Below, in pieces: positions 1 to 64,000 of a stretch of 64,000 nucleotides of DNA. The notes below the pieces were generated by a model, which worked only from the letters and a program-made list of their open reading frames with translations, was not told the origin of the DNA and made no database searches. How positions within the stretch are numbered: the stretch's first letter is position 1; every line of letters starts with the position of its first letter. This stretch comes from Microlunatus sp. Gsoil 973 (GTDB lineage: Bacteria > Actinomycetota > Actinomycetes > Propionibacteriales > Propionibacteriaceae). The position numbers and the translations under genes are program-made. The stretch is from assembly GCF_009707365.1 (NCBI RefSeq), contig NZ_CP046122.1, positions 1,612,001 through 1,676,000 on the forward strand, in the 5' to 3' direction.

Positions 1-238
1 GAGGCCCGGACAGCAGGACGTGGTCGGGCACCGCTCCCCTCGCCCGGGCGGCCTCGAGCACCAGCCCGAGCTGGTCGCTGACCCGGCGCTGGCCCTCGAA
101 TTCGGCCAACCGGGTCGGCCGCAGTGCCGACTCGGCGGCGGACTCGCCGGGGTCGGCCTGCGGGTCGACAAGATCGATTCCCGGATCGAAGCGGGTCTCG
201 AAACCGGGATCGTTGCGGAGGTCGTCGGGTTCAGGCAT
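1..238 (-). CDS. ruvB: RuvB, Holliday junction branch-migration ATPase (5' part only)
   Basis: Only the first 79 codons are in the window; the gene runs off the left edge. RuvB is the hexameric AAA+ motor that, with RuvA, drives branch migration at Holliday junctions. The visible protein starts [14 protein letters not shown], has a short acidic N-terminal extension usual in actinobacteria, then the conserved family start ([12 protein letters not shown], around residue 40) and the segment leading to Walker A ([10 protein letters not shown]), where the sequence stops. The ATG at 236-238 lies 37 bases downstream of the ruvA stop, so ruvC, ruvA and ruvB read as one operon in the usual order. The identification rests on the N-terminal motifs and context; the ATPase residues lie outside the window. 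Confidence 0.93.
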
Positions 239-275
239 CGCCCCCATCATTCCCGATCCCATCTCAGATCGCCGG

Positions 276-890
276 TCACGGTTTGGCGAGCGTCTGCAGC
301 GCGGCGCGCATCAGCACCGCGACGCCGACCGACGGGTCGTCCTCGGCAAGATTCTCGACCCGGTCGCAGGCGGCCTCCGCATCCTTGGCCGACCAGCCGA
401 GTCCCTGCAGACCCTGGCTGACCTGTTCCCGCCATTCCGCGGACTGGGTCGTGGTCGGGCCGTTGCCGGCCGTGGGCTGCTCCGACAGCACGGCGTTGAC
501 CTTGTCCTTCAGTTCGATGACGATCCGCTGGGCACCCTTCCGGCCGACACCCGGGACCTTGGTCAAGGCGACGAGGTTCTCGGTGGCGATCGCCTGCCGG
601 AGATCGTCGGGCGTCAGTACGGCCAGGGCGGCCTGGGCGAGTTTCGGGCCGACCCCGGACGCCGTCATCAGCAGCTCGAAGAAGTCGCGCTCCTCGGCGG
701 TGCCGAAGCCGTACAGGGTGAGCGAATCCTCGCGGACCACGAGGGAGGTGGACAGCGTTGCCTGCTGACCGCGCCGCAGTTCGGCGGTGGTGTTGGGGCC
801 GCACAGCGTCTTGATCCCGACTCCTCCGACGTCGATCACAGCCCAGGTGGCCCCGACCGCGCTGACGGTCCCGGTCAGTTGCGCGATCAC
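276..890 (-). CDS. ruvA: RuvA, Holliday junction DNA-binding subunit
   Basis: RuvA, 204 aa (normal length), tetramerises on the four-way junction and recruits RuvB. The N-terminal OB-fold begins [13 protein letters not shown]. Two helix-hairpin-helix segments follow (around [13 protein letters not shown] and [19 protein letters not shown]), then a flexible linker and the C-terminal three-helix domain that touches RuvB (residues ~155-204, ending in a helix with [12 protein letters not shown]). The start is a GTG at 890 that overlaps the ruvC stop by 4 bases (GTGA), indicating translational coupling. No residue looks aberrant. Confidence 0.97.
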
Positions 891-1483
891 GCGTGCGTTC
901 TCCTCGTTCCGTCGGCTTGTGAGGTCTGCTTGCGGGCCTGGGCGTACGCCGCACGCTGCCGGGATGCGAGCCGTGCGGCGCCGTCCGCGGCGCGAGTGAT
1001 CCGATCGGAGGCCGCACCGCGCCAGAGGTGACAGATCGCCAGGGCGAGAGCGTCGGCCGCGTCCGCGGGTTTCGGCGTGGTCTCCAGCCGCAGAATGCGG
1101 GTCACCATCGCGCCGACCTGGGCCTTGTCGGCGCGCCCGGACCCGGTGATGGCCGCCTTGACCTCGCTCGGCGTGTGCAGCGCCACCGGCAGCTGGTGCC
1201 TGGCGGCGACCAACATCGCGACGCCGGCCGCCTGGGCGGTGCCCATCACGGTCTGCACGTTGTGCTGGGAGAACACCCGCTCCACGGCGATGACGTCGGG
1301 CTGGTGTTCAGTGACCCAGTGCTCGAAGGCGGTCTCCAGCCTCAGCAGTCGCTGAGCGACCTCGAGGGTGGTGTCGGTGCGGACCACATCCACCGCAACC
1401 AGGGCAGGATTCCGGCCGACGGACCCGTCGACGACACCGAAACCGCACCGGGTCAGCCCGGGGTCGATGCCCAGGACACGCAC
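887..1483 (-). CDS. ruvC: RuvC, crossover junction endodeoxyribonuclease
   Basis: RuvC is the RNase H-fold resolvase that nicks Holliday junctions. The acidic metal-binding residues are visible: Asp in [13 protein letters not shown] at the N-terminus, Glu in [10 protein letters not shown], and the C-terminal pair in [15 protein letters not shown] chose the GTG at 1481-1483 because it places RVLGIDPG at the very N-terminus, as in the family, and because a strong AGGAGG lies at 1488-1493. The spacing of about 4 bases is short. The frame is open 13 codons further upstream, but that extension has no family support. The predicted protein is 198 aa. It heads ruvC-ruvA-ruvB; the gene upstream is argG on the same strand, about 190 bases away. 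Confidence 0.96.
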
Positions 1484-1675
1484 GCGACCTCCTGACGACG
1501 CGATCCGAACAGATGTTCGCACGCTATCCCAGCCCGGCCCGCCGTCGGCCCCATCCGGCCTCGGCGTGTCGGCGGATGACGGCGCGTGCCGTGCATTCCT
1601 GCCGTCCAGAACGTGCCGAGAGCCCTCGGGGCGTCACCGGCGGTCGTCCGGACGGCCGATGTTCACGTTTTGGGG

Positions 1676-3151
<1,476 letters not shown>

Positions 3152-3246
3152 CTAGAACACCGCGGGGTGGGTACTGTCGCCGAGCGTGGCCAATCCGACC
3201 ACACCCGCGGGGCCGTTGGGCTCGTCACGACCAGGGAGAGAACCAC

Positions 3247-5148
3247 GTGGTAGCCGGCCGGCCAACGGTTGTGATCGTTGACGATTCCGACCAGCTGCGA
3301 CGGTTGGTCACGTCGCGACTCGAACGATCGGGCCTGTTCGATGTCGTCGGCGAGGGCCGCGACGGCACCGAGGCGATCGGGCTGGCCTACCAGCACCAAC
3401 CCGATCTTGTGCTGCTGGACACGTCGATGCCCGCGATGGACGGTCTGGAGGCGCTTCCTGGCATCCTCGAGGTGTCCCCGGGCAGCCGGGTCGTGATGTA
3501 CACCGGTTTCGAGGAACCGTCGTTGGCGGAGGTGGCCCGCGAGCTGGGGGCTGCCGACTTCATCGCCAAGTCCCACCCGATCGAGCGGATACCGGAACGG
3601 CTGGCGGAGGTTGTGGGTGTCCCTGCCCGGCCCAGGACGCCGCCCCTGGCGGCGGTGACTCCTCGAACTGAGCGCAACGAGCAGGACCAACAGATCCTCG
3701 CCGACCACCTCGGCCGCTTCCGTGACATCTTCGACGTTGCCGCGATCGGCATGGCGACCCTGACGCTGAATGGGACCGTTGTCCGGGCCAACCGCGCGCT
3801 GGCCTCACTGTTCCTTGCCCAGCCGCACGAGCTCGTCGGGGTGGACTACGGACGGTTGACCAGCGGCCGGGGTGCGCAGTTCGACGAGGCGCTCGAGTCG
3901 ATCAAGCGTGGCGAGGATTCGTTCGCGTTCGAGCACCAGGTGGCCGGCTACAGCACGCCGCAGATCGCCCGGGCGACCTTGGCACCGGTGCACGACTCCG
4001 AGGGCGTACCGCTGTTCGCGTTCCTCCAGGTCCAGGACATCACCGCCCAACGCGCCGCCGAGGACCGCTTCCGGCGCAGTGAGGAACGCTTCCGGCTGTT
4101 GGTCAGCGCCGTCCAGGAGTACGCCATCTTCATGCTGGACACCGAAGGCCGGGTGATCAGCTGGAACGCCGGCGCGCAGCGGATCAAGGGCTATCGCGCG
4201 GAGGAGATCGTCGGGAAGCACTTCCGGGTCTTCTATCCCGAGCAGCAGCAACGCATCAGGCATCCCGAGGACGAGTTGCGGATCGCCCTGCAGCGCGGCA
4301 GTTACGCCGAGGAGGGTTGGCGGATCCGGAAGGATGGCGGACGGTTCTGGGCGAGCGTGGTGATCACCGCGGTGTTCGACGACGCGGGCAAGCATGTCGG
4401 CTTCGCCAAGGTGACCCGCGATCAGACCGAACGGCGCCTGGCCGAGGAGGGCCGGGAGCGGGTGCTGGAGCAGCAGCTCCGGCTGCTGGCCGTGACCGGA
4501 CACGAACTGGGTACGCCGACCGCGGTGATCGACGCCACTGTGGAGAGTGTGTTGGGCGACGATCAGTTGTCGGAGAAGGAACGGACGCGACTGCTGACCG
4601 AGGTGCGCACCAGCACCCGGCGGCTGCAGAACCTTTCCTCGGACCTGTTGACCGCCTCGCGGATCGACGCCGGCAGTCTGACCCTGCGGCCCTCGCCGAC
4701 CACCCTCGCATCGGTCCTGCACGGTGCTGCCGACCGGGCCCGGATCGCTGCACCGGCAGCCGACGTCAGGGTTTCCGGTGATCTCGACGCGGATCTCACT
4801 GTGGACCCGGTACGCATCGGGCAGGCGGTGGACAACCTGATCGGCAACGCCCTGCGCCACGGCAGGCCGCCCGTGTTGGTCGAGGGACGGATCGCGCCCG
4901 CAGATCCTGATCGAGTGATCATCAAGGTCAGCGACTCCGGTCCCGGCGTCGATCAGGAGATCCGCGACCGGTTGTTCGATCGCTTCGTCGCCGGGACCCG
5001 GGCGGGCGGTGCCGGACTGGGTCTGTACGTCGTGCAGGAGGTCAGCCGGCTGCACGGTGGCGAGGCCCGGTACGAGCCGCCCGCGGAGGAGCACCCGGGT
5101 GGCTTCGTTCTCGAGATCCCCCGCCACGCTCAATCCGAGAGTTCCTGA
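3247..5148 (+). CDS. Hybrid sensor: receiver, two PAS domains, histidine kinase
   Basis: A 633-residue cytoplasmic signalling protein with no visible membrane segment. Residues 1-117 form a CheY-like receiver: acidic pair in VVIVDDSD, predicted phospho-acceptor Asp-58 in LVLLDTSMPAMDG, and conserved Thr and Lys in VVMYTGF and FIAKSH. Two PAS domains follow (about 150-270 and 280-400; the second contains IFMLDTEGRVISWNAGAQ). Then comes a HisKA helix pair with the predicted phospho-His-419 in TGHELGTPT, and an HATPase domain with N-box DNLIGNALRHG, G1 VSDSGPGVD and G2 GAGLGLYVVQEV. The receiver is at the N-terminus of a kinase, not at the C-terminus as in classical hybrids, and no DNA-binding response regulator is adjacent. 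The GTG start at 3247 follows AGGGAGAG by about 7 bases. Signal and target are unknown. Confidence 0.9.
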   Translation: MVAGRPTVVIVDDSDQLRRLVTSRLERSGLFDVVGEGRDGTEAIGLAYQHQPDLVLLDTSMPAMDGLEALPGILEVSPGSRVVMYTGFEEPSLAEVARELGAADFIAKSHPIERIPERLAEVVGVPARPRTPPLAAVTPRTERNEQDQQILADHLGRFRDIFDVAAIGMATLTLNGTVVRANRALASLFLAQPHELVGVDYGRLTSGRGAQFDEALESIKRGEDSFAFEHQVAGYSTPQIARATLAPVHDSEGVPLFAFLQVQDITAQRAAEDRFRRSEERFRLLVSAVQEYAIFMLDTEGRVISWNAGAQRIKGYRAEEIVGKHFRVFYPEQQQRIRHPEDELRIALQRGSYAEEGWRIRKDGGRFWASVVITAVFDDAGKHVGFAKVTRDQTERRLAEEGRERVLEQQLRLLAVTGHELGTPTAVIDATVESVLGDDQLSEKERTRLLTEVRTSTRRLQNLSSDLLTASRIDAGSLTLRPSPTTLASVLHGAADRARIAAPAADVRVSGDLDADLTVDPVRIGQAVDNLIGNALRHGRPPVLVEGRIAPADPDRVIIKVSDSGPGVDQEIRDRLFDRFVAGTRAGGAGLGLYVVQEVSRLHGGEARYEPPAEEHPGGFVLEIPRHAQSESS

Positions 5149-5575
5149 TCACTGGGCCGACTGCGAGCCGGCCCCCACGTACGGCCCTCCAGCACGGTCC
5201 TGAAGTTCGGCCCGCACCACGGACTCTGGTCCCGACCCACGTCCCCTGGACGCGGCCGGCACACATCCCCGGCCGCCGCCGAATTGGTAACACGCGGCAC
5301 GAATTCGGGCGCCATGGCCAGCGAACGGGCGGATTTGGTGGCACGTGTTACCAATTCGACGCAGCAGGGCGTCCCAACAGAACCGCATCCCATGCCGGAG
5401 GACGTCCACGCAGAACCTCGTCGAATCGGTAACACGTGGGACCAATTCGACTGCCGAAGTGCATGGCGGCGGCCGAATGATGCCACGTGTTACGAAATCG
5501 ACGACCGGCCCGTGGGCTCGGACCGGTCGTCGAATCGGAAGCGGATGGTCGGCCGACGCCGCCCGGAGCTGCTGC
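5149..5575. repeat. Gene-free 427-base convergent gap carrying four CACGTG-centred imperfect palindromes
   Basis: No credible gene lies between the kinase and arc, which converge here. Four copies of an about 26-30-bp imperfect palindrome are present, at about 5281-5306, 5331-5359, 5421-5450 and 5473-5502. Their half-sites resemble CGAATTGGTAACACG. The centres (CACGCG in the first copy, CACGTG in the others) fall near 5294, 5345, 5436 and 5487, spacings of 51, 91 and 51. Copies 2 and 4 are in opposite orientation to copies 1 and 3, so each 51-bp pair is itself an inverted repeat. The flanks (5149-5280 and 5503-5575) show only a weak GGGCCG/CGGCCC hairpin just after the kinase stop. Confidence 0.85.
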
Positions 5576-7354
5576 TCAGAGGTACTGGCCGGTGTTCGAC
5601 ACGGTGTCGATCGAGCGGCCGGGCTGGGTGCCCTTGTTGGAGGAGATCAGCGTACGGATGAAGACGATCCGCTCGCCCTTCTTGCCGCTGATCTTGGCCC
5701 AGTCGTCCGGGTTGGTGGTGTTGGGCAGATCCTCGTTCTCGGCGAACTCGTCGACGATCGCCTGCATCAGGTGACCGATCCGCAGGCCCTTCGACCCGGT
5801 GTCGAGGAACTCCTTGATCGCCATCTTCTTCGCCCGGTCGACGATGTTCTGGATCATCGCGCCGGAGTTGAAATCCTTGAAGTACAAGATCTCCTTGTCC
5901 CCGCCGGCGTAGGTGACCTCGAGGAACTGGTTCTCCTCGGAGTCGTCGTACATCCTGGCGACGGTCCGCTCGATCATCGCCTCGACGGTACGCTGACGGT
6001 CGCCGCCGAACTCCCGCAGATCCTCCTCGTGCAACGGCAGAACGGCGGTCAGGTACTTGCTGAAGATGTCCCGGGCCGCCTCGGCGTCCGGGCGTTCGAT
6101 CTTGATCTTCACGTCCAGCCGGCCCGGCCGCAGGATGGCGGGATCGATCATGTCCTCACGGTTCGAGGCGCCGATGATGATCACGTTCTCCAGACCCTCG
6201 ACACCATCGATCTCGCTCAACAGCTGCGGCACGATCGTGTTCTCCACATCGGAGGACACGCCGGTGCCACGGGTCCGGAACAGCGAATCCATCTCGTCGA
6301 AGAAGACGATCACCGGCATACCGTCGGTGGCCTTCTCCCGTGCCCGCTGGAACACCAGCCGGATGTGCCGTTCGGTCTCGCCGACGTACTTGTTCAGCAG
6401 CTCCGGACCCTTGATGTTGAGGAAGAAGCTGCGTCCCTCGCGGCCGGTCCGCTCGGTCACCTTCTTGGCCAGCGAGTTCGCCACCGCCTTGGCGATCATG
6501 GTCTTGCCACAACCGGGCGGGCCGTAGAGCAGGATGCCCTTCGGCGCCTTCAGGTAGTGCTCGGCGAAGAGATCCCCGTGGAGGAAGGGCAGTTCGACAG
6601 CATCCCGGATGGCCTCGATCTGGCCGGTCAGACCACCGATCTCCTCATAGCCGATGTCCGGCACCTCTTCGAGGACCAGCTCCTCGACGTCCAGCTTCGG
6701 AACCCGCTCGTAGGCGAAATGAACCCGGCGGTCGACCAACAGCGAATCACCGGCCCGCAGCCGTTCGTCACGGAGCTGATCAGCCAGCCGTACGACGCTC
6801 TCCTCGTCACCGTGCCCGACGATCAAGGCACGCTCGCCGTCAGCCATCAGTTCCTTGAGGCTGACCACCTCGCCGACCTCGTCGAAGTCCAGCACACCGA
6901 CCACGTTCAGCGCCTCGTTGAGGATCACCTCACGGCCCGGTTCCAACCTGTCGATGACCTCCGGGCTCACGCTGACCCGCATCTTGCGGCCGGCGGTCCA
7001 GATGTCGGCAGTGGCGTCGTCAACGGGACCGAGGAACACTCCGAAGCTCGCCGGTGGTTGGGCCAACCGGTCGACCTCGGCTTTCAACGAGATGATCTGC
7101 TCCCGAGCCTCGCGCAGCGTCGTGGCGAGCCGCTCGTTGTTGGCCGAGGCGGCGCGCACATCGGCCCGGGCGTCGGCAAGCCGGCGCTCGAGCATCGCAA
7201 GATCATGTGGGTGGGACGAGATCCTGTCCCGCAACCGGTTCAGTTCGTCGTTCAGTTGCCCGATCCGGTTCAGCAAAACATCTTTGTTGTGCTCGGTCTC
7301 GTGCCCGCTGAAGTCCTGGTCCGGCCTGTTGCGGCGTTCCGGCGTTTCAGTCAT
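5576..7354 (-). CDS. arc: Proteasomal AAA+ ATPase (ARC/Mpa)
   Basis: This ring ATPase recognises pupylated proteins, unfolds them and feeds them to the 20S proteasome. The 592-residue protein has an N-terminal coiled coil that would bind Pup (about 20-100), tandem OB folds (about 100-240), one AAA domain with Walker A GPPGCGKT near residue 280 and Walker [12 protein letters not shown] near 345, and the C-terminal gate-opening tail GQYL. The ATG at 7354 has GGAGG 7 bases upstream. A 20S partner is implied by the intact QYL tail, but pup, dop and prcBA, which usually follow this gene, are absent here; instead it converges on the sensor kinase across a repeat-bearing gap. trmI lies about 80 bases upstream on the same strand, an arrangement also known in mycobacteria. 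Confidence 0.96.
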
Positions 7355-7435
7355 ATGGACACCTCCATGCCGAAACAGTACCCGCGGGCGGGGACAGACA
7401 AGGCCAGATTCCGAACGACTGAGACGCCTTAATTG

Positions 7436-8440
7436 TTACGGTTCGGTTCCGTCGGACGCGGTGTCCCGACGGCGCGGACCGGTGTAATCCTCGCCGTAGG
7501 CACCAGGCGCGGGTCGTCGCTTTCTGGCCGGCGCGACCACTCCGGGGGCGAGCCGGCGGGCGGTGAGTAGGAAGCCGGTGTGGCCGACCATCTGGTGCGA
7601 CGGCCGGATCGCCAGGCCCTCGACATGCCAGCCACGGACCATCGATTCGTTCGCCTTGGGCTCGGTGAAGCCGCCGTGCACCCGGAGGGTCTCGGTGATC
7701 CGTCCGAGCTGGGTGGTGGTGGCGATGTAACAACAGATCACTCCGCCCGGCACGAGCCGTTCGGCGATCACGTCCACGCATTCCCAGGGTGCCAGCATGT
7801 CCAGCACCACCCGGTCCACCTCGGCCGGAGCCCTGGGGTCGGCGTCCTCGCCGGCGCCGAGCGCCACCGCCAGATCGCCGATCCGCAGATCCCAGGCCGG
7901 ATGTTCGGTGCCCAGGAAGTTGCGCACGTTCTTCGCCGCGATCGCCGCGAAGTCCTCGCGGCGCTCGTACGACGTCAGCCGCCCGGTCGGGCCGATGGCC
8001 CGCAACAACGCCAGGCTCAGCGCGCCGGATCCGGCACCTGCCTCAAGCACCCTGGCACCAGGGAAGATGTCAGCTCCGACCACGATCTGCGCGGCGTCCT
8101 TGGGATAGACGACCTGGGCGCCGCGCGGCATGCCGGTGGTGAACTCGCCGAGCAGCGGACGCAGTGCCAGGTAAGGTACGCCGCCGGCCGAGGTGACCAC
8201 GACACCCTCCGGCCCGCCGATCAGGTCGTCGTGGGCGATCGCTCCCTTGGCCGTGTGGAACCGTTGGCCGCTCGACAGCAGGACCGAATGCCGGCGGCCC
8301 TTCGGATCGGTCAGCGTCACCCGTTCGCCCACCCGCAGCGGTCCGGTCCGGACGCCGGCATAGACCGCCGGATCAGTCGCCGGATCGGTCGGCGGATCGG
8401 TCGGCCGCCGCTCAGCCGTCGGGTCATCCCAGGTGCTCAT
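7436..8440 (-). CDS. trmI: tRNA (adenine-58-N1)-methyltransferase TrmI
   Basis: TrmI makes m1A58 in the T-loop of tRNAs using SAM. The body matches the bacterial TrmI family: an N-terminal beta domain (LRVGERVTLTDPKGRRH), the SAM-binding loop VLEAGAGSGALSLALL with acidic partner YERREDF, and the motif VDRVVLDMLAPWECVD followed by PGGVICCYIATTTQLG. The ATG at 8440 gives 334 aa and an ATGA overlap with the upstream binding-protein gene; the frame is open further upstream but coupling favours this start. The first 30 residues include an imperfect Thr-Asp-Pro repeat (about 8366-8405, 12-base units). The Arg/Lys-rich C-terminal tail is longer than the core family. Confidence 0.93.
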   Translation of the reverse strand: MSTWDDPTAERRPTDPPTDPATDPAVYAGVRTGPLRVGERVTLTDPKGRRHSVLLSSGQRFHTAKGAIAHDDLIGGPEGVVVTSAGGVPYLALRPLLGEFTTGMPRGAQVVYPKDAAQIVVGADIFPGARVLEAGAGSGALSLALLRAIGPTGRLTSYERREDFAAIAAKNVRNFLGTEHPAWDLRIGDLAVALGAGEDADPRAPAEVDRVVLDMLAPWECVDVIAERLVPGGVICCYIATTTQLGRITETLRVHGGFTEPKANESMVRGWHVEGLAIRPSHQMVGHTGFLLTARRLAPGVVAPARKRRPAPGAYGEDYTGPRRRDTASDGTEP

Positions 8441-9987
8441 CGGTCGATCCTGAAGCCCCACAGGCCGAGCTGCCAACCCGGCCCGAATCCGTCGCTCGTC
8501 GCCTTGGTCCGCGGTCCGAGGTAGACGTACTCCGAGGACTGCGAAAGCGGCAACACGATCTTCTCCTCGGCCGCGGCGTGTTGCAGTTCGGCCAACGCGC
8601 CGGACAGCTGCGGCGAGCCGACACCGGCCTCCCGGGCCTTCTCAAGACCTGAGGCGATCTCGCTCTGCTGCCCCTTCATCGGATCGTCGATCACCGGCTG
8701 GAGCCAGGCGACGCCGGTCGGCACCCACGCTTTGCGGTCGACCAGTTGCAGATCGGCTCGCGGGTCGTCCGGGCGCAGCAGAACGCTCATCCCGCCGGTG
8801 TCCTCCAGCCTGGTCCGGATCTGGGTGGCCAGGTCCAGGCTGTTGGGTGCGGTCGGGTCGTAGCCGAGGGTGAGCTGGATCCGGTTGTCCCAGGTGATCT
8901 TGATGTCGGCCCTGCCGCCCAGCGGGAATGACGCCCGATGGCCGGGGACACCGGCCGGCACCACCGAATCCAGGGTGCGGTCCTCCTGCAGAGCCGCGGC
9001 GATCGCGTCCCGTAGCGCGGTGGAGTCACGATGCCGGGAGTCGGGATTCCACAGCAGTTGCTCGACCCGACCCCCGGGGAGGATGAGCTGACCGAAGCCG
9101 GCCTTGCTGACCTGGTCCTTCGAGACACTCAGCTGCGCCTGCAACCGCTGCTGCGCGGCCGAACTCAGGCCACGCCAGACGACGTCGGTCTCGTGCTTGC
9201 TCATCGCCTCTTCGATGCTGGCCGAATCCGGCATGGTCCGGATCACGACGTTGCCGACCTCCGCGGCGGCGTACCCCTTGTAGTCGAGGAATTTGCCCAG
9301 CTCAAGCTCGTCCTTGTCGAATCTGACCACCCGGAACGGCCCCGATCCGACGATCGGTTTGTCCGGACCCTGGATCCGGTCGGGGTTGTAGACCTTGGAA
9401 TCGACGATGGACGCAGCCGGCGAGGCCAGCGCGCGGGAGAACTGGGTGTCGTACCGGCTCAGTACGAAGCGTACGGTCTGGGCATCCGGTGTCTCGACGC
9501 GCCGCAGCGAACCCATCAGCGAGGCCGACGACCCACCTACGTCCAAACGCAGGGCCCGCTGGATGCTGAACTTCACGTCGGCGGAGGTCATCGGATCGCC
9601 GTTGCTGAACTTCAGGTCGGGCCGGAGCACGCACTCATAGACCGTCCGGGTCGGATAGCTGCAGTCCTGGGCGGCGTCGGGTTTGAGCCACTGCGGTTGG
9701 GTCGGGTCGATCGTCATCAGCCGTTGGAAGACGTTCTGGGTCAGCATCGTCGAGCCGGTGTCGGCAACCGCCGCGGGATCGGCGGTTCTGATCCGGTCGG
9801 TGGTCATCACCGTGAACGGACGTTCCGGGCTCGGGCTGGTCGACGGCGTCGGCCCGGGATCGGGCGCAGAACCGCTGCATCCGCTGATCATCGCCAGCAC
9901 CATGATCACCGGGATGATCCGCAGGGTGATCAGCTTCGCCGAACGCATCGATCGGAGCTTCCTCGGCATCGCCACCGTGGTGATCAA
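8437..9987 (-). CDS. Orphan family-5 ABC solute-binding lipoprotein
   Basis: An extracellular peptide/nickel-type substrate-binding protein of about 516 aa. A basic N-terminus and hydrophobic stretch end in the lipobox ISGC (Cys about 37 residues from the start), followed by a Pro/Ser/Thr linker, so it should be lipid-anchored. The family-5 signature region ([20 protein letters not shown]) and later [16 protein letters not shown] are clear. No permease or ATPase is adjacent. It sits between a HAD phosphatase gene, overlapping by 4 bases as TTGA, and trmI, overlapping by 4 bases as ATGA. The start is uncertain: TTG at 9987 fits the overlap pattern, ATG at 9969 gives a more normal signal peptide. 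The ligand is unknown. Confidence 0.85.
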
Positions 9988-10709
9988 CCCACTCTGCGTT
10001 GCAGAAGACCCGCGACCGTCGCGGCGTCAAGTTCCTCCAGGGAGGAGACCCGCACCTGGTTGGGCGCATGGGGCACCGGGACGACGTTCTCGATCACCAC
10101 GACCATCGCGCCGGCATCACCACCGGACCGGGCCCCGGGCGGGCTGTCCTCGAAGACCACACAGTCCTGTGGGCGCACCCCCAGCTTCCGGCAGGCCAAC
10201 AGGTACGGCTCGGGATCGGGTTTGCCGTTGATCACCTCGTCACCGGCCACCGACGCCGTGAACGAGCCTTCCGGAAGCCGGCCGATGATCACATCGAGCA
10301 GCTCGCGATAGGAGGCCGAGACCAGGGCACTGGGAATACCGGCCCGGCGCAGCGACTCGAGCAACTCTCGGGCACCCGGCCGCCACGGGATGGGATTGGT
10401 GCGGCAGTAGTCGACGACCTGCTGCAGCAACTGCTCCACGATCCAGGCCGGCGACAGGTCGTCCCGGCCGATCACCTTGGCGATGTAGGCACCGGAGTCG
10501 ATCAGCGCGTTGCCGACCAGTTGGTGGGCGTGGTGATCGTTCCACTCCCCACCGAGTTTGGGGATCAGTTCGTACTCCGCGGCGATCCAGATCGGTTCGG
10601 TGTCGGCCAGCGTGCCGTCGAAGTCCCAGAGGGTGGCGGCGAGTCCGCCGGCGGTCGCGGTGCCGGCGGTCGGCGCGGAGAAACTGGGCTCAGGTACTGG
10701 ATCGCTCAT
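9984..10709 (-). CDS. HAD-superfamily phosphatase (beta-phosphoglucomutase-like)
   Basis: A 241-residue soluble hydrolase of the haloacid dehalogenase fold. Motif I is [13 protein letters not shown] (nucleophile Asp and acid/base Asp), motif II is the Ser in LVSASYRE, motif III the Lys in [13 protein letters not shown], and motif [15 protein letters not shown]. The alpha-helical C1 cap between motifs I and II is typical of phosphoglycolate phosphatase or beta-phosphoglucomutase relatives. The substrate cannot be deduced. The gene heads the minus-strand HAD / binding lipoprotein / trmI overlap series and diverges from metH, with about 120 bases between their starts. Confidence 0.9.
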
Positions 10710-10832
10710 GGCTGGCCCATTGTCGCAAAGATCGCCCGTCGGACCGGCATCCGACCTTCGGGTGGACCCGGCGCAGCAGTGCGCCCACGCCGGAGACTGG
10801 GAAACCCCCGGGAGCTACGCCGGAGCAGTCCT

Positions 10833-14657
<3,825 letters not shown>

Positions 14658-14722
14658 CCGCGCCTCCCGCAACCGTCGGGCTACGCGGCGGTTGCAGTGC
14701 GGAGGACTACGCTGGAGGCACT

Positions 14723-15574
14723 ATGGCGGACGAATCTGCACAGATCAGCGGCTTGCGAGGTCTGGTCGACCCGGTGGTGTTCGTTGCCTTCGGCGGCTGG
14801 AACGACGCCGGCAGCGCTGCATCCCAGGCCGTCGAACATCTCGCCGACACCTACAACACCAAACAGGCGTTCTCGCTCAATCCCGACGACTTCTACGACT
14901 ACCAGGTGAACCGGCCCGAGGTCCGGGGCAGCGGCGAGACCCGCCGCATAGCCTGGCCGACCACCGAGATCCGGGTCGGGAAACTGCCGAACGACCAGGA
15001 CATCGTCATCGTCCAGGGGTTGGAGCCCAACTTCCGCTGGCGGCAGTTCTGTCAGCTCTTGACCTCGGCGCTGCGCTCGGCGGGCGCCAAGCGGGTCTAT
15101 CTGATCGGCGCCCTGCTCGCCGATCACCCGCACACCCGGCCGATCCCGGTGTCGGCCAATTCCGGAGACCGGGCGGTGGCTGAGGAACTCGGACTCGAGC
15201 CGTCGACGTACGAGGGTCCGACCGGCATCCTCGGCATCCTCAACGACCAGCTGGACAAGGCCGACATCCAGACCGTCAGCCTCTGGGCGGCGATCCCGCA
15301 CTACGTGTCGTCGCCCCCGTCGCCGAAGGGCACCCTGGCCCTGCTGAACCGGCTGGAGGACCTGCTGGACCTTTCCCTCGACCTGGGTGACCTTCCGGAG
15401 CTGGCACGGGCGTGGGAGCGCGGTGTCAACGAACTGGCGGCCGACGACACCGAGGTCGCCGAATACGTCGAGGCCCTGGAACATCAGCGGGATGAGAGCG
15501 ATCTGCCCGAGGCGAGCGGTGACGCCATCGCCGCCGAGTTCGAGCGCTACCTGCGGCGTCGCCGCCAGCAATAG
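14723..15574 (+). CDS. PAC2-family protein
   Basis: A 283-residue soluble protein with the PAC2 (proteasome assembly chaperone 2-like) fold: VVFVAFGGWNDAGSAAS near the N-terminus, DIVIVQGLEPNFRWRQF, KRVYLIGALLADHPHTRP, EGPTGILGILN and VSLWAAIPHYVSSPPSPKGT are hallmarks of the actinobacterial branch. Its biochemical role is unproven; the archaeal and eukaryotic relatives are linked to proteasome assembly. It follows metH by about 65 bases on the same strand, and the metH-PAC2 pair lies near the proteasomal ATPase in mycobacteria too (from memory). The ATG at 14723 has GGAGG 4 bases upstream. The C-terminus is a basic helix (RYLRRRRQQ). A strong hairpin follows. Confidence 0.9.
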   Translation: MADESAQISGLRGLVDPVVFVAFGGWNDAGSAASQAVEHLADTYNTKQAFSLNPDDFYDYQVNRPEVRGSGETRRIAWPTTEIRVGKLPNDQDIVIVQGLEPNFRWRQFCQLLTSALRSAGAKRVYLIGALLADHPHTRPIPVSANSGDRAVAEELGLEPSTYEGPTGILGILNDQLDKADIQTVSLWAAIPHYVSSPPSPKGTLALLNRLEDLLDLSLDLGDLPELARAWERGVNELAADDTEVAEYVEALEHQRDESDLPEASGDAIAAEFERYLRRRRQQ

Positions 15575-15614
15575 CCGTACCCCTCTTGCCGTACCCCATT
15601 GCCGCACCACCTGC

Positions 15615-15650
15615 TGCATCCCGCACCCTGTACACAGGGTGCGGGATGCA
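15615..15650. terminator. Perfect 17-bp hairpin between convergent PAC2 and rpe genes
   Basis: TGCATCCCGCACCCTGT (15615-15631) is followed after two bases by its exact reverse complement (15634-15650). The right arm touches the rpe stop codon. Neither side has a clear U-tract, so it would be a bidirectional strong-stem terminator of the kind common in high-GC genomes. Formally it is also a 36-bp near-perfect palindrome. Confidence 0.85.
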
Positions 15651-16331
15651 TTAGCTGGTGCGGGAGTCGGCGGTCTGTCGCAGGGAGGCGACCATCGCAT
15701 CCGGGTCGTCGACGCCGAACACCGCAGAACCCGCGACGAAGGCATCCGCTCCGGCGTCGGCGCAGCGAGCGATCGTGTCGGCGGAGACTCCCCCGTCGAC
15801 CTGCAGCCAGATGTCGGTGCCGGTCTTGTTGATCAACTCCCGGGCCCTGGCGATCTTGGGCAGGGTGAGGTCGAGGAACTTCTGCCCACCGAAACCCGGC
15901 TCGACGGTCATGACCAGGATCATGTCGACCTCACCGAGAAGCTCTGCGTACGGCTCGATCGGCGTCGCCGGCTTCAGCGCCATCCCCACCCGGGCCCCCT
16001 TGGCGCGGATCTCGCGGGCCAGCCGGACCGGTGCCTTTGCAGCCTCCAGGTGGAAGGTGACCGATTCCACGCCCGCCTCGGCGTATCCCGGTGCCCAGAC
16101 ATCGGGTTCGTCGATCATCAGATGGATGTCGAGGAACTTGTCGGTGATCTTGCGGATCGACTCGACCACGGGCAACCCGAGCGTCAAGTTGGGAACGAAG
16201 TGGTTGTCCATCACATCGACATGCAGGGCGTCGGCACCGGGAACCTTCTCGATGTCGCGTTGCAGATTGGCGAAGTCGGCCGACAGGATGCTCGGCATGA
16301 TCTTGTTCGAACGGCTGTTGGCTTCCGGCAC
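15651..16331 (-). CDS. rpe: Ribulose-phosphate 3-epimerase
   Basis: Rpe interconverts ribulose-5-phosphate and xylulose-5-phosphate in the pentose phosphate pathway. The TIM barrel carries every signature: [28 protein letters not shown] (metal-binding His and catalytic Asp), the His in [20 protein letters not shown], and [12 protein letters not shown] with the second catalytic Asp, ending GSAVFG. The 226-residue length fits. The start is a GTG at 16331; an internal ATG 11 codons in is less likely because the family normally has about 7-10 residues before PSILSADF. It is the last gene of a minus-strand run and ends at the terminator hairpin. Confidence 0.96.
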
Positions 16332-16340
16332 GGCGCGATT

Positions 16341-17264
16341 CTAGTCGGCGGCCTCCCTGACGACACACACCTTGAGGGCACCCGGCTCGATCTCGGCGAC
16401 CATGCGCTGGCAGCTGCCCATCGAGTCGCCGTCCAGTTCGTACTCGTCGGGTTCCTCCAGCACGACCTCGACCCGTTTGCCCACGAGTTGATCGACCCGG
16501 TCCCCCGGTTGACCCTTTCTGGTCACCAGCCTGAGGAGGATGCCGAGCCAATGGCGGAACCTCGTCGGGCTGGCCACCACGACGTCGAGCAACCCGTCAT
16601 CCGGTTTGGCGTCCGGGATCAGCTCGACCTGTCCCTGGATCGCTCCGACATTGCCGACCAGGCAGAGCATCGCCCGCCGACGCAGAGTCGGGCCGTCGTC
16701 GACGGTGATCCGCATCACCCGTGGTTTCCGGCCGAGTTCCCGTGCCGTGGCGACCACGTACGCCACCGAGCCGGCCTTGTCCTTCAATCCCTTCAGTGAC
16801 GAGTCGCTGCTGTTCATGATGGCTGCGTCCAGCCCGATGCCGGCCATCACAGCGAATCGGTCGGGCTCGTTGTCGTCGGTGGTGATCTTGACCACGTCGA
16901 GACTGCGCATCGTCGATCCGAGAGCCACGTCGACGGCATCCGGTTCGGTCAGGGGAATGCCGAGGTTGCGCGCCAGCAGGTTGGCGGTCCCGGCCGGAAT
17001 GATGCCCAACGACACGTCGGAACCTGCGAGCCCGGAGGCAACAGCGCGTACGGTGCCGTCCCCGCCCGCCGCCAGCACCCGGTCGACTCCCTCCTCGACT
17101 GCCTGTTCGGCCATCCCCCGGCCGGGATCGTCCTCACTGGTCTCCAGCCACAGCGGTTCGGCCCAGCCCAGTTGCTCCGCCCGTTCCTTGACCAGACCGG
17201 TGAGTTCTTCGCTGATCTTGGCCGGGTTCAGAACCACCGCCACCCGGCGCTCGGCGCCGCTCAC
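16341..17264 (-). CDS. Diacylglycerol kinase-family lipid kinase
   Basis: A 307-residue protein with a DAGK catalytic domain: VAVVLNPAKIS at the N-terminus, the nucleotide-binding glycine motif LAAGGDGTVRAVASGL near residue 65, and LGIIPAGTANLLARNLGIP. A C-terminal beta-sandwich follows (ELDGDSMGSCQ). The substrate could be diacylglycerol, phosphatidylinositol precursors or sphingoid-like lipids; the sequence does not decide. A GTGA overlap couples it to the upstream App1-like phosphatase, so a lipid kinase and a putative phosphatidate phosphatase are translated together, suggesting a phosphatidic-acid cycle (inference). Confidence 0.88.
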   Translation of the reverse strand: MSGAERRVAVVLNPAKISEELTGLVKERAEQLGWAEPLWLETSEDDPGRGMAEQAVEEGVDRVLAAGGDGTVRAVASGLAGSDVSLGIIPAGTANLLARNLGIPLTEPDAVDVALGSTMRSLDVVKITTDDNEPDRFAVMAGIGLDAAIMNSSDSSLKGLKDKAGSVAYVVATARELGRKPRVMRITVDDGPTLRRRAMLCLVGNVGAIQGQVELIPDAKPDDGLLDVVVASPTRFRHWLGILLRLVTRKGQPGDRVDQLVGKRVEVVLEEPDEYELDGDSMGSCQRMVAEIEPGALKVCVVREAAD

Positions 17265-18298
17265 CCGGCCCGGCCGTTCAGCTCGACCGCGGACCGCAAC
17301 TGCGGCAGCAGGCCATATCCGTCCGGTGCCTGGTAGACCGGGATCTGCGACCGGTCACGATGCCGCGGGCCGCCTCGCCCCGGGTTGGGCCCTGGCAGAC
17401 CATGGGACAGCACCTGCTCGGTGGGCGTCAGCTGTCGCAAGCCGATCGCCAGCACCTTGTCTGTGTGTTCCTGGGCGAAGCCGCCGTAGATGACCGGATC
17501 GTTCTGTCCGTCGTCACCGACCAGGATCCAGGTGACGTTGGGAAGCTCCTCGACCAGCCTGCGCAGACACGCCCATTTGTGTTCCCGGCCGCTGCGGAAC
17601 CAACCGGTGTTGGTCGGACCCCAGTCGGTCAGCAGTAGCGGGCCGTCGGGGAAGCCGTGCCGCCGCAGGAAGCGGGCCAGTGTCGGCGCGGTGTTCCACG
17701 CGCCGGTGGACACATAGCAGGTGGGCGCTTGCGGATGTCCGTCCAGCAATTGCTGATACAGCTCGGCCATGCCCGGAACGGGCCTGCGGGCGCTCTCACT
17801 GAGTACGAAGGTGTTCCAGGCCGCCAGCAGTGGGCGCGGCAGGGAGGTGCTGATCACCGTGTCGTCGATGTCACTGATCAGACCGATGGTCGGCTCTGAC
17901 GTGACCACTAGCACCGATCCGGTCTCCGCGCCTCCGTCGGCCTCGATCCGCACCTGGTGCCAACCGGGATCCAGGCCATGATCATCCACGACGACATCGA
18001 GATACCCGCCGCGATCGGTGGTCGCCCGGAGCTCCCGGTCGCCGACGGTGACGGTCACCGGCACTCCGGCGACCTGAGCGGTGACGAACGCCCGCCACCC
18101 GCGCTGGGTCTCCTCGGCGTCCCGGTCATCGTCCTCCCGGCGCGCCAGCAGCACCCGGCCGAGGACGTGGAGTGAGGTCACCGAGCCGTACCCGGTGTAG
18201 ACGAGGATCCGGGTGGACCAGCCACGCCGCCTCAGGACTGCTGCCAGTCCGGCGTTCCAGGCGTCCTCGACGACGGCGGCAAGATGCGGGCGCGACAT
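17261..18298 (-). CDS. App1-like (DUF2183) phosphatidate phosphatase-family protein
   Basis: A 345-residue protein whose C-terminal domain carries the App1/DUF2183 motifs: GLISDIDDTVISTSLP (HAD-like DxDDT nucleophile motif), TCYVSTGAWNTAPTLARFL, LTDWGPTNTGWFR, HKWACLRRL and LVGDDGQNDPVIYGGF. Yeast App1 is a Mg-dependent phosphatidate phosphatase; bacterial homologues are uncharacterised. The N-terminal ~130 residues form a beta-rich domain with no signal peptide. The ATG at 18298 is followed by MSRPHLAAVVEDAWNAG. It overlaps the lipid kinase gene downstream by 4 bases and is separated from rsmB by 59 bases of tandem repeat. Confidence 0.85.
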   Translation of the reverse strand: MSRPHLAAVVEDAWNAGLAAVLRRRGWSTRILVYTGYGSVTSLHVLGRVLLARREDDDRDAEETQRGWRAFVTAQVAGVPVTVTVGDRELRATTDRGGYLDVVVDDHGLDPGWHQVRIEADGGAETGSVLVVTSEPTIGLISDIDDTVISTSLPRPLLAAWNTFVLSESARRPVPGMAELYQQLLDGHPQAPTCYVSTGAWNTAPTLARFLRRHGFPDGPLLLTDWGPTNTGWFRSGREHKWACLRRLVEELPNVTWILVGDDGQNDPVIYGGFAQEHTDKVLAIGLRQLTPTEQVLSHGLPGPNPGRGGPRHRDRSQIPVYQAPDGYGLLPQLRSAVELNGRAG

Positions 18299-18335
18299 GA
18301 CGCAAGAGTAGACGGCCCCCGACGGCCGGCTGGTG

Positions 18336-18377
18336 ACATCCGATCAGTGGCATCTGATCAGTGACGTCTGATCAGCG
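18336..18377. repeat. Three 14-bp tandem repeats overlapping the rsmB stop
   Basis: Units ACATCCGATCAGTG, GCATCTGATCAGTG and ACGTCTGATCAGCG follow head to tail. Each contains the palindrome GATC/TGATCA. The last unit and a half encode the final residues and stop codon of RsmB, so the repeat both supplies coding sequence and fills the gap to the next gene. Confidence 0.8.
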
Positions 18378-19716
18378 CCGCGAACATCGCGTCGGTGCCG
18401 TGACGGTGCGGCCACAATTGGAGGTAGCGGCCGCGTGCGGCGTCGGAGACCTCGGGCAACAACGCCGGCGTGTCCAGCAGTTCGACGTCGGTCCGGCTCT
18501 GCACCACCTCGTCGACGACCTCGGCGGTCTCGCGGTGATGCGGTGAACAGGTGACGTAGGCCACCACGCCGCCCGGCCTGACCGAACCGATCGCCGATGC
18601 CAGCAGGGCGCGCTGCAGCGGCTGCAGGTCCTCGATCGCCTCCGGCTGCCGGCGCCAGCGCGATTCCGGGCGCCGCCGCAAAGCCCCCAGCCCGCTGCAC
18701 GGAACGTCGGCGAGCACCCGGGCGAAGGTCCGCTCCGGCCAGGGCGGCCGGGTGCCGTCAGCGGTGACCACCAGCCGCCGTCCGTCGTCGGGATAGCCGC
18801 GCAGCGCCGATCGAACGAGCGCGGCCCGGTGCGGTGCCGGGTCGCCCGCGACGAAGAGCTCGCCCCGCCCGCCGGCCCAGCCGGCCAGTAGGGCCGATTT
18901 ACCACCCGGCCCGGCACACAGATCGAGCCAGGGTCCTGCATCGGCCTCGACTCGGGAAAGGGCGAGAGCAACCAGTTGGGAGCCCTCGTCCTGCACTCCG
19001 GCCCGTCCCTCCCGGACCGCGGGCAGCCGCCCGGGATCACCGGTGATCGTTGCCGCGTACGGCGACCAGCGGCCGGGCTGTGCGCCGGCCTGCAGCAGTT
19101 CGTCGACGTCTGCCAGACCCGGGCGTACCGCCAATGTCGTCCGCGGCTGGCTGTTGTTGGCAGCCAGGGCGTTCTCCACCTCGGCGGACGGGAGCAGCTC
19201 GGCGTACGCGTCGACGATCCAGCGAGGATGCGCGGTGCGCAGCGCCAACCGATCCTGCGCGTCCAGACCGTCGCCGAGTTCGGTGACCCACTCGTCGTAG
19301 GACCGCGCGGTGATCTTGCGCAGCACCGCATTGATCAGCCCCGTCACCCGGCGGCCGACGGTGGCGGCCGCAAGATCAACGGTTGCCGAGACCGTGGCCC
19401 GATCCGGCACCCGCATGGCCAGCGCCTGGTGGGCACCGAGTCGGAGCAGGTCGACGACTGCCGGTTGCAGGCTGGCCAGACCGCGGCCCGCGGCCGCCTC
19501 GATGATCACGTCGTAGCTGCCCTGCATCCGGCACGTGCCGGAGAACAGCTCGGTGGCGAACGCCGCGTCCCGGGCATCGAGATGGCGCTCCCTGAGCAGC
19601 CGGGCCAGCACGAGATTGGCGTACGCGTCCTTGGTGTGCACCTCGCGGAGCGCGTCGAAGGCAAGCAACCGCCCGGGGTCGGTGCCACGGGATCGGGTGG
19701 CTGCGGGAGGCGTCAT
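18358..19716 (-). CDS. rsmB: 16S rRNA (cytosine-967-C5)-methyltransferase RsmB
   Basis: RsmB methylates C967 of 16S rRNA. The N-terminal ~140 residues form a NusB-like RNA-binding domain ([21 protein letters not shown]). The C-terminal Rossmann domain has the SAM motif [17 protein letters not shown] and the two catalytic cysteines in [17 protein letters not shown] and [13 protein letters not shown]. The length of 452 aa fits. The ATG at 19716 overlaps the fmt stop by 4 bases (ATGA). The fmt-rsmB pair is a standard bacterial translation module; def, usually next to fmt, is absent here. Confidence 0.96.
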
Positions 19717-20639
19717 CCGCCGAGCTTCTCCCCGTCCGCGAACTGTACGCCACGTGCCCAGTCGGCTGCCGGCATCGGCTTCTTGCCCTGCGCCTGGACC
19801 TGGCCCAGCAGTACGCTTCCCTGTCCCGCGCCGACCCGGACGCTGCGCTTGGTAACCTCGAGTACACCGGGAGCAAGATCATCGCGATCATCCGGTGTGC
19901 CGCAGTTGATCTTGAACCGCTCACCCCGGAACGTGCTCCAGGCGCCGGGCGCCGGATAGCAGCCGCGGATCCGGCGATCGATGTCGACAGCACTGCCCGA
20001 CCAGTCGATCTCGGCGTCGGCGACGGTGATCTTCGGCGCCAGGCTGATCCGCTCGTCGGGTTGGGTCTCCGGTCGAAGATCACCGGACTCGATCCCGTCC
20101 AGCGTCTCGACCAGCAGCCGGGCGCCGGAGAGTGACAGCCGGTGCAGCAGGTCACCGGCCGTGTCGGTCGGCCCGATCGGTTCCGAGATCGTCCGGTAGA
20201 CCGGACCTGCGTCCATCTCCTTGACCAGGGAGAACGTCGACGCGCCGGTGACCTGATCACCGTTGATGATCGCGTGCTGGACCGGTGCTGCGCCGCGCCA
20301 AGCGGGCAACAGCGAGAAGTGCAGGTTCACCCACCCGTAGCGCGGGATGTCGATCACCTTCTGCGGGATCAACGCGCCGTAGGCGACGACCGGGCAGCAG
20401 TCCGGTGCCAGTTCGGTCAGCCGGGCGACGAAGTCGGCGTCTCGCGGCCGCTCGGGGCGCAGAATTTCCAGCCCCGCCTCGGCGGCCCTTTGCGCGACCG
20501 GGCTCGGGTGCAGGCGTCGACCGCGTCCGGACGGCGCATCGGGGCGGGTGACGACGGCGAGCACCTCGTGCCCTGATGCCAACAGCGCGTCCAACGACGG
20601 CACGGCGACCTCTGGGGTGCCGGCGAACACAAGTCTCAC
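19713..20639 (-). CDS. fmt: Methionyl-tRNA formyltransferase
   Basis: Fmt formylates initiator Met-tRNA using 10-formyltetrahydrofolate. The N-terminal domain has the family start [36 protein letters not shown] and the catalytic stretch [19 protein letters not shown] with the conserved Asn-x-His, plus the Asp in [17 protein letters not shown]. The C-terminal OB-fold begins around [15 protein letters not shown]. The length of 308 aa is typical. The start is GTG at 20639. The gene diverges from an amidohydrolase gene across about 130 bases without a recognisable regulatory site. Confidence 0.96.
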
Positions 20640-20767
20640 GCCGGACGAGTGTAGTGTCGCGGGCCGGCGGCCCGGTTCGATGCGACCGGTCGCTCCGCCA
20701 ACGGTCGCGGAGATCCCGGGATCGGTGAGTGGCTGCGCTGCGGCGGCCGAAGCGGGATGCTGTCCCG

Positions 20768-21967
20768 ATGTATGCGATCCGAGCGGACCACGCCTTCGAC
20801 GGCACCCGGTTCCTCCCCAGCGGCGCGACGGTGATCATCGACGGTGAGCGGATCGTCGGCGTGGAACCGGCCCGATGTGAGCTGCCGGACGGCATCGAGG
20901 TGGCGGAGTGTTCCGGGACTCTGCTGCCGGGCCTGATCGACTGTCACACCCATCTGATCGCCGATGGCACCTTCGGCGGGCTGGAGCGCACGGCGACCAT
21001 GTCCGACGATCAGCTGGATGGGGTGATCATTGGCTCGCTGCGCGCCCACGCTGCCGCTGGGGTGACGACGGTCCGCGATCTCGGGGACCGCGGTTACCGC
21101 ACGCTGCAGTTCCGGGAGCGTCCCGGCCTGCCCAGGGTCGTCGCCGCCGGGCCGCCGCTGACCACGCCCGGTGGACATTGTCATTTCCTTGGTGGGCAGG
21201 TGGATGGTGACGTCGCTCGTGCCGTCGCCGAGCATGGTGAACTCGGCGTCGACGTGATCAAGGTCATGGCCTCGGGAGGATTTGCCACTCCGGAGAGCGA
21301 TCAGCTGGGTGCTCAGTTCTCGGTCACTGAGCTCACTGCGATCGTCGAGGCCGGCCATGCCCTGGGTCTGCCGGTGGTTGCGCATGCGCATTCCCTGATC
21401 GGTGCCCAGAACGCGATCTCCGCCGGAGTCGACGGGATAGAACACTTCACCTGCCTCACCGATTCCGGACCGCGGGTCGACGACAGCTTCCTTGACCGGG
21501 TGGCCGCCCAGGACATCACCGTCGATCTCACCCTGAGCAACGATCGCGCCCTGCACAGCGCGATGACGCTGGCGGTGCTCCCGCCCGCAATGGCGAAACT
21601 GATGGAGATCAGCGGATTCGACAGCTTCGACGCCTTCTACCGGACGCGACTCGACGTACTGGCCCGGCTACGCGAACACGGCGTCCGGGTCGTCGCCGGC
21701 GTCGACTCGGGCATGGGGCCGATCAAACCGCATGGCAACGTCTGGCGGTCAGTGGGTGAAATGGTCGGTGCGGGCTATCCGTTGAGCGAAGCTCTGGCGT
21801 CGGTCACCTCGGCTGCAGCTGACGCCTGTGGTCTCGCGGAAACGACCGGCCGGCTGGCCGTCGGCTGTTCTGCCGACCTGCTGGTCGTCGACCAGGATCT
21901 GGCCGAAGACCTCGACACCCTGGGCAGTGCTCACGAGGTGGTGATCCGCGGAGCGCGTCTCCGGTGA
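20768..21967 (+). CDS. Metal-dependent amidohydrolase (imidazolonepropionase/prolidase-like)
   Basis: A 399-residue cytoplasmic TIM-barrel hydrolase with the composite N/C-terminal beta-sandwich of the amidohydrolase superfamily. Metal ligands are visible: HxH in [16 protein letters not shown], Lys in [11 protein letters not shown] (candidate carboxylated lysine), His in VVAHAHS, His in IEHFTCLTD and Asp in [11 protein letters not shown]. It ends with the usual [10 protein letters not shown] segment. It is closest in style to imidazolonepropionase-like and Xaa-Pro dipeptidase-type members; the substrate is unassigned. I prefer the ATG at 20768 ([12 protein letters not shown]). A GTG 13 codons upstream is also possible, but neither has a strong ribosome site. 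This plus-strand gene interrupts the minus-strand priA-fmt neighbourhood. Confidence 0.85.
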
Positions 21968-21987
21968 GGATCCGGGCGGTCGATGGG

Positions 21988-24186
21988 TCAGCCGATCTCC
22001 ACCGGATCCACCTGGATCCGCAGGGCGCCCTCGGCCTTCTTGGCCGACCGGGTTGCCGCGACCGCCTTGGCCGCAGCCGTCAGCCGGGTGCCCACCGTTA
22101 GCGGCGATCGGAGGGTGAGACGGCTCAACATCACCTCACCCGACGCATTCGGACCGAGTTCGACCGGGCCGAGGATCTCGGTCGGCTCCGGTGGTTTGAA
22201 CAGTTCGGTGAACTCGGTGAGGGACTCGGCGCGGCCGTCGACAGTGATCAGCTTCACGGCGGGCGGGAATCTGGCCTCGGCGCGTTCAGCCAGTTCCCTG
22301 TCCGCGAAACCTGCGGGATCGGTGCGGATCAGTGCCTGCAGCGATCGGGAGCCGGCGTCGCCGACCGCGATGACGGTCCCGCCCTGCCCGCCGGTGCGGA
22401 CCAGTGCGGTGGCGTTGAACCAACGCCGCAACGCCTCCTCGGCCGCCCGCAGGTCGGGGCGCAGCAGCATCACCGCGGTATCCAACAACACCGCCGCCGC
22501 GTAGCCCCCGTCCGCCACCGGCTCGGCGCCCGGCGTGGCGACCACCAATGCCGGGGTGGCCGTCACCCGGTCGACTACATTGCCGCCCATCGACTGCCGG
22601 ACGGTCGTGGCCGGAAAGGCCCGGCCGAGTTCCTCCGCGGTGCGTGCCGCACCGACCATCGGCGCCCGCCAGCGGTGTGAGCCGCAGGTCGGGCACTGCC
22701 AGTTCGGCAAGAGCCGTCCGCACCACCGGCAGGACAGAACGATCGACCGGGCGGCGGAGCGGACGTCGGAGTGCCCATCCGAGCGGCCACCTGGACCACC
22801 GTGAGCAGGACCACCGTCAGCAGGACCACCGTCAGCGGGACCACCGTCAACTGGACCATCCGTTCGGCCGGCCCGCGTGGGGCCGTGACAGGTCGTGCAG
22901 CGCACCGGCTCCCGGCAGGTCTGGCAGGACAGACCCACCAGGTAGCCGGCTCGTGGCACCTGGACCAGCACCGGTCCCGCCGCCAGCCCGGCCCGGATGA
23001 CCTCGAAGACGTCATGCGGCAGGCGGGCGGCGCGAGCCGCCGGGTCGCGGCTGAGCGCATGATCGGAGTCCGCCGCGACCCGGATCCGGGCGGCGGTCCG
23101 CCGGAGCGTCGGCCGGTCGGGCGCCAGCGGCTTCAGCCAGCCGCGATCGACCAGGCGTTGCACCTCGCAACTGCGTCCGTAACTCGCGAAGACGACCGCG
23201 GTGTTCTGCTCCGCAGCCCGGATCGCCAGCACCTCCCGGGCGTGCGGATAGGGCGCCCGCTGCTCGGCCAGCAGGTCGTCACCGTCGTCGTACAGGCCGA
23301 GCAGCCCGAGGTCAACGACCGGTGCGAAGGCCGCCGCCCGCGTACCGATCACCACCCGCACATCGCCGCGCAACGCGGCCAGGAAGGCCCGATAGCGGGC
23401 GGCCGGACCGAGATCTGCCGTCAGGGCGACGAACCCCTGCTCACCGAGGACCTCGCAGCAGGCCGCCCGCAGCCGCTCAAGATCACGGACATCCGGGACG
23501 ACCAGCAGACTGCCGCGGCCGCCGGTCAGCGTCGCAGCGGCGGCCGTCGCCAGACCGTACGCCCAGTCCCCGGACGGGTCCGCCGCCGGGATCAGCTGCC
23601 AGGCAGCCCGTGGACTGTCACCGCGGTGCAGCGCGGCGAGGAAGCCGGGTCCGGTGGGGTACGCCGCGAACGGTCCGTCGGACGCGGACGGGCGTACCGG
23701 ATCGCGCTGCACCCGCGACGCCTTCTCGGTCGCCGCGTGCCGAGGCGGGACGGCAAGCCGCAGGACGTCGGCGTACGAACCGGCATAGTGGTCGGCCACC
23801 GAACGGACCAGCCGGTCGATCTCCGGGCTCAGGACCGGTTCGGGCGAGACCACCTTGTACAGCGGCGCGAGGGTGCCGGGATGGTCGGACCCGGCCGCCC
23901 GTTGGAGGATGAAGCCGTCCCTGAGCTTGCCCGCGAACCGAACCCTGACCCGTGCCCCCGGCACCGCATCGGCAGCCTGTGCCGTCGTCACCGCGTAGTC
24001 GAACGGCCGGTCCAGATGCGGTAACGCGACGTCGACCATCACCCGGGCGACCGGCGTCTCCGGCGGCTCGACGGGCGTTGCAGGCACAGCGGACAGATTC
24101 TCATATCGCTCCGACGGCGCGCGAGACGGCAACCAGCTGCCGAGGTGACTACCGAGGGCGACGCACACCTCGACTTTTCCGACCAT
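21988..24186 (-). CDS. priA: Helicase-dead primosomal protein PriA (actinobacterial type)
   Basis: This is a replication-restart PriA homologue of about 730 aa. The DNA-binding start is visible (VMVDVALPHLDRPFDYAV), and eight cysteines as four CxxC pairs (CQTC, CTTC, CRWC, CPTC) form the zinc-binding region. The helicase motifs are gone: the Walker A position reads TLTGGRGSLL and the DEEH box reads DDGDDLLAEQ. Loss of these motifs is a known property of actinobacterial PriA. A Gly/Pro/Asp-rich insert separates the second and third cysteine pairs and is encoded by 15-base tandem repeats (separate entry). The start is uncertain because the divergent TPR gene starts about 10-30 bases away; ATG at 24186 is the longest compatible choice and GTG at 24174 is possible. 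Confidence 0.9.
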   Translation of the reverse strand: MVGKVEVCVALGSHLGSWLPSRAPSERYENLSAVPATPVEPPETPVARVMVDVALPHLDRPFDYAVTTAQAADAVPGARVRVRFAGKLRDGFILQRAAGSDHPGTLAPLYKVVSPEPVLSPEIDRLVRSVADHYAGSYADVLRLAVPPRHAATEKASRVQRDPVRPSASDGPFAAYPTGPGFLAALHRGDSPRAAWQLIPAADPSGDWAYGLATAAAATLTGGRGSLLVVPDVRDLERLRAACCEVLGEQGFVALTADLGPAARYRAFLAALRGDVRVVIGTRAAAFAPVVDLGLLGLYDDGDDLLAEQRAPYPHAREVLAIRAAEQNTAVVFASYGRSCEVQRLVDRGWLKPLAPDRPTLRRTAARIRVAADSDHALSRDPAARAARLPHDVFEVIRAGLAAGPVLVQVPRAGYLVGLSCQTCREPVRCTTCHGPTRAGRTDGPVDGGPADGGPADGGPAHGGPGGRSDGHSDVRSAARSIVLSCRWCGRLLPNWQCPTCGSHRWRAPMVGAARTAEELGRAFPATTVRQSMGGNVVDRVTATPALVVATPGAEPVADGGYAAAVLLDTAVMLLRPDLRAAEEALRRWFNATALVRTGGQGGTVIAVGDAGSRSLQALIRTDPAGFADRELAERAEARFPPAVKLITVDGRAESLTEFTELFKPPEPTEILGPVELGPNASGEVMLSRLTLRSPLTVGTRLTAAAKAVAATRSAKKAEGALRIQVDPVEIG
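22793..22860 (-). repeat. 15-bp coding tandem repeat inside priA
   Basis: About four and a half copies of a unit close to GGACCACCGTCAGCA (plus-strand reading) encode the DGGPA-type repeat in the PriA zinc-binding region. The unit is a multiple of three, so copy-number change would keep the frame and alter only the linker between cysteine pairs. Confidence 0.85.
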
Positions 24187-24196
24187 CACGCTAGGG

Positions 24197-25558
24197 ATGT
24201 CGTACGCTCGAGGAGTGACGCGCGACCTGTACGGTCTCCGGCTCACCACCGGTGAGCAGGCCGGGGCTGCCTACAACGAAGCGCTGACCGCCGTGCTGCG
24301 GTTGCACCCGGGCGCGGTGCGGGCCGCGTCGCGGGCGGTCGCCCTGGATCCGACGTTCGCGCTGGGTCATGCCACCGTCGCACTGCTCGGCTATGAGTTC
24401 GGTGAGCGTGTCGACATCGGAGCACGGTTGGCTGCCGCCGCCCGGTACGCGAGCCGGGCGACCGACCGGGAACGCAGTCACGTACACGCCGTCCAGGAAC
24501 ACGTCCGCGGCGATTCATCGCCGCTGTTGAGACACCTCACGCAGTGGCCGACCGACGCCCTGCTGTTGTCGGTGGCCGTGCCGACGATCGCGTTCACCGG
24601 CGCCCCCATCCTGCCCGGCCAGGCCTGGGACCTGGTCGAGGACTGCCGGCCGGCGTACGGCGACGACTGGTGGTTCAACGGCCTACTGGCGTTCATGCGG
24701 CAGGAACAGCACCGCTACGACGACGCCATGGACCTGGCCTGCCGCTCGCTGGACCAGGAACCGGCCGGCGGACACGCCGCGCACGCCCGGGCGCACGCCC
24801 ACTACGAGACCGGCGACCATCGCAGCGGACTGTCCTGGATGGACCGCTGGATCACCGGCGACGGACAGCGGGTGGAGCGGCTCGCCCACTTCTGCTGGCA
24901 CGCTGCACTACATGAGTTGTCCCTGGGCGACCTGGCCGCCGTTGCCCGGCGTTACGAGGACCAGCTGCAACCGACTCCGGCGCTGGGTTGTCGGGCACTG
25001 GTCGATTCCGGCTCGCTGCTATGGCGCTGGTCGATCACTCCGGGAGCCGAGGGCGTACCGCCGGTCGACGCTGTGCTTGCCGCGGCGCCCGAGGTTGTCG
25101 ATCGGCCACCGACCGCGTTCATGGCCATGCATGTTGCGGTGGCGCACTGTGCGGCCGGGGACACCGCGGCCCTGGCGTCGCTGGAGGCCTGGTGTGCGCG
25201 CAGCGATGACCGGTGCATCCGGGAGGTGTGTACGCCGCTGACCGCGGCGCTGCGCGAACTCGCCTCCGGTGAGCCGTCGAAAGCCGCCGACGGGTTGGCC
25301 GCGCTCGAACCGGCGGTCTGGCGGGTCGGCGGCAGCGACGCCCAGCGCGAGATCGTCGAGGAGACCCGGATTGCGGCGCTGCTCCGGGCGGGCCGTTATG
25401 TCGAGGCCCGCGACGTGCTGGATCGCAGGCTGGACCGACGCCATTCTCCGCGGGACCGCCGCTGGCGCCGGGTCACCGACCAGACCACCGACCAGACCAC
25501 GGACCAGATCACGGACCAGATCACCGACGACACGCCGCAGAAATCCGCGAATATGTGA
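24197..25558 (+). CDS. TPR-fold protein resembling TTC38
   Basis: A helical-repeat protein of about 450 aa without signal peptide or membrane segment. The segments EALTAVLRLHPGAVRAASRAVALDPTFALGHA (repeat helices 1-3), AHARAHAHYETGDHRSGLSWMDRWI and LAHFCWHAALHELSLGD resemble the tetratricopeptide-repeat-38 family found in many actinobacteria and in eukaryotes; the molecular role is unknown. The last 25 residues are a repeated DQTTDQITDQ tail from 12-base tandem units (about 25,477-25,530). Start alternatives are ATG 24197 and GTG 24215 (VTRDLYGLRLTTGEQ); neither has a well-spaced ribosome site, so leaderless translation is possible. It converges on metK with a 19-base gap and is another plus-strand insertion in the minus-strand backbone. 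Confidence 0.75.
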   Translation: MSYARGVTRDLYGLRLTTGEQAGAAYNEALTAVLRLHPGAVRAASRAVALDPTFALGHATVALLGYEFGERVDIGARLAAAARYASRATDRERSHVHAVQEHVRGDSSPLLRHLTQWPTDALLLSVAVPTIAFTGAPILPGQAWDLVEDCRPAYGDDWWFNGLLAFMRQEQHRYDDAMDLACRSLDQEPAGGHAAHARAHAHYETGDHRSGLSWMDRWITGDGQRVERLAHFCWHAALHELSLGDLAAVARRYEDQLQPTPALGCRALVDSGSLLWRWSITPGAEGVPPVDAVLAAAPEVVDRPPTAFMAMHVAVAHCAAGDTAALASLEAWCARSDDRCIREVCTPLTAALRELASGEPSKAADGLAALEPAVWRVGGSDAQREIVEETRIAALLRAGRYVEARDVLDRRLDRRHSPRDRRWRRVTDQTTDQTTDQITDQITDDTPQKSANM

Positions 25559-25577
25559 CCCCTCGCGGGGTTGGAGG

Positions 25578-26771
25578 TCAGCCTTTGACGGCGGCGGCGA
25601 GGGCGTCGGCGCGGTCGGTCGCCTCCCAGGTGAAGTCGGGAAGTTCCCGGCCGAAGTGGCCGTAGGCGGCCGTCGCGGCGAAGATCGGCCGCTTCAGTTT
25701 CAGGTCGGCGACGATGGCTGCCGGCCGGAGATCGAACACCTGACGTACCGCCGATTCGATCTGCTCGGTCGGGACCTTCTCGGTGCCGAAGGTGTCGACG
25801 TAGAAGCCCACCGGGTTCGCCTTGCCGATCGCGTACGCCACCTGCACCTCACACCGGTCGGCGAGGCCGGACTTGACGACGTTCTTGGCGACCCAGCGCA
25901 TGGCGTAGGCGGCCGACCGGTCGACCTTGGACGGGTCCTTGCCGGAGAACGCGCCGCCGCCGTGCCGGCCGTAGCCGCCGTAGGTGTCGACGATGATCTT
26001 GCGCCCGGTCAGGCCGGCGTCGCCCATCGGCCCGCCGATCTCGAAGCGGCCGGTCGGGTTGACCAGCAGCTTGTAGTCGGTGGTGTCCAGGTCGTAGCGC
26101 TCCAGCACCGGCGCCACGACGTGCTTGCGGACATCGGGGGTCAGCAGCGCGTCCAGGTCGACGTCCGCGGCGTGCTGGCTGGAGACGACGACGGTGTCCA
26201 GCCGCACCGGCCGGTCGCCGTCGTACTCAACGGTGACCTGGGCCTTGCCGTCCGGGCGAAGGTAGGCCATCTCGCCGTCCTTGCGTGCCACGCTCAGCTG
26301 TTCGGTCAGCCGGTGCGCCAGGTCGATCGGCAGCGGCATCAGGGTCGGGGTCTCGTTGCAGGCGAAGCCGAACATCATCCCCTGGTCGCCGGCACCCTGG
26401 AAGTCGTACTCGTCGGCGGTTTCGCCGGCGCGTCCCTCCCAGGACTTGTCGACGCCCTGGCCGATGTCCGGCGACTGCTGGCCGATGGCCACCTGGACCC
26501 CGCAGGAGGCGCCGTCGAAACCCTTGGTGGACGAGTCGTAACCGATCCTGAGCACCCGGTTGCGGACGATCCGCGGGATCTCCACGTAGGCCTTGGTGGT
26601 CACCTCTCCGGCGACGACGACCAGGCCGGTGGTCACCAGGGTCTCCACAGCGACGCGGCTGTCGGGATCCTGCTCCAACAGCGCATCCAGGATGGAGTCG
26701 CTGATCTGGTCGGAGATCTTGTCGGGATGCCCCTCAGTCACGGACTCCGAGGTGAACAGCCGAGTCGCCAT
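25578..26771 (-). CDS. metK: S-adenosylmethionine synthase
   Basis: MetK makes SAM from methionine and ATP. The protein (about 397 aa) has the ATP-binding N-terminus [24 protein letters not shown], the methionine loop [16 protein letters not shown] and the P-loop-like [19 protein letters not shown], all fully conserved. I chose the ATG at 26771 ([10 protein letters not shown]); the TTG just before it is also in frame. The leader up to coaBC (about 128 bases) shows no SAM riboswitch. The neighbours coaBC, rpoZ and gmk upstream, and priA downstream, follow the usual actinobacterial order apart from the inserted TPR gene. Confidence 0.98.
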
Positions 26772-26899
26772 CAACGCTTGCCTCTCGCGGTGTCGTGCGT
26801 GGTTCGAACCTGCGGGTGTCGGATGCCTGCGGCGGTGGTACCCGCTGCGAACAACCTAGCCGCTGCCGAGCCGCTGCCGGGCCCGACGTTCGCGCCAGC

Positions 26900-28129
26900 T
26901 TAGCGGTCAGCGCGCAGCCTGCGCGCCGCGTCCCAGATGTGGTGGGCCAGCGTGTCCTTCGACCCGGCGAGCGAGTCGGACACCCGACCGTCGCCGGCGA
27001 GGATCCGGATCTCCGAGTCCGCCTGACCGAAGACCTTGCCGTCTCCCACAGCGTTCAGGACCAGCAGATCGCACCGCTTCCGGGCGAACTTGGCGCGGCC
27101 CAGCTCGACCAGTTCATCCGGGGTGCCGGCGGTCTCGGCGGCGAAACCGACGATCAGCTGGGCCGGATCGGTCCGGTCGGCGACCAGGCCGGCCAGGATG
27201 TCGGGATTCTGTACCAGGTGGATGTCCAGCGTCTGGTCTGCCGAGGTCTTCTTGATCTTCCGGTCGGCAGCGGACTCCGGCCGGAAGTCGGCCGGTGCCG
27301 CGCTCATCACAACGATGTCGGCCTCGGCGGCCTGTTTGGTCATCTCTTCGGCCAGTTCGGCGGTGGTACGCACCCCGGTCACGGTTGTGCCGGCCGGCAC
27401 CGGCAGCCCGACATTGGCGGCGACCAGGTGCACGTCCGCACCGCGCAGCGCGGCGGCCCGGGCCAGGGCGTACCCCATCAGTCCGGAGGAGGCGTTGCCG
27501 ATGTATCGCACCGGGTCGATCGGCTCACGGGTTCCGCCGGCGCTGATCAGGACGCGCAGGCCGGAGAGATCACGGCCTGCGGCTGCGGCTGCGATGTCCG
27601 GACGGTCGAGCACCGACCCGGCGATACCGGCCAACTCGTCGGGCTCGGGGAGCCGTCCTGGGCCGCTGTCTGCACCGGTCAGCCGACCGGAGGCCGGATC
27701 GATCACGACGGCGCCGCGTTCCCGCAGCGTGGCGACGTTGGCTCGGGTGGCCGGGTGCTGCCACATCTCGGTGTGCATGGCCGGCGCGTACAGCACCGGG
27801 CAGGTGGCGGTCAGCAGGCAGTTGGTCAGCAGGTCGTCGGCTCGGCCGGAGGCCGCCCGGGCCAGCACATCGGCGGTCGCCGGAGCGACCACAACGAGGT
27901 CGGCGGCCCGGCCGAGGGCGACGTGCGGCACCGTCTCGGCGCCGGTGAAGACGTCGGTCGCTACCGGGTGCCCGGACAACGCGGCCCAGGTCGGTGCGCC
28001 GACGAACTGCAGCGCAGCCTCGGTCGGAACGACCGTGACGTCGTGTCCGGATTCCTTCAGCCGGCGCAGCAGCTCAGCGGCCTTGTACGCCGCGATGCCT
28101 CCCGCGACGCCGAGCAGGATCCGGCTCAC
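26900..28129 (-). CDS. coaBC: Bifunctional phosphopantothenoylcysteine synthetase/decarboxylase
   Basis: CoaBC performs two steps of coenzyme A synthesis. The N-terminal flavoprotein CoaC domain (1-190) starts SRILLGVAGGIAAYKAAELLRRL and has the catalytic His in VPHVALGRAADLVVVAPATAD and the substrate-clamp region around APAMHTEMW. The C-terminal CoaB domain starts RVLISAGGTREPIDPVRYIGNASSG and includes KIKK and LVQNPDIL. The 409-residue length is normal. GTG start at 28129. It follows rpoZ by 25 bases in the same direction and likely shares its transcript. Confidence 0.97.
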   Translation of the reverse strand: MSRILLGVAGGIAAYKAAELLRRLKESGHDVTVVPTEAALQFVGAPTWAALSGHPVATDVFTGAETVPHVALGRAADLVVVAPATADVLARAASGRADDLLTNCLLTATCPVLYAPAMHTEMWQHPATRANVATLRERGAVVIDPASGRLTGADSGPGRLPEPDELAGIAGSVLDRPDIAAAAAGRDLSGLRVLISAGGTREPIDPVRYIGNASSGLMGYALARAAALRGADVHLVAANVGLPVPAGTTVTGVRTTAELAEEMTKQAAEADIVVMSAAPADFRPESAADRKIKKTSADQTLDIHLVQNPDILAGLVADRTDPAQLIVGFAAETAGTPDELVELGRAKFARKRCDLLVLNAVGDGKVFGQADSEIRILAGDGRVSDSLAGSKDTLAHHIWDAARRLRADR

Positions 28130-28154
28130 GGTGTCTCGATCCGGGTGGGTCGCC

Positions 28155-28505
28155 TCAGGCGCCCGGCTGGGGGTCGTCGAAACCGGCCGGGATGTCCTCG
28201 ACCGCGGTCAGGCCGACGCCCTCCTTGGGGTTCGCCTCGTCCTCACCGTCGGTCTCGATGCACTCCAGAACGCCGGCGTTGACCTCGCGCAGGGCGATGG
28301 ACAGCGGCTTCTCCTGCACGCCGGTCTCGACCAGCGGACCGACATGCTCCAGCAGACCCTCGCCGAGCTGGCTGTAGTAGGAATTGATCTGCCGGGCCCG
28401 CTTGGCCGCGAACAGCACCAGCCGGTACTTGGAGTCGGTCTTGGTCAGCAGTTCGTCGATCGGCGGGTTGTTGATGCCCTGGAAAGCAGTCTGGTTCTCG
28501 GTCAA
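28155..28505 (-). CDS. rpoZ: RNA polymerase omega subunit
   Basis: Omega stabilises the beta-prime subunit of RNA polymerase. The core segment [32 protein letters not shown], then [15 protein letters not shown] and [12 protein letters not shown], is diagnostic. I place the start at the TTG at 28503-28505 ([12 protein letters not shown]), preceded by AAGGGG at about 4 bases; the frame stays open another 21 codons, but that stretch has no family similarity. The predicted 116 aa includes an acidic C-terminal tail ([13 protein letters not shown]) longer than the core. gmk lies 94 bases upstream, and the gap contains a small GATCTG/CAGATC hairpin (28558-28573). Confidence 0.95.
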
Positions 28506-28599
28506 GATGCCCCTTCGAAATGGGTGTGGAGATCTGGAGATCCGGTCGCCCGGACCCGATCTGCACACAGATCACGGGCACGCCAAAGGCGCCCGAATG

Positions 28600-29160
28600 T
28601 CACAGGCGAAGTAAGTCTACCAAGTCCCGGACGGCTTGCTCGACATCGCGATTGACGATGGTGTGCTCGAACTCGCCCTGGGCGGCCATCTCCTGTCGGG
28701 CGGTCTGCAACCGGCGCTCCCGTTCGGCGCTGTCCTCGGTCCCCCGCACCTGCTGGCGACGCAGCAACTCCTCCCAGGACGGCGGCGCCAGGAACACGAA
28801 CCGGGCGTCCGGCCAGGTCGCCCGGACCTGGCGGGCGCCCTGCAGATCCAGTTCGAGGATCGCCGGCCGCCCGGCGGCGAGGGCATCCAACAGCGGCTGC
28901 CGCGGCGTGCCGTAGCGATGCCTGCCGTGGACGACCGCCCATTCCAGCAGGGCGTCGGTGGTGATCAGCTTGTCGAACTCGTCGTCGTCGACGAACAGGT
29001 AATGGATGCCGTCCTGCTCCCCCGGTCGCGGCCGCCTGGTGGTGGCCGACACCGAGATGAAGACCTCGGGATGGTTCCGCCGGAGCCGGTTCATCACCGT
29101 TCCCTTGCCGACCGCGGTGGGCCCGGACAGCACCACCAGGCGGCTGGTCTCGGTCACCAC
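28600..29160 (-). CDS. gmk: Guanylate kinase
   Basis: Gmk phosphorylates GMP to GDP. The Walker A loop RLVVLSGPTAVGKGTV is at the N-terminus, the GMP-binding region FISVSATTRRPRPGEQDGIHY follows, and then LELDLQGARQVRATWP. The lid and C-terminal helix match the 186-residue family length. GTG start at 29160, with a second in-frame GTG immediately after. It lies 30 bases downstream of mihF, the conserved actinobacterial gene pair. Confidence 0.97.
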   Translation of the reverse strand: MVTETSRLVVLSGPTAVGKGTVMNRLRRNHPEVFISVSATTRRPRPGEQDGIHYLFVDDDEFDKLITTDALLEWAVVHGRHRYGTPRQPLLDALAAGRPAILELDLQGARQVRATWPDARFVFLAPPSWEELLRRQQVRGTEDSAERERRLQTARQEMAAQGEFEHTIVNRDVEQAVRDLVDLLRL

Positions 29161-29189
29161 TGGCCCTCGTTCCTGCGCGTCGTCACCGG

Positions 29190-29513
29190 CTACGCGTCGT
29201 CGGAACCGAATTCGGCGATCAATCCGTCGATCTGGTGCTTGCCCAGACCGCGGAGTCGCCGGTTGGAGGCGATCCTGAGTCGCTGCATCACCTTGGTGGC
29301 GCGGACCTCTCCGACCCGGGGCTGTGATTTCAGCACGTCGAGCACCTTGGTGTGTGCGACCACCTCGTCGCTGTCGGCGAGGCGCAACACGTCCCGAATG
29401 GTCAACTCGCCGCTGCGCAGCCGATCCTTGACCTCGGCCCGTCGCCGGCGTGCCTGCGTCGCAGCGTCGCGCGCCTGCTGACGCTGTTCCTCGCTCAGGT
29501 GTGGGATCGGCAC
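29190..29513 (-). CDS. mihF: Integration host factor MihF
   Basis: MihF is the actinobacterial nucleoid-associated protein first known as the mycobacterial host factor for phage L5 integration; it is unrelated in fold to E. coli IHF. The 107-residue protein has a basic helical N-terminus (ARDAATQARRRRAEVKDRL) and the helix-two-turn-helix DNA-binding segment LKSQPRVGEVRATKVMQRLRIASNRRLRGLGKHQIDGLI. GTG start at 29513 with GGAG 5 bases upstream. It normally follows pyrF directly; here an oppositely oriented DUF4037 gene and a palindromic element lie in between. As a DNA-bending protein it is a candidate binder of the palindromic elements (speculation). Confidence 0.95.
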   Translation of the reverse strand: MPIPHLSEEQRQQARDAATQARRRRAEVKDRLRSGELTIRDVLRLADSDEVVAHTKVLDVLKSQPRVGEVRATKVMQRLRIASNRRLRGLGKHQIDGLIAEFGSDDA

Positions 29514-29663
29514 GACAACTCCATCAACGACAGTCTCCTTCGGGGTGAAAACCTACCCTGACCTGCGCCGATGGTCGATGGCGGGCCCGACACTCGCCGC
29601 GGCCGATCCGAACTCTGATCGGGCGGCCGCAGGCGGGCGCCACCCGCCACCCCAGCCGGTGCC

Positions 29664-29740
29664 CCCCGCAAGGTCAAAGTTTGACGCTGCGGCTGCGACA
29701 CGCCGAGCCGACGAGCCGGTGGGTCAACCTTTGAGGTTCG
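29664..29740 (+). repeat. Palindromic element A, locus I (single copy)
   Basis: TCAAAGTTTGA (29674-29684) preceded by GCAAGG and followed by a variant of the conserved block (GCTGCGGCTGCGACACGCCG), then TCAACCTTTGA (29724-29734), 50 bases on. The outer flanks (GCAAGG and GAGGTTCG) are partly inverted, so the whole is an imperfect 75-bp palindrome. It sits between divergent mihF and the DUF4037 gene. Confidence 0.85.
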
Positions 29741-29797
29741 GGCGGGGCCGCGGGAAATCCGGATGCGGCGGCGTCCGATGATCACCAGCATGGTCGG

Positions 29798-30844
29798 GTG
29801 CCACCCGACCGTTTCGTACCTGCCCTCGAGCTGAGTCGCGACTTCTACGCCGAGGCCGTCGCGCCGCTGCTGACCGGACACCGCCACAGTGCCGCACTGC
29901 TCGGCTGGGGATCGGATGTTCTCGGGTACGACACCCAGCGGTCGACCGACCACGGTTGGGGGCCGCGCCTTCAGATCTTCGTCAACCCGGCCGGGGTCGA
30001 TGCGGTGCGCGGCACGCTGGCCGGCCGGCTGCCCGAGGAGTTCCGGGGCCGCCCGGTTAACTTCGGATGGGACCAGGTGGCCCCGGAGCAGCATGTCGAA
30101 GTGCTCGGGCTCGGTACCTGGCTGACCGGGCAACTGGGCGTCGACCCGCGACCTGGCCTCGGACCGACCGACTGGCTGGCCATCCCCCAGCAGCAACTCC
30201 TCGGCGTGGTCCGTGGCGCGGTGTACGCCGACCCGGGCCGCGAGTTGGCGGCTGTCCGCACCGGTCTGCAGTGGTATCCGCGCGATGTCTGGCTGTGGCT
30301 GTCGGCCTGCCAGTGGCGTCGGATCTTCCAGGAGATCGCCTTCACCGGCCGGGCCGCGGAGGTCGGCGACGAACTCGGGTCGAAGATCATCGCCGGGCGG
30401 TTGGCGCGTGAGCTGATGCGGCTGTGGTTCCTGCAACAGCGCAGCTATTGGCCGTACACGAAATGGTTCGGTACGGCCTTCGCGAGACTGCCCGACGTCG
30501 ACGACCTCGGAACCGCTCTCGATCACGCCGTCTCCGCCGACGATCATCCGCAGCGTGAGTCCGGGCTGGTCGAGGCGTACCGGATCGTCGCCGGGAAGCA
30601 CAACCAACTCCGGCTCACCGACCCGGTGGAGTGGTCGATCGGGCCGTACTTCGGCCGGCCGTACCAGGTGTTGCACGGAGGGTTCGTCGAGGCCTGCCTG
30701 GCGGCGATCGGTGATGATCGGCTGCGCAAGCTGCCGTTGGTCGGTTCTGCGGATCAGTTCGTCGACTCGACCGATGTGCTTTCGGCGTCCGGCCGAACGC
30801 GGATGCTCAAACCGTTCCTCGACCGCCTCGGGCGGACCGGCTGA
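29798..30844 (+). CDS. DUF4037 domain protein (nucleotidyltransferase-like)
   Basis: A 348-residue soluble protein. The N-terminal half resembles a nucleotidyltransferase fold (TGHRHSAALLGWGSDVLGYDTQRSTDHGWGPRLQIFV, where GWGS and DHGWG carry the usual Gly-Ser and Asp positions). The C-terminal helical half holds the DUF4037 pattern (YPRDVWLWLSACQWRRIFQEIAF, LMRLWFLQQRSYWPYTKWFG). Relatives are often grouped with aminoglycoside or MNT-type nucleotidyltransferases, but no activity is established. GTG start at 29798. It converges exactly on pyrF with no spacing between stop codons. Its position inside the pyrF-mihF neighbourhood, behind palindromic element A, suggests an insertion. Confidence 0.8.
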   Translation: MPPDRFVPALELSRDFYAEAVAPLLTGHRHSAALLGWGSDVLGYDTQRSTDHGWGPRLQIFVNPAGVDAVRGTLAGRLPEEFRGRPVNFGWDQVAPEQHVEVLGLGTWLTGQLGVDPRPGLGPTDWLAIPQQQLLGVVRGAVYADPGRELAAVRTGLQWYPRDVWLWLSACQWRRIFQEIAFTGRAAEVGDELGSKIIAGRLARELMRLWFLQQRSYWPYTKWFGTAFARLPDVDDLGTALDHAVSADDHPQRESGLVEAYRIVAGKHNQLRLTDPVEWSIGPYFGRPYQVLHGGFVEACLAAIGDDRLRKLPLVGSADQFVDSTDVLSASGRTRMLKPFLDRLGRTG

Positions 30845-31681
30845 TCACCCGAGGCTCTGCTGTGCCTCGTCGACGGCGGCGCGGATCGCCCCGATGTCCG
30901 GCCCGGCCCGGAGGACGTCGCGGCTGCTGGACGGAATCACCTGCGGGTAGGCCGGTCCGAAGATCTTCCGCAGGTCGTCGGCCGTGCCGCCCTGTGCGCC
31001 AAGACCGGGAGCCAGGATGCTGCCGCCGAGGTTGCTGAAGTCCAGCGCCGTGCCCGGGTCGATGGTCGCGCCGACGACGACGCCGACGCTCCCCCACTCC
31101 CCGGCGGCCGACGCCCGGGCGCTGCGGTCGGCCGCGAAGTCGATCATGGCCTGGCTGATCGTTCCGCCCTCGGGGGCGGCGGCCCGCTGGACGGTCGCGC
31201 CCTCGGGATTGCTGGTGGCGGCCAGCACGTAGACGCCGCGGTCGGTTCGCTCGGCCAGCTCGATCGCGCCGTCCAGCGAACCGGGTCCGAGGAACGGGCT
31301 GACGGTGATCGCGTCGGCGGCCAACGATGACCCGTCGGCCAGGTAGGCGGCCGCGTAGGCGTCCATCGTCGACCCGATGTCTCCGCGTTTGACGTCCAAG
31401 AGCACCAGCACACCGGCCTCGCCGGCGTCGGCGATCAACCGTTCCAGGACAGCGATCCCGGCCGACCCGTACGCCTCGAAGAACGCCGACTGCGGTTTGA
31501 CGATCGCCACCCGGCCGGCGACCGCGTCGATCATGGTCCGGGCACACCGCTCCAGCCCGGCGGCGTCCCGCGGAAGACCCCAGTGATCAAGGATGCCCGG
31601 ATGCGGATCGATGCCAACGCACAGCCTGCCGTGCTTGGTGACCGCTTCACGCAGTCGCTCGCCGTAGGACGCTCGAGTCAT
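30845..31681 (-). CDS. pyrF: Orotidine-5'-phosphate decarboxylase, type 2
   Basis: PyrF converts OMP to UMP. The 278-residue length and the sequence place it in the type-2 subfamily common in actinobacteria: RLCVGIDPHPGILDHWGLP, IVKPQSAFFEAYGSAG, the catalytic LLDVKRGDIGSTMDAYA, ITVSPFLGPGSLDGAIE, and VVVGATIDPGTALDF with LAPGLGAQGG for the phosphate. The ATG at 31681 shares one base with the pyrD stop (TGATG). The same frame is open far upstream across pyrD, but that part is antiphase noise. Last gene of carA-carB-pyrD-pyrF. Confidence 0.96.
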   Translation of the reverse strand: MTRASYGERLREAVTKHGRLCVGIDPHPGILDHWGLPRDAAGLERCARTMIDAVAGRVAIVKPQSAFFEAYGSAGIAVLERLIADAGEAGVLVLLDVKRGDIGSTMDAYAAAYLADGSSLAADAITVSPFLGPGSLDGAIELAERTDRGVYVLAATSNPEGATVQRAAAPEGGTISQAMIDFAADRSARASAAGEWGSVGVVVGATIDPGTALDFSNLGGSILAPGLGAQGGTADDLRKIFGPAYPQVIPSSSRDVLRAGPDIGAIRAAVDEAQQSLG

Positions 31682-32774
31682 CAGCTGACCTCCTGGTTGA
31701 TCCGGTCGATGAGGCCGGGTCCGTGATAGATGAATCCGGTGTACACCTGCACCAGGCTGGCGCCGGCGTCGAGCATGGCCTGTGCATCGGCGGACGATTC
31801 GATGCCGCCGACGCCGATGATCGGTAACTTTGTACGGGCGGCGAGATGGCCGACCACCTGGCGCGCCCGGCGGGTCAGCGGTGCACCGGACAGTCCGCCG
31901 ACCTGCGGGGCGAGCCGGAGATCGTCGGGGCTGATCCCTTCCCGGGACAGGGTGGTGTTGGTGGCGATCAGACCCTGGACACCGACCGTTGTGCACACCT
32001 CGAGGACCTCCTCCAACGCGGCCTCGGACAGGTCGGGGGCGATCTTGACGAAGATCGGCACCGGCTGCGCCGGGCTGATCGTGCCCGCCTCGGCGGTCAG
32101 TGCGGTCAACAGGTCGGTCAGCGCGGTGCGGTCCTGCAGTGACCGCAGGCCGGGGGTGTTGGGGCTGGAGACGTTGACGGCGATGTAGTCGGCACGGTCG
32201 GCCAGCAGCCGGAACGAGGTGAGGTAGTCCTCGACGGCATGCTCCAGCGGAGTGATCTTGGTCTTGCCGATGGAGATGCCGACCGGGATGCCCAGCGCCA
32301 GGTTGCCGCGACGCACCCCGGCCGCTGCCAGCGTTCCGGCCAGCGCAGCAGCGCCGTGGTTGTTGAAACCCATCCGGTTGATCAGCGCACGGCTCTGCGG
32401 CAGCCGGAACAGCCGGGGTCGGTCGTTGCCGGGTTGGGCCTGCGCAGTCACCGTGCCGAGTTCGGCGAAGCCGAAGCCGAGGCTGCTCCACATCCGGGCG
32501 GCGACGCCGTTCTTGTCCAGGCCCGCGGCCAGCCCGACGACCCCGGGGAACGTCACGCCGGCGACGGTGACCGGACGGCGACGCCGGGCGAAGACCGCCC
32601 GGCCGGCCGCCCGCGCCGGAGGTACCCGCCCGGTCAGGGACAGCGCGCGCAGGGTCAACTCGTGGGCCCGTTCGGCGTCGAGTTGGAAGAGCACGGGCCG
32701 GACGGCTCGCCGATAGACCAGATCTGGGAAACGCGTGCTGGTTACACCCAGCACGACTTTCCCAGCCGGCTCGG

Positions 32775-32778
<4 letters not shown>
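31681..32778 (-). CDS. pyrD: Dihydroorotate dehydrogenase (quinone), class 2
   Basis: PyrD oxidises dihydroorotate to orotate with FMN and the quinone pool. It has the class-2 layout: an N-terminal helical membrane-contact region ([20 protein letters not shown]), then the FMN barrel with [62 protein letters not shown] containing the catalytic Ser, IFVKIAPDL, and [35 protein letters not shown]. 365 aa. The GTG at 32778 overlaps the carB stop by 4 bases. Confidence 0.97.
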
Positions 32779-36091
<3,313 letters not shown>

Positions 36092-36092
<1 letters not shown>

Positions 36093-37300
36093 CAGTTCAC
36101 TCCCTCGGCGTCGGCCAGCAGCTGGATGAACCGGTCGAAGAGGTAGGCCGCGTCGTGCGGTCCGGCCGCCGCCTCCGGGTGGTACTGCACACTGAACGCC
36201 TTGAGCCTTCCTTGATCATCTTTCAGTTCCAGGCCCTCGACCACATTGTCGTTGAGGCAGACATGGCTCACCCGCGCTGTTCCGTACGGCGTCGGGATGT
36301 CCTCACCGATCGGTGCGTCGACGGCGAATCCGTGGTTGTGTGCGGTGATCTCGACCTTGCGGGTACCCAGGTCCATCACCGGTTGGTTGATGCCGTGGTG
36401 GCCGTAGGTCAGCTTGTAGGTGCCGAATCCCAAGGCGCGCCCGAAGACCTGGTTGCCGAAACAGATCCCGAACACCGGAAGATCATCGGCCAGCGCTGCC
36501 CTGAGGAGTTCCACCTGGGCGTCGGCGACGGCGGGATCACCGGGTCCGTTGGAGAAGAAGACCCCGTCGGCACCGGTCGCCCGCAACTCGTCGGAGGAGA
36601 CGGTCGACGGCAGGACATGGGTCTCGATGCCGCGTTCGGCCATCCGGTGGGGCGTCATCGACTTGATGCCGAGGTCGATCGCGGCAACCGTGAACCGCTT
36701 GAAACCGATCGCCGGAATGATCCTGGTGCCGGAGACGGTGACGTCGTCGGCCAGGTGCGCCCCGATCATCGACGGCTGGCGGCGTACGCGTTCCAACAGG
36801 ACCGCCGGGTCGAGTTCGGTGGTCGAGATGCCGACCTGCATCGCTCCCTTGTCCCGCAGGTGCCGGGTCAGCGCGCGGGTGTCGACGCCGGCGATGCCGA
36901 CGATGCCCTGCGCCTTGAGCTCGGCGTCCAGGCTGCGGCGTGACCGCCAACTGCTCGGGATGCGCGCCGCGTCGCGGATGACGTACCCGGCCACCCAGAT
37001 CCGGGTCGACTCGTCATCCTCGTCGTTCCAGCCGGTGTTGCCGATGTGCGGCGCGGTAGCGACGACGACCTGGCGGTGATAGCTGGGATCGGTCAGCGTC
37101 TCCTGATAACCGGACATGCCGGTCTGGAAGACCGCCTCGCCGAAGGTCTCACCGGCGGCTCCGAAGGAATAACCGGAGAAGCTGCGACCGTCCTCGAGAA
37201 CGAGGATCGCCGGTGTTCTGGTCGCGGTGCCGCTCGGGGGAATGCCTGAGGGATCGGCCGTCACGAGGGAGTGGGCAGGCTGAGGCGCAGAATGCGACAT
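36092..37300 (-). CDS. carA: Carbamoyl-phosphate synthase small subunit (glutaminase)
   Basis: CarA hydrolyses glutamine and channels ammonia to CarB. The N-terminal CPSase domain has [17 protein letters not shown] and [17 protein letters not shown]. The class-I glutaminase domain has the nucleophile Cys in [18 protein letters not shown] and the catalytic His/Glu in [15 protein letters not shown]. 402 aa. A 20-30-residue Thr/Pro/Ser-rich N-terminus precedes the core. Start ATG at 37300, overlapping no gene but following a PyrR-type hairpin candidate. First gene of the pyrimidine operon here; pyrR, pyrB and pyrC, which usually precede it in actinobacteria, are not in the window. Confidence 0.97.
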
Positions 37301-37338
37301 CTACCGTCCTTTCCTGCCTCACAGGACAGGTCTTAAAG
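37301..37338 (-). promoter_or_regulatory. Candidate PyrR-binding RNA hairpin in the carA leader
   Basis: Read on the carA strand, the leader ends CTTTAAGACCTGTCC-TGTGAGG-CAGGAAAGG-ACGGTAG before the ATG. TCCTGTGAGGCAG closely follows the known PyrR-loop pattern (UCC-N-G-N-GAGG-C...), and CCTG/CAGG form the stem. The purine-rich GGAAAGGA right after the loop is the likely ribosome site, so the hairpin would gate translation initiation, as proposed for mycobacterial pyrR leaders. The pattern match is by eye; no folding was run. Confidence 0.6.
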
Positions 37339-37442
37339 GTTGGCGTGTATCGCAGGCGACGATATCAGTCTCGGCACCGGTATCCCGCATCCGCCCCTGA
37401 GCGGTTCGGCGGGCTTACAGTCGCCGCGGCTACGCTGCGGGC

Positions 37443-37925
37443 GTGACCTCCGATCGCCCCGGCCCCGAGACTGAGCGCGCCGCAGCGATGGCCGACCTGG
37501 AGCGGGAGATCAGCAAGTTCTTCCGCAGCGCACGCAGCCTCTCCGATCGGATCGCTGGCCGGATCCATCCCGATCTCGACGCCCCGGGCTATGCGCTGCT
37601 GGCCACCATCCTCGATCTCGACGCCGACGACCAGGGTGTCCGTGCCGTCGACCTGGCCAACCGGACCAGATTGCACAAGTCGACGCTCAGCCGCGCGATC
37701 GCCGACCTGGAACGCCTCGGCCTCATCGCCCGGGTGCGCGACCCCCACGATGCCCGGGCCAGGCTGGTCACCCTCACCGAACGCGGCCGCTCCGCCGTCG
37801 AACAGTCCCGGGTCGGACGCAGCGAACTGATGTTGAACCGGCTCGCCGAATGGGACACCAACGACCTCGTCCAGTTGGCGACGCTGCTGCAGCGCTTCAG
37901 CCGGGCGCTCACGCCCGACGCCTGA
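37443..37925 (+). CDS. MarR-family regulator (first of two)
   Basis: A 160-residue winged-helix regulator. The recognition region reads GVRAVDLANRTRLHKSTLSRAIADLERLGLIARVRDPHDARARLVTLTERGRSAVE, which is the standard MarR helix-turn-helix and beta-wing with the DPxDxR motif as DPHDAR. Helical dimerisation segments flank it. GTG start at 37443. It diverges from carA and precedes a second MarR gene by about 150 bases. It may autoregulate or act on the exporter downstream; the ligand is unknown. Confidence 0.9.
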   Translation: MTSDRPGPETERAAAMADLEREISKFFRSARSLSDRIAGRIHPDLDAPGYALLATILDLDADDQGVRAVDLANRTRLHKSTLSRAIADLERLGLIARVRDPHDARARLVTLTERGRSAVEQSRVGRSELMLNRLAEWDTNDLVQLATLLQRFSRALTPDA

Positions 37926-38001
37926 CGGGCCGTCGCGGGGGCTTTCCGGGACCGGGACTGAGCCGAAACTGAGGCCAAGCCGTGTGACTGGCCTGCAATT
38001 A

Positions 38002-38045
38002 GTTTCCTTAAGCAACGACACAGCCTTATAGTTGCTTTCAGCAAC
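38002..38045. promoter_or_regulatory. Paired dyads GTTGCT-TTC-AGCAAC, candidate MarR operators
   Basis: A perfect dyad GTTGCTTTCAGCAAC (38031-38045) and a degenerate copy GTTTCCTTAAGCAAC (38002-38016) share the 3-base spacer and AGCAAC half-site, with centres 29 bases apart. A possible -10 hexamer TATAGT (38027-38032) overlaps the downstream dyad, so a bound regulator would block the promoter of the second MarR-exporter operon. Confidence 0.6.
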
Positions 38046-38078
38046 CAAAGGAGTCCGGTCCCCACATGTCGATCGAAC

Positions 38079-38741
38079 ATGCCCATCGAGCGTGATCAGG
38101 CGGCGAGCCTGCTCGAGGCCCTGGTGTCCCTGGTGCGGGTGACTCGCACGATCGCCCACCGGGATGCCGCGCACAGCGTGGCGGCGACCCCGATCGCACT
38201 GCTCAAGTTGGTCTCCGAGACCGATCCGCGGCTGGGTGATCTCGCCGAGCAGTTGCGAGTGAAGCCGTCGGTGGCGTCCCGTGCCGTTGCCGCACTGGAG
38301 AGCCAAGGCTACGTACGTCGGATCGCCGACCCGGGTGATGCCCGGGCCTGTCGGGTACACATCACCGGTGCCGGCCGGGCCTACCTGCGGTCGCGCGAGG
38401 AATGGGCAGTGGAGATGGTCGCCCGGACCATGTCCGACTGGTCGGCGGAGGAGGCAGAGATGTCGGTCCGCGTGCTGCAGCGGCTCGAGCAGAGCGTCAC
38501 CGACTGGGTCAGCCACTTCGACCGGGCGGTGGAGACGGGCACCGACCCGCTGGCGATGCCGGTCCCGACGCGGGACGGGGCCGACGGCGGACCCTCCGCC
38601 GGACCCGCAGCCCGGCTCGCCGAACAGGACGACCAGACCACATACCCAGATCACCACTCCGAGGACGACGGTGTCCCGGCGGACAATCCGAACGCGATGC
38701 TGAAGACAGCACTGACCACTTGGGAGACGACCGCAGTATGA
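38079..38741 (+). CDS. MarR-family regulator (second), coupled to exporter
   Basis: A 220-residue protein with a MarR winged helix (PRLGDLAEQLRVKPSVASRAVAALESQGYVRRIADPGDARACRVHITGAG, again with a DPxDxR wing). It carries an unusual C-terminal tail of about 60 residues rich in Pro, Asp and Thr. The ATG at 38079 lies 26 bases from the only AGGAG. An out-of-frame ATG at 38066, better placed for that site, opens a 9-codon reading frame that overlaps this start. The two starts look like a 13-base tandem duplication (ATGTCGATCGAAC / ATGCCCATCGAGC). The stop overlaps the exporter start (ATGA), so the two are translationally coupled, and it is the most likely repressor of that exporter. Confidence 0.88.
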   Translation: MPIERDQAASLLEALVSLVRVTRTIAHRDAAHSVAATPIALLKLVSETDPRLGDLAEQLRVKPSVASRAVAALESQGYVRRIADPGDARACRVHITGAGRAYLRSREEWAVEMVARTMSDWSAEEAEMSVRVLQRLEQSVTDWVSHFDRAVETGTDPLAMPVPTRDGADGGPSAGPAARLAEQDDQTTYPDHHSEDDGVPADNPNAMLKTALTTWETTAV

Positions 38742-41074
38742 GCACCGCTGTTGCGGAACGCAGCCCCGCCGCCGATCAGCACCGAGCCGGCGAGGAGCTG
38801 TCACACAAGGAGATCCTCGAGGTGATGGTCGGCCTGCTGGCCGCGCTGTTCACGGCGTTGATCTCGTCGACCATCGTCTCGACGGCGCTGCCGACGATCA
38901 TGGCCCAACTGCACGGCACCCAGCGCCAGTACACCTGGGTGATCACCGCGTCGTTGCTGGCGATGACCATCTCCACACCGATCCTCGGCAAGCTGGCCGA
39001 CCTGATCAACAAGAAGCTGCTGATCCAGGCCTCGATCATCCTGTTCGTGCTGGGCTCGATCGGCGCCGGCGTCTCCCAGGAGATCTGGCAGATGATGGTC
39101 GCGCGAGCCGCCCAGGGCGTCGCGATGGGTGGTCTGACCGCCATGACGCAGGCGATCATGGGCACGATCATCGCTCCCCGCCAGCGTGGCCGCTACACCG
39201 GCTACATGGGCGCGGTGATGGCCGTCGCCACAATCTCCGGCCCGTTGGTCGGCGGCTGGATCACCGACAGCTGGAACTGGCGCTGGGTGTTCTTCGTCTG
39301 CGTGCCGTTGGCGGTCATCGCGCTGTTCCTGCTGCAGACCACGTTGAAGCTGCCGCAGCTGCCGAAGCGCAAGGTCAGGATCGACGTCGGTGGTGCCTTC
39401 TTCCTGGCCATCACAGCCGCTGCGCCGATGCTGTGGGTGACCTTCGCCGGCAAGGACTACGACTGGATCTCCTGGGAGTCCGCGGCGTTCGCCGCCACCT
39501 TCGTGGTTGCCGCGCTGGTTGCGTTGATCATCGAGCTGCGCCACCCCGAGCCCATCGTGCCGATCCGGGTGCTGAAGAACAGCACGACGGCGCTGATGAT
39601 CATCGCCGGCATGGCCGTCGGTGTCGGAATGTTCGGCGCCGGCACCTTCCTGACCCAGTACTTCCAGCTGGGTGCCGGCTACACCCCGACCAAGGCCGGT
39701 CTGATGACGCTGCCGATGATCGGCGCCCAGTTGGTCAGCTCCGTTGTCGGGGGTCAGATCGTCAGCCGGACCGGACGCTGGAAGCCGATCATGATCCTCG
39801 GCGGTTTCCTGCTGGTGGGCGGCTTCGTCGGCCTCGGCATTGATCTTGATCACGCCACGCCGTACTGGCACACCGCGATCTGGATGGCGGTCGCCGGGAT
39901 CGGTGTCGGCTGTCTGATCCAGAACATCGTCCTTGCGGTTCAGAACACCGTTGACGTCAAGGACATCGGCGCCTCCTCGGCGACTATCTCCTTCTTCCGC
40001 TCGTTGGGCGGCGCGGTGGGCGTCTCGGTGCTCGGTGCCGTGCTGGCCGACAAGGTCGAGACCAGGATCATCGACGGTGTCAAGGCGCTGGGGCCGGCAG
40101 GCGCCCAGGCGGCCGGCAAGCTCGGTGGCGGTGCCGGGAACCTCAACATCGAAGGGCTTCCCGCGCCGATCCGTACCTTGATCCACAACGCCTACGCCGA
40201 CACGTTCGGCCTGCTCTTCCTGATCGCCGGCATCGCCGGGATCGGCGCCCTCATCGCCGTGCTGCTGGTTCGCGAGGTGCCGTTGCGGACCACCGTCGCG
40301 ATGCAACCCAAGGTCGACGCGGGCGGCGCATCCGCCCAGGTGTCAGGCTCGGAAGCCGTGGCCACAATGGCTGCACCGGTGACCGACGGCAAGTCCAGCG
40401 GCAACCTCGACACCAAGGTCAACAGCAACGGCATCGGTATCGGTATAGGTATCGGCAACGACAACGGCAATGGCAGCGGGCCGAACGTCCCCGAGTTGGT
40501 CACCAAGACCGGTTCGGGCGGCGATGCGGACCGGAACCCGGCGATCCGTGCAGAGACCGGTGGCCCGATGACCGAGCCCTCGCCGGGTTGGGATCCTGCC
40601 GGCCTCGACGACCCGGCCGAGCGGGTCTCGGTTGCCGCCCTGGACGTACTGGCGGCGGCCCAGGACCGGGCGCGTGCCCAGGAGGCGCTCGGCCACGAGA
40701 AGGTGACCGAACTTCTCGGTCGGCTGGACCAGTTGTCGCACGAGGTCGACGCAGCGATCGGCGCCTTCCATCGGCAGATGCAGCAGATCCGCGAGGAGCT
40801 GCTCTCCGCCGAACCCGGCCGACGCTCTCCCGCTCCGGACGGTGTCGGTGGCGACGGGCTCCGGCAGTATGAGTACAACCTGCTGCTGGACAGCCAGCAG
40901 ACCGCCGACCGGGTGACCAGGCTGGCCCGTGCCGAGGCCGAGCGAACCCTGGACCAGGCCGAGCAGGAGCGGGCCGAACTGCAGAAACGGATCGACCAGC
41001 TGCGTAATGTCGAGCGGGAGATCACCGACCGGATCTCCACCCGACTGCGCACCACCCCTGTTGGCGAGGACTGA
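38738..41074 (+). CDS. DHA2-type 14-TM MFS exporter with long coiled-coil C-terminal tail
   Basis: A 778-residue protein. Residues ~25-515 are an EmrB/QacA-like drug:H+ antiporter: LLAALFTALISSTIVSTALPTIM in TM1, ILGKLADLINKKLLIQ in loop 2-3, motif-C-like MAVATISGPLVGGWITD in TM5, and further TM segments to LLVREVP. The remaining ~260 residues are cytoplasmic: a low-complexity linker with repeated Gly-Ile and Asn-Gly (about 566-590), then a charged helical region from about residue 620 with long heptad-like runs (LLGRLDQLSHEVDAAIGAFH; ADRVTRLARAEAERTLDQAE). The latter resembles the second coiled coil of DivIVA/Wag31-like proteins. It is one uninterrupted frame; an internal in-frame ATG at 40568 could make the tail separately. 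The ATG at 38738 overlaps the MarR stop. Confidence 0.88.
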   Translation: MSTAVAERSPAADQHRAGEELSHKEILEVMVGLLAALFTALISSTIVSTALPTIMAQLHGTQRQYTWVITASLLAMTISTPILGKLADLINKKLLIQASIILFVLGSIGAGVSQEIWQMMVARAAQGVAMGGLTAMTQAIMGTIIAPRQRGRYTGYMGAVMAVATISGPLVGGWITDSWNWRWVFFVCVPLAVIALFLLQTTLKLPQLPKRKVRIDVGGAFFLAITAAAPMLWVTFAGKDYDWISWESAAFAATFVVAALVALIIELRHPEPIVPIRVLKNSTTALMIIAGMAVGVGMFGAGTFLTQYFQLGAGYTPTKAGLMTLPMIGAQLVSSVVGGQIVSRTGRWKPIMILGGFLLVGGFVGLGIDLDHATPYWHTAIWMAVAGIGVGCLIQNIVLAVQNTVDVKDIGASSATISFFRSLGGAVGVSVLGAVLADKVETRIIDGVKALGPAGAQAAGKLGGGAGNLNIEGLPAPIRTLIHNAYADTFGLLFLIAGIAGIGALIAVLLVREVPLRTTVAMQPKVDAGGASAQVSGSEAVATMAAPVTDGKSSGNLDTKVNSNGIGIGIGIGNDNGNGSGPNVPELVTKTGSGGDADRNPAIRAETGGPMTEPSPGWDPAGLDDPAERVSVAALDVLAAAQDRARAQEALGHEKVTELLGRLDQLSHEVDAAIGAFHRQMQQIREELLSAEPGRRSPAPDGVGGDGLRQYEYNLLLDSQQTADRVTRLARAEAERTLDQAEQERAELQKRIDQLRNVEREITDRISTRLRTTPVGED

Positions 41075-41096
41075 CCCAGGCAATTACGGACACACG

Positions 41097-41140
41097 GACG
41101 GCTCGGGCCGGATCCCATCAGAGATCCGGCCCGAGCCGTC
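41097..41140. terminator. Long hairpin between convergent exporter and nusB
   Basis: GACGGCTCGGGCCGGATC (41097-41114) pairs perfectly with GATCCGGCCCGAGCCGTC (41123-41140) across an 8-base loop. GGACA at 41088-41092 and TGTCC at 41141-41145 can extend the stem past a bulge, and CTTT follows on the plus strand. A strong bidirectional terminator. Confidence 0.9.
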
Positions 41141-41159
41141 TGTCCTTTGCCGGGCGCGT

Positions 41160-41576
41160 TTACGGTTCGGCCGGTGCCTTGTCGTCGACCACTCCGCCCA
41201 GCAAGCCGTTGACGTAGCTCGGCGACTCGTCGGTGGACAAGTCCCCCACCAGCTCGACGGCCTCGGAGACGGCCACGGCGTCCGGTACGTCGTCGACGTA
41301 GTCGATCTCGTAGGTGGCGATCCGGACCGCTGCCCGGTCGACCCGCGGCATTCGTGCCAACGTCCAGCCCTTGGCCAGGTGGGCGGTGATCCGCCGATCG
41401 ATCTCCGCCTGATGCTGCTCCACGCCGCGGACCAGCGTGATGGTGTAGTCGCGCAGCGGCGGCTCGGCGTCCGCGCTGCGCTCGGCGAGGGTCTCCGACA
41501 GCGTACGGCCGCGAAGCTCGGCCTCGAAGAGGATGTCCAGGGCCCGTTTCCGGGCCTTCGTACGGGCCGAAGGCAC
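41160..41576 (-). CDS. nusB: Transcription antitermination factor NusB
   Basis: NusB with NusE (S10) binds boxA of rRNA leaders. The 138-residue all-helical protein matches the family: ARTKARKRALDILFEAELRG, LVRGVEQHQAEIDRRI, LARMPRVDRAAVRIATYEI and VAVSEAVELVGDLSTDESPSYVNGLLGGV. GTG start at 41576, five bases from the efp stop, so efp-nusB is one transcription unit, as is usual. Confidence 0.96.
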   Translation of the reverse strand: MPSARTKARKRALDILFEAELRGRTLSETLAERSADAEPPLRDYTITLVRGVEQHQAEIDRRITAHLAKGWTLARMPRVDRAAVRIATYEIDYVDDVPDAVAVSEAVELVGDLSTDESPSYVNGLLGGVVDDKAPAEP

Positions 41577-41581
41577 CTGCG

Positions 41582-42145
41582 TCAGCCGCCGATCCGACCG
41601 AGGTACTCGCCCGTCCGGGTGTCGACCTTGACCTTCTCGCCGGTGGTGATGAACAGCGGCACCTGGATCTGCAGGCCCGTCTGGACGGTGGCCGGCTTCG
41701 TACCGCCGGTGCTCCGATCACCCTGCAGACCCGGCTCGGTGTAGGTGATCTCGAGCTCGACCGAGGGCGGCAGGTCGATGTAGAGCGGATTGCCCTCGTG
41801 CAGGGCGACCGTCACGATCTGCTCCTCGAGCAGGTAGTTCTTGGCATCGCCGACGACGTTCTCGTCGAGGGTGAGCTGGTCGTAGTCCTGGGTGTCCATG
41901 AAGACCCAGTTGCTGCCGTCGAAGTAGAGGTACTGCATGTCGCGGCGATCGACCTGGGCGTCGGCGATCTTGGTGTCGGAGTTGAACGTACGATCGACGA
42001 CCTTGCCGGACAGCACATGCTTGAGCTTCGTACGGACGACGGTGTTTCCCTTGCCGGGCTTGTGGTGCTGGAACCAGACGACGGTCCACAACTGGCCGTC
42101 GAGGTCGAGAACCGTGCCGTTCTTCAGGTCGTTGGTGGAGATCAC
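41582..42145 (-). CDS. efp: Translation elongation factor P
   Basis: EF-P relieves ribosome stalling at polyproline. The three-domain, 187-residue protein has the KOW-like N-terminus and the decoding-site loop [16 protein letters not shown], where the tip lysine lies in PGKGN. The middle OB fold ([21 protein letters not shown]) and the C-terminal OB fold ([34 protein letters not shown]) are standard. Whether the loop lysine is modified cannot be told; no epmA or ymfI-like gene is in the window. GTG start at 42145. Usually aroB is the immediate upstream neighbour; here about 3.3 kb of accessory DNA separates them. Confidence 0.97.
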
Positions 42146-42933
42146 GCGCGAGCCCTTCGTGTCAATCGGCGCTGTGCACCGTCACATACGTTCATGAGTC
42201 CGGTTGATTCACCCGGACGATTTGTCTTGCTGCCAGCCCGTCTACGGGCAACGGCCAATTCTAGCGCCGGGCCCGCAAGGCGAGCGAGTTGATCATGTCG
42301 AGCACGCCCGACCCGGGTCCCGGGCCTTGTGCCGTGTCTCGCCCGAGCCGCAACCTCAAACTTTGAGTCAGCGACCTCCCCCACCGGCGCGCCCCGACGA
42401 TCCGCAAGGTCAAAGTTTGAGCCAACGGCCCTCGCCCCCGGCGTGTCGCAGCCGCACGATCAAACCTTGAGCTTGCGACCTCCCCCACCGGCGCGCCCCG
42501 ACAATCCGCAACGTCAAAGTTTGAGCCAACGGCCCTCGCCCCCGGCGTGTCGCCAGCCGCACGATCAAACCTTGAGCTTGCGACCTCCCCCACCGGCGCG
42601 CCCCGACAATCCGCAAGGTCAAAGTTTGAGCCAACGGCCCTCGCCCCCGGCGTGTCGCAGCCGCACGATCAAACCTTGAGCTTGCGACCTCGCCCACCGG
42701 CGCGCCCCGACAATCCGCAACGTCAAAGTTTGAGCCAACGGCCCTCGCCCCCGGCGTGTCGCAGCCGCGCGATCAAACTTTGACCTTCGCGCAAGGGAGT
42801 GGGGCCCGGCGGCGCGCGTTACGCCGGTCCGGTGGCGCGCGTCACGCGGCGCGGTGGCGCGCGCACCCGGGGGCGGCGCCGCGGGTCGCGGAGGAGAACG
42901 GGACACGCGGGGCGGGGAGCAGAACGCGTACGC
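42146..42933 (-). repeat. Gene-free 790-base gap with palindromic element A array (locus II): nine palindromes, four 104-105-bp units
   Basis: Palindromes of the TCAAA-G/C-TTTGA type start at 42356, 42410, 42460, 42514, 42565, 42619, 42669, 42723 and 42773; intervals are 54, 50, 54, 51, 54, 50, 54 and 50. They alternate between TCAAAGTTTGA and TCAAACCTTGA, making a 104-105-bp tandem unit repeated about four times with near-identical sequence (about 42,356-42,783). The conserved GTGCGGCTGCGACACGCC block reads on the minus strand. The flanks hold only a small hairpin GCCCGT-CT-ACGGGC (42236-42249) in the efp leader and, after 42,790, very GC-rich sequence without a feature I recognise. Confidence 0.92.
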
Positions 42934-43593
42934 ATGTCCCGATATCGTCGCAGGGTGATCCGTACGGACTTCCTGGCCAAGCAGCCGACGCTCACCACCG
43001 AGCGCACCCGGCTGGTCCCGATGGGCCCGCGCTTCTTCCCGCAGGTCTGGCGCTCGCTGCAGGATCCGGAGACGGCGAAACTCACCGGCACCCACGAGAA
43101 GTTCACCGAGGATCAGGTACGGCGTCATCTCGAGTCGCTGCCCGGCCGCGCCGACCGTGCGGACTGGGCGATCATCCGCAGCGACGACAGCAGTTATCTC
43201 GGCGAGGTCGTGCTGAATCAACTCGACACCGACAACGAATCGATGAACTATCGGATCGCGCTGCGCGGTCTCGACGTGGCCGGTCAGGGTTACGGCACCG
43301 AGGCCGGTCAGGCGGTGATCAACTTCGGGCTGGCGGTCGTCGGACTGCATCGGATCAGCCTCGGCGTGTACGCCTTCAACGAGCGTGCGATCCGGTCGTA
43401 CCAGAGGATCGGGTTCGAACTCGAGGGCCGGTTACGGCACACGCTGTACTGGGACGGACACTGGTACGACGAACTCGTGATGGCGGTGCTGGCACCGGGC
43501 GCGACGGATCAGGACGACACCGACAACGCCAGGCGGCCGTCGGCGGAGGGTGATCACTCCCCCATGCAGCCGTCGAATCCGACGTCGGAGTAG
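42934..43593 (+). CDS. GNAT acetyltransferase, RimJ/RimL type
   Basis: A 219-residue acetyltransferase. TERTRLVPM near the N-terminus, the strand pair DWAIIRSDDSSYLGEVVLNQ, the acetyl-CoA pyrophosphate loop DVAGQGYGTEAGQAVINF, then LHRISLGVYAFNERAIRSYQRIGFELEGRLR are the Acetyltransf_3 hallmarks. The target is likely an amino group of a protein or small molecule; the sequence does not say. The start is uncertain: ATG 42934 or GTG 42955 (VIRTDFLAKQPTLTTE), the latter giving the commoner family N-terminus. The last 40 bases overlap the 3' end of the convergent beta-helix gene. Confidence 0.88.
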   Translation: MSRYRRRVIRTDFLAKQPTLTTERTRLVPMGPRFFPQVWRSLQDPETAKLTGTHEKFTEDQVRRHLESLPGRADRADWAIIRSDDSSYLGEVVLNQLDTDNESMNYRIALRGLDVAGQGYGTEAGQAVINFGLAVVGLHRISLGVYAFNERAIRSYQRIGFELEGRLRHTLYWDGHWYDELVMAVLAPGATDQDDTDNARRPSAEGDHSPMQPSNPTSE

Positions 43594-45227
43594 TCCACCT
43601 CGGTCTGCAGATTCGCCGCGTCCCCCTCGGAGACCGGTGCGGCGACGTCGGTGGCCGGGCACGGGTTCCCCTGTTTGCCGGGCACACCGTTGTGGATCCA
43701 GGTGGCGGGGTTGTAGCCCAGCCGAACATCGTCCATTCCGCTGATCGCGATGCCGGTCCGGACCCGTGCACCGACCCGCCCGGTGGTGTTGTCGCTGATC
43801 GTCAGGCCATGCCCGCTGTTGGCGCCGATCATCGCCGTGCCGGCATACCAGGGCCGCGATCCGGCGCTGATCCCGATCACAAAGTGGGTGTCCGGACTTG
43901 ACCAGACCATGTTGTCGATGATCTTGGCACCGGAGAAGTCGAAGTCGGAGGAGAACCCCTTGCCGGGAACGTAGAACAGCGGATCGGCGACGATTCCGGC
44001 GTACATAGAATTGCCGGCCGACAAGATCGAATTCCTGGCGATCACCGACCGCTGCACAATGTCAGTCGAAGTCGACCGACTGCCCCGATAGAGCGAGATG
44101 CCGACTCCGCCGGTGTCGACGATTTCGTTCCTGGTGATCGTCGTGTCCGCGCAACCCGCCGCGATCCCGTCGCTCCACGCGCCCGCGGTGCTCCCGTTGG
44201 CCAGCTGCCGGGTCAGGTAATGATCACTGGAGTACGCCGTGATCATGTTCCCGCGGATCGCCACCTTCGAACAGTCGTACCCACCGGCCTGGCCGAGCAC
44301 CTGGATGCTGGCCGAACCGGCGGTGTTGGAGATCTTGTTTCCGATCACGGCGGTGTTGTGGCCGCCCAGCACGCGCACGTTGTAGCGGTTCGGGACGAAG
44401 TTCCCCGGACTGTTCCGTGCTCCGTCGACCCACACCGAAGTCAGCCGACCACCATTGGTGATGTCGACCATCGGCTCATCGAAATCGCCGCCGCGGACCA
44501 GCCGACCCATCTCGGCATAGTGTGCCGGGTTCGGATCGCCGGCTGTGGTCAGGGTGACGCCATGTGGGATGCTCAGCGGCCTGGTCAGGGTGATCAGCGC
44601 CCGCTGGGCCAGCATCACCGTGCCGCCCGGAGCGGTGTCGTCCAGCAGCGCCTGAAGTGTTTCCTGCGAGCCGTTGAAACCGGCGGTCGCCGTCGGTTGC
44701 GGCACCGCCGGCTGACCGGCCAGCGCGTAGGAGGTGGCGCTGGAGTCCCGGGCACCGGAACACACCTTGGGCACCAGCTCAAGGAACCGTTGGTCGACGA
44801 AGAACCGAGCGACCACGGTCGACCACGCCTCGCCGTGGTCCAGCGCCTCGCGCCACTGCCCGACCGACAGGTCGGGCTCGCTGTTCCAGACGCCGCGATA
44901 GAGCGTGACCAGCCGAGACGTGTTGTCATAGCCGAGCCGCGCATAGTCGGCAGAGGTGTAGACCTGCTGCCCGAGGGCCGCCAGGGTCTGCGGGTTGCAG
45001 CCGACCTCGCCGAACGCCTGGGTCGCCGCCGTCCACTCCGCCTGGGTGGGTAGCCGGCCGAGTGCCTCGGTGTAGATCTTGGCGATGAACTGCCCGGGCA
45101 CCTGGGTCGGCGAACCATCGGGCACCGCGAACGCCTTGAGAGTCGGTACCGTGACGGCTGCCAGCACGCCGAGCGCGAAGATGACGATCACGGTCACCGC
45201 ATGGCGCAGCGCAGCGCGCACCGTCAT
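43554..45227 (-). CDS. Secreted DUF4214 plus right-handed beta-helix protein
   Basis: A 557-residue exported protein. Residues 1-34 form a signal peptide or anchor (AVTVIVIFALGVLAAVTVPTL). A DUF4214-like helical domain follows (FIAKIYTEALGRLPTQAEWTAATQAF; YTSADYARLGYDNTSRLVTLYRGVWN, residues ~45-150). The rest resembles a right-handed parallel beta-helix of the pectate-lyase-like superfamily, with turns such as HNTAVIGNKISNTAGSASIQV, TTITRNEIVDTGGVGISLYRG and GHGLTISDNTTGRVGARVRTGI. Six or more cysteines are present, possibly disulfide-bonded. DUF4214 domains accompany surface glycan or S-layer-type proteins; a polysaccharide-binding or lyase role is inference. ATG at 45227 with AGGGG 8 bases upstream. 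It separates aroB from efp. Confidence 0.8.
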   Translation of the reverse strand: MTVRAALRHAVTVIVIFALGVLAAVTVPTLKAFAVPDGSPTQVPGQFIAKIYTEALGRLPTQAEWTAATQAFGEVGCNPQTLAALGQQVYTSADYARLGYDNTSRLVTLYRGVWNSEPDLSVGQWREALDHGEAWSTVVARFFVDQRFLELVPKVCSGARDSSATSYALAGQPAVPQPTATAGFNGSQETLQALLDDTAPGGTVMLAQRALITLTRPLSIPHGVTLTTAGDPNPAHYAEMGRLVRGGDFDEPMVDITNGGRLTSVWVDGARNSPGNFVPNRYNVRVLGGHNTAVIGNKISNTAGSASIQVLGQAGGYDCSKVAIRGNMITAYSSDHYLTRQLANGSTAGAWSDGIAAGCADTTITRNEIVDTGGVGISLYRGSRSTSTDIVQRSVIARNSILSAGNSMYAGIVADPLFYVPGKGFSSDFDFSGAKIIDNMVWSSPDTHFVIGISAGSRPWYAGTAMIGANSGHGLTISDNTTGRVGARVRTGIAISGMDDVRLGYNPATWIHNGVPGKQGNPCPATDVAAPVSEGDAANLQTEVDYSDVGFDGCMGE

Positions 45228-45251
45228 CCGTTCACCCCTCTCGCTCGGGCC

Positions 45252-45288
45252 GGTTCATCAGGCAGGTTCATCAGGCAGGTTCAGGCAG
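45252..45288. repeat. 13-bp direct repeat in the leader of the beta-helix gene
   Basis: GGTTCATCAGGCA occurs at 45252-45264 and 45265-45277, with a truncated third copy GGTTCAGGCAG to 45288. It lies 25-60 bases upstream of the beta-helix start. Beyond it (about 45,350) the minus strand has CCTATAAAG, a possible -10 element, and a short dyad TCCGTT-GT-AACGGA at 45389-45402 next to the aroB stop. Confidence 0.7.
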
Positions 45289-45406
45289 AGTTGATCGGCC
45301 CGGATTGAGATAACCAGATCCGGGGACCGGGAACCAACCGCGGCGACCAATCTTTATAGGTCCTTTATCAGTTCGATACACCCGCAGGTCCGTTGTAACG
45401 GATCTT

Positions 45407-46594
45407 TCAGCTCGCGCCCTGGTTCGGGCCGTCGGCGTGCGCCGTACTGATCGCCGCGTAGCTTTCCCGCAGCAGCCTCTCGTCCGGACCCTGCAGGATC
45501 CGGGCCCGTGCAAGATCTTCCAACACAACGAACCGCAGTGTCGAGCCCCGGGTCTTCTTGTCCAACGCCATGTTCTGCAGCAGGTCGTCGAACGCCTCGG
45601 GTTGATAACTGACCGGCAGCCCGACCGCCTCGAGAACGGTTGCGTGCCGGGATGCCACCTCCTCGGACAGCAGCCCCGCCCGACGGGCAAGTTCGGCGAC
45701 GAACACCAGGCCGACGCTGACCGCGTTGCCGTGTCGCCAGCGGTATTTCTCGCGGCGCTCGATCGCGTGGCCGAGGGTGTGGCCATAGTTCAGGAGTTCG
45801 CGCCCGACCTGATTGCCGACAGATGTGGTCTCCTTCAGGTCCTTGGCAACAACGGCCGCCTTGACCGCGACCGAACGGTGGATCAGCTCGGCGAGTTCGG
45901 CGGAATTGGTGTCGAGGACCGCGTCCGGCCGCTCCTGGACCAGGTCGAGGATGGCCGGGTCGGCGATGAACCCGCACTTGATCACCTCGGCCAACCCCGG
46001 CACCAGTTCCTCGGCCGGCAACGTCCGCAGCGCGTCGAGATCACACAGTACGCCCGCCGGCTCGTAGAAGGCGCCGACCAGATTCTTGCCCTCGGCAGTG
46101 TTGATGCCGGTCTTGCCGCCGACCGCGGCGTCGACCATGCCCAACAGGGTGGTCGGGACCGTGACCAGCCGGACACCGCGCAACCAGGTGGCGGCAACGA
46201 ACCCGGCGAGGTCGGTTGCCGCACCGCCGCCGACGCCGATGATCGCGTCGGATCTGGTGAAGCCCGCCTTGCCCAGCGATGCCCAGCAGTAGGCGACCAC
46301 CTCGGCACTCTTGGCAGCCTCGGCGTCCGGGACGGGCAGCCGCAGCACCGCGTACCCGTTCTTGGCGAGTCGGCGCTCCAGGCCGGAGACCAGATCCATG
46401 GTCGTCTGCTGGTGGATGACCGCAACCCGCTGGCTGTCTCCGACCAGGTCGACGACGTCGTCGGCCAGCCCATGGCCGATCGTCACCTGATAGGGCTGCT
46501 GGGTCTGTACGCCGACGATCACCGTCGGCCCACTCCTGGATCGGTTCGGCTTGAGCGCGGTCGGATCGATCGCGTTCGGATCAGTCAAGATCAC
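45407..46594 (-). CDS. aroB: 3-dehydroquinate synthase
   Basis: AroB cyclises DAHP to 3-dehydroquinate, second step of the shikimate pathway. NAD-binding IIGVGGGAATDLAGFVAATWLRG, the substrate and zinc region VPTTLLGMVDAAVGGKTGIN, zinc ligand Glu in PGLAEVIKCG and the His pair in LLNYGHTLGHAIE and RHGNAVSVG are all present. 395 aa, with a 25-residue N-terminal extension. GTG at 46594 with GGAG 4 bases upstream. It follows aroK by 60 bases in the minus-strand aroC-aroK-aroB order. Confidence 0.97.
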   Translation of the reverse strand: MILTDPNAIDPTALKPNRSRSGPTVIVGVQTQQPYQVTIGHGLADDVVDLVGDSQRVAVIHQQTTMDLVSGLERRLAKNGYAVLRLPVPDAEAAKSAEVVAYCWASLGKAGFTRSDAIIGVGGGAATDLAGFVAATWLRGVRLVTVPTTLLGMVDAAVGGKTGINTAEGKNLVGAFYEPAGVLCDLDALRTLPAEELVPGLAEVIKCGFIADPAILDLVQERPDAVLDTNSAELAELIHRSVAVKAAVVAKDLKETTSVGNQVGRELLNYGHTLGHAIERREKYRWRHGNAVSVGLVFVAELARRAGLLSEEVASRHATVLEAVGLPVSYQPEAFDDLLQNMALDKKTRGSTLRFVVLEDLARARILQGPDERLLRESYAAISTAHADGPNQGAS

Positions 46595-46654
46595 ACCACT
46601 CCCGGGTCGTGGTTCGGTCGGCCCCCGACGTTGGTTGCCCTTGTCAAGACTGCG

Positions 46655-47227
46655 TCAAGACCGCGCCGTGCGCAGGCCCGGCAACTGCTCGATGATCGAG
46701 TCCACGAGCTCGGCGGGCCCGCGGTTGTCGGTCGCCAGGCTGATCGTCGCCACCGCTGCGTACAAGGGCTGGCGTTCACGCATCAGTTTGATCAACTGAC
46801 CTCGTACGTTACCCAGCAACAGCGGACGAGCAGTATTCAGGCCGATTCTTTCGGCTGCGGCGGCGATCCCGACCTGCAGCCACACCACCTGGTACGACTC
46901 CAGCGCATCCCGAATCGCGTCCGAGGTCACCGCTCCGCCGCCCAGCGAGACGACGCCGGACTCTTCGGCGAGGATCTCCAGGGTCGTCGCGGTCTCCAGC
47001 TCCCGGAAGACCGGCTCGCCATCGCTGGCAAAGATTTCACCGATCGTCTTGCCGGTGCGTTCCTCAATCACCTCGTCGACGTCGACGAAGGTGCGGCCGA
47101 GCCGTTCGGCCAGCGACCGGCCGACGGTCGACTTGCCGGAGCTGGGCGGCCCGACCAGGATGATCGGGCCACTCCGGGCGGCCGAGCCGGTTGCCGCCGA
47201 CCGGTCGTCGGGGAGCCGGTCACTCAT
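46655..47227 (-). CDS. aroK: Shikimate kinase
   Basis: AroK phosphorylates shikimate. Walker [16 protein letters not shown], the shikimate-binding [18 protein letters not shown] with its Asp pair, FRELE and VVSLGGGAV are diagnostic, and the LID region lies near [10 protein letters not shown]. 190 aa from ATG 47227; this start overlaps the aroC stop by 8 bases (ATGAGTGA), implying coupling. The first 20 residues are a non-conserved polar extension. Confidence 0.96.
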
Positions 47228-48416
47228 GGAGCTGCAGTCCCCGCTCCGCAACGTCGGCCAGGTAGCTACGGTGGTTCCGGGCCGCCTCCGTCACCGAGTC
47301 ACCGCCGAACTTCTCCGTGGCCGCGTCGGCGAGCACCAGGGCCACCATCGCTTCGGCCACCACACCAGCGGCCGGGACCGCGCAGACGTCGGAGCGCTGA
47401 TTGTGCGCGACAGCCGGCTCAAGGGATCCCGTGTCAACGGTGCGCAAAGCCCGCGGAACGGTGGAGATCGGCTTCATCGCTGCGCGGACGCGGAGCACTT
47501 CACCGGTGCTCATGCCGCCCTCGGTGCCCCCGGCGCGGTGGGAGGCCCGGGCAATGCCGCCGTTCTCCAGGACGATCTCGTCGTGGGCGCGGCTGCCCCG
47601 GACCCGGGCGAGTTCGAAGCCGTCGCCGACCTCGACACCCTTGATCGCCTGAATGCCCATCAACGCACCGGCCAGCCGGGCGTCCAACCGCTTGTCGCCC
47701 TGGATGTGGGAACCGAGGCCGGGTGGCAGCCCCCAGGCGAGCACCTCGACCACGCCGCCGATGGTGTCGCCCTCCTTCTGCGCGGCCTTGACCTCCTCCA
47801 GCATCTTTTCGCCGGCGGCCGCGTCGAAGCAGCGCAGTTCGTGGCCGTCGATGGCCGGCAGGTCGTCGATGGTCGGCATCAGACCGTACGCCGCCCGGAT
47901 CGGGCCGATCTCGACGACGTGGCTCAGCACCGTGATCCCGTACGCCTGCTGCAGGTAGGCCATCGCGACCCGCCCCAGGGCGACCCGGGACGCCGTCTCC
48001 CGGGCGCTGGCCCGCTCGAGGATCGGTCGCGCCTCGTCAACGCGGTACTTCTGCATCCCGACCAGGTCGGCATGTCCCGGGCGTGGCCGGGTCAGCGGCG
48101 CGTTCCTGGCCAGCCCGGCCAGGATCTCCGGATCGACCGGGTCCGGCGACATCACCGTTTCCCATTTGGGCCATTCGGTGTTGGCGATCTCGATCGCGAC
48201 CGGGGACCCCAGAGTGACGCCGTGCCGGAGTCCGCCGATCATCGTCACCCGGTCGGCCTCGAACTTCATCCGGGCGCCCCGGCCGAAGCCGAGCCGCCGC
48301 CGGGCGAGGGCCGCCGAGATGTCGGCCGACGTCACCTCGACACCGGACGGGATTCCCTCCAGGATCGCCACCAGTCCCTGGCCGTGTGACTCTCCTGCGG
48401 TCAGCCAGCGCAGCAT
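47220..48416 (-). CDS. aroC: Chorismate synthase
   Basis: AroC converts EPSP to chorismate using reduced FMN. The family start [54 protein letters not shown] and [14 protein letters not shown], and the FMN and substrate His in [15 protein letters not shown], are all intact. 398 aa, normal for actinobacteria. ATG start at 48416. The last step of chorismate synthesis lies between aroE and aroK. Confidence 0.98.
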
Positions 48417-48472
48417 GCCCGGAACCCTCTCATCCGATACCTTTCAGGCCCCTTCATGACCCTCACGACCTC

Positions 48473-49300
48473 TCATGTCGGGCAGTCTTTCACGCCGGCC
48501 AACACCTTCCGGCCGGCGTCCAGCAGCAACGCGGCCGGCACCGTCCGACCGGTCATCAGTTCGATCTGGCCGACGGCCTGGTTGACCAACAGGTCCAGCC
48601 CGTTGAGCACCGTCCGGCCGGCCTGTGCCGCGGCGTCGGCAAGTGCGGTCGGCCAGGGATCGTAGATCACATCGAAGATCACCGGGGCAGCCGCGGCCGC
48701 CTGGTCGGCGATCGGATCCGCCGCACCCTTGGTCACAGTGGAGATCAACACGTCCGCGGCGGGCACCTCCGCGCCCCAGGCGCTGACCTGCAGGCCGACG
48801 CCCAGCCGGTCGGCCAGGCCACCCAGGGTCCGCCGGGCATGATCAGGACGGCGCGCCATCAGCCGTACCACCTCGGCTCCCATCCGGGTCACCGAGATCA
48901 GTGATGATCGTGCCGTGGCACCCGAACCCAGCACAGTCGCGGAGTTGATCTTGTCGACGCCGGCCGCCGCGAATGCCGCGACCAGACCACCGACATCGGT
49001 GTTGTAGACCTTCGGACGCGACCCGGGCTCGAAGATCATCGTGTTGCCTGCGGCGGCGAGCAGACTGACCTCGTCCGGTTCGCCGACCTCCAGGGCGGCG
49101 ACCTTCAGCGGCATCGTCAGACTGAGCCCGCGCCAGGAATCGTCAAGCCCAGCGACGAAATCGGCGAGTTGATCAGCCTCGATCCGGTGCCGTTCGTACT
49201 CCCAGTCGCTCAGCCCGAGTCGGGCGTAGGCGGCCCGGTGCAGGGCCGGGGACAGGGAATGCTCGATCGGTGAACCGAGAACTGCGCAGCGTACGGTCAT
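48473..49300 (-). CDS. aroE: Shikimate dehydrogenase
   Basis: AroE reduces 3-dehydroshikimate with NADPH. CAVLGSPIEHSLSPALHRAAY at the N-terminus, the catalytic Lys in LSLTMPLKVAALE, AAGNTMIF, the Asn/Asp of YNTDVGG, and the nucleotide loop VLGSGATARSSL are conserved. The usual NADPH motif GAGG reads GSGA here. 275 aa from ATG 49300; an ATG at 49321 is seven codons longer and leaves only 9 bases to the mltG stop. Neither has a strong ribosome site, so the choice rests on homology. Confidence 0.93.
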   Translation of the reverse strand: MTVRCAVLGSPIEHSLSPALHRAAYARLGLSDWEYERHRIEADQLADFVAGLDDSWRGLSLTMPLKVAALEVGEPDEVSLLAAAGNTMIFEPGSRPKVYNTDVGGLVAAFAAAGVDKINSATVLGSGATARSSLISVTRMGAEVVRLMARRPDHARRTLGGLADRLGVGLQVSAWGAEVPAADVLISTVTKGAADPIADQAAAAAPVIFDVIYDPWPTALADAAAQAGRTVLNGLDLLVNQAVGQIELMTGRTVPAALLLDAGRKVLAGVKDCPT

Positions 49301-49330
49301 GGCCGGATGATCATCGCCCATCGGGGAAGA

Positions 49331-50530
49331 TCAGCAGCGACCGGGGTGCTTGCCGCACCAGGCCTGGAACTCTGCGACGTACGCGTCGTGTTGGGCCAGC
49401 GTGGTGGCGAACTTCGTCTCGCCGGTGTCCGGATTGACCGTGACGAAGTACATCCAACTGCCGGATGCCGGGTTCGCCGCCGCCTGCAGTGAGGCCTTGC
49501 CCGGTGCCGAGATCGGTCCGGGCGGCAGCCCGACGTGCTTGTAGGTGTTGTACGGCGACGCGTTGGCCCGGTCGGCCGGGGTCGTGGTCACCCGGTCGGA
49601 CTTGTTCAGGGCATAGTGCACGGTGGAGTCCATCTGCAGCGGCATCTTGTGCGCCAACCGGTTGTAGATCACCCGGGCGGCCTTCGGCCGGTCCGCGGGG
49701 CGGCGGACCTCCTTCTCGATGATGCTGGCAACGATCACGATGTCGTAGGGCGACCGGTGCATCGCCTGCGCCCGGCCCTGGAGATCAAGACCGTCGGACA
49801 CCGTGCCGAATCGCTCGGTCATCTGCTTCAGCACCGAGGTCGCCGACGTGTCACCGGTCAGTTCGTAGGTGTCTGGGAACAGGAACCCCTCGGGTCTGTT
49901 GTGCGCCCAGTCCGGCAGCCCGAGGTTCTGCGGCTTCTTCAATGCTGCCTGGAAATCCTTGCGGCTGATCTTGGTCTGCTTGGAGAGTGAGGCGACCTGA
50001 TCACTGAGCCGGAGGCCCTCCAACACCTGCACCGTCTTGCGGATGCGGTACTTCGCCGGGTGGGTCAACCGGTTCAGCGCGGACGCTGCCGGCACCTGGG
50101 TGCGCATCTTGTAGGTACCGGCCTGCACCACCGGGTTGCCGTTGTACTTCTCGATCGCCTTCTTGAACGCCTTCGTCGACTTGATCACATCGGCCTTCTG
50201 CAGGTCGATGCCGATAGAGGTCAGCGACGCACCGGACGGCACAGTGAAGCGGACGTCCTTGGTGCCGCGGGCGTCGGTGTAATCCGGGGTGGACAGCGTC
50301 TCCTCGGCGAAGACCGAGAACTTCTGCCAAGCGAACAGCCCACCGGCCAGGATGATGCCCAACGCGACCAGGACGGCCAGGCAGCTCTTGCCGCGCTTGA
50401 CCGCGGTCTTGCTGCGCCGTTCCGGCGGCCCGTCGAGCAGATCTGTCACGTCGTCGGGTTTCCTTGTCCCCTCGATGAGCTCGGTCTCCTCGATGAGCTC
50501 CTGGTCAGTTCGACCGGTGTCAGGCATCAC
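49331..50530 (-). CDS. mltG: Endolytic murein transglycosylase MltG
   Basis: MltG cleaves nascent peptidoglycan glycan strands and sets their length. A cytoplasmic acidic N-terminus (about 45 residues) leads to one TM helix (LAVLVALGIILAGGLFAW), then a LysM-like region (VRFTVPSGASLTSIGIDLQ) and the YceG domain with the catalytic Glu in IVASIIEKEV, PLQMDSTVHYAL and YNTYKHVGLPPGPISAPG. 399 aa; short C-terminal tail with two Cys. The start is either GTG 50530 or the adjacent ATG 50527; both overlap the ruvX stop. The ruvX-mltG-aroE order is conserved in actinobacteria. Confidence 0.95.
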   Translation of the reverse strand: MMPDTGRTDQELIEETELIEGTRKPDDVTDLLDGPPERRSKTAVKRGKSCLAVLVALGIILAGGLFAWQKFSVFAEETLSTPDYTDARGTKDVRFTVPSGASLTSIGIDLQKADVIKSTKAFKKAIEKYNGNPVVQAGTYKMRTQVPAASALNRLTHPAKYRIRKTVQVLEGLRLSDQVASLSKQTKISRKDFQAALKKPQNLGLPDWAHNRPEGFLFPDTYELTGDTSATSVLKQMTERFGTVSDGLDLQGRAQAMHRSPYDIVIVASIIEKEVRRPADRPKAARVIYNRLAHKMPLQMDSTVHYALNKSDRVTTTPADRANASPYNTYKHVGLPPGPISAPGKASLQAAANPASGSWMYFVTVNPDTGETKFATTLAQHDAYVAEFQAWCGKHPGRC

Positions 50531-51024
50531 TTCGTCCGATCGGTGGGAAATAGTAGCTGGCCCGGCGCCGTACCCGTGGAACGCTCGGTCTGGAGCGCGC
50601 GGTCAAGGATCTCCCGCGCAGCTTCGGAGTCGATCAGTCCTCGCTGTTTCTTGGCCGATTTTCCGCCTGCCCTGAGGCGGCCGGCCGCCATCACCGTACT
50701 CAGTCGCTCGTCGACCAACCGGACTGCCGGCGTGTCGCGGCCGAACCGGTCGGCGAGCGCCTCCAGCAGGCCGTCCACCTTGCCGCGGATCTTCACCGCC
50801 GCCGGCCCCTCGGTACCGTTCAGCGACCGTGGTAGGCCGACGACCACCTCGAGCGGCCGGTATTCGTCGACCAGGTCGGCGATCCGGCCAAGTTCGCCGT
50901 CGCCGGCTGGTACGAAGTCCAGTGGTACGGCCAGCATGCCGTCGGGGTCGCTGACTGCGACACCGATCCGGGCGTATCCCCAGTCGATGCCCAGTCGGCG
51001 ACCCCGACGGGAACTCATCTGCAC
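50527..51024 (-). CDS. ruvX: RuvX/YqgF, putative Holliday junction resolvase or pre-16S rRNA nuclease
   Basis: An RNase H-fold protein of 165 aa. The N-terminal acidic motif LGIDWGYARIGVAVSD, the second motif VVVGLPRSLNGTEGPAA and the third RLVDERLSTVMA supply the expected metal-binding residues. E. coli YqgF matures 16S rRNA 5' ends; a resolvase role is also proposed. A basic C-terminal tail follows the core. It lies 33 bases downstream of alaS and overlaps mltG. Confidence 0.93.
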   Translation of the reverse strand: MQMSSRRGRRLGIDWGYARIGVAVSDPDGMLAVPLDFVPAGDGELGRIADLVDEYRPLEVVVGLPRSLNGTEGPAAVKIRGKVDGLLEALADRFGRDTPAVRLVDERLSTVMAAGRLRAGGKSAKKQRGLIDSEAAREILDRALQTERSTGTAPGQLLFPTDRTK

Positions 51025-51057
51025 CTGATCCCTCGAACCCCGGCCGCTCTGCTGTGC

Positions 51058-53730
51058 CTAGCCGGTCTGGAGCGTGTGGCCGATGGCGTACTCGACGTCA
51101 CGCAGCGCATCGGCGATCCTGCTGCTGTCGCTGCCGCCGCCCTGGGCGATGTCGTCGCGGCCGCCGCCCCGTCCGCCGAGGGTCTGGGTGGCGACCCGCA
51201 CGAGGTCTCCCGCCTTGAGTCGCCGGAACCGCGCGCCGCCGGTGGTCGCGATGACCACGCTGGGCTTGTCCGGCGTGCCGCCGACCAGGGCGACCACCGC
51301 CGCCTTCTCCTGGACCCGGTCGCGAACCTGGGTGGCCAGCGTCCGCAGGTCACCGCCGGTCACGCCCGGCACGTGGTCGGCGACGTAGGCCACGCCCCAC
51401 ATGTCGTGCGCCTTGGCCAGGATCGGCTCGATCGCGGTGGAGAGGTTCTGGCTCTTCAGCTCCGCGATCTGCCGCTCCGCATCCTTCAGCTGGGAGACCA
51501 TCCGGTTGATCCGGTCGACCAGCTGGTCGGGTTGCACGTTCAGCGCCTCGGTCAGCCCTTGGACCAGTGCCCGCTCCTGGGCCAGCTGCTGGAACGCCTC
51601 CATGCCGACGAACGCCTCGACGCGGCGGATGCCGGAGCCGACCGAGGACTCGGCGTTCACCGCGATCAACCCGACCTGCGCCGACTGCTGGACGTGAGTG
51701 CCGGCGCACAGCTCGCGGGACCAGCCCTCGCCCATGTCGACCACGCGGACGATGTCGCCGTACACCTCGCCGAACAGGCCGATCGCGCCGGACGCCCGCG
51801 CCTCGCCGATCGGCATCTCACGGGCGACCACCCCGAGGTCGTCACGGATCGCGGTATTGGCGATGCCCTCGATCTTCTCCCGTTCCGACTCCGACACCTG
51901 GTTGCCCCAGGCGAAGTCGAGCCGCAGGTAACCGGGTCTGTTGAACGAACCGCGTTGCAGTGCGGTCGGGCCGAGGATCTCGTGCAGCGCCTGGTGGATC
52001 ACGTGGGTGGCCGAGTGCGCCTGGCAGGCGCCGAGCCGCCACTGTGGGTCGACCTCGGTGCTGACCACCTGGCCGGTTCGCAGTTCGCCGTCGACGACCT
52101 TGGCGTGATGCACGACCAGCCCCTTGACCGGCCGCTGCACGTCGACGATGTCCAGCACCGTTCCGTCGGCGGTGGTGATCCGGCCGTGGTCGCCGGACTG
52201 GCCACCCGATTCCGGGTAGAACGGCGTCTCCTCCAGCACCACCTCCACGGTGTCGCCGGGTCCGACCGCCTCGGTCAACTCTCCGTCGGAGATGATGCCG
52301 CGGACCTGGGACTCGTTGCTCAGCGTCCGGAATCCGACGAACGGCGTTTCGCCGCGGTCGCGGAGCTGGGCGTACGCCTGCACCGCCTGGGCGTTGCCCT
52401 TCTTGGCCTTGGCGTCCGCCTTCGCCCGCTGGCGCTGCTCATCCATCAGCCGGCGGAAGCCCTGCTCGTCGACGTTCAGGCCCTGTTCGCCCGCCATTTC
52501 CAGGGTCAGGTCGATCGGGAAGCCGTACGTGTCGTGCAGCTGGAAGGCCCGTTCGCCGCTGAGCGTGGTCTGCTGGTTGCGCTTGGCATCGGAGACCGCG
52601 AGATCGAAGATCTGGGTGCCCGCGGTGAGCGTCCGGGAGAATGCCTCCTCCTCGCCGTAGGCGACCTCGCTGATCCGCGGCCAGTCGTTCTCCACTTCCG
52701 GGTAGGACGCCTTCATCACATCCCGGCTGACCGGGAACAGCTCGCCGAAGGTGGATTCGTTGACGCCGAGCAGGCGCATCGACCGGATCACCCGGCGCAG
52801 CAGCCTGCGCAGCACATAGCCGCGGCCCTCGTTGCCGGGGGTGACACCGTCGTTGATCAGCATCAGGCCGGAGCGGACGTGATCGGCGATCACCCGCAGC
52901 CGTACGTCGTCCTCATGGTCCGCGCCGTAGCGGCGGCCGGACAGCTCCGAGGCCTTGTCGAGGACCGGGTAGACCTCGTCGATCTCGTACAGGTTGTCGA
53001 CACCCTGCAGCAGGTACGCGACCCGCTCCAGGCCCATGCCGGTGTCGATGTTCTTGCGCGGCAGCTGGCGCAGCACGTCGAAGTCGTCCTTGGCGCGGAC
53101 CGCGGACAGCTCCTCCTGCATGAAGACCAGGTTCCAGATCTCCAGGAACCGGTCCTCGTCGACGACGGGACCGCCGTCGGGACCGTACTCGGGTCCGCGG
53201 TCGACGTAGATCTCGCTGTTCGGTCCGCCCGGGCCGGGGATACCCATGTGCCAGTAGTTGTCCAGGAGCCCGCGGCTCTGGATCCTCTCCTCCGGCAGAC
53301 CGGCGATCGCCTTCCACAGGCCGCGGGTCTCGTCATCGCCGTCCAGCACGGTGACCCAGATCTTGTCCGGGTCGAAGCCGAGGCCGCCCGCCTCCTGTGA
53401 CTTGGTGATCAACTCCCAGGCGTAACGGATCGCGCCGTCCTTGAAGTAGTCGCCGAAGGAGAAGTTGCCGTTCATCTGGAAGAAGGTGCCGTGCCGGGTG
53501 GTCTTGCCGACCTCTTCGATGTCGGCGGTCCGGACGCACTTCTGCACGCTGGTGGCGCGCGGCCACGGGTTGGGTTCGGCGCCGGTGAAGTACGGCTTGA
53601 ACGGCACCATCCCGGCGTTCACGAACAGCAACGTCGGGTCGTTGTAGATCAGCGGTGCACTCGGCACCTCGTGATGATCGCGTTCGACGAAAAAGTCCAG
53701 GAAGCGGCGTCGGATCTCCGCGGTTCTCAT
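51058..53730 (-). CDS. alaS: Alanyl-tRNA synthetase
   Basis: AlaS charges tRNA-Ala. The 890-residue class-II enzyme has the catalytic core start RFLDFFVERDHHEVPSAPLI, NAGMVPFKPYF, GMGLERVAYLLQG, the editing-domain zinc motifs HSATHVIHQAL and ELCAGTHV, and the C-terminal C-Ala domain (ALVGGTPDKPSVVIATTG). Start ATG 53730 with AAGGAGG about 9 bases upstream. The DUF6167 and DUF948 genes lie upstream on the same strand, as in many actinobacteria. Confidence 0.98.
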   Translation of the reverse strand: MRTAEIRRRFLDFFVERDHHEVPSAPLIYNDPTLLFVNAGMVPFKPYFTGAEPNPWPRATSVQKCVRTADIEEVGKTTRHGTFFQMNGNFSFGDYFKDGAIRYAWELITKSQEAGGLGFDPDKIWVTVLDGDDETRGLWKAIAGLPEERIQSRGLLDNYWHMGIPGPGGPNSEIYVDRGPEYGPDGGPVVDEDRFLEIWNLVFMQEELSAVRAKDDFDVLRQLPRKNIDTGMGLERVAYLLQGVDNLYEIDEVYPVLDKASELSGRRYGADHEDDVRLRVIADHVRSGLMLINDGVTPGNEGRGYVLRRLLRRVIRSMRLLGVNESTFGELFPVSRDVMKASYPEVENDWPRISEVAYGEEEAFSRTLTAGTQIFDLAVSDAKRNQQTTLSGERAFQLHDTYGFPIDLTLEMAGEQGLNVDEQGFRRLMDEQRQRAKADAKAKKGNAQAVQAYAQLRDRGETPFVGFRTLSNESQVRGIISDGELTEAVGPGDTVEVVLEETPFYPESGGQSGDHGRITTADGTVLDIVDVQRPVKGLVVHHAKVVDGELRTGQVVSTEVDPQWRLGACQAHSATHVIHQALHEILGPTALQRGSFNRPGYLRLDFAWGNQVSESEREKIEGIANTAIRDDLGVVAREMPIGEARASGAIGLFGEVYGDIVRVVDMGEGWSRELCAGTHVQQSAQVGLIAVNAESSVGSGIRRVEAFVGMEAFQQLAQERALVQGLTEALNVQPDQLVDRINRMVSQLKDAERQIAELKSQNLSTAIEPILAKAHDMWGVAYVADHVPGVTGGDLRTLATQVRDRVQEKAAVVALVGGTPDKPSVVIATTGGARFRRLKAGDLVRVATQTLGGRGGGRDDIAQGGGSDSSRIADALRDVEYAIGHTLQTG

Positions 53731-53858
53731 GCTCGTAGTCCTCCTTGCCGCCGAGGGGTCACAAAATCCTCAATATCTGCGGCGTGTCGTCGCCTTGACG
53801 ACCCCTCGTCAGGCAGCTGCTGTGGGAGCGGGGCTTCCGGCTGTCGGCCGGGAGCGGC

Positions 53859-54122
53859 TCAGCGCTCTCCATTGTCGTCGGTGGGCTGGTTTCGGCCGAG
53901 CGCGTCGAGGATCTCCTCTTCGCGTTCGGCCATGGCAGCTCGTGCCCGATCGACGAAATCTGACGCGGCCGTACCGATGCTCCCGGCGCGTTGGCCGACG
54001 CCCTGGCGTACACGTCCGGCGATCGCCTCCGGGCGCGACTTCGCCAGGTAGTCACGGGTCTTCTTGATCACGAAGATTCCCGCGGCCACTCCCAGGGCGA
54101 ACCAGATCAGGCGCTTGATCAT
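53859..54122 (-). CDS. Small DUF6167-type membrane protein
   Basis: An 87-residue protein with one N-terminal hydrophobic helix (LIWFALGVAAGIFVI) followed by a basic, then charged amphipathic helix (RVRQGVGQRAGSIGTAASDFVDRARAAMAERE). It matches by position and pattern the small protein found between DUF948 and alaS in actinobacteria; function unknown. It starts 7 bases after the DUF948 stop, so the two are co-translated. Confidence 0.75.
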   Translation of the reverse strand: MIKRLIWFALGVAAGIFVIKKTRDYLAKSRPEAIAGRVRQGVGQRAGSIGTAASDFVDRARAAMAEREEEILDALGRNQPTDDNGER

Positions 54123-54129
54123 CGCGGGA

Positions 54130-54528
54130 TCACTTCTTCCGGCGCGCGGTCTTGCCGGACCTGCCCTCGCCGCGGATGGCCTTGCGGATGCCGTAGGTGA
54201 ACGCGGCGGTCTTGACCATCGGGCCGCCGAGGGTCGCCGAGAACAGTGTCGCCATGTTGGCCGCGTTCTCGCTGACCACGGTGGCGTGCTGGCTCACCTT
54301 CGCCAGGTCCGCGGTTACGACCGACAGCCGCGAAAGCTCCTCGTTGGTCGCCCGGACCGTACCCTGCATCTCGGTCAGGATCGGAACGCTCTCGTGGCCG
54401 ATATCGCGCACCGCGAGCCGGACCTCTTCCAGGACCCGGCCGAGTTTGAGCAGCGGAATCGCGAAGAGGATCACCAGAATCGCGAAAGCGATCGCCGCGA
54501 TCAGGCCGGCAATCTCCCCAATGGTCAT
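54130..54528 (-). CDS. DUF948 single-pass membrane protein
   Basis: A 132-residue protein: TM helix IAGLIAAIAFAILVILFAIPLL at the N-terminus, then an extended helix likely to form a coiled coil (LGRVLEEVRLAVRDIGHE, RATNEELSRLSVVTADLAKV) and a Lys/Arg-rich C-terminus (GRSGKTARRKK). DUF948 proteins are linked by sequence to general stress or envelope functions but lack a proven role. ATG 54528 has a purine-rich GGAGAGG upstream; the frame extends 23 codons further without support. Confidence 0.82.
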   Translation of the reverse strand: MTIGEIAGLIAAIAFAILVILFAIPLLKLGRVLEEVRLAVRDIGHESVPILTEMQGTVRATNEELSRLSVVTADLAKVSQHATVVSENAANMATLFSATLGGPMVKTAAFTYGIRKAIRGEGRSGKTARRKK

Positions 54529-55229
54529 CGGTTCCTCTCCTGCTCGTACGTTTGTCTGCCCACGAACCCTACCGTGCTGGCCGCAGCACTCCTGCACTCA
54601 TATCCGCCGCATGGGTATCCCGGCCGAAGCGTACGAATCACGACCGCTCGTCCCGCTCGCCCAGCTCGTCGCCCGCAACGCCGTCCTGCAACCCCGGTGC
54701 CTCCTCCCCCATGGGTCAACGTTTGACCTTCCGACCCGGACCCGCCGCTCCCCGCGCCGCTCGCAAGGTCAAAGTTCGACCGTGCGGCTCCGACACGCCG
54801 AAGGTCAGAGCCCGTGGATCAACGTTTGACCTTCCCACCCGGACCCGCCGCCCCCGCGCCGCTCGCAAGATCAAAGTTTGACCGTGCGGCTCCGACACGC
54901 CGATGGTCAGAGCCCGTGGATCAACGTTTGACCTTCCCACCCGGACCCGCCGCCCCCCGCGCCGCTCGCAAGATCAAAGTTTGACCGTGCGGCTCCGACA
55001 CGCCGATGGCCAGAGCCCGTGGATCAACGTTTGACCTTGCGAACCCGAGTCCCGGTCGTCCCAAGGTCGGAGTTTGAGCTTGCGTACCCGACGCCGACTC
55101 CCCCATGGTCAAAGTTTGAGTCTGCGGATTGGGGCGAAGGGACGGCGAACTCGCCGAGATCGTCGGTGGCACCCGCTGGGCTGTGGATATCCGTACGTCC
55201 TGGCGCACGGTCCGGCCCAGACTTGCCGG
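54529..55229 (+). repeat. Gene-free 700-base gap with palindromic element A array (locus III), nine palindromes
   Basis: TCAAA/TCAAC-type 11-bp palindromes start at 54716, 54769, 54819, 54871, 54921, 54974, 55024, 55067 and 55109 (intervals 53, 50, 52, 50, 53, 50, 43, 42). The central part is a 102-103-bp tandem unit with GTGCGGCTCCGACACGCCG after every second palindrome; the last two palindromes are degenerate and more closely spaced. The array reads toward the DUF559-type gene. Bases 54,529-54,700 and 55,130-55,229 show no gene and no clear promoter. Confidence 0.92.
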
Positions 55230-56261
55230 GTGCCCACGACCGCCTGGGAACGAGAGCTGCCCTTCGCCGTACGTCCGGAGTCCGCCGCGACATTGATCGA
55301 CCAGGGGATAACCCGCGGCATCTACCGCGGCCGCGAGTGGCGTCGCGTACGGCGTGGCTATTACGTCCCTGCGAGAGCAGGGTGGCTGCCCGACGAACAA
55401 CGCTTCACCGCCGCGCAGCGGATTCTCGACGTCACGCCTGCCTTGTCGGGACAGGCGGCGCTCGCAACGTGGGCCGCGGCGTACATCTTCGGCGTCGACT
55501 GGTTGGACGGCTTCGACCCGAACACGCTCGAGGGTCTGCCGATCGACATCGTTGCCGGGGACCGCCGCCGACGGCAGCGCAAGGGAATCACCTATCGATT
55601 CACGGCGCTGCCCCACGACGAAACCGTCATCCGCCACGGAATGCGGATCACCGCTCCCATCCGTACGGCCTTCGACGGCGCGCGATGGGCCGGTTCGCTC
55701 GAGGACGGTGTGGTCTTCGTCGATGCCATCGCCCGGTTCTGCAGGCTCGATCTGGACGAGCTCAAGTCCTACGTCGCCGAGCATGCGCAATGGATCGGGA
55801 TCGAGCAGGCCACGGCGGCCGTCGCGCTGGCCATGCCGGCGGTGAAAAGCACCTGGGAGAGCCGGTTGCGGATGTGCTGGCTGATCGACGCCGCACTGCC
55901 TCCACCGCTGATCAACGTCCCGATCTTCGACCCGCGCGAGCACCTGTTGGGGATCGTCGACCTCTTCGATCCTGAATCGGGTCTTGTCGCCGAGTTCGAC
56001 GGCGGACAACACCGCGATCCCGAGCAGCATCGGCTGGACAACATCCGGGAGGAGAGTCTCGAGTCAGCCAACCTCGTGGTTGTGCGCTGCGACAAGACCG
56101 ACATACGCCGGGCCCGCCGGCAACTCGTCGACCGACTGAACGTCGGTCATCGGCGCGGCCAGGCGCGCGATCGGTCCAATGACACTTGGACTCTGCGACA
56201 GCCCGCCTGGTGGCGACGACGATCCGCGCGATGGCCGCCGGATGGCGTCCCGCTCACGTAA
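55230..56261 (+). CDS. AbiEi-like / DUF559 (Vsr-fold) protein flanked by element A
   Basis: A 343-residue soluble protein of a type frequent in actinobacteria. The N-terminal ~80 residues resemble the winged-helix AbiEi antitoxin-type domain (LIDQGITRGIYRGREWRRVRRGYYVP). A middle segment (APIRTAFDGARW) follows. The C-terminal domain looks like a DUF559/very-short-patch-repair endonuclease fold: ESRLRMCWL, then GIVDLFDPESGLVAEFDGGQH, where Glu, Asp and Glu could be the PD-(D/E)xK-type metal ligands, and LVVVRCDKTDI. Neither toxin-antitoxin nor nuclease activity is shown for this family as far as I know, and no partner toxin is adjacent. GTG 55230 is the likely start; the frame is open 52 codons upstream into the repeats. 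Element A copies lie on both sides. Confidence 0.75.
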   Translation: MPTTAWERELPFAVRPESAATLIDQGITRGIYRGREWRRVRRGYYVPARAGWLPDEQRFTAAQRILDVTPALSGQAALATWAAAYIFGVDWLDGFDPNTLEGLPIDIVAGDRRRRQRKGITYRFTALPHDETVIRHGMRITAPIRTAFDGARWAGSLEDGVVFVDAIARFCRLDLDELKSYVAEHAQWIGIEQATAAVALAMPAVKSTWESRLRMCWLIDAALPPPLINVPIFDPREHLLGIVDLFDPESGLVAEFDGGQHRDPEQHRLDNIREESLESANLVVVRCDKTDIRRARRQLVDRLNVGHRRGQARDRSNDTWTLRQPAWWRRRSARWPPDGVPLT

Positions 56262-56340
56262 CTCGCAAGCTCGAAGTTTGACCGTGCGGCTCCGACACGC
56301 CGGTCGCCCCAGCCGCAGGATCAAACTTTGAGCTTGCGGG
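56262..56340 (+). repeat. Palindromic element A, locus IV (single copy)
   Basis: TCGAAGTTTGA (56271-56281), GTGCGGCTCCGACACGCCG, then TCAAACTTTGA (56321-56331), 50 bases apart. The outer arms GCAAGCTC and GAGCTTGC are exact inverted repeats, giving the cleanest view of one unit: an about 70-bp imperfect palindrome built of two smaller palindromes. It begins immediately after the DUF559-type gene. Confidence 0.9.
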
Positions 56341-56415
56341 GGAAGCCGGGGGCGCGGCGGAAGCGGGGCGCGGCGGAAGCGGGGGCCGCGACGGAAGTGG
56401 GCGGGGGCGTGGGAG

Positions 56416-56985
56416 TCAGGTCGGATCGGGTGGATCGGCAGCGCGGACCAGGCCTTCCACGGCAGGGCGGAGCAGGGCGGCGACGTCGGCGGGACTGCGG
56501 TCGGTCAGCGGCTCGACCTGCAGCAACTCCCGTGCGATCGCCACCCCGAGATTGGTGGCGAGCAGAAGGTGAGCGCGGGCGTCCCGGTCCTCACCGGGAA
56601 GCGCTTCGGAGAGCAGGCGGGCGAGGTTGGTCAGTTCCGCGCGGGCGTGCTCCCGGGCGTCCTCGTTGGTCAGCATGGAACGCAACTGGGCGAGCGCTCC
56701 GGTTGCCCGCTCGTCGAGTTTGGCGGTCAGGCTGTTCAGTACGAAGTCGGCGGCATCGTCGATCGCCAGATCCGCGCCATCCCCCGGCTCCCCCATCACG
56801 TCGCCGAAGAGCGCACGCTTGTTGCCGAAGTAGTGCAGCACCAACGCAGGGTCGACCCCTGCCGTGGACGCGATGTCGCGCACCGAGGTCCGGTCGAAGC
56901 CGCGCTCGCCGAACAACCTGGCTGCGGCCTCGGCGATCCGCTGTCGTGTCTGTTCCTTCTGCTGAGCCCTGATGCCGGGAACCAT
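56416..56985 (-). CDS. TetR-family regulator
   Basis: A 189-residue repressor-type protein. The N-terminal helix-turn-helix region reads TRQRIAEAAARLFGERGFDRTSVRDIASTAGVDPALVLHYFGNKRALF, a textbook TetR signature. The all-helical C-terminal domain would bind an unknown ligand (TetR_C33-like by eye). It diverges from the NTF2-like gene, and a dyad suitable for a TetR dimer lies between the two (separate entry). Confidence 0.93.
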   Translation of the reverse strand: MVPGIRAQQKEQTRQRIAEAAARLFGERGFDRTSVRDIASTAGVDPALVLHYFGNKRALFGDVMGEPGDGADLAIDDAADFVLNSLTAKLDERATGALAQLRSMLTNEDAREHARAELTNLARLLSEALPGEDRDARAHLLLATNLGVAIARELLQVEPLTDRSPADVAALLRPAVEGLVRAADPPDPT

Positions 56986-57005
56986 GAGTTCACTCTACGA
57001 CTGTT

Positions 57006-57046
57006 GAACGAACGGGCCGATTCGTTCTACATTCGTTGAATGAATC
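57006..57046. promoter_or_regulatory. Dyad GAACGAA-N8-TTCGTTC plus nested ATTC/GAAT repeat, candidate TetR operator
   Basis: GAACGAA (57006-57012) and TTCGTTC (57021-57027) form a perfect inverted repeat in the 54-base gap between the divergent TetR and NTF2-like starts. A second ATTC...GAAT repeat (57031-57045) overlaps the NTF2-like start codon. Auto-regulation and control of the neighbour are inferred from position. Confidence 0.65.
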
Positions 57047-57549
57047 TTTCGCCCGAGCAACTGATCGGTCGCTATCACGCAGCGATGACCGCCGCCGACG
57101 CCGACGCCTTCGCCGACCTGTACGCGCCGGACGGCGTCCACGAGTTCCCGTTCTTCAACCCGTACGGAGTCACGCGACTCGAGGGACCCGCCCAGATCCG
57201 CGACTTCTACCGGCCGCTGTGGTCAGCCACTGACGTGGTCCTCGACCGCGTCCAGAGCACGGCGCTCCACCGCATCGACTCCCATACGGACGCCCATACG
57301 GACGCCCATACGGACACCCATACGGACACCCATACGGACACCCACACGGACACCCACACAGACACCCACACAGACACCGCCACCGACGGCACAGTGATCG
57401 ACGAACTGGTCTCGATGGGCCGTCGCGGACCGGACGGCCGCCCGTTCCGGCTGGCCGGACTGGTCATCCTGACCGCCCGCGAGGGCAAGATCGTCAACGT
57501 CCGGGACTACCTGGACCTGATGGGTCTGGCCGCCAGTGAAAACCGCTGA
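57040..57549 (+). CDS. NTF2/SnoaL-like protein with His-Thr-Asp repeat insert
   Basis: A 169-residue small alpha+beta barrel protein: LIGRYHAAMTAADADAFADLYAPDGVHEFPF at the N-terminus and FRLAGLVILTAREGKIVNVRDYLD at the C-terminus are typical of ketosteroid isomerase/SnoaL-like folds, so it may be an isomerase, cyclase or binding protein. Between strands two and three lies a 32-residue insert of eight 4-residue units, HTDA twice then HTDT six times (57283-57378), which is not part of the fold and is rich in potential metal ligands. ATG 57040 overlaps the operator candidate; the ribosome site is weak. Likely controlled by the adjacent TetR. Confidence 0.82.
   Translation: MNLSPEQLIGRYHAAMTAADADAFADLYAPDGVHEFPFFNPYGVTRLEGPAQIRDFYRPLWSATDVVLDRVQSTALHRIDSHTDAHTDAHTDTHTDTHTDTHTDTHTDTHTDTATDGTVIDELVSMGRRGPDGRPFRLAGLVILTAREGKIVNVRDYLDLMGLAASENR
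57283..57378 (+). repeat. Eight 12-bp coding tandem repeats
   Basis: Units of CATACGGACGCC or CACACGGACACC type, exactly 8 x 12 bases, drift from CATACGGAC to CACACAGAC along the array, as expected from stepwise duplication. The reading frame is kept in every unit; expansion or contraction would change protein length by four residues. Confidence 0.95.
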
Positions 57550-57574
57550 GCGGCCCCGTGATCAGGAGGGGTGA

Positions 57575-58624
57575 TCAGGCGAGGTGGCAGGCGACCTGGC
57601 GCTCGCCGGTGTCGGCGGCCAACACCGGCAGCGGAGTGCTGACACAGATCCGGCCGCGCTCACCCGCCTCGGCACGTAGCGGACACCGCGGATGGAACCG
57701 ACAACCTCCCGGGATCCGCGTCGGATCCGGCGGCTCACCGGTGAGCAACGGATGTGGCGCCTGGCCGGCCGAGGTGACGGCTGCGATCAGGGCCTTCGTG
57801 TACGGATGGGACGGCGCCTGCAGGACCTCCTCCACGGTGCCGATCTCCACAATCCGTCCGAGGTACATCACCGCCACCCGGTCCGCGATGTTCCAGGCCA
57901 GACCAAGATCATGGCTGACCACCAGCGCCGACAGCCCGAGTCGTTTCCGCAGGTCAAGGATCAGCTTGAGGATCTCGCCGCGCACCGACGCGTCCAACGA
58001 CGACACCGGTTCGTCGGCGATGATCACGTCAGGGTCGAGCGCGAGCGCACCGGCGATCACCACCCGCTGTTGCTGACCGCCGGACAACTCGTGCGGATAG
58101 CGGGCGAGATAGTTCTCCACCGGCCGGAGCCCGGCCTGTTCCATCGCTGCGTGCACCCGCCCGGTGAGATTCTCCCGGAGTCCGTGCAGCCGCAAACCTT
58201 CGGCGACCGAATCGAAGACGTTCTGCCGCGGATTGAGTGCGGCCGCCGGATCCTGCAGCACCAGTTGGACATGCCGGCGGTATTCCTTCAACGCGGCCGA
58301 CCGATAGCCCACGGGCTGCGATCGGTAGGTCACCCGCCCCGTCGTCGGCTTGATCAGACCGACCAACACCCGGGCCAGGGTGCTCTTCCCGCAACCCGAC
58401 TCGCCGATCAAGGCCACGATCTCGCCGGAGCCGATGGTCAGGTTCACGCCATCGACGGCCCGCGCCGGCCGCCGGCCCCGCCGCCCGGGGAAGGTCACGC
58501 CCACGTCGCTGACTTCCAGCAGGGGCGCAGCACTGTCGCCGGGCGACGCCGCCTGCTCCACCGGCCCGACAGCCGGGGAGACATCGGAAGCGCGCGTGAA
58601 CCCGTTACGGGATGCGGACGTCAC
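57575..58624 (-). CDS. Peptide-type ABC transporter ATPase (OppF/DppF-like)
   Basis: The second ATPase of an oligopeptide/dipeptide-type importer, 349 aa from GTG 58624. Walker A GESGCGKSTLARVL, Q-loop VLQDPAAALNP, signature LSGGQQQRVVIAGAL, Walker B DVIIADEPVSSLD and the switch His in VVSHDLG are intact. The C-terminal oligopeptide-ABC motif with Cys (GGCRFHPRCPLRAE) is of the type that binds an iron-sulfur cluster in some family members. About 35 residues of polar N-terminal extension precede the domain. GTGA overlap with the OppD-like gene. Last gene of the five-gene transport operon; converges on the NTF2-like gene with a 25-base gap. Confidence 0.93.
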   Translation of the reverse strand: MTSASRNGFTRASDVSPAVGPVEQAASPGDSAAPLLEVSDVGVTFPGRRGRRPARAVDGVNLTIGSGEIVALIGESGCGKSTLARVLVGLIKPTTGRVTYRSQPVGYRSAALKEYRRHVQLVLQDPAAALNPRQNVFDSVAEGLRLHGLRENLTGRVHAAMEQAGLRPVENYLARYPHELSGGQQQRVVIAGALALDPDVIIADEPVSSLDASVRGEILKLILDLRKRLGLSALVVSHDLGLAWNIADRVAVMYLGRIVEIGTVEEVLQAPSHPYTKALIAAVTSAGQAPHPLLTGEPPDPTRIPGGCRFHPRCPLRAEAGERGRICVSTPLPVLAADTGERQVACHLA

Positions 58625-59580
58625 GCCAGCACCTTCAGACACGCCGACTCCCGATCCGCGCCGGCCGGCCACAGGTCGATCCGGCTGGTCGTACATTCCG
58701 GCATCGACACCGGACAGCGCGGCTGGAACGGACAGCCGACAAGATCATTTCGGAGATCCGGAGGGTCACCGGCCAGACCGCTCGGCGCCAGTCGTGAACT
58801 CGGATCGCCGATCGTCGGGAACGCTCCCGCCAATGCCCTGGTGTAGGGATGCTGCGGGGAGTCGATCAACTCCTTCGACGGCCCGATCTCCACGATCCGG
58901 CCGGCGTACATCACCGCCAACCGGTCGCAGACCGAACTCAATACTGACAGGTCATGGCTGATCATGATCATGCCGATCCTGCTGTCGGCGACCAGTTCGG
59001 TCAGCAGGCCGAGGATCTGGGCCTGCACGATCACGTCCAGAGCGGTCGTCGGCTCGTCGGCGATGATCAACTCCGGGCGGCAGGCCAGCGCCATGGCGAT
59101 CATCACCCGCTGCCGTTGCCCGCCGGACAGCTCATGCGGATAGCTCGTCGCGCGCCGCGCCGACACCCCGACGCTGTCCAGCAGCTCGGCAGCCCTGGCC
59201 CGGGCCTCCCGCTCGCCCACCTTGTCGTGCAGCAGGATCGGCTCACGGATCTGTTCGCCGATCGTCCGGACCGGGTTCAGGGCACTCATCGCACCCTGGA
59301 AGATCACCGACGCCTCCGCCCACCGGACCGCGCGGATCCTCGCCCACCGGGCCTGGATCAGATCCTCGTCCTTGAACCGGACCGACCCGGTGACAGTCGC
59401 GCTGGGCGGCAGCAACCGCAGCAGGCTCAACACCGTCGTCGATTTCCCGGATCCCGATTCCCCGGCGATCCCGAGCGTCTGACCCGGCTCGAGACTGAAA
59501 CCCACCCCACGTACGGCGCGGACCACGTCCCCTCCGCTCCGGTAGCTGACCGCAAGATCGGAGACATCCAGCAGAGTCAC
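58621..59580 (-). CDS. Peptide-type ABC transporter ATPase (OppD/DppD-like)
   Basis: The first ATPase of the importer, 319 aa from GTG 59580, which overlaps the upstream permease stop by 4 bases. Walker A GESGSGKSTTVLSLL, Q-loop VIFQGAMSALNP, signature LSGGQRQRVMIAMAL, Walker B LIIADEPTTALD and switch MISHDLSV are intact, and the C-terminal motif GCPFQPRCPVSMPEC again carries the oligopeptide-ABC cysteines. The frame is open 35 codons upstream, but that part is antiphase to the permease. Confidence 0.93.
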   Translation of the reverse strand: MTLLDVSDLAVSYRSGGDVVRAVRGVGFSLEPGQTLGIAGESGSGKSTTVLSLLRLLPPSATVTGSVRFKDEDLIQARWARIRAVRWAEASVIFQGAMSALNPVRTIGEQIREPILLHDKVGEREARARAAELLDSVGVSARRATSYPHELSGGQRQRVMIAMALACRPELIIADEPTTALDVIVQAQILGLLTELVADSRIGMIMISHDLSVLSSVCDRLAVMYAGRIVEIGPSKELIDSPQHPYTRALAGAFPTIGDPSSRLAPSGLAGDPPDLRNDLVGCPFQPRCPVSMPECTTSRIDLWPAGADRESACLKVLA

Positions 59581-60479
59581 CGGTTCACCAGCCTCGGGTT
59601 CAGGATGGCCTCGACGGCCCGGCCGACCAGCGTGAAACCGAGTACGACGACCACGATCGCCAGCCCCGGCGGCAGGACGTACCACCAGGCACCGGCGGTG
59701 ATCGCACCCTGGGTGAACGCCTGGTTGATCATCGAACCCCAGCTGATGTCGGTCGGGTCACCCAGACCGAGGAAGGTCAGGGTCGTCTCCGACAAGATCG
59801 CCCCGGCAACCGTCAGCGTGCTGGAAACCAGGATCAGCGGCATCACGTTGGGCAACACATGCCGCACCATGATCTGGGTGTTCCCGGCACCGAGCGCACG
59901 GGCCCGTTCGATGTACGGCCTGGCTTCCACCGCGAGCGTCTGGGCGCGGACCAATCGCGCGGCGCCGGTCCAGGAGGTGACTGCGATGGCAACGGTGATC
60001 GACACCGGACCCTGACCGAGGACGACCGACAGCGAGATCGCCAGCGGAAGGCCGGGCAGGGCGATGAACCAGTCGGTGACCCGCATCAGGAGGTTGCCCG
60101 CCACTCCCTGGTAGTGCCCGGCGATCAATCCGATGCCGGCTCCGATCACCACCGTGGCGACCGTCGCGATCACTCCGATGGCCAGCGAGGGACGCGATCC
60201 GTAGATCAACAACAGCAGCACCGAGCGTCCCGGCTGATCGGTGCCCAGCGGATAGCCCGCCTGCGGCGGGGCCAGCAGCGGACCGGTCGCCGACGCGGCG
60301 CTGAGGTCGTCGTCGGAGATCCACCACGGCGCGGTCAGGGCCATCACGGTGAACGCCACCAGCACCACCAGGCCGACCATCCCCCACCGGTTGCGGAGAT
60401 AGGCGGAAGTGAAGTTGCGCAACGCCTGGGTGCGCGGCGGTGTGCCGGTCCTGATCATGGTCGATGTGGTGGCGGTCAT
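59577..60479 (-). CDS. Peptide-type ABC transporter permease (OppC/DppC-like)
   Basis: An inner-membrane permease of 300 aa with about six TM segments (first MVGLVVLVAFTVMALTA). The DppC-style periplasmic start (YPLGTDQPGRSVLLLLIYG) and the EAA coupling loop (YIERARALGAGNTQIMVRHVLPN) contacting the ATPases are clear, and the C-terminus ends in a short cytoplasmic tail. It overlaps the OppB-like gene by 4 bases. Confidence 0.93.
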   Translation of the reverse strand: MTATTSTMIRTGTPPRTQALRNFTSAYLRNRWGMVGLVVLVAFTVMALTAPWWISDDDLSAASATGPLLAPPQAGYPLGTDQPGRSVLLLLIYGSRPSLAIGVIATVATVVIGAGIGLIAGHYQGVAGNLLMRVTDWFIALPGLPLAISLSVVLGQGPVSITVAIAVTSWTGAARLVRAQTLAVEARPYIERARALGAGNTQIMVRHVLPNVMPLILVSSTLTVAGAILSETTLTFLGLGDPTDISWGSMINQAFTQGAITAGAWWYVLPPGLAIVVVVLGFTLVGRAVEAILNPRLVNR

Positions 60480-61537
60480 TGCGCACGCACCCGCGGATCG
60501 ATCACCCGGTAGAGCAGATCGGCCACTAGGTTCATGGCGATGATCGACGCGGAGAAGATCACGAAGGTTCCCTGCAGCAGTTCAAGATCAGGGATCTTCA
60601 GTGCGTCGTAGGTGAGCAGGCCGAGACCGGGCCAACTGAACACGGTCTCGACGGTGATCGCGCCGGAGATCAAGCCGCCGATCTGCAGGAAGATCACCGT
60701 CACCGTGGGAAGCATCGCGTTGGGTAATGCGTGTCTGCGCAGCACGTCGTCGTCCCGCAGTCCCTTCGCCCGTGCGGTGAGCAGATACGGGCTGCCCAGC
60801 TCGTCGATCAGCGAGGACCGCATGATCGTGACGTATTGGGCGAAGACCACAAGCACCAAGGTCAGACAGGGCAACGCCAGATGCCAGCAGACGTCGAGGA
60901 CCTGGGCGAACGGACCCCCGGTGAATCCCGGCGTCGTCATGCCGCCGGACGGGAACAGCGTCGGGATCGGACCGACCCCGGTGCCGAGCACGATCAACAG
61001 GATCAACCCGAGCCAGAAGGTGGGCACCGACCACAGGGTCAGCGAGACCCCGGACGCGATCCGATCCAACCACTGCCCCGGTCGCCAGCCGGCCCTGGCT
61101 CCCAGCCACAGACCGACGACGATCGAGATCAGCGTCGACGAGCCGGTGAGCAGCAGGGTCGGACCGATCCGGGGCAGGACCAGCGAGGCGACCGATTGGT
61201 TGTAGCCGTAGGAATAGCCGAGATTCAACGTGATGCTGTGCCAGACGTAGATCGCGAACCGCTCCAGGATCGGCTCGTCGAGGCCGAGCGACTTGCGCAG
61301 CGCCGCCAGCTGCGCAGCATCCATCGGCTTACCGGTCGCGCGGGCGATCGAGGCGACCGGGTTCTGCGGCATGATCGTGAACAGCACGAACCCGATCACC
61401 AGCACGACGAACAGGCTGATCAGCGCAGTGATGATCTTCCGTGCCAGATAGGACCAGAACGCCGTCCGTTCGACGCGTTCCCTGCCAAGTGGATCCTGCT
61501 CGGATTCGACGAGCTCGGTGGTGAGGACGGACGCCAT
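60476..61537 (-). CDS. Peptide-type ABC transporter permease (OppB/DppB-like)
   Basis: The companion permease, 353 aa from ATG 61537. TM1 is ITALISLFVVLVIGFVLFTI, followed by the DppB-typical periplasmic segment MPQNPVASIARATG and LRKSLGLDEP. The EAA loop reads YLLTARAKGLRDDDVLRRHALPNAMLP. About 30 extra N-terminal residues precede TM1 compared with E. coli DppB. It starts 4 bases after the binding-protein stop; the frame extends 27 codons into that gene without support. Confidence 0.93.
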   Translation of the reverse strand: MASVLTTELVESEQDPLGRERVERTAFWSYLARKIITALISLFVVLVIGFVLFTIMPQNPVASIARATGKPMDAAQLAALRKSLGLDEPILERFAIYVWHSITLNLGYSYGYNQSVASLVLPRIGPTLLLTGSSTLISIVVGLWLGARAGWRPGQWLDRIASGVSLTLWSVPTFWLGLILLIVLGTGVGPIPTLFPSGGMTTPGFTGGPFAQVLDVCWHLALPCLTLVLVVFAQYVTIMRSSLIDELGSPYLLTARAKGLRDDDVLRRHALPNAMLPTVTVIFLQIGGLISGAITVETVFSWPGLGLLTYDALKIPDLELLQGTFVIFSASIIAMNLVADLLYRVIDPRVRAQ

Positions 61538-61541
61538 CAGA

Positions 61542-63377
61542 TCATTCGCGATCGCCGGCCGTGCGACGCCGTCGCAGGCCGAAGAACACCCCGATCGCCG
61601 CCAGGACGACGACGACACCGATGACCGTGCCGATCAACGGCGCCCTGCCGGACGAAGTGGACGTGGTCTGAGCCGCAACCGGCGCGGCATGGGTCCAGTT
61701 GTAGAACAGGCTCTGCAACGGGTAGACGCCCTGGGCGTCGCCCTTGCCGGTCATGTAGCTGACCTTGTCGGTACGGACCGCCGACAGGCCGTCCTTGTAG
61801 TAGAGGATGACGTCGACCGCGGCGTCGTAGAGGATGCTCTGCATCTGCTGCATCGTCTGCGCACGGGCCTTCTGGTCCAGCTGGGTCTGCTGCAGGGCGT
61901 ACAGCTTGTCGTAGTTCTTGTTGCAGAAGAAGGAGTCGGTGTTGCCGCCCTGCCCGTTGTCATCGGGCAGCACGCCGCAGGTCTGGATGCTCAACAGGTA
62001 CGTCGGATCCGGGCCGGTCGACCAGCCGTCCATCAGGATGTCCCAATCACCCTTGGCCAGATTGTCGTTGAGCTGGCTGAAACTCATCGGCTCGACCTTG
62101 AGCTTGATCCCGATCGCCTTCATCCACGGCACCAGATAAGTCGCGATGGCGGCGTCGTTGCTGTCGTCGGAGTGGATGCCGAGACGGAAGCTCAGTTGCT
62201 TGCCGGTCTTCTTGTCCACCCGGATCCCGTCGGAGCCCTTCGGGTAGCCTGCCTGGTCGAGCAGCTGGTTGGCCTTGTCCGGGTCGTACCCGATCTTCTG
62301 ACCCGCGCCGGGTTGCCACGCCCACTGCGGGTAACCGGACGGGACATAGCCGGCGCCGACCTGACCCAGACCGTCCAGCACCTTGGTCACCAGGGTCTGG
62401 CGGTCGATGCCGTACTCGATCGCCTGCCGCACCGTCTTGTCGTGCAGGATCGGATTGCCGGTGCCGATCGACTTGCCCGACTTGGTCCGGGCGCCGGGGT
62501 TGATCTCGATCGCGGTCCAGCCGGTCGGTTCCTGCCGGTAGGTGGTGATCCCCGATGTGCCGTTCAGCGCCTTGTACTGGGTCGCGGTCAGGCTGCCGTT
62601 CTGCTGCACCTGTCCGGTCTTGAGCGCATTGACGGCGGCGTCGGAGCTGGAGAAGTACTGGCTGATCAGGGTGTCGTACTTGGGGGCCCCGAGAACGAAG
62701 TCCTTGTTGGCCTTCAGAGTGGCGTAGGTGGTCTTGAAGGCGGTCAGCGTGTACGGGCCGTAGCCGACGACCGGCTTACCGTCGGTCGGGATGCTGGTGT
62801 ACGCCTTCAGGTTCGAGACGTGGGCCTGCCAGATGTGTTGGGGCACAACCGGAAGCGACTCGTACAACAGGTTGGCCTGCTTGGTCTTGGTCTTGACGAT
62901 GAAGGTGGTGTCGTTGGGCGCCGAGACCGAGGCGATGTTCTCGACCAGGGTGCCGTTCGCGGTGGCCGCGACGGTGTTGGTCATCACCAGGTTGTAGGTC
63001 CAGGCGATGTCCTTGGCGGTCAGCGGTTGGCCGTCGGACCATTTGAGGTTCGGGCGGATGTCGAAGGTCCAGGTCAGACCGTCCGGCGAGGTGGTCCACT
63101 TCGAGGCCAGGTACGGCGCCGGCTGGTTGTTCCGGTCGCTGTAGGTGAGCGCCGGGAAGATCATGCTGATCACGTTCAGTTCGCCGTCGTAGTAGGAGAC
63201 GAACGGATTGAAGGTGGTCATCTGGGTGTCCGCGACGACCGTCAGCGTTGTGTTCCTCGGGGTATCGGCTGACGCCGGGACGGTTCCGCCGAGTATCGCC
63301 ATGGCGCTGCAGAGCACCGCGCCCAGTAGTGCGACGACGGCCCGGATCGGCGCCCGCCGTTGACCTGTGACGATCAT
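61542..63377 (-). CDS. Family-5 solute-binding protein with C-terminal membrane anchor
   Basis: The substrate receptor of the adjacent importer, 611 aa. A Sec signal peptide (VVALLGAVLCSAMAILGGTVPASAD) with AxA cleavage and no lipobox precedes the family-5 fold (PNLKWSDGQPLTAKDIAWTYNLV; GPYTLTAFKTTYATLKANKDFV; TVRQAIEYGIDRQTLV). After a Ser/Thr linker, a TM helix (IGTVIGVVVVLAAIGVFFGL) and RRRR stop-transfer end the protein, so it should be type-I anchored rather than lipid-anchored. This is the opposite solution to the orphan lipoprotein at 8.4-10 kb. First gene of the operon. Ligand unknown; peptides are likely from family. Confidence 0.9.
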   Translation of the reverse strand: MIVTGQRRAPIRAVVALLGAVLCSAMAILGGTVPASADTPRNTTLTVVADTQMTTFNPFVSYYDGELNVISMIFPALTYSDRNNQPAPYLASKWTTSPDGLTWTFDIRPNLKWSDGQPLTAKDIAWTYNLVMTNTVAATANGTLVENIASVSAPNDTTFIVKTKTKQANLLYESLPVVPQHIWQAHVSNLKAYTSIPTDGKPVVGYGPYTLTAFKTTYATLKANKDFVLGAPKYDTLISQYFSSSDAAVNALKTGQVQQNGSLTATQYKALNGTSGITTYRQEPTGWTAIEINPGARTKSGKSIGTGNPILHDKTVRQAIEYGIDRQTLVTKVLDGLGQVGAGYVPSGYPQWAWQPGAGQKIGYDPDKANQLLDQAGYPKGSDGIRVDKKTGKQLSFRLGIHSDDSNDAAIATYLVPWMKAIGIKLKVEPMSFSQLNDNLAKGDWDILMDGWSTGPDPTYLLSIQTCGVLPDDNGQGGNTDSFFCNKNYDKLYALQQTQLDQKARAQTMQQMQSILYDAAVDVILYYKDGLSAVRTDKVSYMTGKGDAQGVYPLQSLFYNWTHAAPVAAQTTSTSSGRAPLIGTVIGVVVVLAAIGVFFGLRRRRTAGDRE

Positions 63378-63471
63378 CCTTCACGACTCCTTCATCGATG
63401 TGCTCGCCCAGACGGTACCGGAGCTTGATTCCGGCCACGTTACGGGGATCCGCGCGTTCCGACGGCGGCTC

Positions 63472-64000
63472 TCAGCCTCGTCCGAGCAACTCGTTGATCT
63501 TCTTCAAGCGTTCGGTGACGGCCGCCTCGGTGCCGTGCGTGGTCGGCCGGTAGTAGTCGGCGCCCTCGAGCACATCTGGCAGGTATTGCTGGGCCGCGAT
63601 GCCGTGCGGCTCGTCGTGGGCGTAGCGATAGCCGACGCCGTGACCGTACTTCTGCGCGGACGCGTAATGGGCGTCGCGCAGATGCGGTGGGACGACGCCG
63701 ATCTTGCCATCCCGGACATCCGCCCGGGCCTCACCGATGGCTGTCACCACGGCGTTGGACTTCGGGGCCAGCGCGCAGTGGATCACCGCATGGGCCAGGG
63801 TGATCGCGCCCTCGGGCATACCGATCAATTGCACCGTCTGGGCCGCGGCGACGGCGACCTGGATCGCTGTCGGGTCTGCCATCCCGATGTCCTCGCTGGC
63901 CAGGATCATGATCCGGCGGGCGATGAACCTCGGGTCCTCACCGGCCTCGATCATCCGGGCCAGGTAGTGCAACGAGGCGTTGACGTCGGACCCGCGCATC
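63472..64000 (-). CDS. rarA: RarA/MgsA replication-associated recombination ATPase (C-terminal part)
   Basis: The gene runs off the right edge; only the last 176 residues are seen. RarA is a clamp-loader-like AAA+ ATPase acting at stalled replication forks. The visible C-terminal part is the helical tetramerisation region: [63 protein letters not shown], and [27 protein letters not shown], all characteristic. The ATPase motifs lie outside the window. In many actinobacteria rarA lies just upstream of the DUF948-alaS set; here about 9 kb of accessory genes intervene. Confidence 0.95.

What the first reader, a model, noticed from the sequence alone, without database searches (positions are those of the whole stretch)
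29664..56340. A dispersed palindromic element family with about 50-54-bp phasing at four loci
Seen directly: an 11-bp AT-rich palindrome (TCAAAGTTTGA and close variants) recurs in pairs at 29.67, 42.36-42.78, 54.72-55.12 and 56.27-56.33 kb. The first palindrome of each pair is followed by a nearly invariant GTGCGGCTSCGACACGCCG block, and the pair spacing stays at 50-54 bp, about five DNA turns. Two single-copy loci show the basic unit, an about 70-75-bp palindrome of palindromes; two loci are tandem expansions. No transposase is present. Knowledge: REP/BIME-type elements spread by RAYT transposases have comparable size, but their hairpins are GC-rich and not helically phased like this. Inference: a multimeric DNA-binding protein may read all sites from the same face.
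Basis: partly seen in the sequence, partly recalled or inferred. Interest (0 to 1): 0.85.

Follow-up and report, generated by a model that had tools for sequence, protein, structure and literature searches.

The report
Nuclease gene with private dispersed palindromes
The repeated palindromes look like satellites of a restriction-enzyme-like gene that sits between two copies of them in this window, and relatives of that gene in other actinobacteria often sit between copies of their own, different palindromes, some of which are also scattered around their genomes.

Summary
The 75-bp unit (two TCAAnnnTTGA sites in inverted context) occurs at 76 places in 43 loci of this genome. In 67 of 72 pattern-found units the sites lie exactly 50 bp apart although the loop has diverged. 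The paired-core pattern has no match in the 197 other genomes held of its taxonomic family.

The only two unit loci less than 5 kb apart bracket one gene, window 55230-56261, an AbiEi-like/DUF559-like (PD-(D/E)XK) nuclease candidate. Its relatives are bracketed the same way by gene-specific palindromes: 33 of 50 genus homologs against 6 of 617 control genes, and 3 of 3 distant homologs on Tsukamurella and Arthrobacter replicons. Some of these palindromes are dispersed too (at least 6 copies in one Arthrobacter). A sister species' family, found independently (AACTCGAGTT, mostly 51-bp pairs), also brackets its own homolog.

It works like a REP/RAYT system, but no Y1/HUH transposase was found in the genome and the enzyme is unrelated. 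The association is strongly supported; mobilisation by the nuclease is inferred, not shown.

The parts
29665..29743 (+). single unit, cores 29674 and 29724
42356..42792 (-). array: four units (cores 42410/42460, 42514/42565, 42619/42669, 42723/42773) plus a lone core at 42356; inter-unit distance 54
54716..55119 (+). array upstream of the nuclease gene: units 54769/54819, 54871/54921, 54974/55024 and lone cores at 54716 and 55109 (the last 110 bp before the gene start)
55182..55190 (-). ATATCCACA, one mismatch from the TTATCCACA box (DnaA-box-like, name recalled) found upstream of 10 of 16 homologs
55230..56261 (+). gene of 343 aa: AbiEi-like middle part plus DUF559/MTES_1575/mREase-like C-terminal part (PD-(D/E)XK candidate); start codon GTG chosen by me
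56262..56340 (+). single unit directly after the stop codon, cores 56271 and 56321; most central unit of 40 loci

Best explanation
The palindromes are the dispersed, non-coding satellites of a palindrome-bracketed nuclease cassette. A gene for an AbiEi/DUF559/MTES_1575-like protein (PD-(D/E)XK, restriction-endonuclease-like) sits between two copies of a gene-specific palindromic element of about 50-75 bp. SHOWN: bracketing, gene-specificity, palindromic form of most elements, dispersal in several genomes, and fixed 50-bp site spacing here. INFERRED: the protein binds its own palindrome as a multimer (which fixes spacing but not loop sequence), nicks or cuts at the element, and repair or copying seeds new copies in intergenic DNA, leaving tandem arrays and short tandem repeats beside units. 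It would be a functional counterpart of REP/RAYT with an unrelated enzyme, its specificity changing between species.
For: Own family: 76 places, 43 loci (my count); the unit touching the gene is the most central of 40. Bracketing: 14 of 16 first-fetched close homologs score 17 or more against 3 of 624 control genes; with wider flanks 33 of 50 homologs against 6 of 617 controls, one of these six being itself a homolog. G004: the AACTCGAGTT family, found without reference to any gene, brackets one of the five G004 homologs with pairs 52 and 51 bp apart. Beyond the genus: 3 of 3 homologs on plasmid records (Tsukamurella, two Arthrobacter) are bracketed. Dispersal: G012 two families, G010 one; Arthrobacter StoSoilB13 11 strand-wise places, at least 6 distinct copies; Tsukamurella 3 places outside the cassette. 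Elements are palindromic (24 of 36 at or above the 95% control level). Acidic and His residues of the C-terminal part are invariant in 14 homologs. Length constraint: 476 substitutions in the inner 39 bp of 40 loci with almost no length change.
Against: No binding, cleavage or movement has been shown. 17 of 50 genus homologs are below the bracketing threshold, including the second own homolog L275. 5 of 9 tested palindromes showed no extra copy in the genome samples, and the L245 extra copy is close to its gene. There is no target-site duplication (18 isolated units) and no clean empty site. The profile scores of the window protein are weak (DUF559 19.7 bits against a cut-off of 20.6). AbiEi antitoxins are autoregulators (recall), so bracketing could be operator sites.
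Confidence: 0.7

Rival explanations
1. The palindromes are binding sites, not mobile satellites. The protein is an AbiEi-like autoregulator that reads the sites at its own gene; the dispersed sites are a regulon or chromosome-organising sites serving the host.
For: 13 of 14 homologs match AbiEi models. Conserved spacing and core arms with free loop look like protein sites.
Against: Elements lie on both sides of the genes, and the dispersed own units lie in gaps of all gene orientations (14 convergent, 13 divergent, 12 tandem, 2 unclassified), so they are not promoter-bound. No match in 197 family genomes is unlike a host function.
Confidence: 0.2
2. Ordinary MITE or REP elements moved by a conventional transposase elsewhere in the genome; the bracketing of the nuclease gene is chance.
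For: Size, intergenic location and species restriction fit MITEs. Other transposase families were not searched.
Against: Bracketing recurs in 33 of 50 homologs and in 3 of 3 from other genera. No target-site duplication. No Y1 transposase in the genome.
Confidence: 0.07
3. A self-marking or defence system: the nuclease attacks DNA and the palindromes are its regulatory or protective tags.
For: Restriction-like (mREase_II 4 of 14 members) and AbiEi-like matches in a defence library.
Against: No partner gene was recognised: the neighbours scanned in the window are DUF948 and TetR-type. Flanks of other cassettes were not annotated.
Confidence: 0.05
4. RNA hairpins (terminators or stabilisers).
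For: Single units can fold into long hairpins.
Against: Pairing between arms is below shuffles and arm flavours are independent (p 0.40). Rfam has no match in the window. Units also lie between divergent genes.
Confidence: 0.03

Closest known systems
REP/BIME elements with RAYT (TnpA-REP) transposases: REPtrons and TIRtrons (PMC3733652, PMC6006769)
   Same: Short palindromes dispersed in intergenic DNA, often as inverted dimers with spacers of constant length; one enzyme gene per family, flanked by the palindromes; family-specific and species-restricted.
   Different: No Y1/HUH gene, no GTAG tag, and a restriction-like protein instead. [quoted passage not shown]
MITEs
   Same: Short, with inverted repeats, dispersed, non-coding.
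   Different: No target-site duplication found and no parent IS with these ends seen; the bracketed gene is not a known transposase.
AbiEi antitoxins and DUF559/MTES_1575 restriction-like proteins
   Same: Sequence matches over the middle and C-terminal parts.
   Different: Bracketing by private, dispersed palindromes is not known to me for them; four DUF559 paper searches listed nothing on it.
Free-standing homing endonucleases
   Same: A nuclease gene spreading with its own DNA target.
   Different: Complete palindromes on both sides and many gene-less copies, instead of a split target (recall).

Membership tests
REP/RAYT | Y1/HUH transposase (PF01797) in the genome, flanked by the repeats | tested here: not met
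   0 matches at E 0.001 in the own genome; the same search rings in 5 of 14 control genomes
REP/RAYT | GTAG (or CGTC) tag at one end of the palindrome | tested here: not met
   GTAG 0 of 84 unit ends. CGTC 17 of 84 ends against 7 when shuffled, but with no fixed place: at most 5 of 84 at one position
REP/RAYT | dedicated enzyme gene bracketed by the dispersed palindromes | tested here: met
   in architecture only, with a different enzyme:
MITE | target-site duplication | tested here: not met
   18 isolated units, longest flank repeat mean 2.89 against 2.86 for crossed flanks
MITE | autonomous parent element with the same ends | tested here: inconclusive
   no two units flank a classical transposase in the fetched stretches; transposase families other than Y1 were not searched
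DUF559/MTES_1575/AbiEi proteins | profile match | tested here: met
   weak for the window protein (DUF559 below its cut-off); MTES_1575 8, DUF559 7 and AbiEi_1 3 of 14 members at E 0.1; AbiEi models of PADLOC 13 of 14
PD-(D/E)XK nucleases | nuclease activity | not testable with these tools
   only invariant residues such as E210, D244, E255, D257, H261 seen

The most novel reading that the evidence does not exclude
Actinobacteria carry a large unrecognised class of selfish systems: palindrome-bracketed restriction-like nucleases that each maintain and spread a private dispersed palindrome by break and repair, with a specificity rewritten so fast that sister species share none. It would replace REP/RAYT in a group reported to lack RAYTs, and could be the missing mobiliser of other RAYT-less palindromes.
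Probability: 0.5. Interest if true: 0.95.

Novelty: categorically new. Interest (0 to 1): 0.9.

Why it matters
[quoted passage not shown] This finding names a testable enzyme for one set of them. It offers dozens of candidate enzyme-palindrome pairs for studying how DNA specificity evolves, a possible new way for DNA to spread through a restriction-like nuclease, and a way to read the predicted DNA target of a poorly understood gene family off its own flanks.

Tried and rejected
Hairpin or RNA role: pairing between arms is 74.3% against 76.5% in shuffles, with 500 of 500 shuffles at least as high; arm flavours are independent with one unit per locus; Rfam 0 matches in the window. Terminator or promoter role: mixed gene orientations. 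RAYT: none. Helical phase: within-unit 50 and between-unit 42-44, 52-56 and 64 do not share one phase.

Same sequence elsewhere: 0 of 197 family genomes. 35 stretches in the GTDB-wide scan, of which I looked at 11; they look like chance apart from tandem arrays in Cohnella and, less clearly, Paractinoplanes. 29 viral stretches listed and not examined. Plasmids 2 weak partial hits, phages 0.

Screens for analogous families in samples of relatives found nothing. They are insensitive: the screen also found nothing in the nine known G004 element loci, and only one pair there and one true pair in the window. The k-mer screen found other repeats.

Nuclease homologs in viral contigs: none confirmed. 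PDB by sequence: nothing significant. Single-sequence structure: pLDDT 34, not used. Empty sites: G012 has a 50-bp gap where own L009 has 147 bp, but the flanks are too diverged to place ends; no informative relative for the Arthrobacter copy.

The kinship table (198 genomes, 29 genera) suggested Propionibacteriaceae to me; that is recall, not tested.

I then made and mended the copy counts on palindromic queries (each copy counts on both strands), the CGTC result, the AbiEi matches and the claim on orthologous cassettes.

Full report
OBSERVATION. In the whole 4.91-Mb genome the exact 11-mer has 66 strand-wise hits and its reversed control 0. I fetched 41 short stretches around the hits, aligned 62 units of exactly 50-bp spacing and built a covariance model. 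It gives 147 strand-wise matches, which I count as 76 distinct places in 43 loci (150 of 7618 candidates were scored, so weak copies may be missed).

ANATOMY. The unit is about 75 bp: outer CGCAAGG or CCGAAGG, core TCAAAGTTTGA, inner arm such as CCGTGCGGCT, loop block CGACACGCCG, variable loop, AGCCG-type arm, second core TCAAACTTTGA, outer CCTT(GC or CG)G. Core spacing is 50 in 67 of 72 pattern-found units, 51 in three and 49 in two; 144 of 164 retained cores have a partner at 49-51 bp. With one unit per locus (40 loci) the core arms differ from consensus at 1-3% of positions, the loop at 56% and the outside flanks at about 50%, with 476 substitutions in the inner 39 bp. Cores were used to find the units, so I also selected on the inner block alone: of 48 hits with at most 1 mismatch, 44 lie in known units; the other 4 are fewer than the 8 control hits and three of the four have no core-like site nearby, one only 2-mismatch ones. 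Pairing between arms is lower than in shuffles on the 61 related rows, and with one unit per locus the arm flavours are independent (Fisher p 0.40 and 0.26). Selection therefore seems to act on two sites at fixed distance rather than on a hairpin.

CONTEXT. Of 41 clusters, 14 lie between convergent, 13 between divergent and 12 between tandem genes, and 2 are unclassified; 21 are arrays and 20 single. Gene calls overlap the unit at three loci (L027, L038, L039). Outside units the DNA is G-rich in the outward direction (left skew -0.29, right +0.26, control gaps about 0; p 4e-8). Short tandem repeats abut 25 of 82 flank sides against 5 of 54 in control gaps (p 0.003). There is no target-site duplication.

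DISTRIBUTION. A pair pattern with free spacing is positive in 1 of 20 genus genomes, the own one. At fixed spacing with one mismatch it is positive in 1 of 198 family genomes (some are incomplete). A GTDB-wide scan gave 35 scattered stretches, mostly chance-like, plus look-alike 51-bp arrays in Cohnella. No Y1/HUH transposase was found.

THE TURN. Comparing two orthologous gaps in relatives, the relative G004 carries at one of them a different palindrome pair, AACTCGAGTT, 51 bp apart. ACAACTCGAGTT has 10 hits in G004 and 0 in the other 19 genus genomes and in the controls. Its pairs are 51 bp apart (six), 50, 53, 61 and 62, with 39, 39 and 52 between pairs. Except for the gap where it was found, these loci are not own loci. 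So two related species have separate families of similar architecture.

THE GENE. The only two own loci less than 5 kb apart bracket one gene, window 55230-56261. The last core of the upstream array lies 110 bp before its start (the last full unit about 195 bp), and the first core of the downstream unit begins 10 bp after its stop. The protein matches DUF559/MTES_1575 weakly at its C-terminus, AbiEi models in its middle and a methyl-directed restriction enzyme model at its C-terminus. In the genus it has 75 matches in 20 of 20 genomes. Many homologs are bracketed by two similar palindromic elements whose sequence is private to that gene. With a strict local score, 14 of 16 first-fetched close homologs reach 17 or more, against 3 of 624 control genes from sampled stretches. 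With 450-bp flanks, 33 of 50 homologs examined (50 of the 75 matches) do so, against 6 of 617 controls, one of which is itself a homolog. The two low ones among the sixteen, L248 and L267, share only short stretches. Of five more at 46-52% identity, three pass and two (L276, L277) do not. The second own homolog (L275) is not bracketed.

INDEPENDENT CONFIRMATION. One of the five G004 homologs is bracketed by AACTCGAGTT pairs, 52 bp apart on one side and 51 on the other (L272); it has an in-frame stop. Outside the genus, tblastn in the plasmid collection found three homologous genes at 28-30% identity, and all three are bracketed (scores 25, 24, 27).

DISPERSAL. Of nine private palindromes sought in genome samples, three have copies away from the gene (G012 L244-type one, G012 L264-type two, G010 L266-type one), one (G003 L245) has a third copy close by, and five have none in 100-600 kb; reversed-query controls gave 0 hits except 1 for L248. 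Arthrobacter StoSoilB13 shows 6 and 5 strand-wise places on two replicons and no other plasmid record matches; since a palindromic copy counts on both strands, this is at least 6 distinct copies. Arthrobacter ERGS1:01 shows 9 strand-wise places, 4 of them in the cassette itself. Tsukamurella shows 5 places, 2 in the cassette; the two on other records are intergenic.

COMMON FEATURES. Of 36 bracketing elements, 24 are at or above the 95% and 21 at or above the 99% control level of inverted symmetry, with median span 59 bp (the search range was slightly wider for cassettes than for controls). Residues such as E210, D244, E255, D257, H261, H267, D270, N271, R273, E274 and E275 are invariant in 14 homologs. 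A TTATCCACA-like box lies upstream of 10 of 16 genes against 4 of 624 controls. The loop word CGGCGTGTC, the own family's conserved block, recurs near the elements of 6 of 36 cassettes against 2 of 624 controls (partly a post hoc choice, though it also tops the unguided 9-mer list). Some cassettes are orthologous by their neighbours: the L247 element is not found beside its ortholog L267 (neighbours 80-84% identical), whose own element is weak, while L285/L269 still share theirs; three of the seven orthologous pairs compared are above all shuffles, four are not. Among own loci, the unit touching the gene is the most central of 40; a unit upstream of the gene ranks 11th.

MECHANISM. Shown: a gene class often bracketed by private palindromes, some of them dispersed. 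Inferred: the protein recognises its palindrome and causes its spread, probably by cutting and repair; arrays and tandem repeats beside units fit recurrent breakage, and fixed spacing fits a multimer on two sites. Not shown: binding, cutting, movement.

COMPARISON. Two papers were read in part: PMC3733652 (outline with abstract, passages, section 14) and PMC6006769 (passages; start of abstract in a listing). REPtrons have the same logic with Y1/HUH enzymes; that defining feature and the tags were tested and not met, so this is not a REP/RAYT member though it seems to work like one. [quoted passage not shown] Paper searches for DUF559 with palindrom, inverted repeat, mobile element and flanked by and related searches listed nothing that by title or abstract describes this. 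The library holds open-licence PMC papers only, so an earlier description elsewhere cannot be excluded.

Noticed in passing
own-genome element loci, e.g. L014, L015, L019, L026, L044; window 56336-56401 and 42803-42887: Short tandem repeats directly abut the units (25 of 82 sides against 5 of 54 control sides) and flanks are G-rich outward.
   Followed up: partly
upstream of nuclease genes, e.g. window 55182-55190: TTATCCACA-like (DnaA-box-like) box upstream of 10 of 16 homologs against 4 of 624 control genes, often near -47; role unknown.
   Followed up: partly
L062, L065, L067 (Cohnella thermotolerans), L085 (Cohnella sp. JJ-181): Tandem arrays of TCAAnnnTTGA-type palindromes with a 51-bp period in another phylum; possibly an analogous system.
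   Followed up: partly
L075 (Paractinoplanes polyasparticus) 4405-4466: TCAAGCTTTGA repeats with intervening GC-rich DNA resembling the own units.
   Followed up: no
G002 sample, L173-L177: Another dispersed repeat, CCCTGAGCCTGTCGAAGGG, frequent in this relative.
   Followed up: no
L124, L125, L136: In G003 and G004 a different repeat (GGGTGCCGCTGCCGCTGG-like) lies just after stop codons.
   Followed up: no
window 57277-57378: A 12-bp tandem repeat of about 8.5 copies, outside the finding.
   Followed up: no
NZ_LR134451, NZ_LR134461 (Tsukamurella tyrosinosolvens NCTC13231): 'Plasmid' records carry genes such as gatA and map and may be chromosome contigs.
   Followed up: no

Follow-up and report, generated by a model that had tools for sequence, protein, structure and literature searches.

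To our knowledge, little is understood about how actinobacteria position efflux pumps in their membranes. In the window analysed here, 64,000 nucleotides from Microlunatus sp. Gsoil 973, one gene raises the question of whether an exporter could carry a scaffold of its own. A frame check and translation show that positions 38738-41074 of the forward strand form one uninterrupted reading frame for a protein of 778 aa, which we divide, together with the two genes before it, into the following features.

37443-37925, + strand: MarR-type regulator 1, 160 aa, upstream of the exporter (Pfam MarR_2, 44.8 bits, above the cut-off)
38079-38741, + strand: MarR-type regulator 2, 220 aa (Pfam MarR, 37.4 bits, above the cut-off)
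38738-40297, + strand: exporter part, residues 1-520, predicted 14-TM DHA2/EmrB-type MFS protein (Pfam/NCBIfam, hydropathy)
40298-40600, + strand: linker, residues 521-621, of low complexity and poor conservation (alignment, pN/pS, hexanucleotide repeats)
40601-41071, + strand: conserved tail, residues 622-778, with the stop codon at 41072-41074 (tail searches, AlphaFold2)
40613-40807, + strand: tail helix 1, residues 626-690 (AlphaFold2 model of the tail)
40850-41053, + strand: tail helix 2, residues 705-772, a DivIVA-like coiled coil (SQxTAD...RxxLxxRIxxLRxxE; AlphaFold2, Pfam, alignment)

The exporter part matches Pfam MFS_1 (PF07690) with 165.9 bits, above the gathering cut-off of 33.4, and its best match among 18950 NCBIfam models is TIGR00711 (DHA2/EmrB) with 225.4 bits, just below the cut-off of 230.2. 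We therefore file it as DHA2-type, without certified membership of TIGR00711. With overlapping hydropathy peaks merged by eye, 14 membrane segments are predicted; the last spans residues 493-511 and is followed by VREVPLR. The count is taken from hydropathy, and the full-length AlphaFold2 model (pLDDT 39.5) was discarded. The 14 TM segments, the MFS_1 match and TIGR00711 as the top NCBIfam match are shared with DHA2/EmrB exporters. Known members of that family, however, stop shortly past TM14, whereas here a linker and a coiled-coil tail add about 258 residues. The first-pass annotation had read this gene as a 14-TM DHA2-type exporter running unbroken into about 260 residues, in a family whose exporters usually end soon after TM14, and both points agree with the 778-aa frame and with its relatives: among 63 of them, 42 are tailed, 15 are untailed and terminate 5 to 78 residues beyond the matched exporter part, and 6 have a different, longer extension.

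The start codon of the exporter overlaps the stop codon of MarR-type regulator 2 (ATGA at 38738-38741). A gene like regulator 2 lies directly upstream in 13 of 13 orthologues of exporter clade A in the genus. For clade-B genes the count is 0 of 5, and none of the checked loci with a tailed gene in family f2, possibly Kribbella, has one there; a gene like regulator 1 occurs near 5 of the 13 clade-A orthologues. The exporter of the window is probably controlled by MarR, and its substrate may be a drug. A promoter and terminator scan detected no features, and a plasmid search gave no match. Downstream, between an efp-like and an acetyltransferase-like gene (both named by eye), positions 42356-42787 of the window hold 4.1 copies of a 104-base tandem repeat with 95% matches.

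The first-pass annotation had pointed to relatives as the place to look for the fusion and had taken a tail with no relatives beyond generic coiled coils, absent from orthologues, as a sign of accidental read-through. This condition does not hold, and the fusion is widespread. A tail search of 198 genomes of the family matched 16. Fourteen of these belong to the genus, each with the tail in a frame of 641-922 codons, and the other two have DivIVA proteins. The fusion is thus present in 14 of the 20 genomes of the genus; two of the other six (G099 and G104) have an untailed relative, and in the remaining four, which are fragmented assemblies, no close exporter was found within the limit of the exporter search. 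A profile built from 19 tails matched in 50 of the 391 genomes searched in the order: 13 belong to the genus, 27 to f2 (genome sizes 7.5-9.7 Mb), one to family f3 (G375), and 9 have stand-alone proteins. Of the 27 f2 matches, one is broken (L110, see below). Of the other 26, 14 were fetched to build alignment A4, and a further two (L171, L163) stand in the same tree; the exporter is in frame in all of these. Any match was found in 15 of 345 genomes of the class sample, two of which, from family f36, carry the fusion; the phylum sample (6 of 396 genomes with any match) yielded no further family with it. These searches scored only some of the first-look candidates, so that absences in them are no proof. 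One fusion lies on the MAG contig JAOPXN010000108.1, and the genus belongs to Propionibacteriaceae. In the literature searched, we found no published description of an exporter joined to such a tail.

The tail is not confined to one exporter per genome. A second exporter with a tail is encoded in the window's own genome, 38% identical in the exporter part and 48% in the tail, and tailed and untailed relatives coexist in single f2 genomes (e.g. G257). This second exporter (L002:3121-4134, - strand) adjoins a TetR-like regulator (by eye) and not a MarR-type one, indicating that the tail goes with different regulators. At one f2 locus (G259, L110:1581-2366), the tail stands in a frame of 261 codons with no exporter within the 7.3 kb fetched, so that the fusion has been broken or rearranged there.

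Comparison of substitution patterns shows that the tail is under purifying selection and the linker hardly so. Against the nearest orthologue, pN/pS is 0.28 for the tail, 0.39 for the exporter and 0.86 for the linker, and against the next (L032) 0.34, 0.40 and 0.80. The values climb towards saturation against more distant relatives, where the tail often exceeds the exporter (L034: 0.58 versus 0.41); the tail stays below the linker in 18 of 18 comparisons. A functionless fusion produced by accidental read-through or by sequencing would agree with the absence of the tail from most exporters of the family, but we give it almost no credence, given conservation in many genomes of several families, purifying selection, and the tail of the second exporter in the window's own genome. 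A read-through artefact in particular is ruled out by conservation across the genus, f2, f3 and f36.

The linker places about 100 residues between the exporter and two long helices. Tandem hexanucleotide repeats at 40420-40479 coincide with its Gly-Ile/Asn-Gly stretch, and these Gly-Ile and Asn-Gly runs are not common to the aligned relatives. The idea that an internal ATG might release the tail as a separate protein fared poorly: the candidate, Met 611 (base 40568) just before the tail, is Met in 0 of 18 aligned relatives, and release from an internal start is unsupported.

An AlphaFold2 model of the tail, from an alignment of two sequences (mean pLDDT 78.6), consists of two long helices at tail residues 5-69 and 84-151. 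Two genomes (G091 and G096) lack most of helix 1 and the loop and keep the start of helix 1 with a complete helix 2; this retention suggests that helix 2 is the essential part of the tail. In some f2 tails the repeat region of helix 2 is extended by 11, 22 or 33 residues, steps that match the expectation for an eleven-residue coiled-coil repeat. Among the periods tested for hydrophobic periodicity of the tail, 3.6 has the top power, which does not clearly separate 3.5 from 3.67; since periodicity gave no clear coil type, the eleven-residue argument rests on the insertion lengths.

What kind of coil is this? We scanned 37 tails singly (alignment A4, excluding the broken copy at L110 and the stand-alone proteins of L109). 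Across 24,736 Pfam families, DivIVA (PF05103), an organiser of cell poles and division sites, matches 36 of the 37 at E<=0.1, with a best value of 2e-6, and the next family matches 9; across 18,950 NCBIfam families, DivIVA_Wag31 (NF050102) matches 34, followed by V-ATPase subunit E with 15 and Scy with 12 (best E 6.7e-8). The tails are interrelated, so that these counts are not independent. In a control with ten tails shuffled so as to keep an 11-residue register, DivIVA matched 0 of 10. The alignments of tails with DivIVA run from an LLxxSQxTAD motif through alanine-rich repeats to RxxLxxRIxxLRxxE, and two DivIVA proteins (L082 and L087) have an insertion of about 11 residues in the repeat region.

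Searches with tails and tail profiles also led to 26 stand-alone proteins (2 in the family, 9 in the order, 11 in the class and 4 in the phylum searches). Among them, 22 are DivIVA above the Pfam cut-off, two match DivIVA below it (L231 and L109) and two are other coiled coils (L235 and L236). In the reverse direction, the Pfam DivIVA model matches the tail of one fused protein (G098) with E 5.9e-4, below the cut-off. The locus L109:1769-4651 (G385) encodes three coiled-coil proteins in a row; two weakly match the C-terminal part of the DivIVA model, and the DivIVA N-terminal domain is present in 0 of 3.

For single sequences the resemblance is faint. The window's own tail scores 14.9 bits against DivIVA, below the gathering cut-off of 28, and its match spans profile positions 83-126 only. 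A genus Wag31 profile, made from 12 proteins recognised by a simple motif search among 20 loci, scores the 37 real tails at a mean of 10.1 bits (1.7 to 22.5) and 740 11-register shuffles at a mean of 0.3 bits, with a 99th percentile of 12.0 and a maximum of 16.7; the window's 7.8 bits falls within the shuffle range, given that 99th percentile. The tail aligned with genus Wag31 by hhalign at a probability of 5%, and a tail profile run against the window's own genome did not find its Wag31 even at E<=10. The weak scores and the missed Wag31 indicate that the tail is no recent copy of that protein, and direct descent from the genus's own Wag31 is, together with the hhalign result, unsupported. 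By these profile tests, the DivIVA-coil resemblance of the tail appears weak per sequence yet specific. Of the likeness to DivIVA/Wag31 that the first-pass annotation had drawn by eye, the C-terminal coiled coil and the family-level match in controlled profile tests hold up, whereas the window's tail by itself stays under the Pfam cut-off and its genus Wag31 match is weak.

The tail could accordingly be an ancient coil of DivIVA type, or else one of independent origin that resembles it. On the latter account, an alanine-rich coiled coil arose by itself and would serve to oligomerise the pump or to bind a soluble partner, unconnected with DivIVA, septum or pole. The low genus Wag31 scores and hhalign probability fit it, as do the structure search of the tail and the sequence search of solved structures, both of which returned only generic helical bundles and other coiled coils, and the V-ATPase subunit E and Scy matches of some tails. 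It does not sit well with DivIVA being far ahead of all other Pfam and NCBIfam families, with the failure of same-register shuffles to match DivIVA, or with motifs on both sides of the repeats that align with DivIVA. We regard an independent coil as a real possibility, on the doubtful side. With caution, we prefer descent of the tail from a common ancestor with DivIVA.

The layout of the protein also resembles that of actinobacterial Wag31, in which a membrane part is followed by a disordered linker and a coil (PMC12393619). Common to the tail and DivIVA/Wag31 are the SQxTAD ... RxxLxxRIxxLRxxE motifs and length steps of 11 residues, in a C-terminal coil that is probably of DivIVA type here. 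In contrast to DivIVA, the lipid-binding domain at the N-terminus (positions 1 to about 60 of the profile) is absent and a 14-TM exporter stands in its place, and nothing in DivIVA clearly corresponds to tail helix 1 or the loop. Two papers attribute self-interaction, polar accumulation and partner binding to the Wag31 coil (PMC12393619; PMC12097788), and the latter assigns partner binding and support of multimerisation to the C-terminal region of Wag31; in PMC12585849, a C-terminal motif is predicted to link DivIVA dimers as antiparallel tetramers.

Our best explanation of the whole, which we hold tentatively and at slightly less than an even chance, is a DHA2-type exporter whose DivIVA-type coil clusters the pump, most probably together with the cell's DivIVA at septa or poles. 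A drug exporter would have gained, from a DivIVA-type protein, the self-assembling coiled coil but not the lipid-binding domain, and the 14 TM helices would take the place of that domain in a Wag31-like arrangement. The tail would then oligomerise, gathering pumps into clusters; since each of the 20 genomes of the genus has DivIVA, the tail probably joins that protein. Polar or septal placement of the pump is plausible in the light of the literature.

An alternative leaves location secondary: the tail may scaffold some other component of the tip or septum machinery, with a Scy-type coil as one example, or serve as a regulatory arm through which the pump's state is sensed. It draws on the NCBIfam Scy matches and on the two genomes that keep just the beginning of helix 1 together with helix 2, which means that some of these proteins do without the hairpin. 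For most tails, however, the match is to DivIVA rather than to Scy, and no conserved non-coiled domain or partner gene was seen beside the tailed genes, except MarR in some clades; we consider this alternative unlikely. Compared with this, assembly of the tail with DivIVA remains our preferred reading. As an exporter with a natural scaffold coil and untailed relatives, the system offers a clean test of whether the position or clustering of a pump matters, and would also demonstrate that polytopic membrane proteins can reuse a DivIVA coil as a module for their placement.

A tree of the 63 exporter parts bears on how the tail spread. Tailed proteins fall into two far clades, and untailed and otherwise extended relatives lie within the larger part, which implies 6 state changes, 5 of them forced by starred branches (a quick tree, with long branches flagged). 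Clade B comprises five genes in four genomes, and its nearest relatives, at <=54% identity, are all untailed. In a reduced tail tree, clade B tails group with the window's subclade (support 95/97); alternative tail trees were not rejected (AU 0.39 and 0.30), nor were B tails as a single clade (AU 0.545). One reduced tree therefore favours a transfer in which a clade-B gene received its tail from a gene of clade A, beside alternatives that were not rejected. Whichever history holds, two distant exporters carry the tail. At 14 loci of untailed relatives, tblastn found no decayed tail remnants. A stronger version of the preferred reading would regard these proteins as 'transmembrane DivIVAs', exporters built into the polar or septal scaffold by a C-terminal DivIVA coil, with the tail as a portable address tag on two distant exporter subfamilies of a single genus; we find it conceivable but rather doubtful. 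If true, toxic compounds would be expelled where new envelope forms.

The exporters with a different extension are relatives of the window's exporter (44.8-48.7% identity, six proteins) and likewise have a long C-terminal addition, of 292-451 residues. In three of these DHA2 exporters (L174, L176 and L178, from G388, G100 and G218) it contains three CarboxypepD_reg domains, and in L175, L177 and L179 it appears by eye to be of the same type. Unlike the tail described here, it consists of beta-sandwich repeats and not of a coil. CarboxypepD_reg domains are usually extracellular, and the C-terminus of a 14-TM exporter is expected inside the cell, so that extracellular-type domains at this end pose a topology puzzle for these sister exporters.

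Follow-up and report, generated by a model that had tools for sequence, protein, structure and literature searches.

AbiEi-Vsr-type nuclease genes bracketed by their own dispersed palindromic elements in Microlunatus sp. Gsoil 973 and other Actinomycetes

The gene at 55230..56261 and the palindromes around it

The window (the whole 64,000-nt stretch of the Microlunatus sp. Gsoil 973 genome analyzed here) carries a gene for a 343-aa protein with an AbiEi-like part and a nuclease-like part, and this gene is bracketed by copies of a palindromic element, designated family A. The element is ~79 nt long and comprises two TCAAASTTTGA cores, whose centers are 50 bp apart and which are part of imperfectly complementary arms; its loop often contains CGACACGCCG. 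The relevant features of the window are as follows.

29664..29742, + strand: dispersed family-A element (80.5 bits)
42400-42478, 42504-42583, 42609-42687, and 42713-42791, + strand: four family-A elements in tandem; a lone core is at 42356
53748..53812, + strand: family-B element CCGAGGGGTCACAAAATCC...GACCCCTCG, identified by eye, just upstream of alaS
54716..54726, no strand: lone core palindrome TCAACGTTTGA, upstream edge
54759..54837, + strand: family-A full element, upstream tandem copy 1 (R1 model, 88.3 bits)
54861..54939, + strand: family-A full element, upstream tandem copy 2 (92.1 bits)
54964..55042, + strand: family-A full element, upstream tandem copy 3 (93.7 bits)
55067..55077, no strand: degenerate core palindrome TCGGAGTTTGA
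55109..55119, no strand: lone exact core palindrome TCAAAGTTTGA
55230..56261, + strand: gene for the 343-aa protein, start codon GTG
56261..56339, + strand: family-A full two-core element, beginning at the gene's stop codon (92.3 bits)

The original prediction described nine palindromes before the gene and one full element after it, all in the same orientation. This was confirmed: the nine upstream cores, which are exact or degenerate forms of TCAAASTTTGA, begin at 54716, 54769, 54819, 54871, 54921, 54974, 55024, 55067, and 55109, and the common orientation holds because each of the four full elements surrounding the gene has its best score on the + strand. The upstream and downstream flanks, which contain these copies and the element at 56261..56339, align with each other with a score of 94. 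Farther downstream, at 57277-57396, an in-frame 12-bp tandem repeat (THTD/AHTD) was noticed in a small ORF resembling a SnoaL-type protein.

The exact core occurs 66 times in the 4.91-Mb single-contig genome, the reversed pattern does not occur, and each of 39 relatives has 0–1 exact cores. Chance palindromes are ruled out by these counts. With a covariance model, at least 76 family-A elements were scored at at least 42 sites. Among the matches listed, copies within a site are spaced 92–200 bp apart, with a single exception of 1297 bp; it is this pair that encloses the window gene, and no other within-site pair leaves room for a gene. Forty of 42 checked elements lie outside predicted coding sequence, whereas the coding fraction given by the same rough caller is ~65%. 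The arms of family A do not covary above the level of shuffled controls, and thus a folded strand as the substrate is not demonstrated; for this family, covariation does not support a hairpin. The copies in genome G038 show a few compensated pairs.

An AbiEi-like part fused to a Vsr-type nuclease domain

The AlphaFold model of the protein, built with 16 homologues, had a pLDDT of 92.8 and was compared with the PDB using VIA-align. The C-terminal part is of the Vsr/I-Bth0305I/DUF559 type (residues 205-312). It is closest to the homing endonuclease I-Bth0305I (3r3p; residues 207-312, Z 11.1, 95 aligned, 2.3 Å), followed by the DUF559-type protein NGO0050 (3hrl; residues 205-312, Z 10.3, 93 aligned, 2.4 Å) and Vsr (1vsr; residues 206-313, Z 8.4, 98 aligned, 2.9 Å). 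Residues ~1-202 are AbiEi-like, consisting of a winged helix and the second domain of AbiEi, and resemble the AbiEi antitoxin (6y8q; residues 16-202, Z 9.6, 164 aligned, 5.7 Å) and Rv2827c (residues 15-203, Z 7.8, 162 aligned, 3.9 Å). The high rmsd of the AbiEi match is consistent with the two hinged domains of AbiEi. The proposed joining of an AbiEi-like winged helix to a PD-(D/E)xK-like domain is borne out by these folds (Z 9.6 for AbiEi and 11.1 for I-Bth0305I), and structure prediction, which had been named as one of the checks, gives a Vsr/I-Bth0305I-like fold with conserved active-site residues. These residues are E210, D244, the E255-x-D257-G motif, H261, and D270. Among 97 homologues, E210 and D244 are invariant (97/97), and E255, D257, G258, H261, and D270 are nearly so. 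The acidic and His residues of the putative catalytic site are thus preserved in the family.

Pfam DUF559 falls just under its cut-off in the window protein (19.5–19.7 versus 20.6 bits); DUF559 was matched in 10 of 16 family members and MTES_1575 in 5 of 16. PADLOC AbiEi models match the window protein weakly at 1e-5 and up to 13 of the 16 members, as might be anticipated for a defense or addiction module in which an AbiEi-like antitoxin is fused to a nuclease and the elements are self-marks. Against such a module, the window protein was not matched in phage records and had a single weak plasmid match, and no AbiEii toxin partner was recognized beside the gene, where the ORFs resemble, by their look, a TetR-type regulator and small genes on the alaS side. 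The module would also leave the cognate dispersed elements unexplained, and we regard it as very unlikely.

Bracketing, pairing, and turnover in other genomes

AbiEi-nuclease genes were found in 127 of 198 actinobacterial genomes sampled; named loci include those of Nocardioides ferulae, N. donggukensis, Aeromicrobium sp. PE09-221, and M. endophyticus. The flanks of congener homologues contain two similar hairpins round most genes, and the hairpin is different in every genome. Bracketing was measured by aligning the upstream with the downstream flank of each gene, allowing both orientations. A score of at least 40 was obtained for 41 of 58 loci; 40 is the 99th percentile of cross-locus flank pairs (with a few higher outliers, including duplicated loci), and 1.7% of random 1-kb intervals reach it. 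Once class-level loci were added, 72 of 97 loci scored at least 42, half of them with direct and half with inverted copies; only part of the 72 was inspected for hairpin shape, and most of those printed are hairpins. By this measure, the other 25 loci lack bracketing. As a control, 73 other genes near 19 tested loci were scored, and four were as high: in three of them coding or duplicated sequence is what aligns, and the fourth is due to a third copy of a hairpin next to a tested locus. The downstream copy mostly begins no more than ~25 nt from the stop codon; its upstream counterpart ends ~50–150 nt ahead of the start. In four genomes of genus g23 (G201, G245, G276, and G372), there are 3–11 AbiEi-nuclease paralogues each, and most of the tested ones have their own repeat pair. 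Gene and element are linked well beyond the window. This association had been anticipated by the first of two models in the original prediction, which couples the protein to the palindromes as a transposase-free (here, Y1-free) analogue of RAYT/REP, and homologues devoid of neighboring palindromes, named there as a refutation, are not the rule, since at 72 of 97 loci the gene lies between two copies of its own repeat. The homologues at loci L149, L150, L165, and L118 appear split by frameshifts or stops, which suggests that some gene copies are decaying.

The divergence of the elements is correlated with that of the proteins (Mantel r 0.31, p 0.001; the highest value among 999 permutations was 0.09). 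Elements of two loci almost never match when the proteins are less than 40% identical; of the 10 pairs with more than 60% identity, 80% have matching elements. Orthologues with ~0.8 identity in two genomes of one genus have a common element (L250/L255 and L251/L254), whereas tested paralogues within one genome have none (best score 32). The Microlunatus genome itself has a second bracketed AbiEi-nuclease paralogue at 2,262,788 (flank score 106) with its own dispersed family, B, of which at least 49 matches were found. The first model, requiring that the protein be tied to its palindromes, agrees with this joint divergence and with the different elements of paralogues. The second model held that the gene is cargo between two elements. 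In this reading, an unrelated transposase would move the elements, and the gene would lie between two copies by chance. The bracketing copies, direct or inverted, do look like the ends of a composite element. Cargo is disfavored by the pairing of every paralogue with a cognate element of its own: the element differs between paralogues of one genome and follows the protein. Moreover, no within-site family-A pair other than that around the window gene could enclose a gene among the matches listed, and the genome has no Y1 transposase. We consider cargo highly improbable.

When 23 elements were joined into one query and searched in 15 genomes, each genome had 4–58 matches, counts that exceed the numbers of sites because near-palindromes match both strands; the matches listed fall almost wholly in each element's own genome, and dispersed copies mostly have flanks that are unrelated to one another. 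Some copies in G038 (L196 and L199-L204) were seen to lie within a larger conserved repeat with common flanks, a composite of the element and other sequence. Of 147 Nocardioides genomes, 28 have a hairpin with the arms TAGTCCCTGACG (control, 0), and one hairpin pair brackets the homologue in six genomes (G034, G058, G106, G110, G130, and G142). For one hairpin variant, all 23 genomes with at least three copies have a homologue, and none of 21 genomes without a homologue exceeds two copies; this is a weak test of presence, with p about 0.02 by rough arithmetic. Elements differ in their presence between species: the G034 element at the L170 site is missing from the matching spacer in G146 and G158, and that at the L171 site from the matching spacer in G146 and G160, with the genes on either side retained. 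G158 has 14 hairpin copies at other places. Insertion junctions and target duplications could not be read because the syntenic spacers of related species are too diverged. A second type of Nocardioides hairpin, ACGTCATNCGG...CCGNATGACGT, was noticed at L170, L174, L206, and L209; at one syntenic spacer, it is retained in G034, G146, and G158, whereas the GGTAGTC element there is not.

In G031, G034, and G055, taken as Nocardioides from named relatives in the same searches, the gene lies between pstB and pit, as read from the flanking sequence. This shared place makes vertical descent of the gene with a change of element likely, as far as sequence comparison can tell, and the gene need not move. 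It also bears on a free-standing homing nuclease, in which the gene would be the selfish part and the elements its recognition sites or the scars of its spread. I-Bth0305I provides the closest solved nuclease domain (Z 11.1), and its target of nearly 60 bp (PMC3943268) is about the size of the element. However, the genes are few compared with tens of elements per genome, the tested gene copies inside one genome are merely 22–67% identical, and the gene keeps its place in the three Nocardioides genomes. A homing nuclease of this kind appears improbable.

The copies in G034 have constant arms and loops unrelated to one another, which is not what plain copying of a recent master gives. Constant arms and free loops fit recognition of the arms, as far as can be judged from the Nocardioides copies. 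They also resemble binding sites, and a regulator or chromosome-organizing factor has to be considered, for which the elements would be operators and binding sites throughout the genome, with the bracketing copies serving autoregulation and termination. AbiEi-family proteins are known to autoregulate through inverted repeats (PMC7319586), the downstream copy is at the stop codon and the upstream copy near the start in most loci, and family A is devoid of arm covariation. A regulator would not call for the nuclease residues E210, D244, H261, and D270, which are retained in nearly all bracketed copies, and the tandem arrays, the near-identical copies in G038, and the presence or absence of elements between species resemble proliferation. 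Overall, we view a purely regulatory role as unlikely, though the least so of the alternatives.

Relation to REP repeats and a proposed mechanism

The reading we favor, with a probability of roughly 0.62, is a REP-like system of dispersed palindromes with an AbiEi/Vsr-type nuclease as its dedicated protein. As in the REPtrons of REPs and RAYTs (TnpA-REP), short extragenic palindromes are dispersed in the genome, a dedicated gene is flanked by copies, and the families are gene-specific (PMC3733652, PMC6006769). REPtrons are characterized by tens of dispersed extragenic copies and by a gene flanked by its own element; here, family A has at least 76 copies at at least 42 sites (40 of 42 checked being extragenic), and 72 of 97 loci have the flanked gene. 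In contrast, the enzyme of a REPtron is a Y1/HUH transposase, while an AbiEi-Vsr fusion with a hydrolytic-type active site is found here, and the elements are ~55–79 nt long compared with 20–40 bp for REPs. Y1_Tnp (PF01797) was not found in the Microlunatus genome, with a positive E. coli control, ruling out a Y1 transposase there. With no such transposase and an unrelated enzyme, the system is REPtron-like yet not a REPtron by definition. As to the REP tag at the foot of the hairpin (GTAG/CGTC), many Nocardioides elements begin with GGTAGTC, and family A has no such tag. CGTC-tagged REPs (Di Nocera 2013, PMC3733652) are likewise dispersed palindromes without a dedicated RAYT, but reports of them are mainly from alpha-Proteobacteria, and no linked gene was named for them.

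Here, we propose a mechanism for this REP-like system. We infer that the protein binds, cuts, or spreads its elements. The AbiEi-like part would recognize the conserved arms of its own element; AbiEi and Rv2827c, whose fold residues 16-202 share (Z 9.6 and 7.8), bind 23-bp inverted repeats and not each other's (PMC7319586). Unlike these relatives, the present protein is fused to a nuclease and has no recognized AbiEii partner, as judged from the look of its neighbors. The nuclease part may nick or cut either at its own element or at some target within DNA undergoing replication, and repair or copying of the cut would then spread, restore, or keep the elements and keep the gene between two copies. 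Such a mechanism would parallel the role RAYT proteins are thought to have for REPs, with hydrolytic, metal-dependent chemistry instead of that of HUH/tyrosine enzymes. I-Bth0305I shares the EDxHD/Vsr-like nuclease fold (Z 11.1) but is a homing endonuclease of the mobile-intron type (PMC3943268), whereas the protein described here is AbiEi-fused, chromosomal, and bracketed by dispersed palindromes.

The DUF559 and MTES_1575 families, matched by 10 and 5 of the 16 members, are domain families with no assigned function, and a link to such elements was not found for them in the open-access literature. In open-access text, which leaves most subscription journals and preprints outside, no paper was found that connects dispersed palindromes with proteins of the DUF559, Vsr, or AbiEi type. 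The system seems to represent a previously undescribed counterpart of the REP repeats with their helper enzymes. It is somewhat more probable than its contrary that AbiEi-Vsr nucleases throughout the class, each keeping or spreading its own palindrome family, constitute a second, enzymatically unrelated route to REP-type repeats. Dispersed palindromes occur in many bacteria; in the open-access literature searched, the Y1 RAYT is the only enzyme linked to them, and for some REP families no enzyme is known. An AbiEi-Vsr nuclease, with its different fold and a palindrome of its own, would offer a concrete candidate for the origin of such repeats. The cognate and non-cognate gene-element pairs are a ready test set.

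A further observation concerns the loops. The 10-mer CGACACGCCG/CGGCGTGTCG recurs, in either orientation, in loops of element families that are not otherwise related, for example at 54791, 54893, 54996, 56293, and 53780 in the window and in G038, G142, L247, and L215. The 8–9-mers of CGACACGCCG occur in 9–11 of 72 loci, compared with fewer than one expected.
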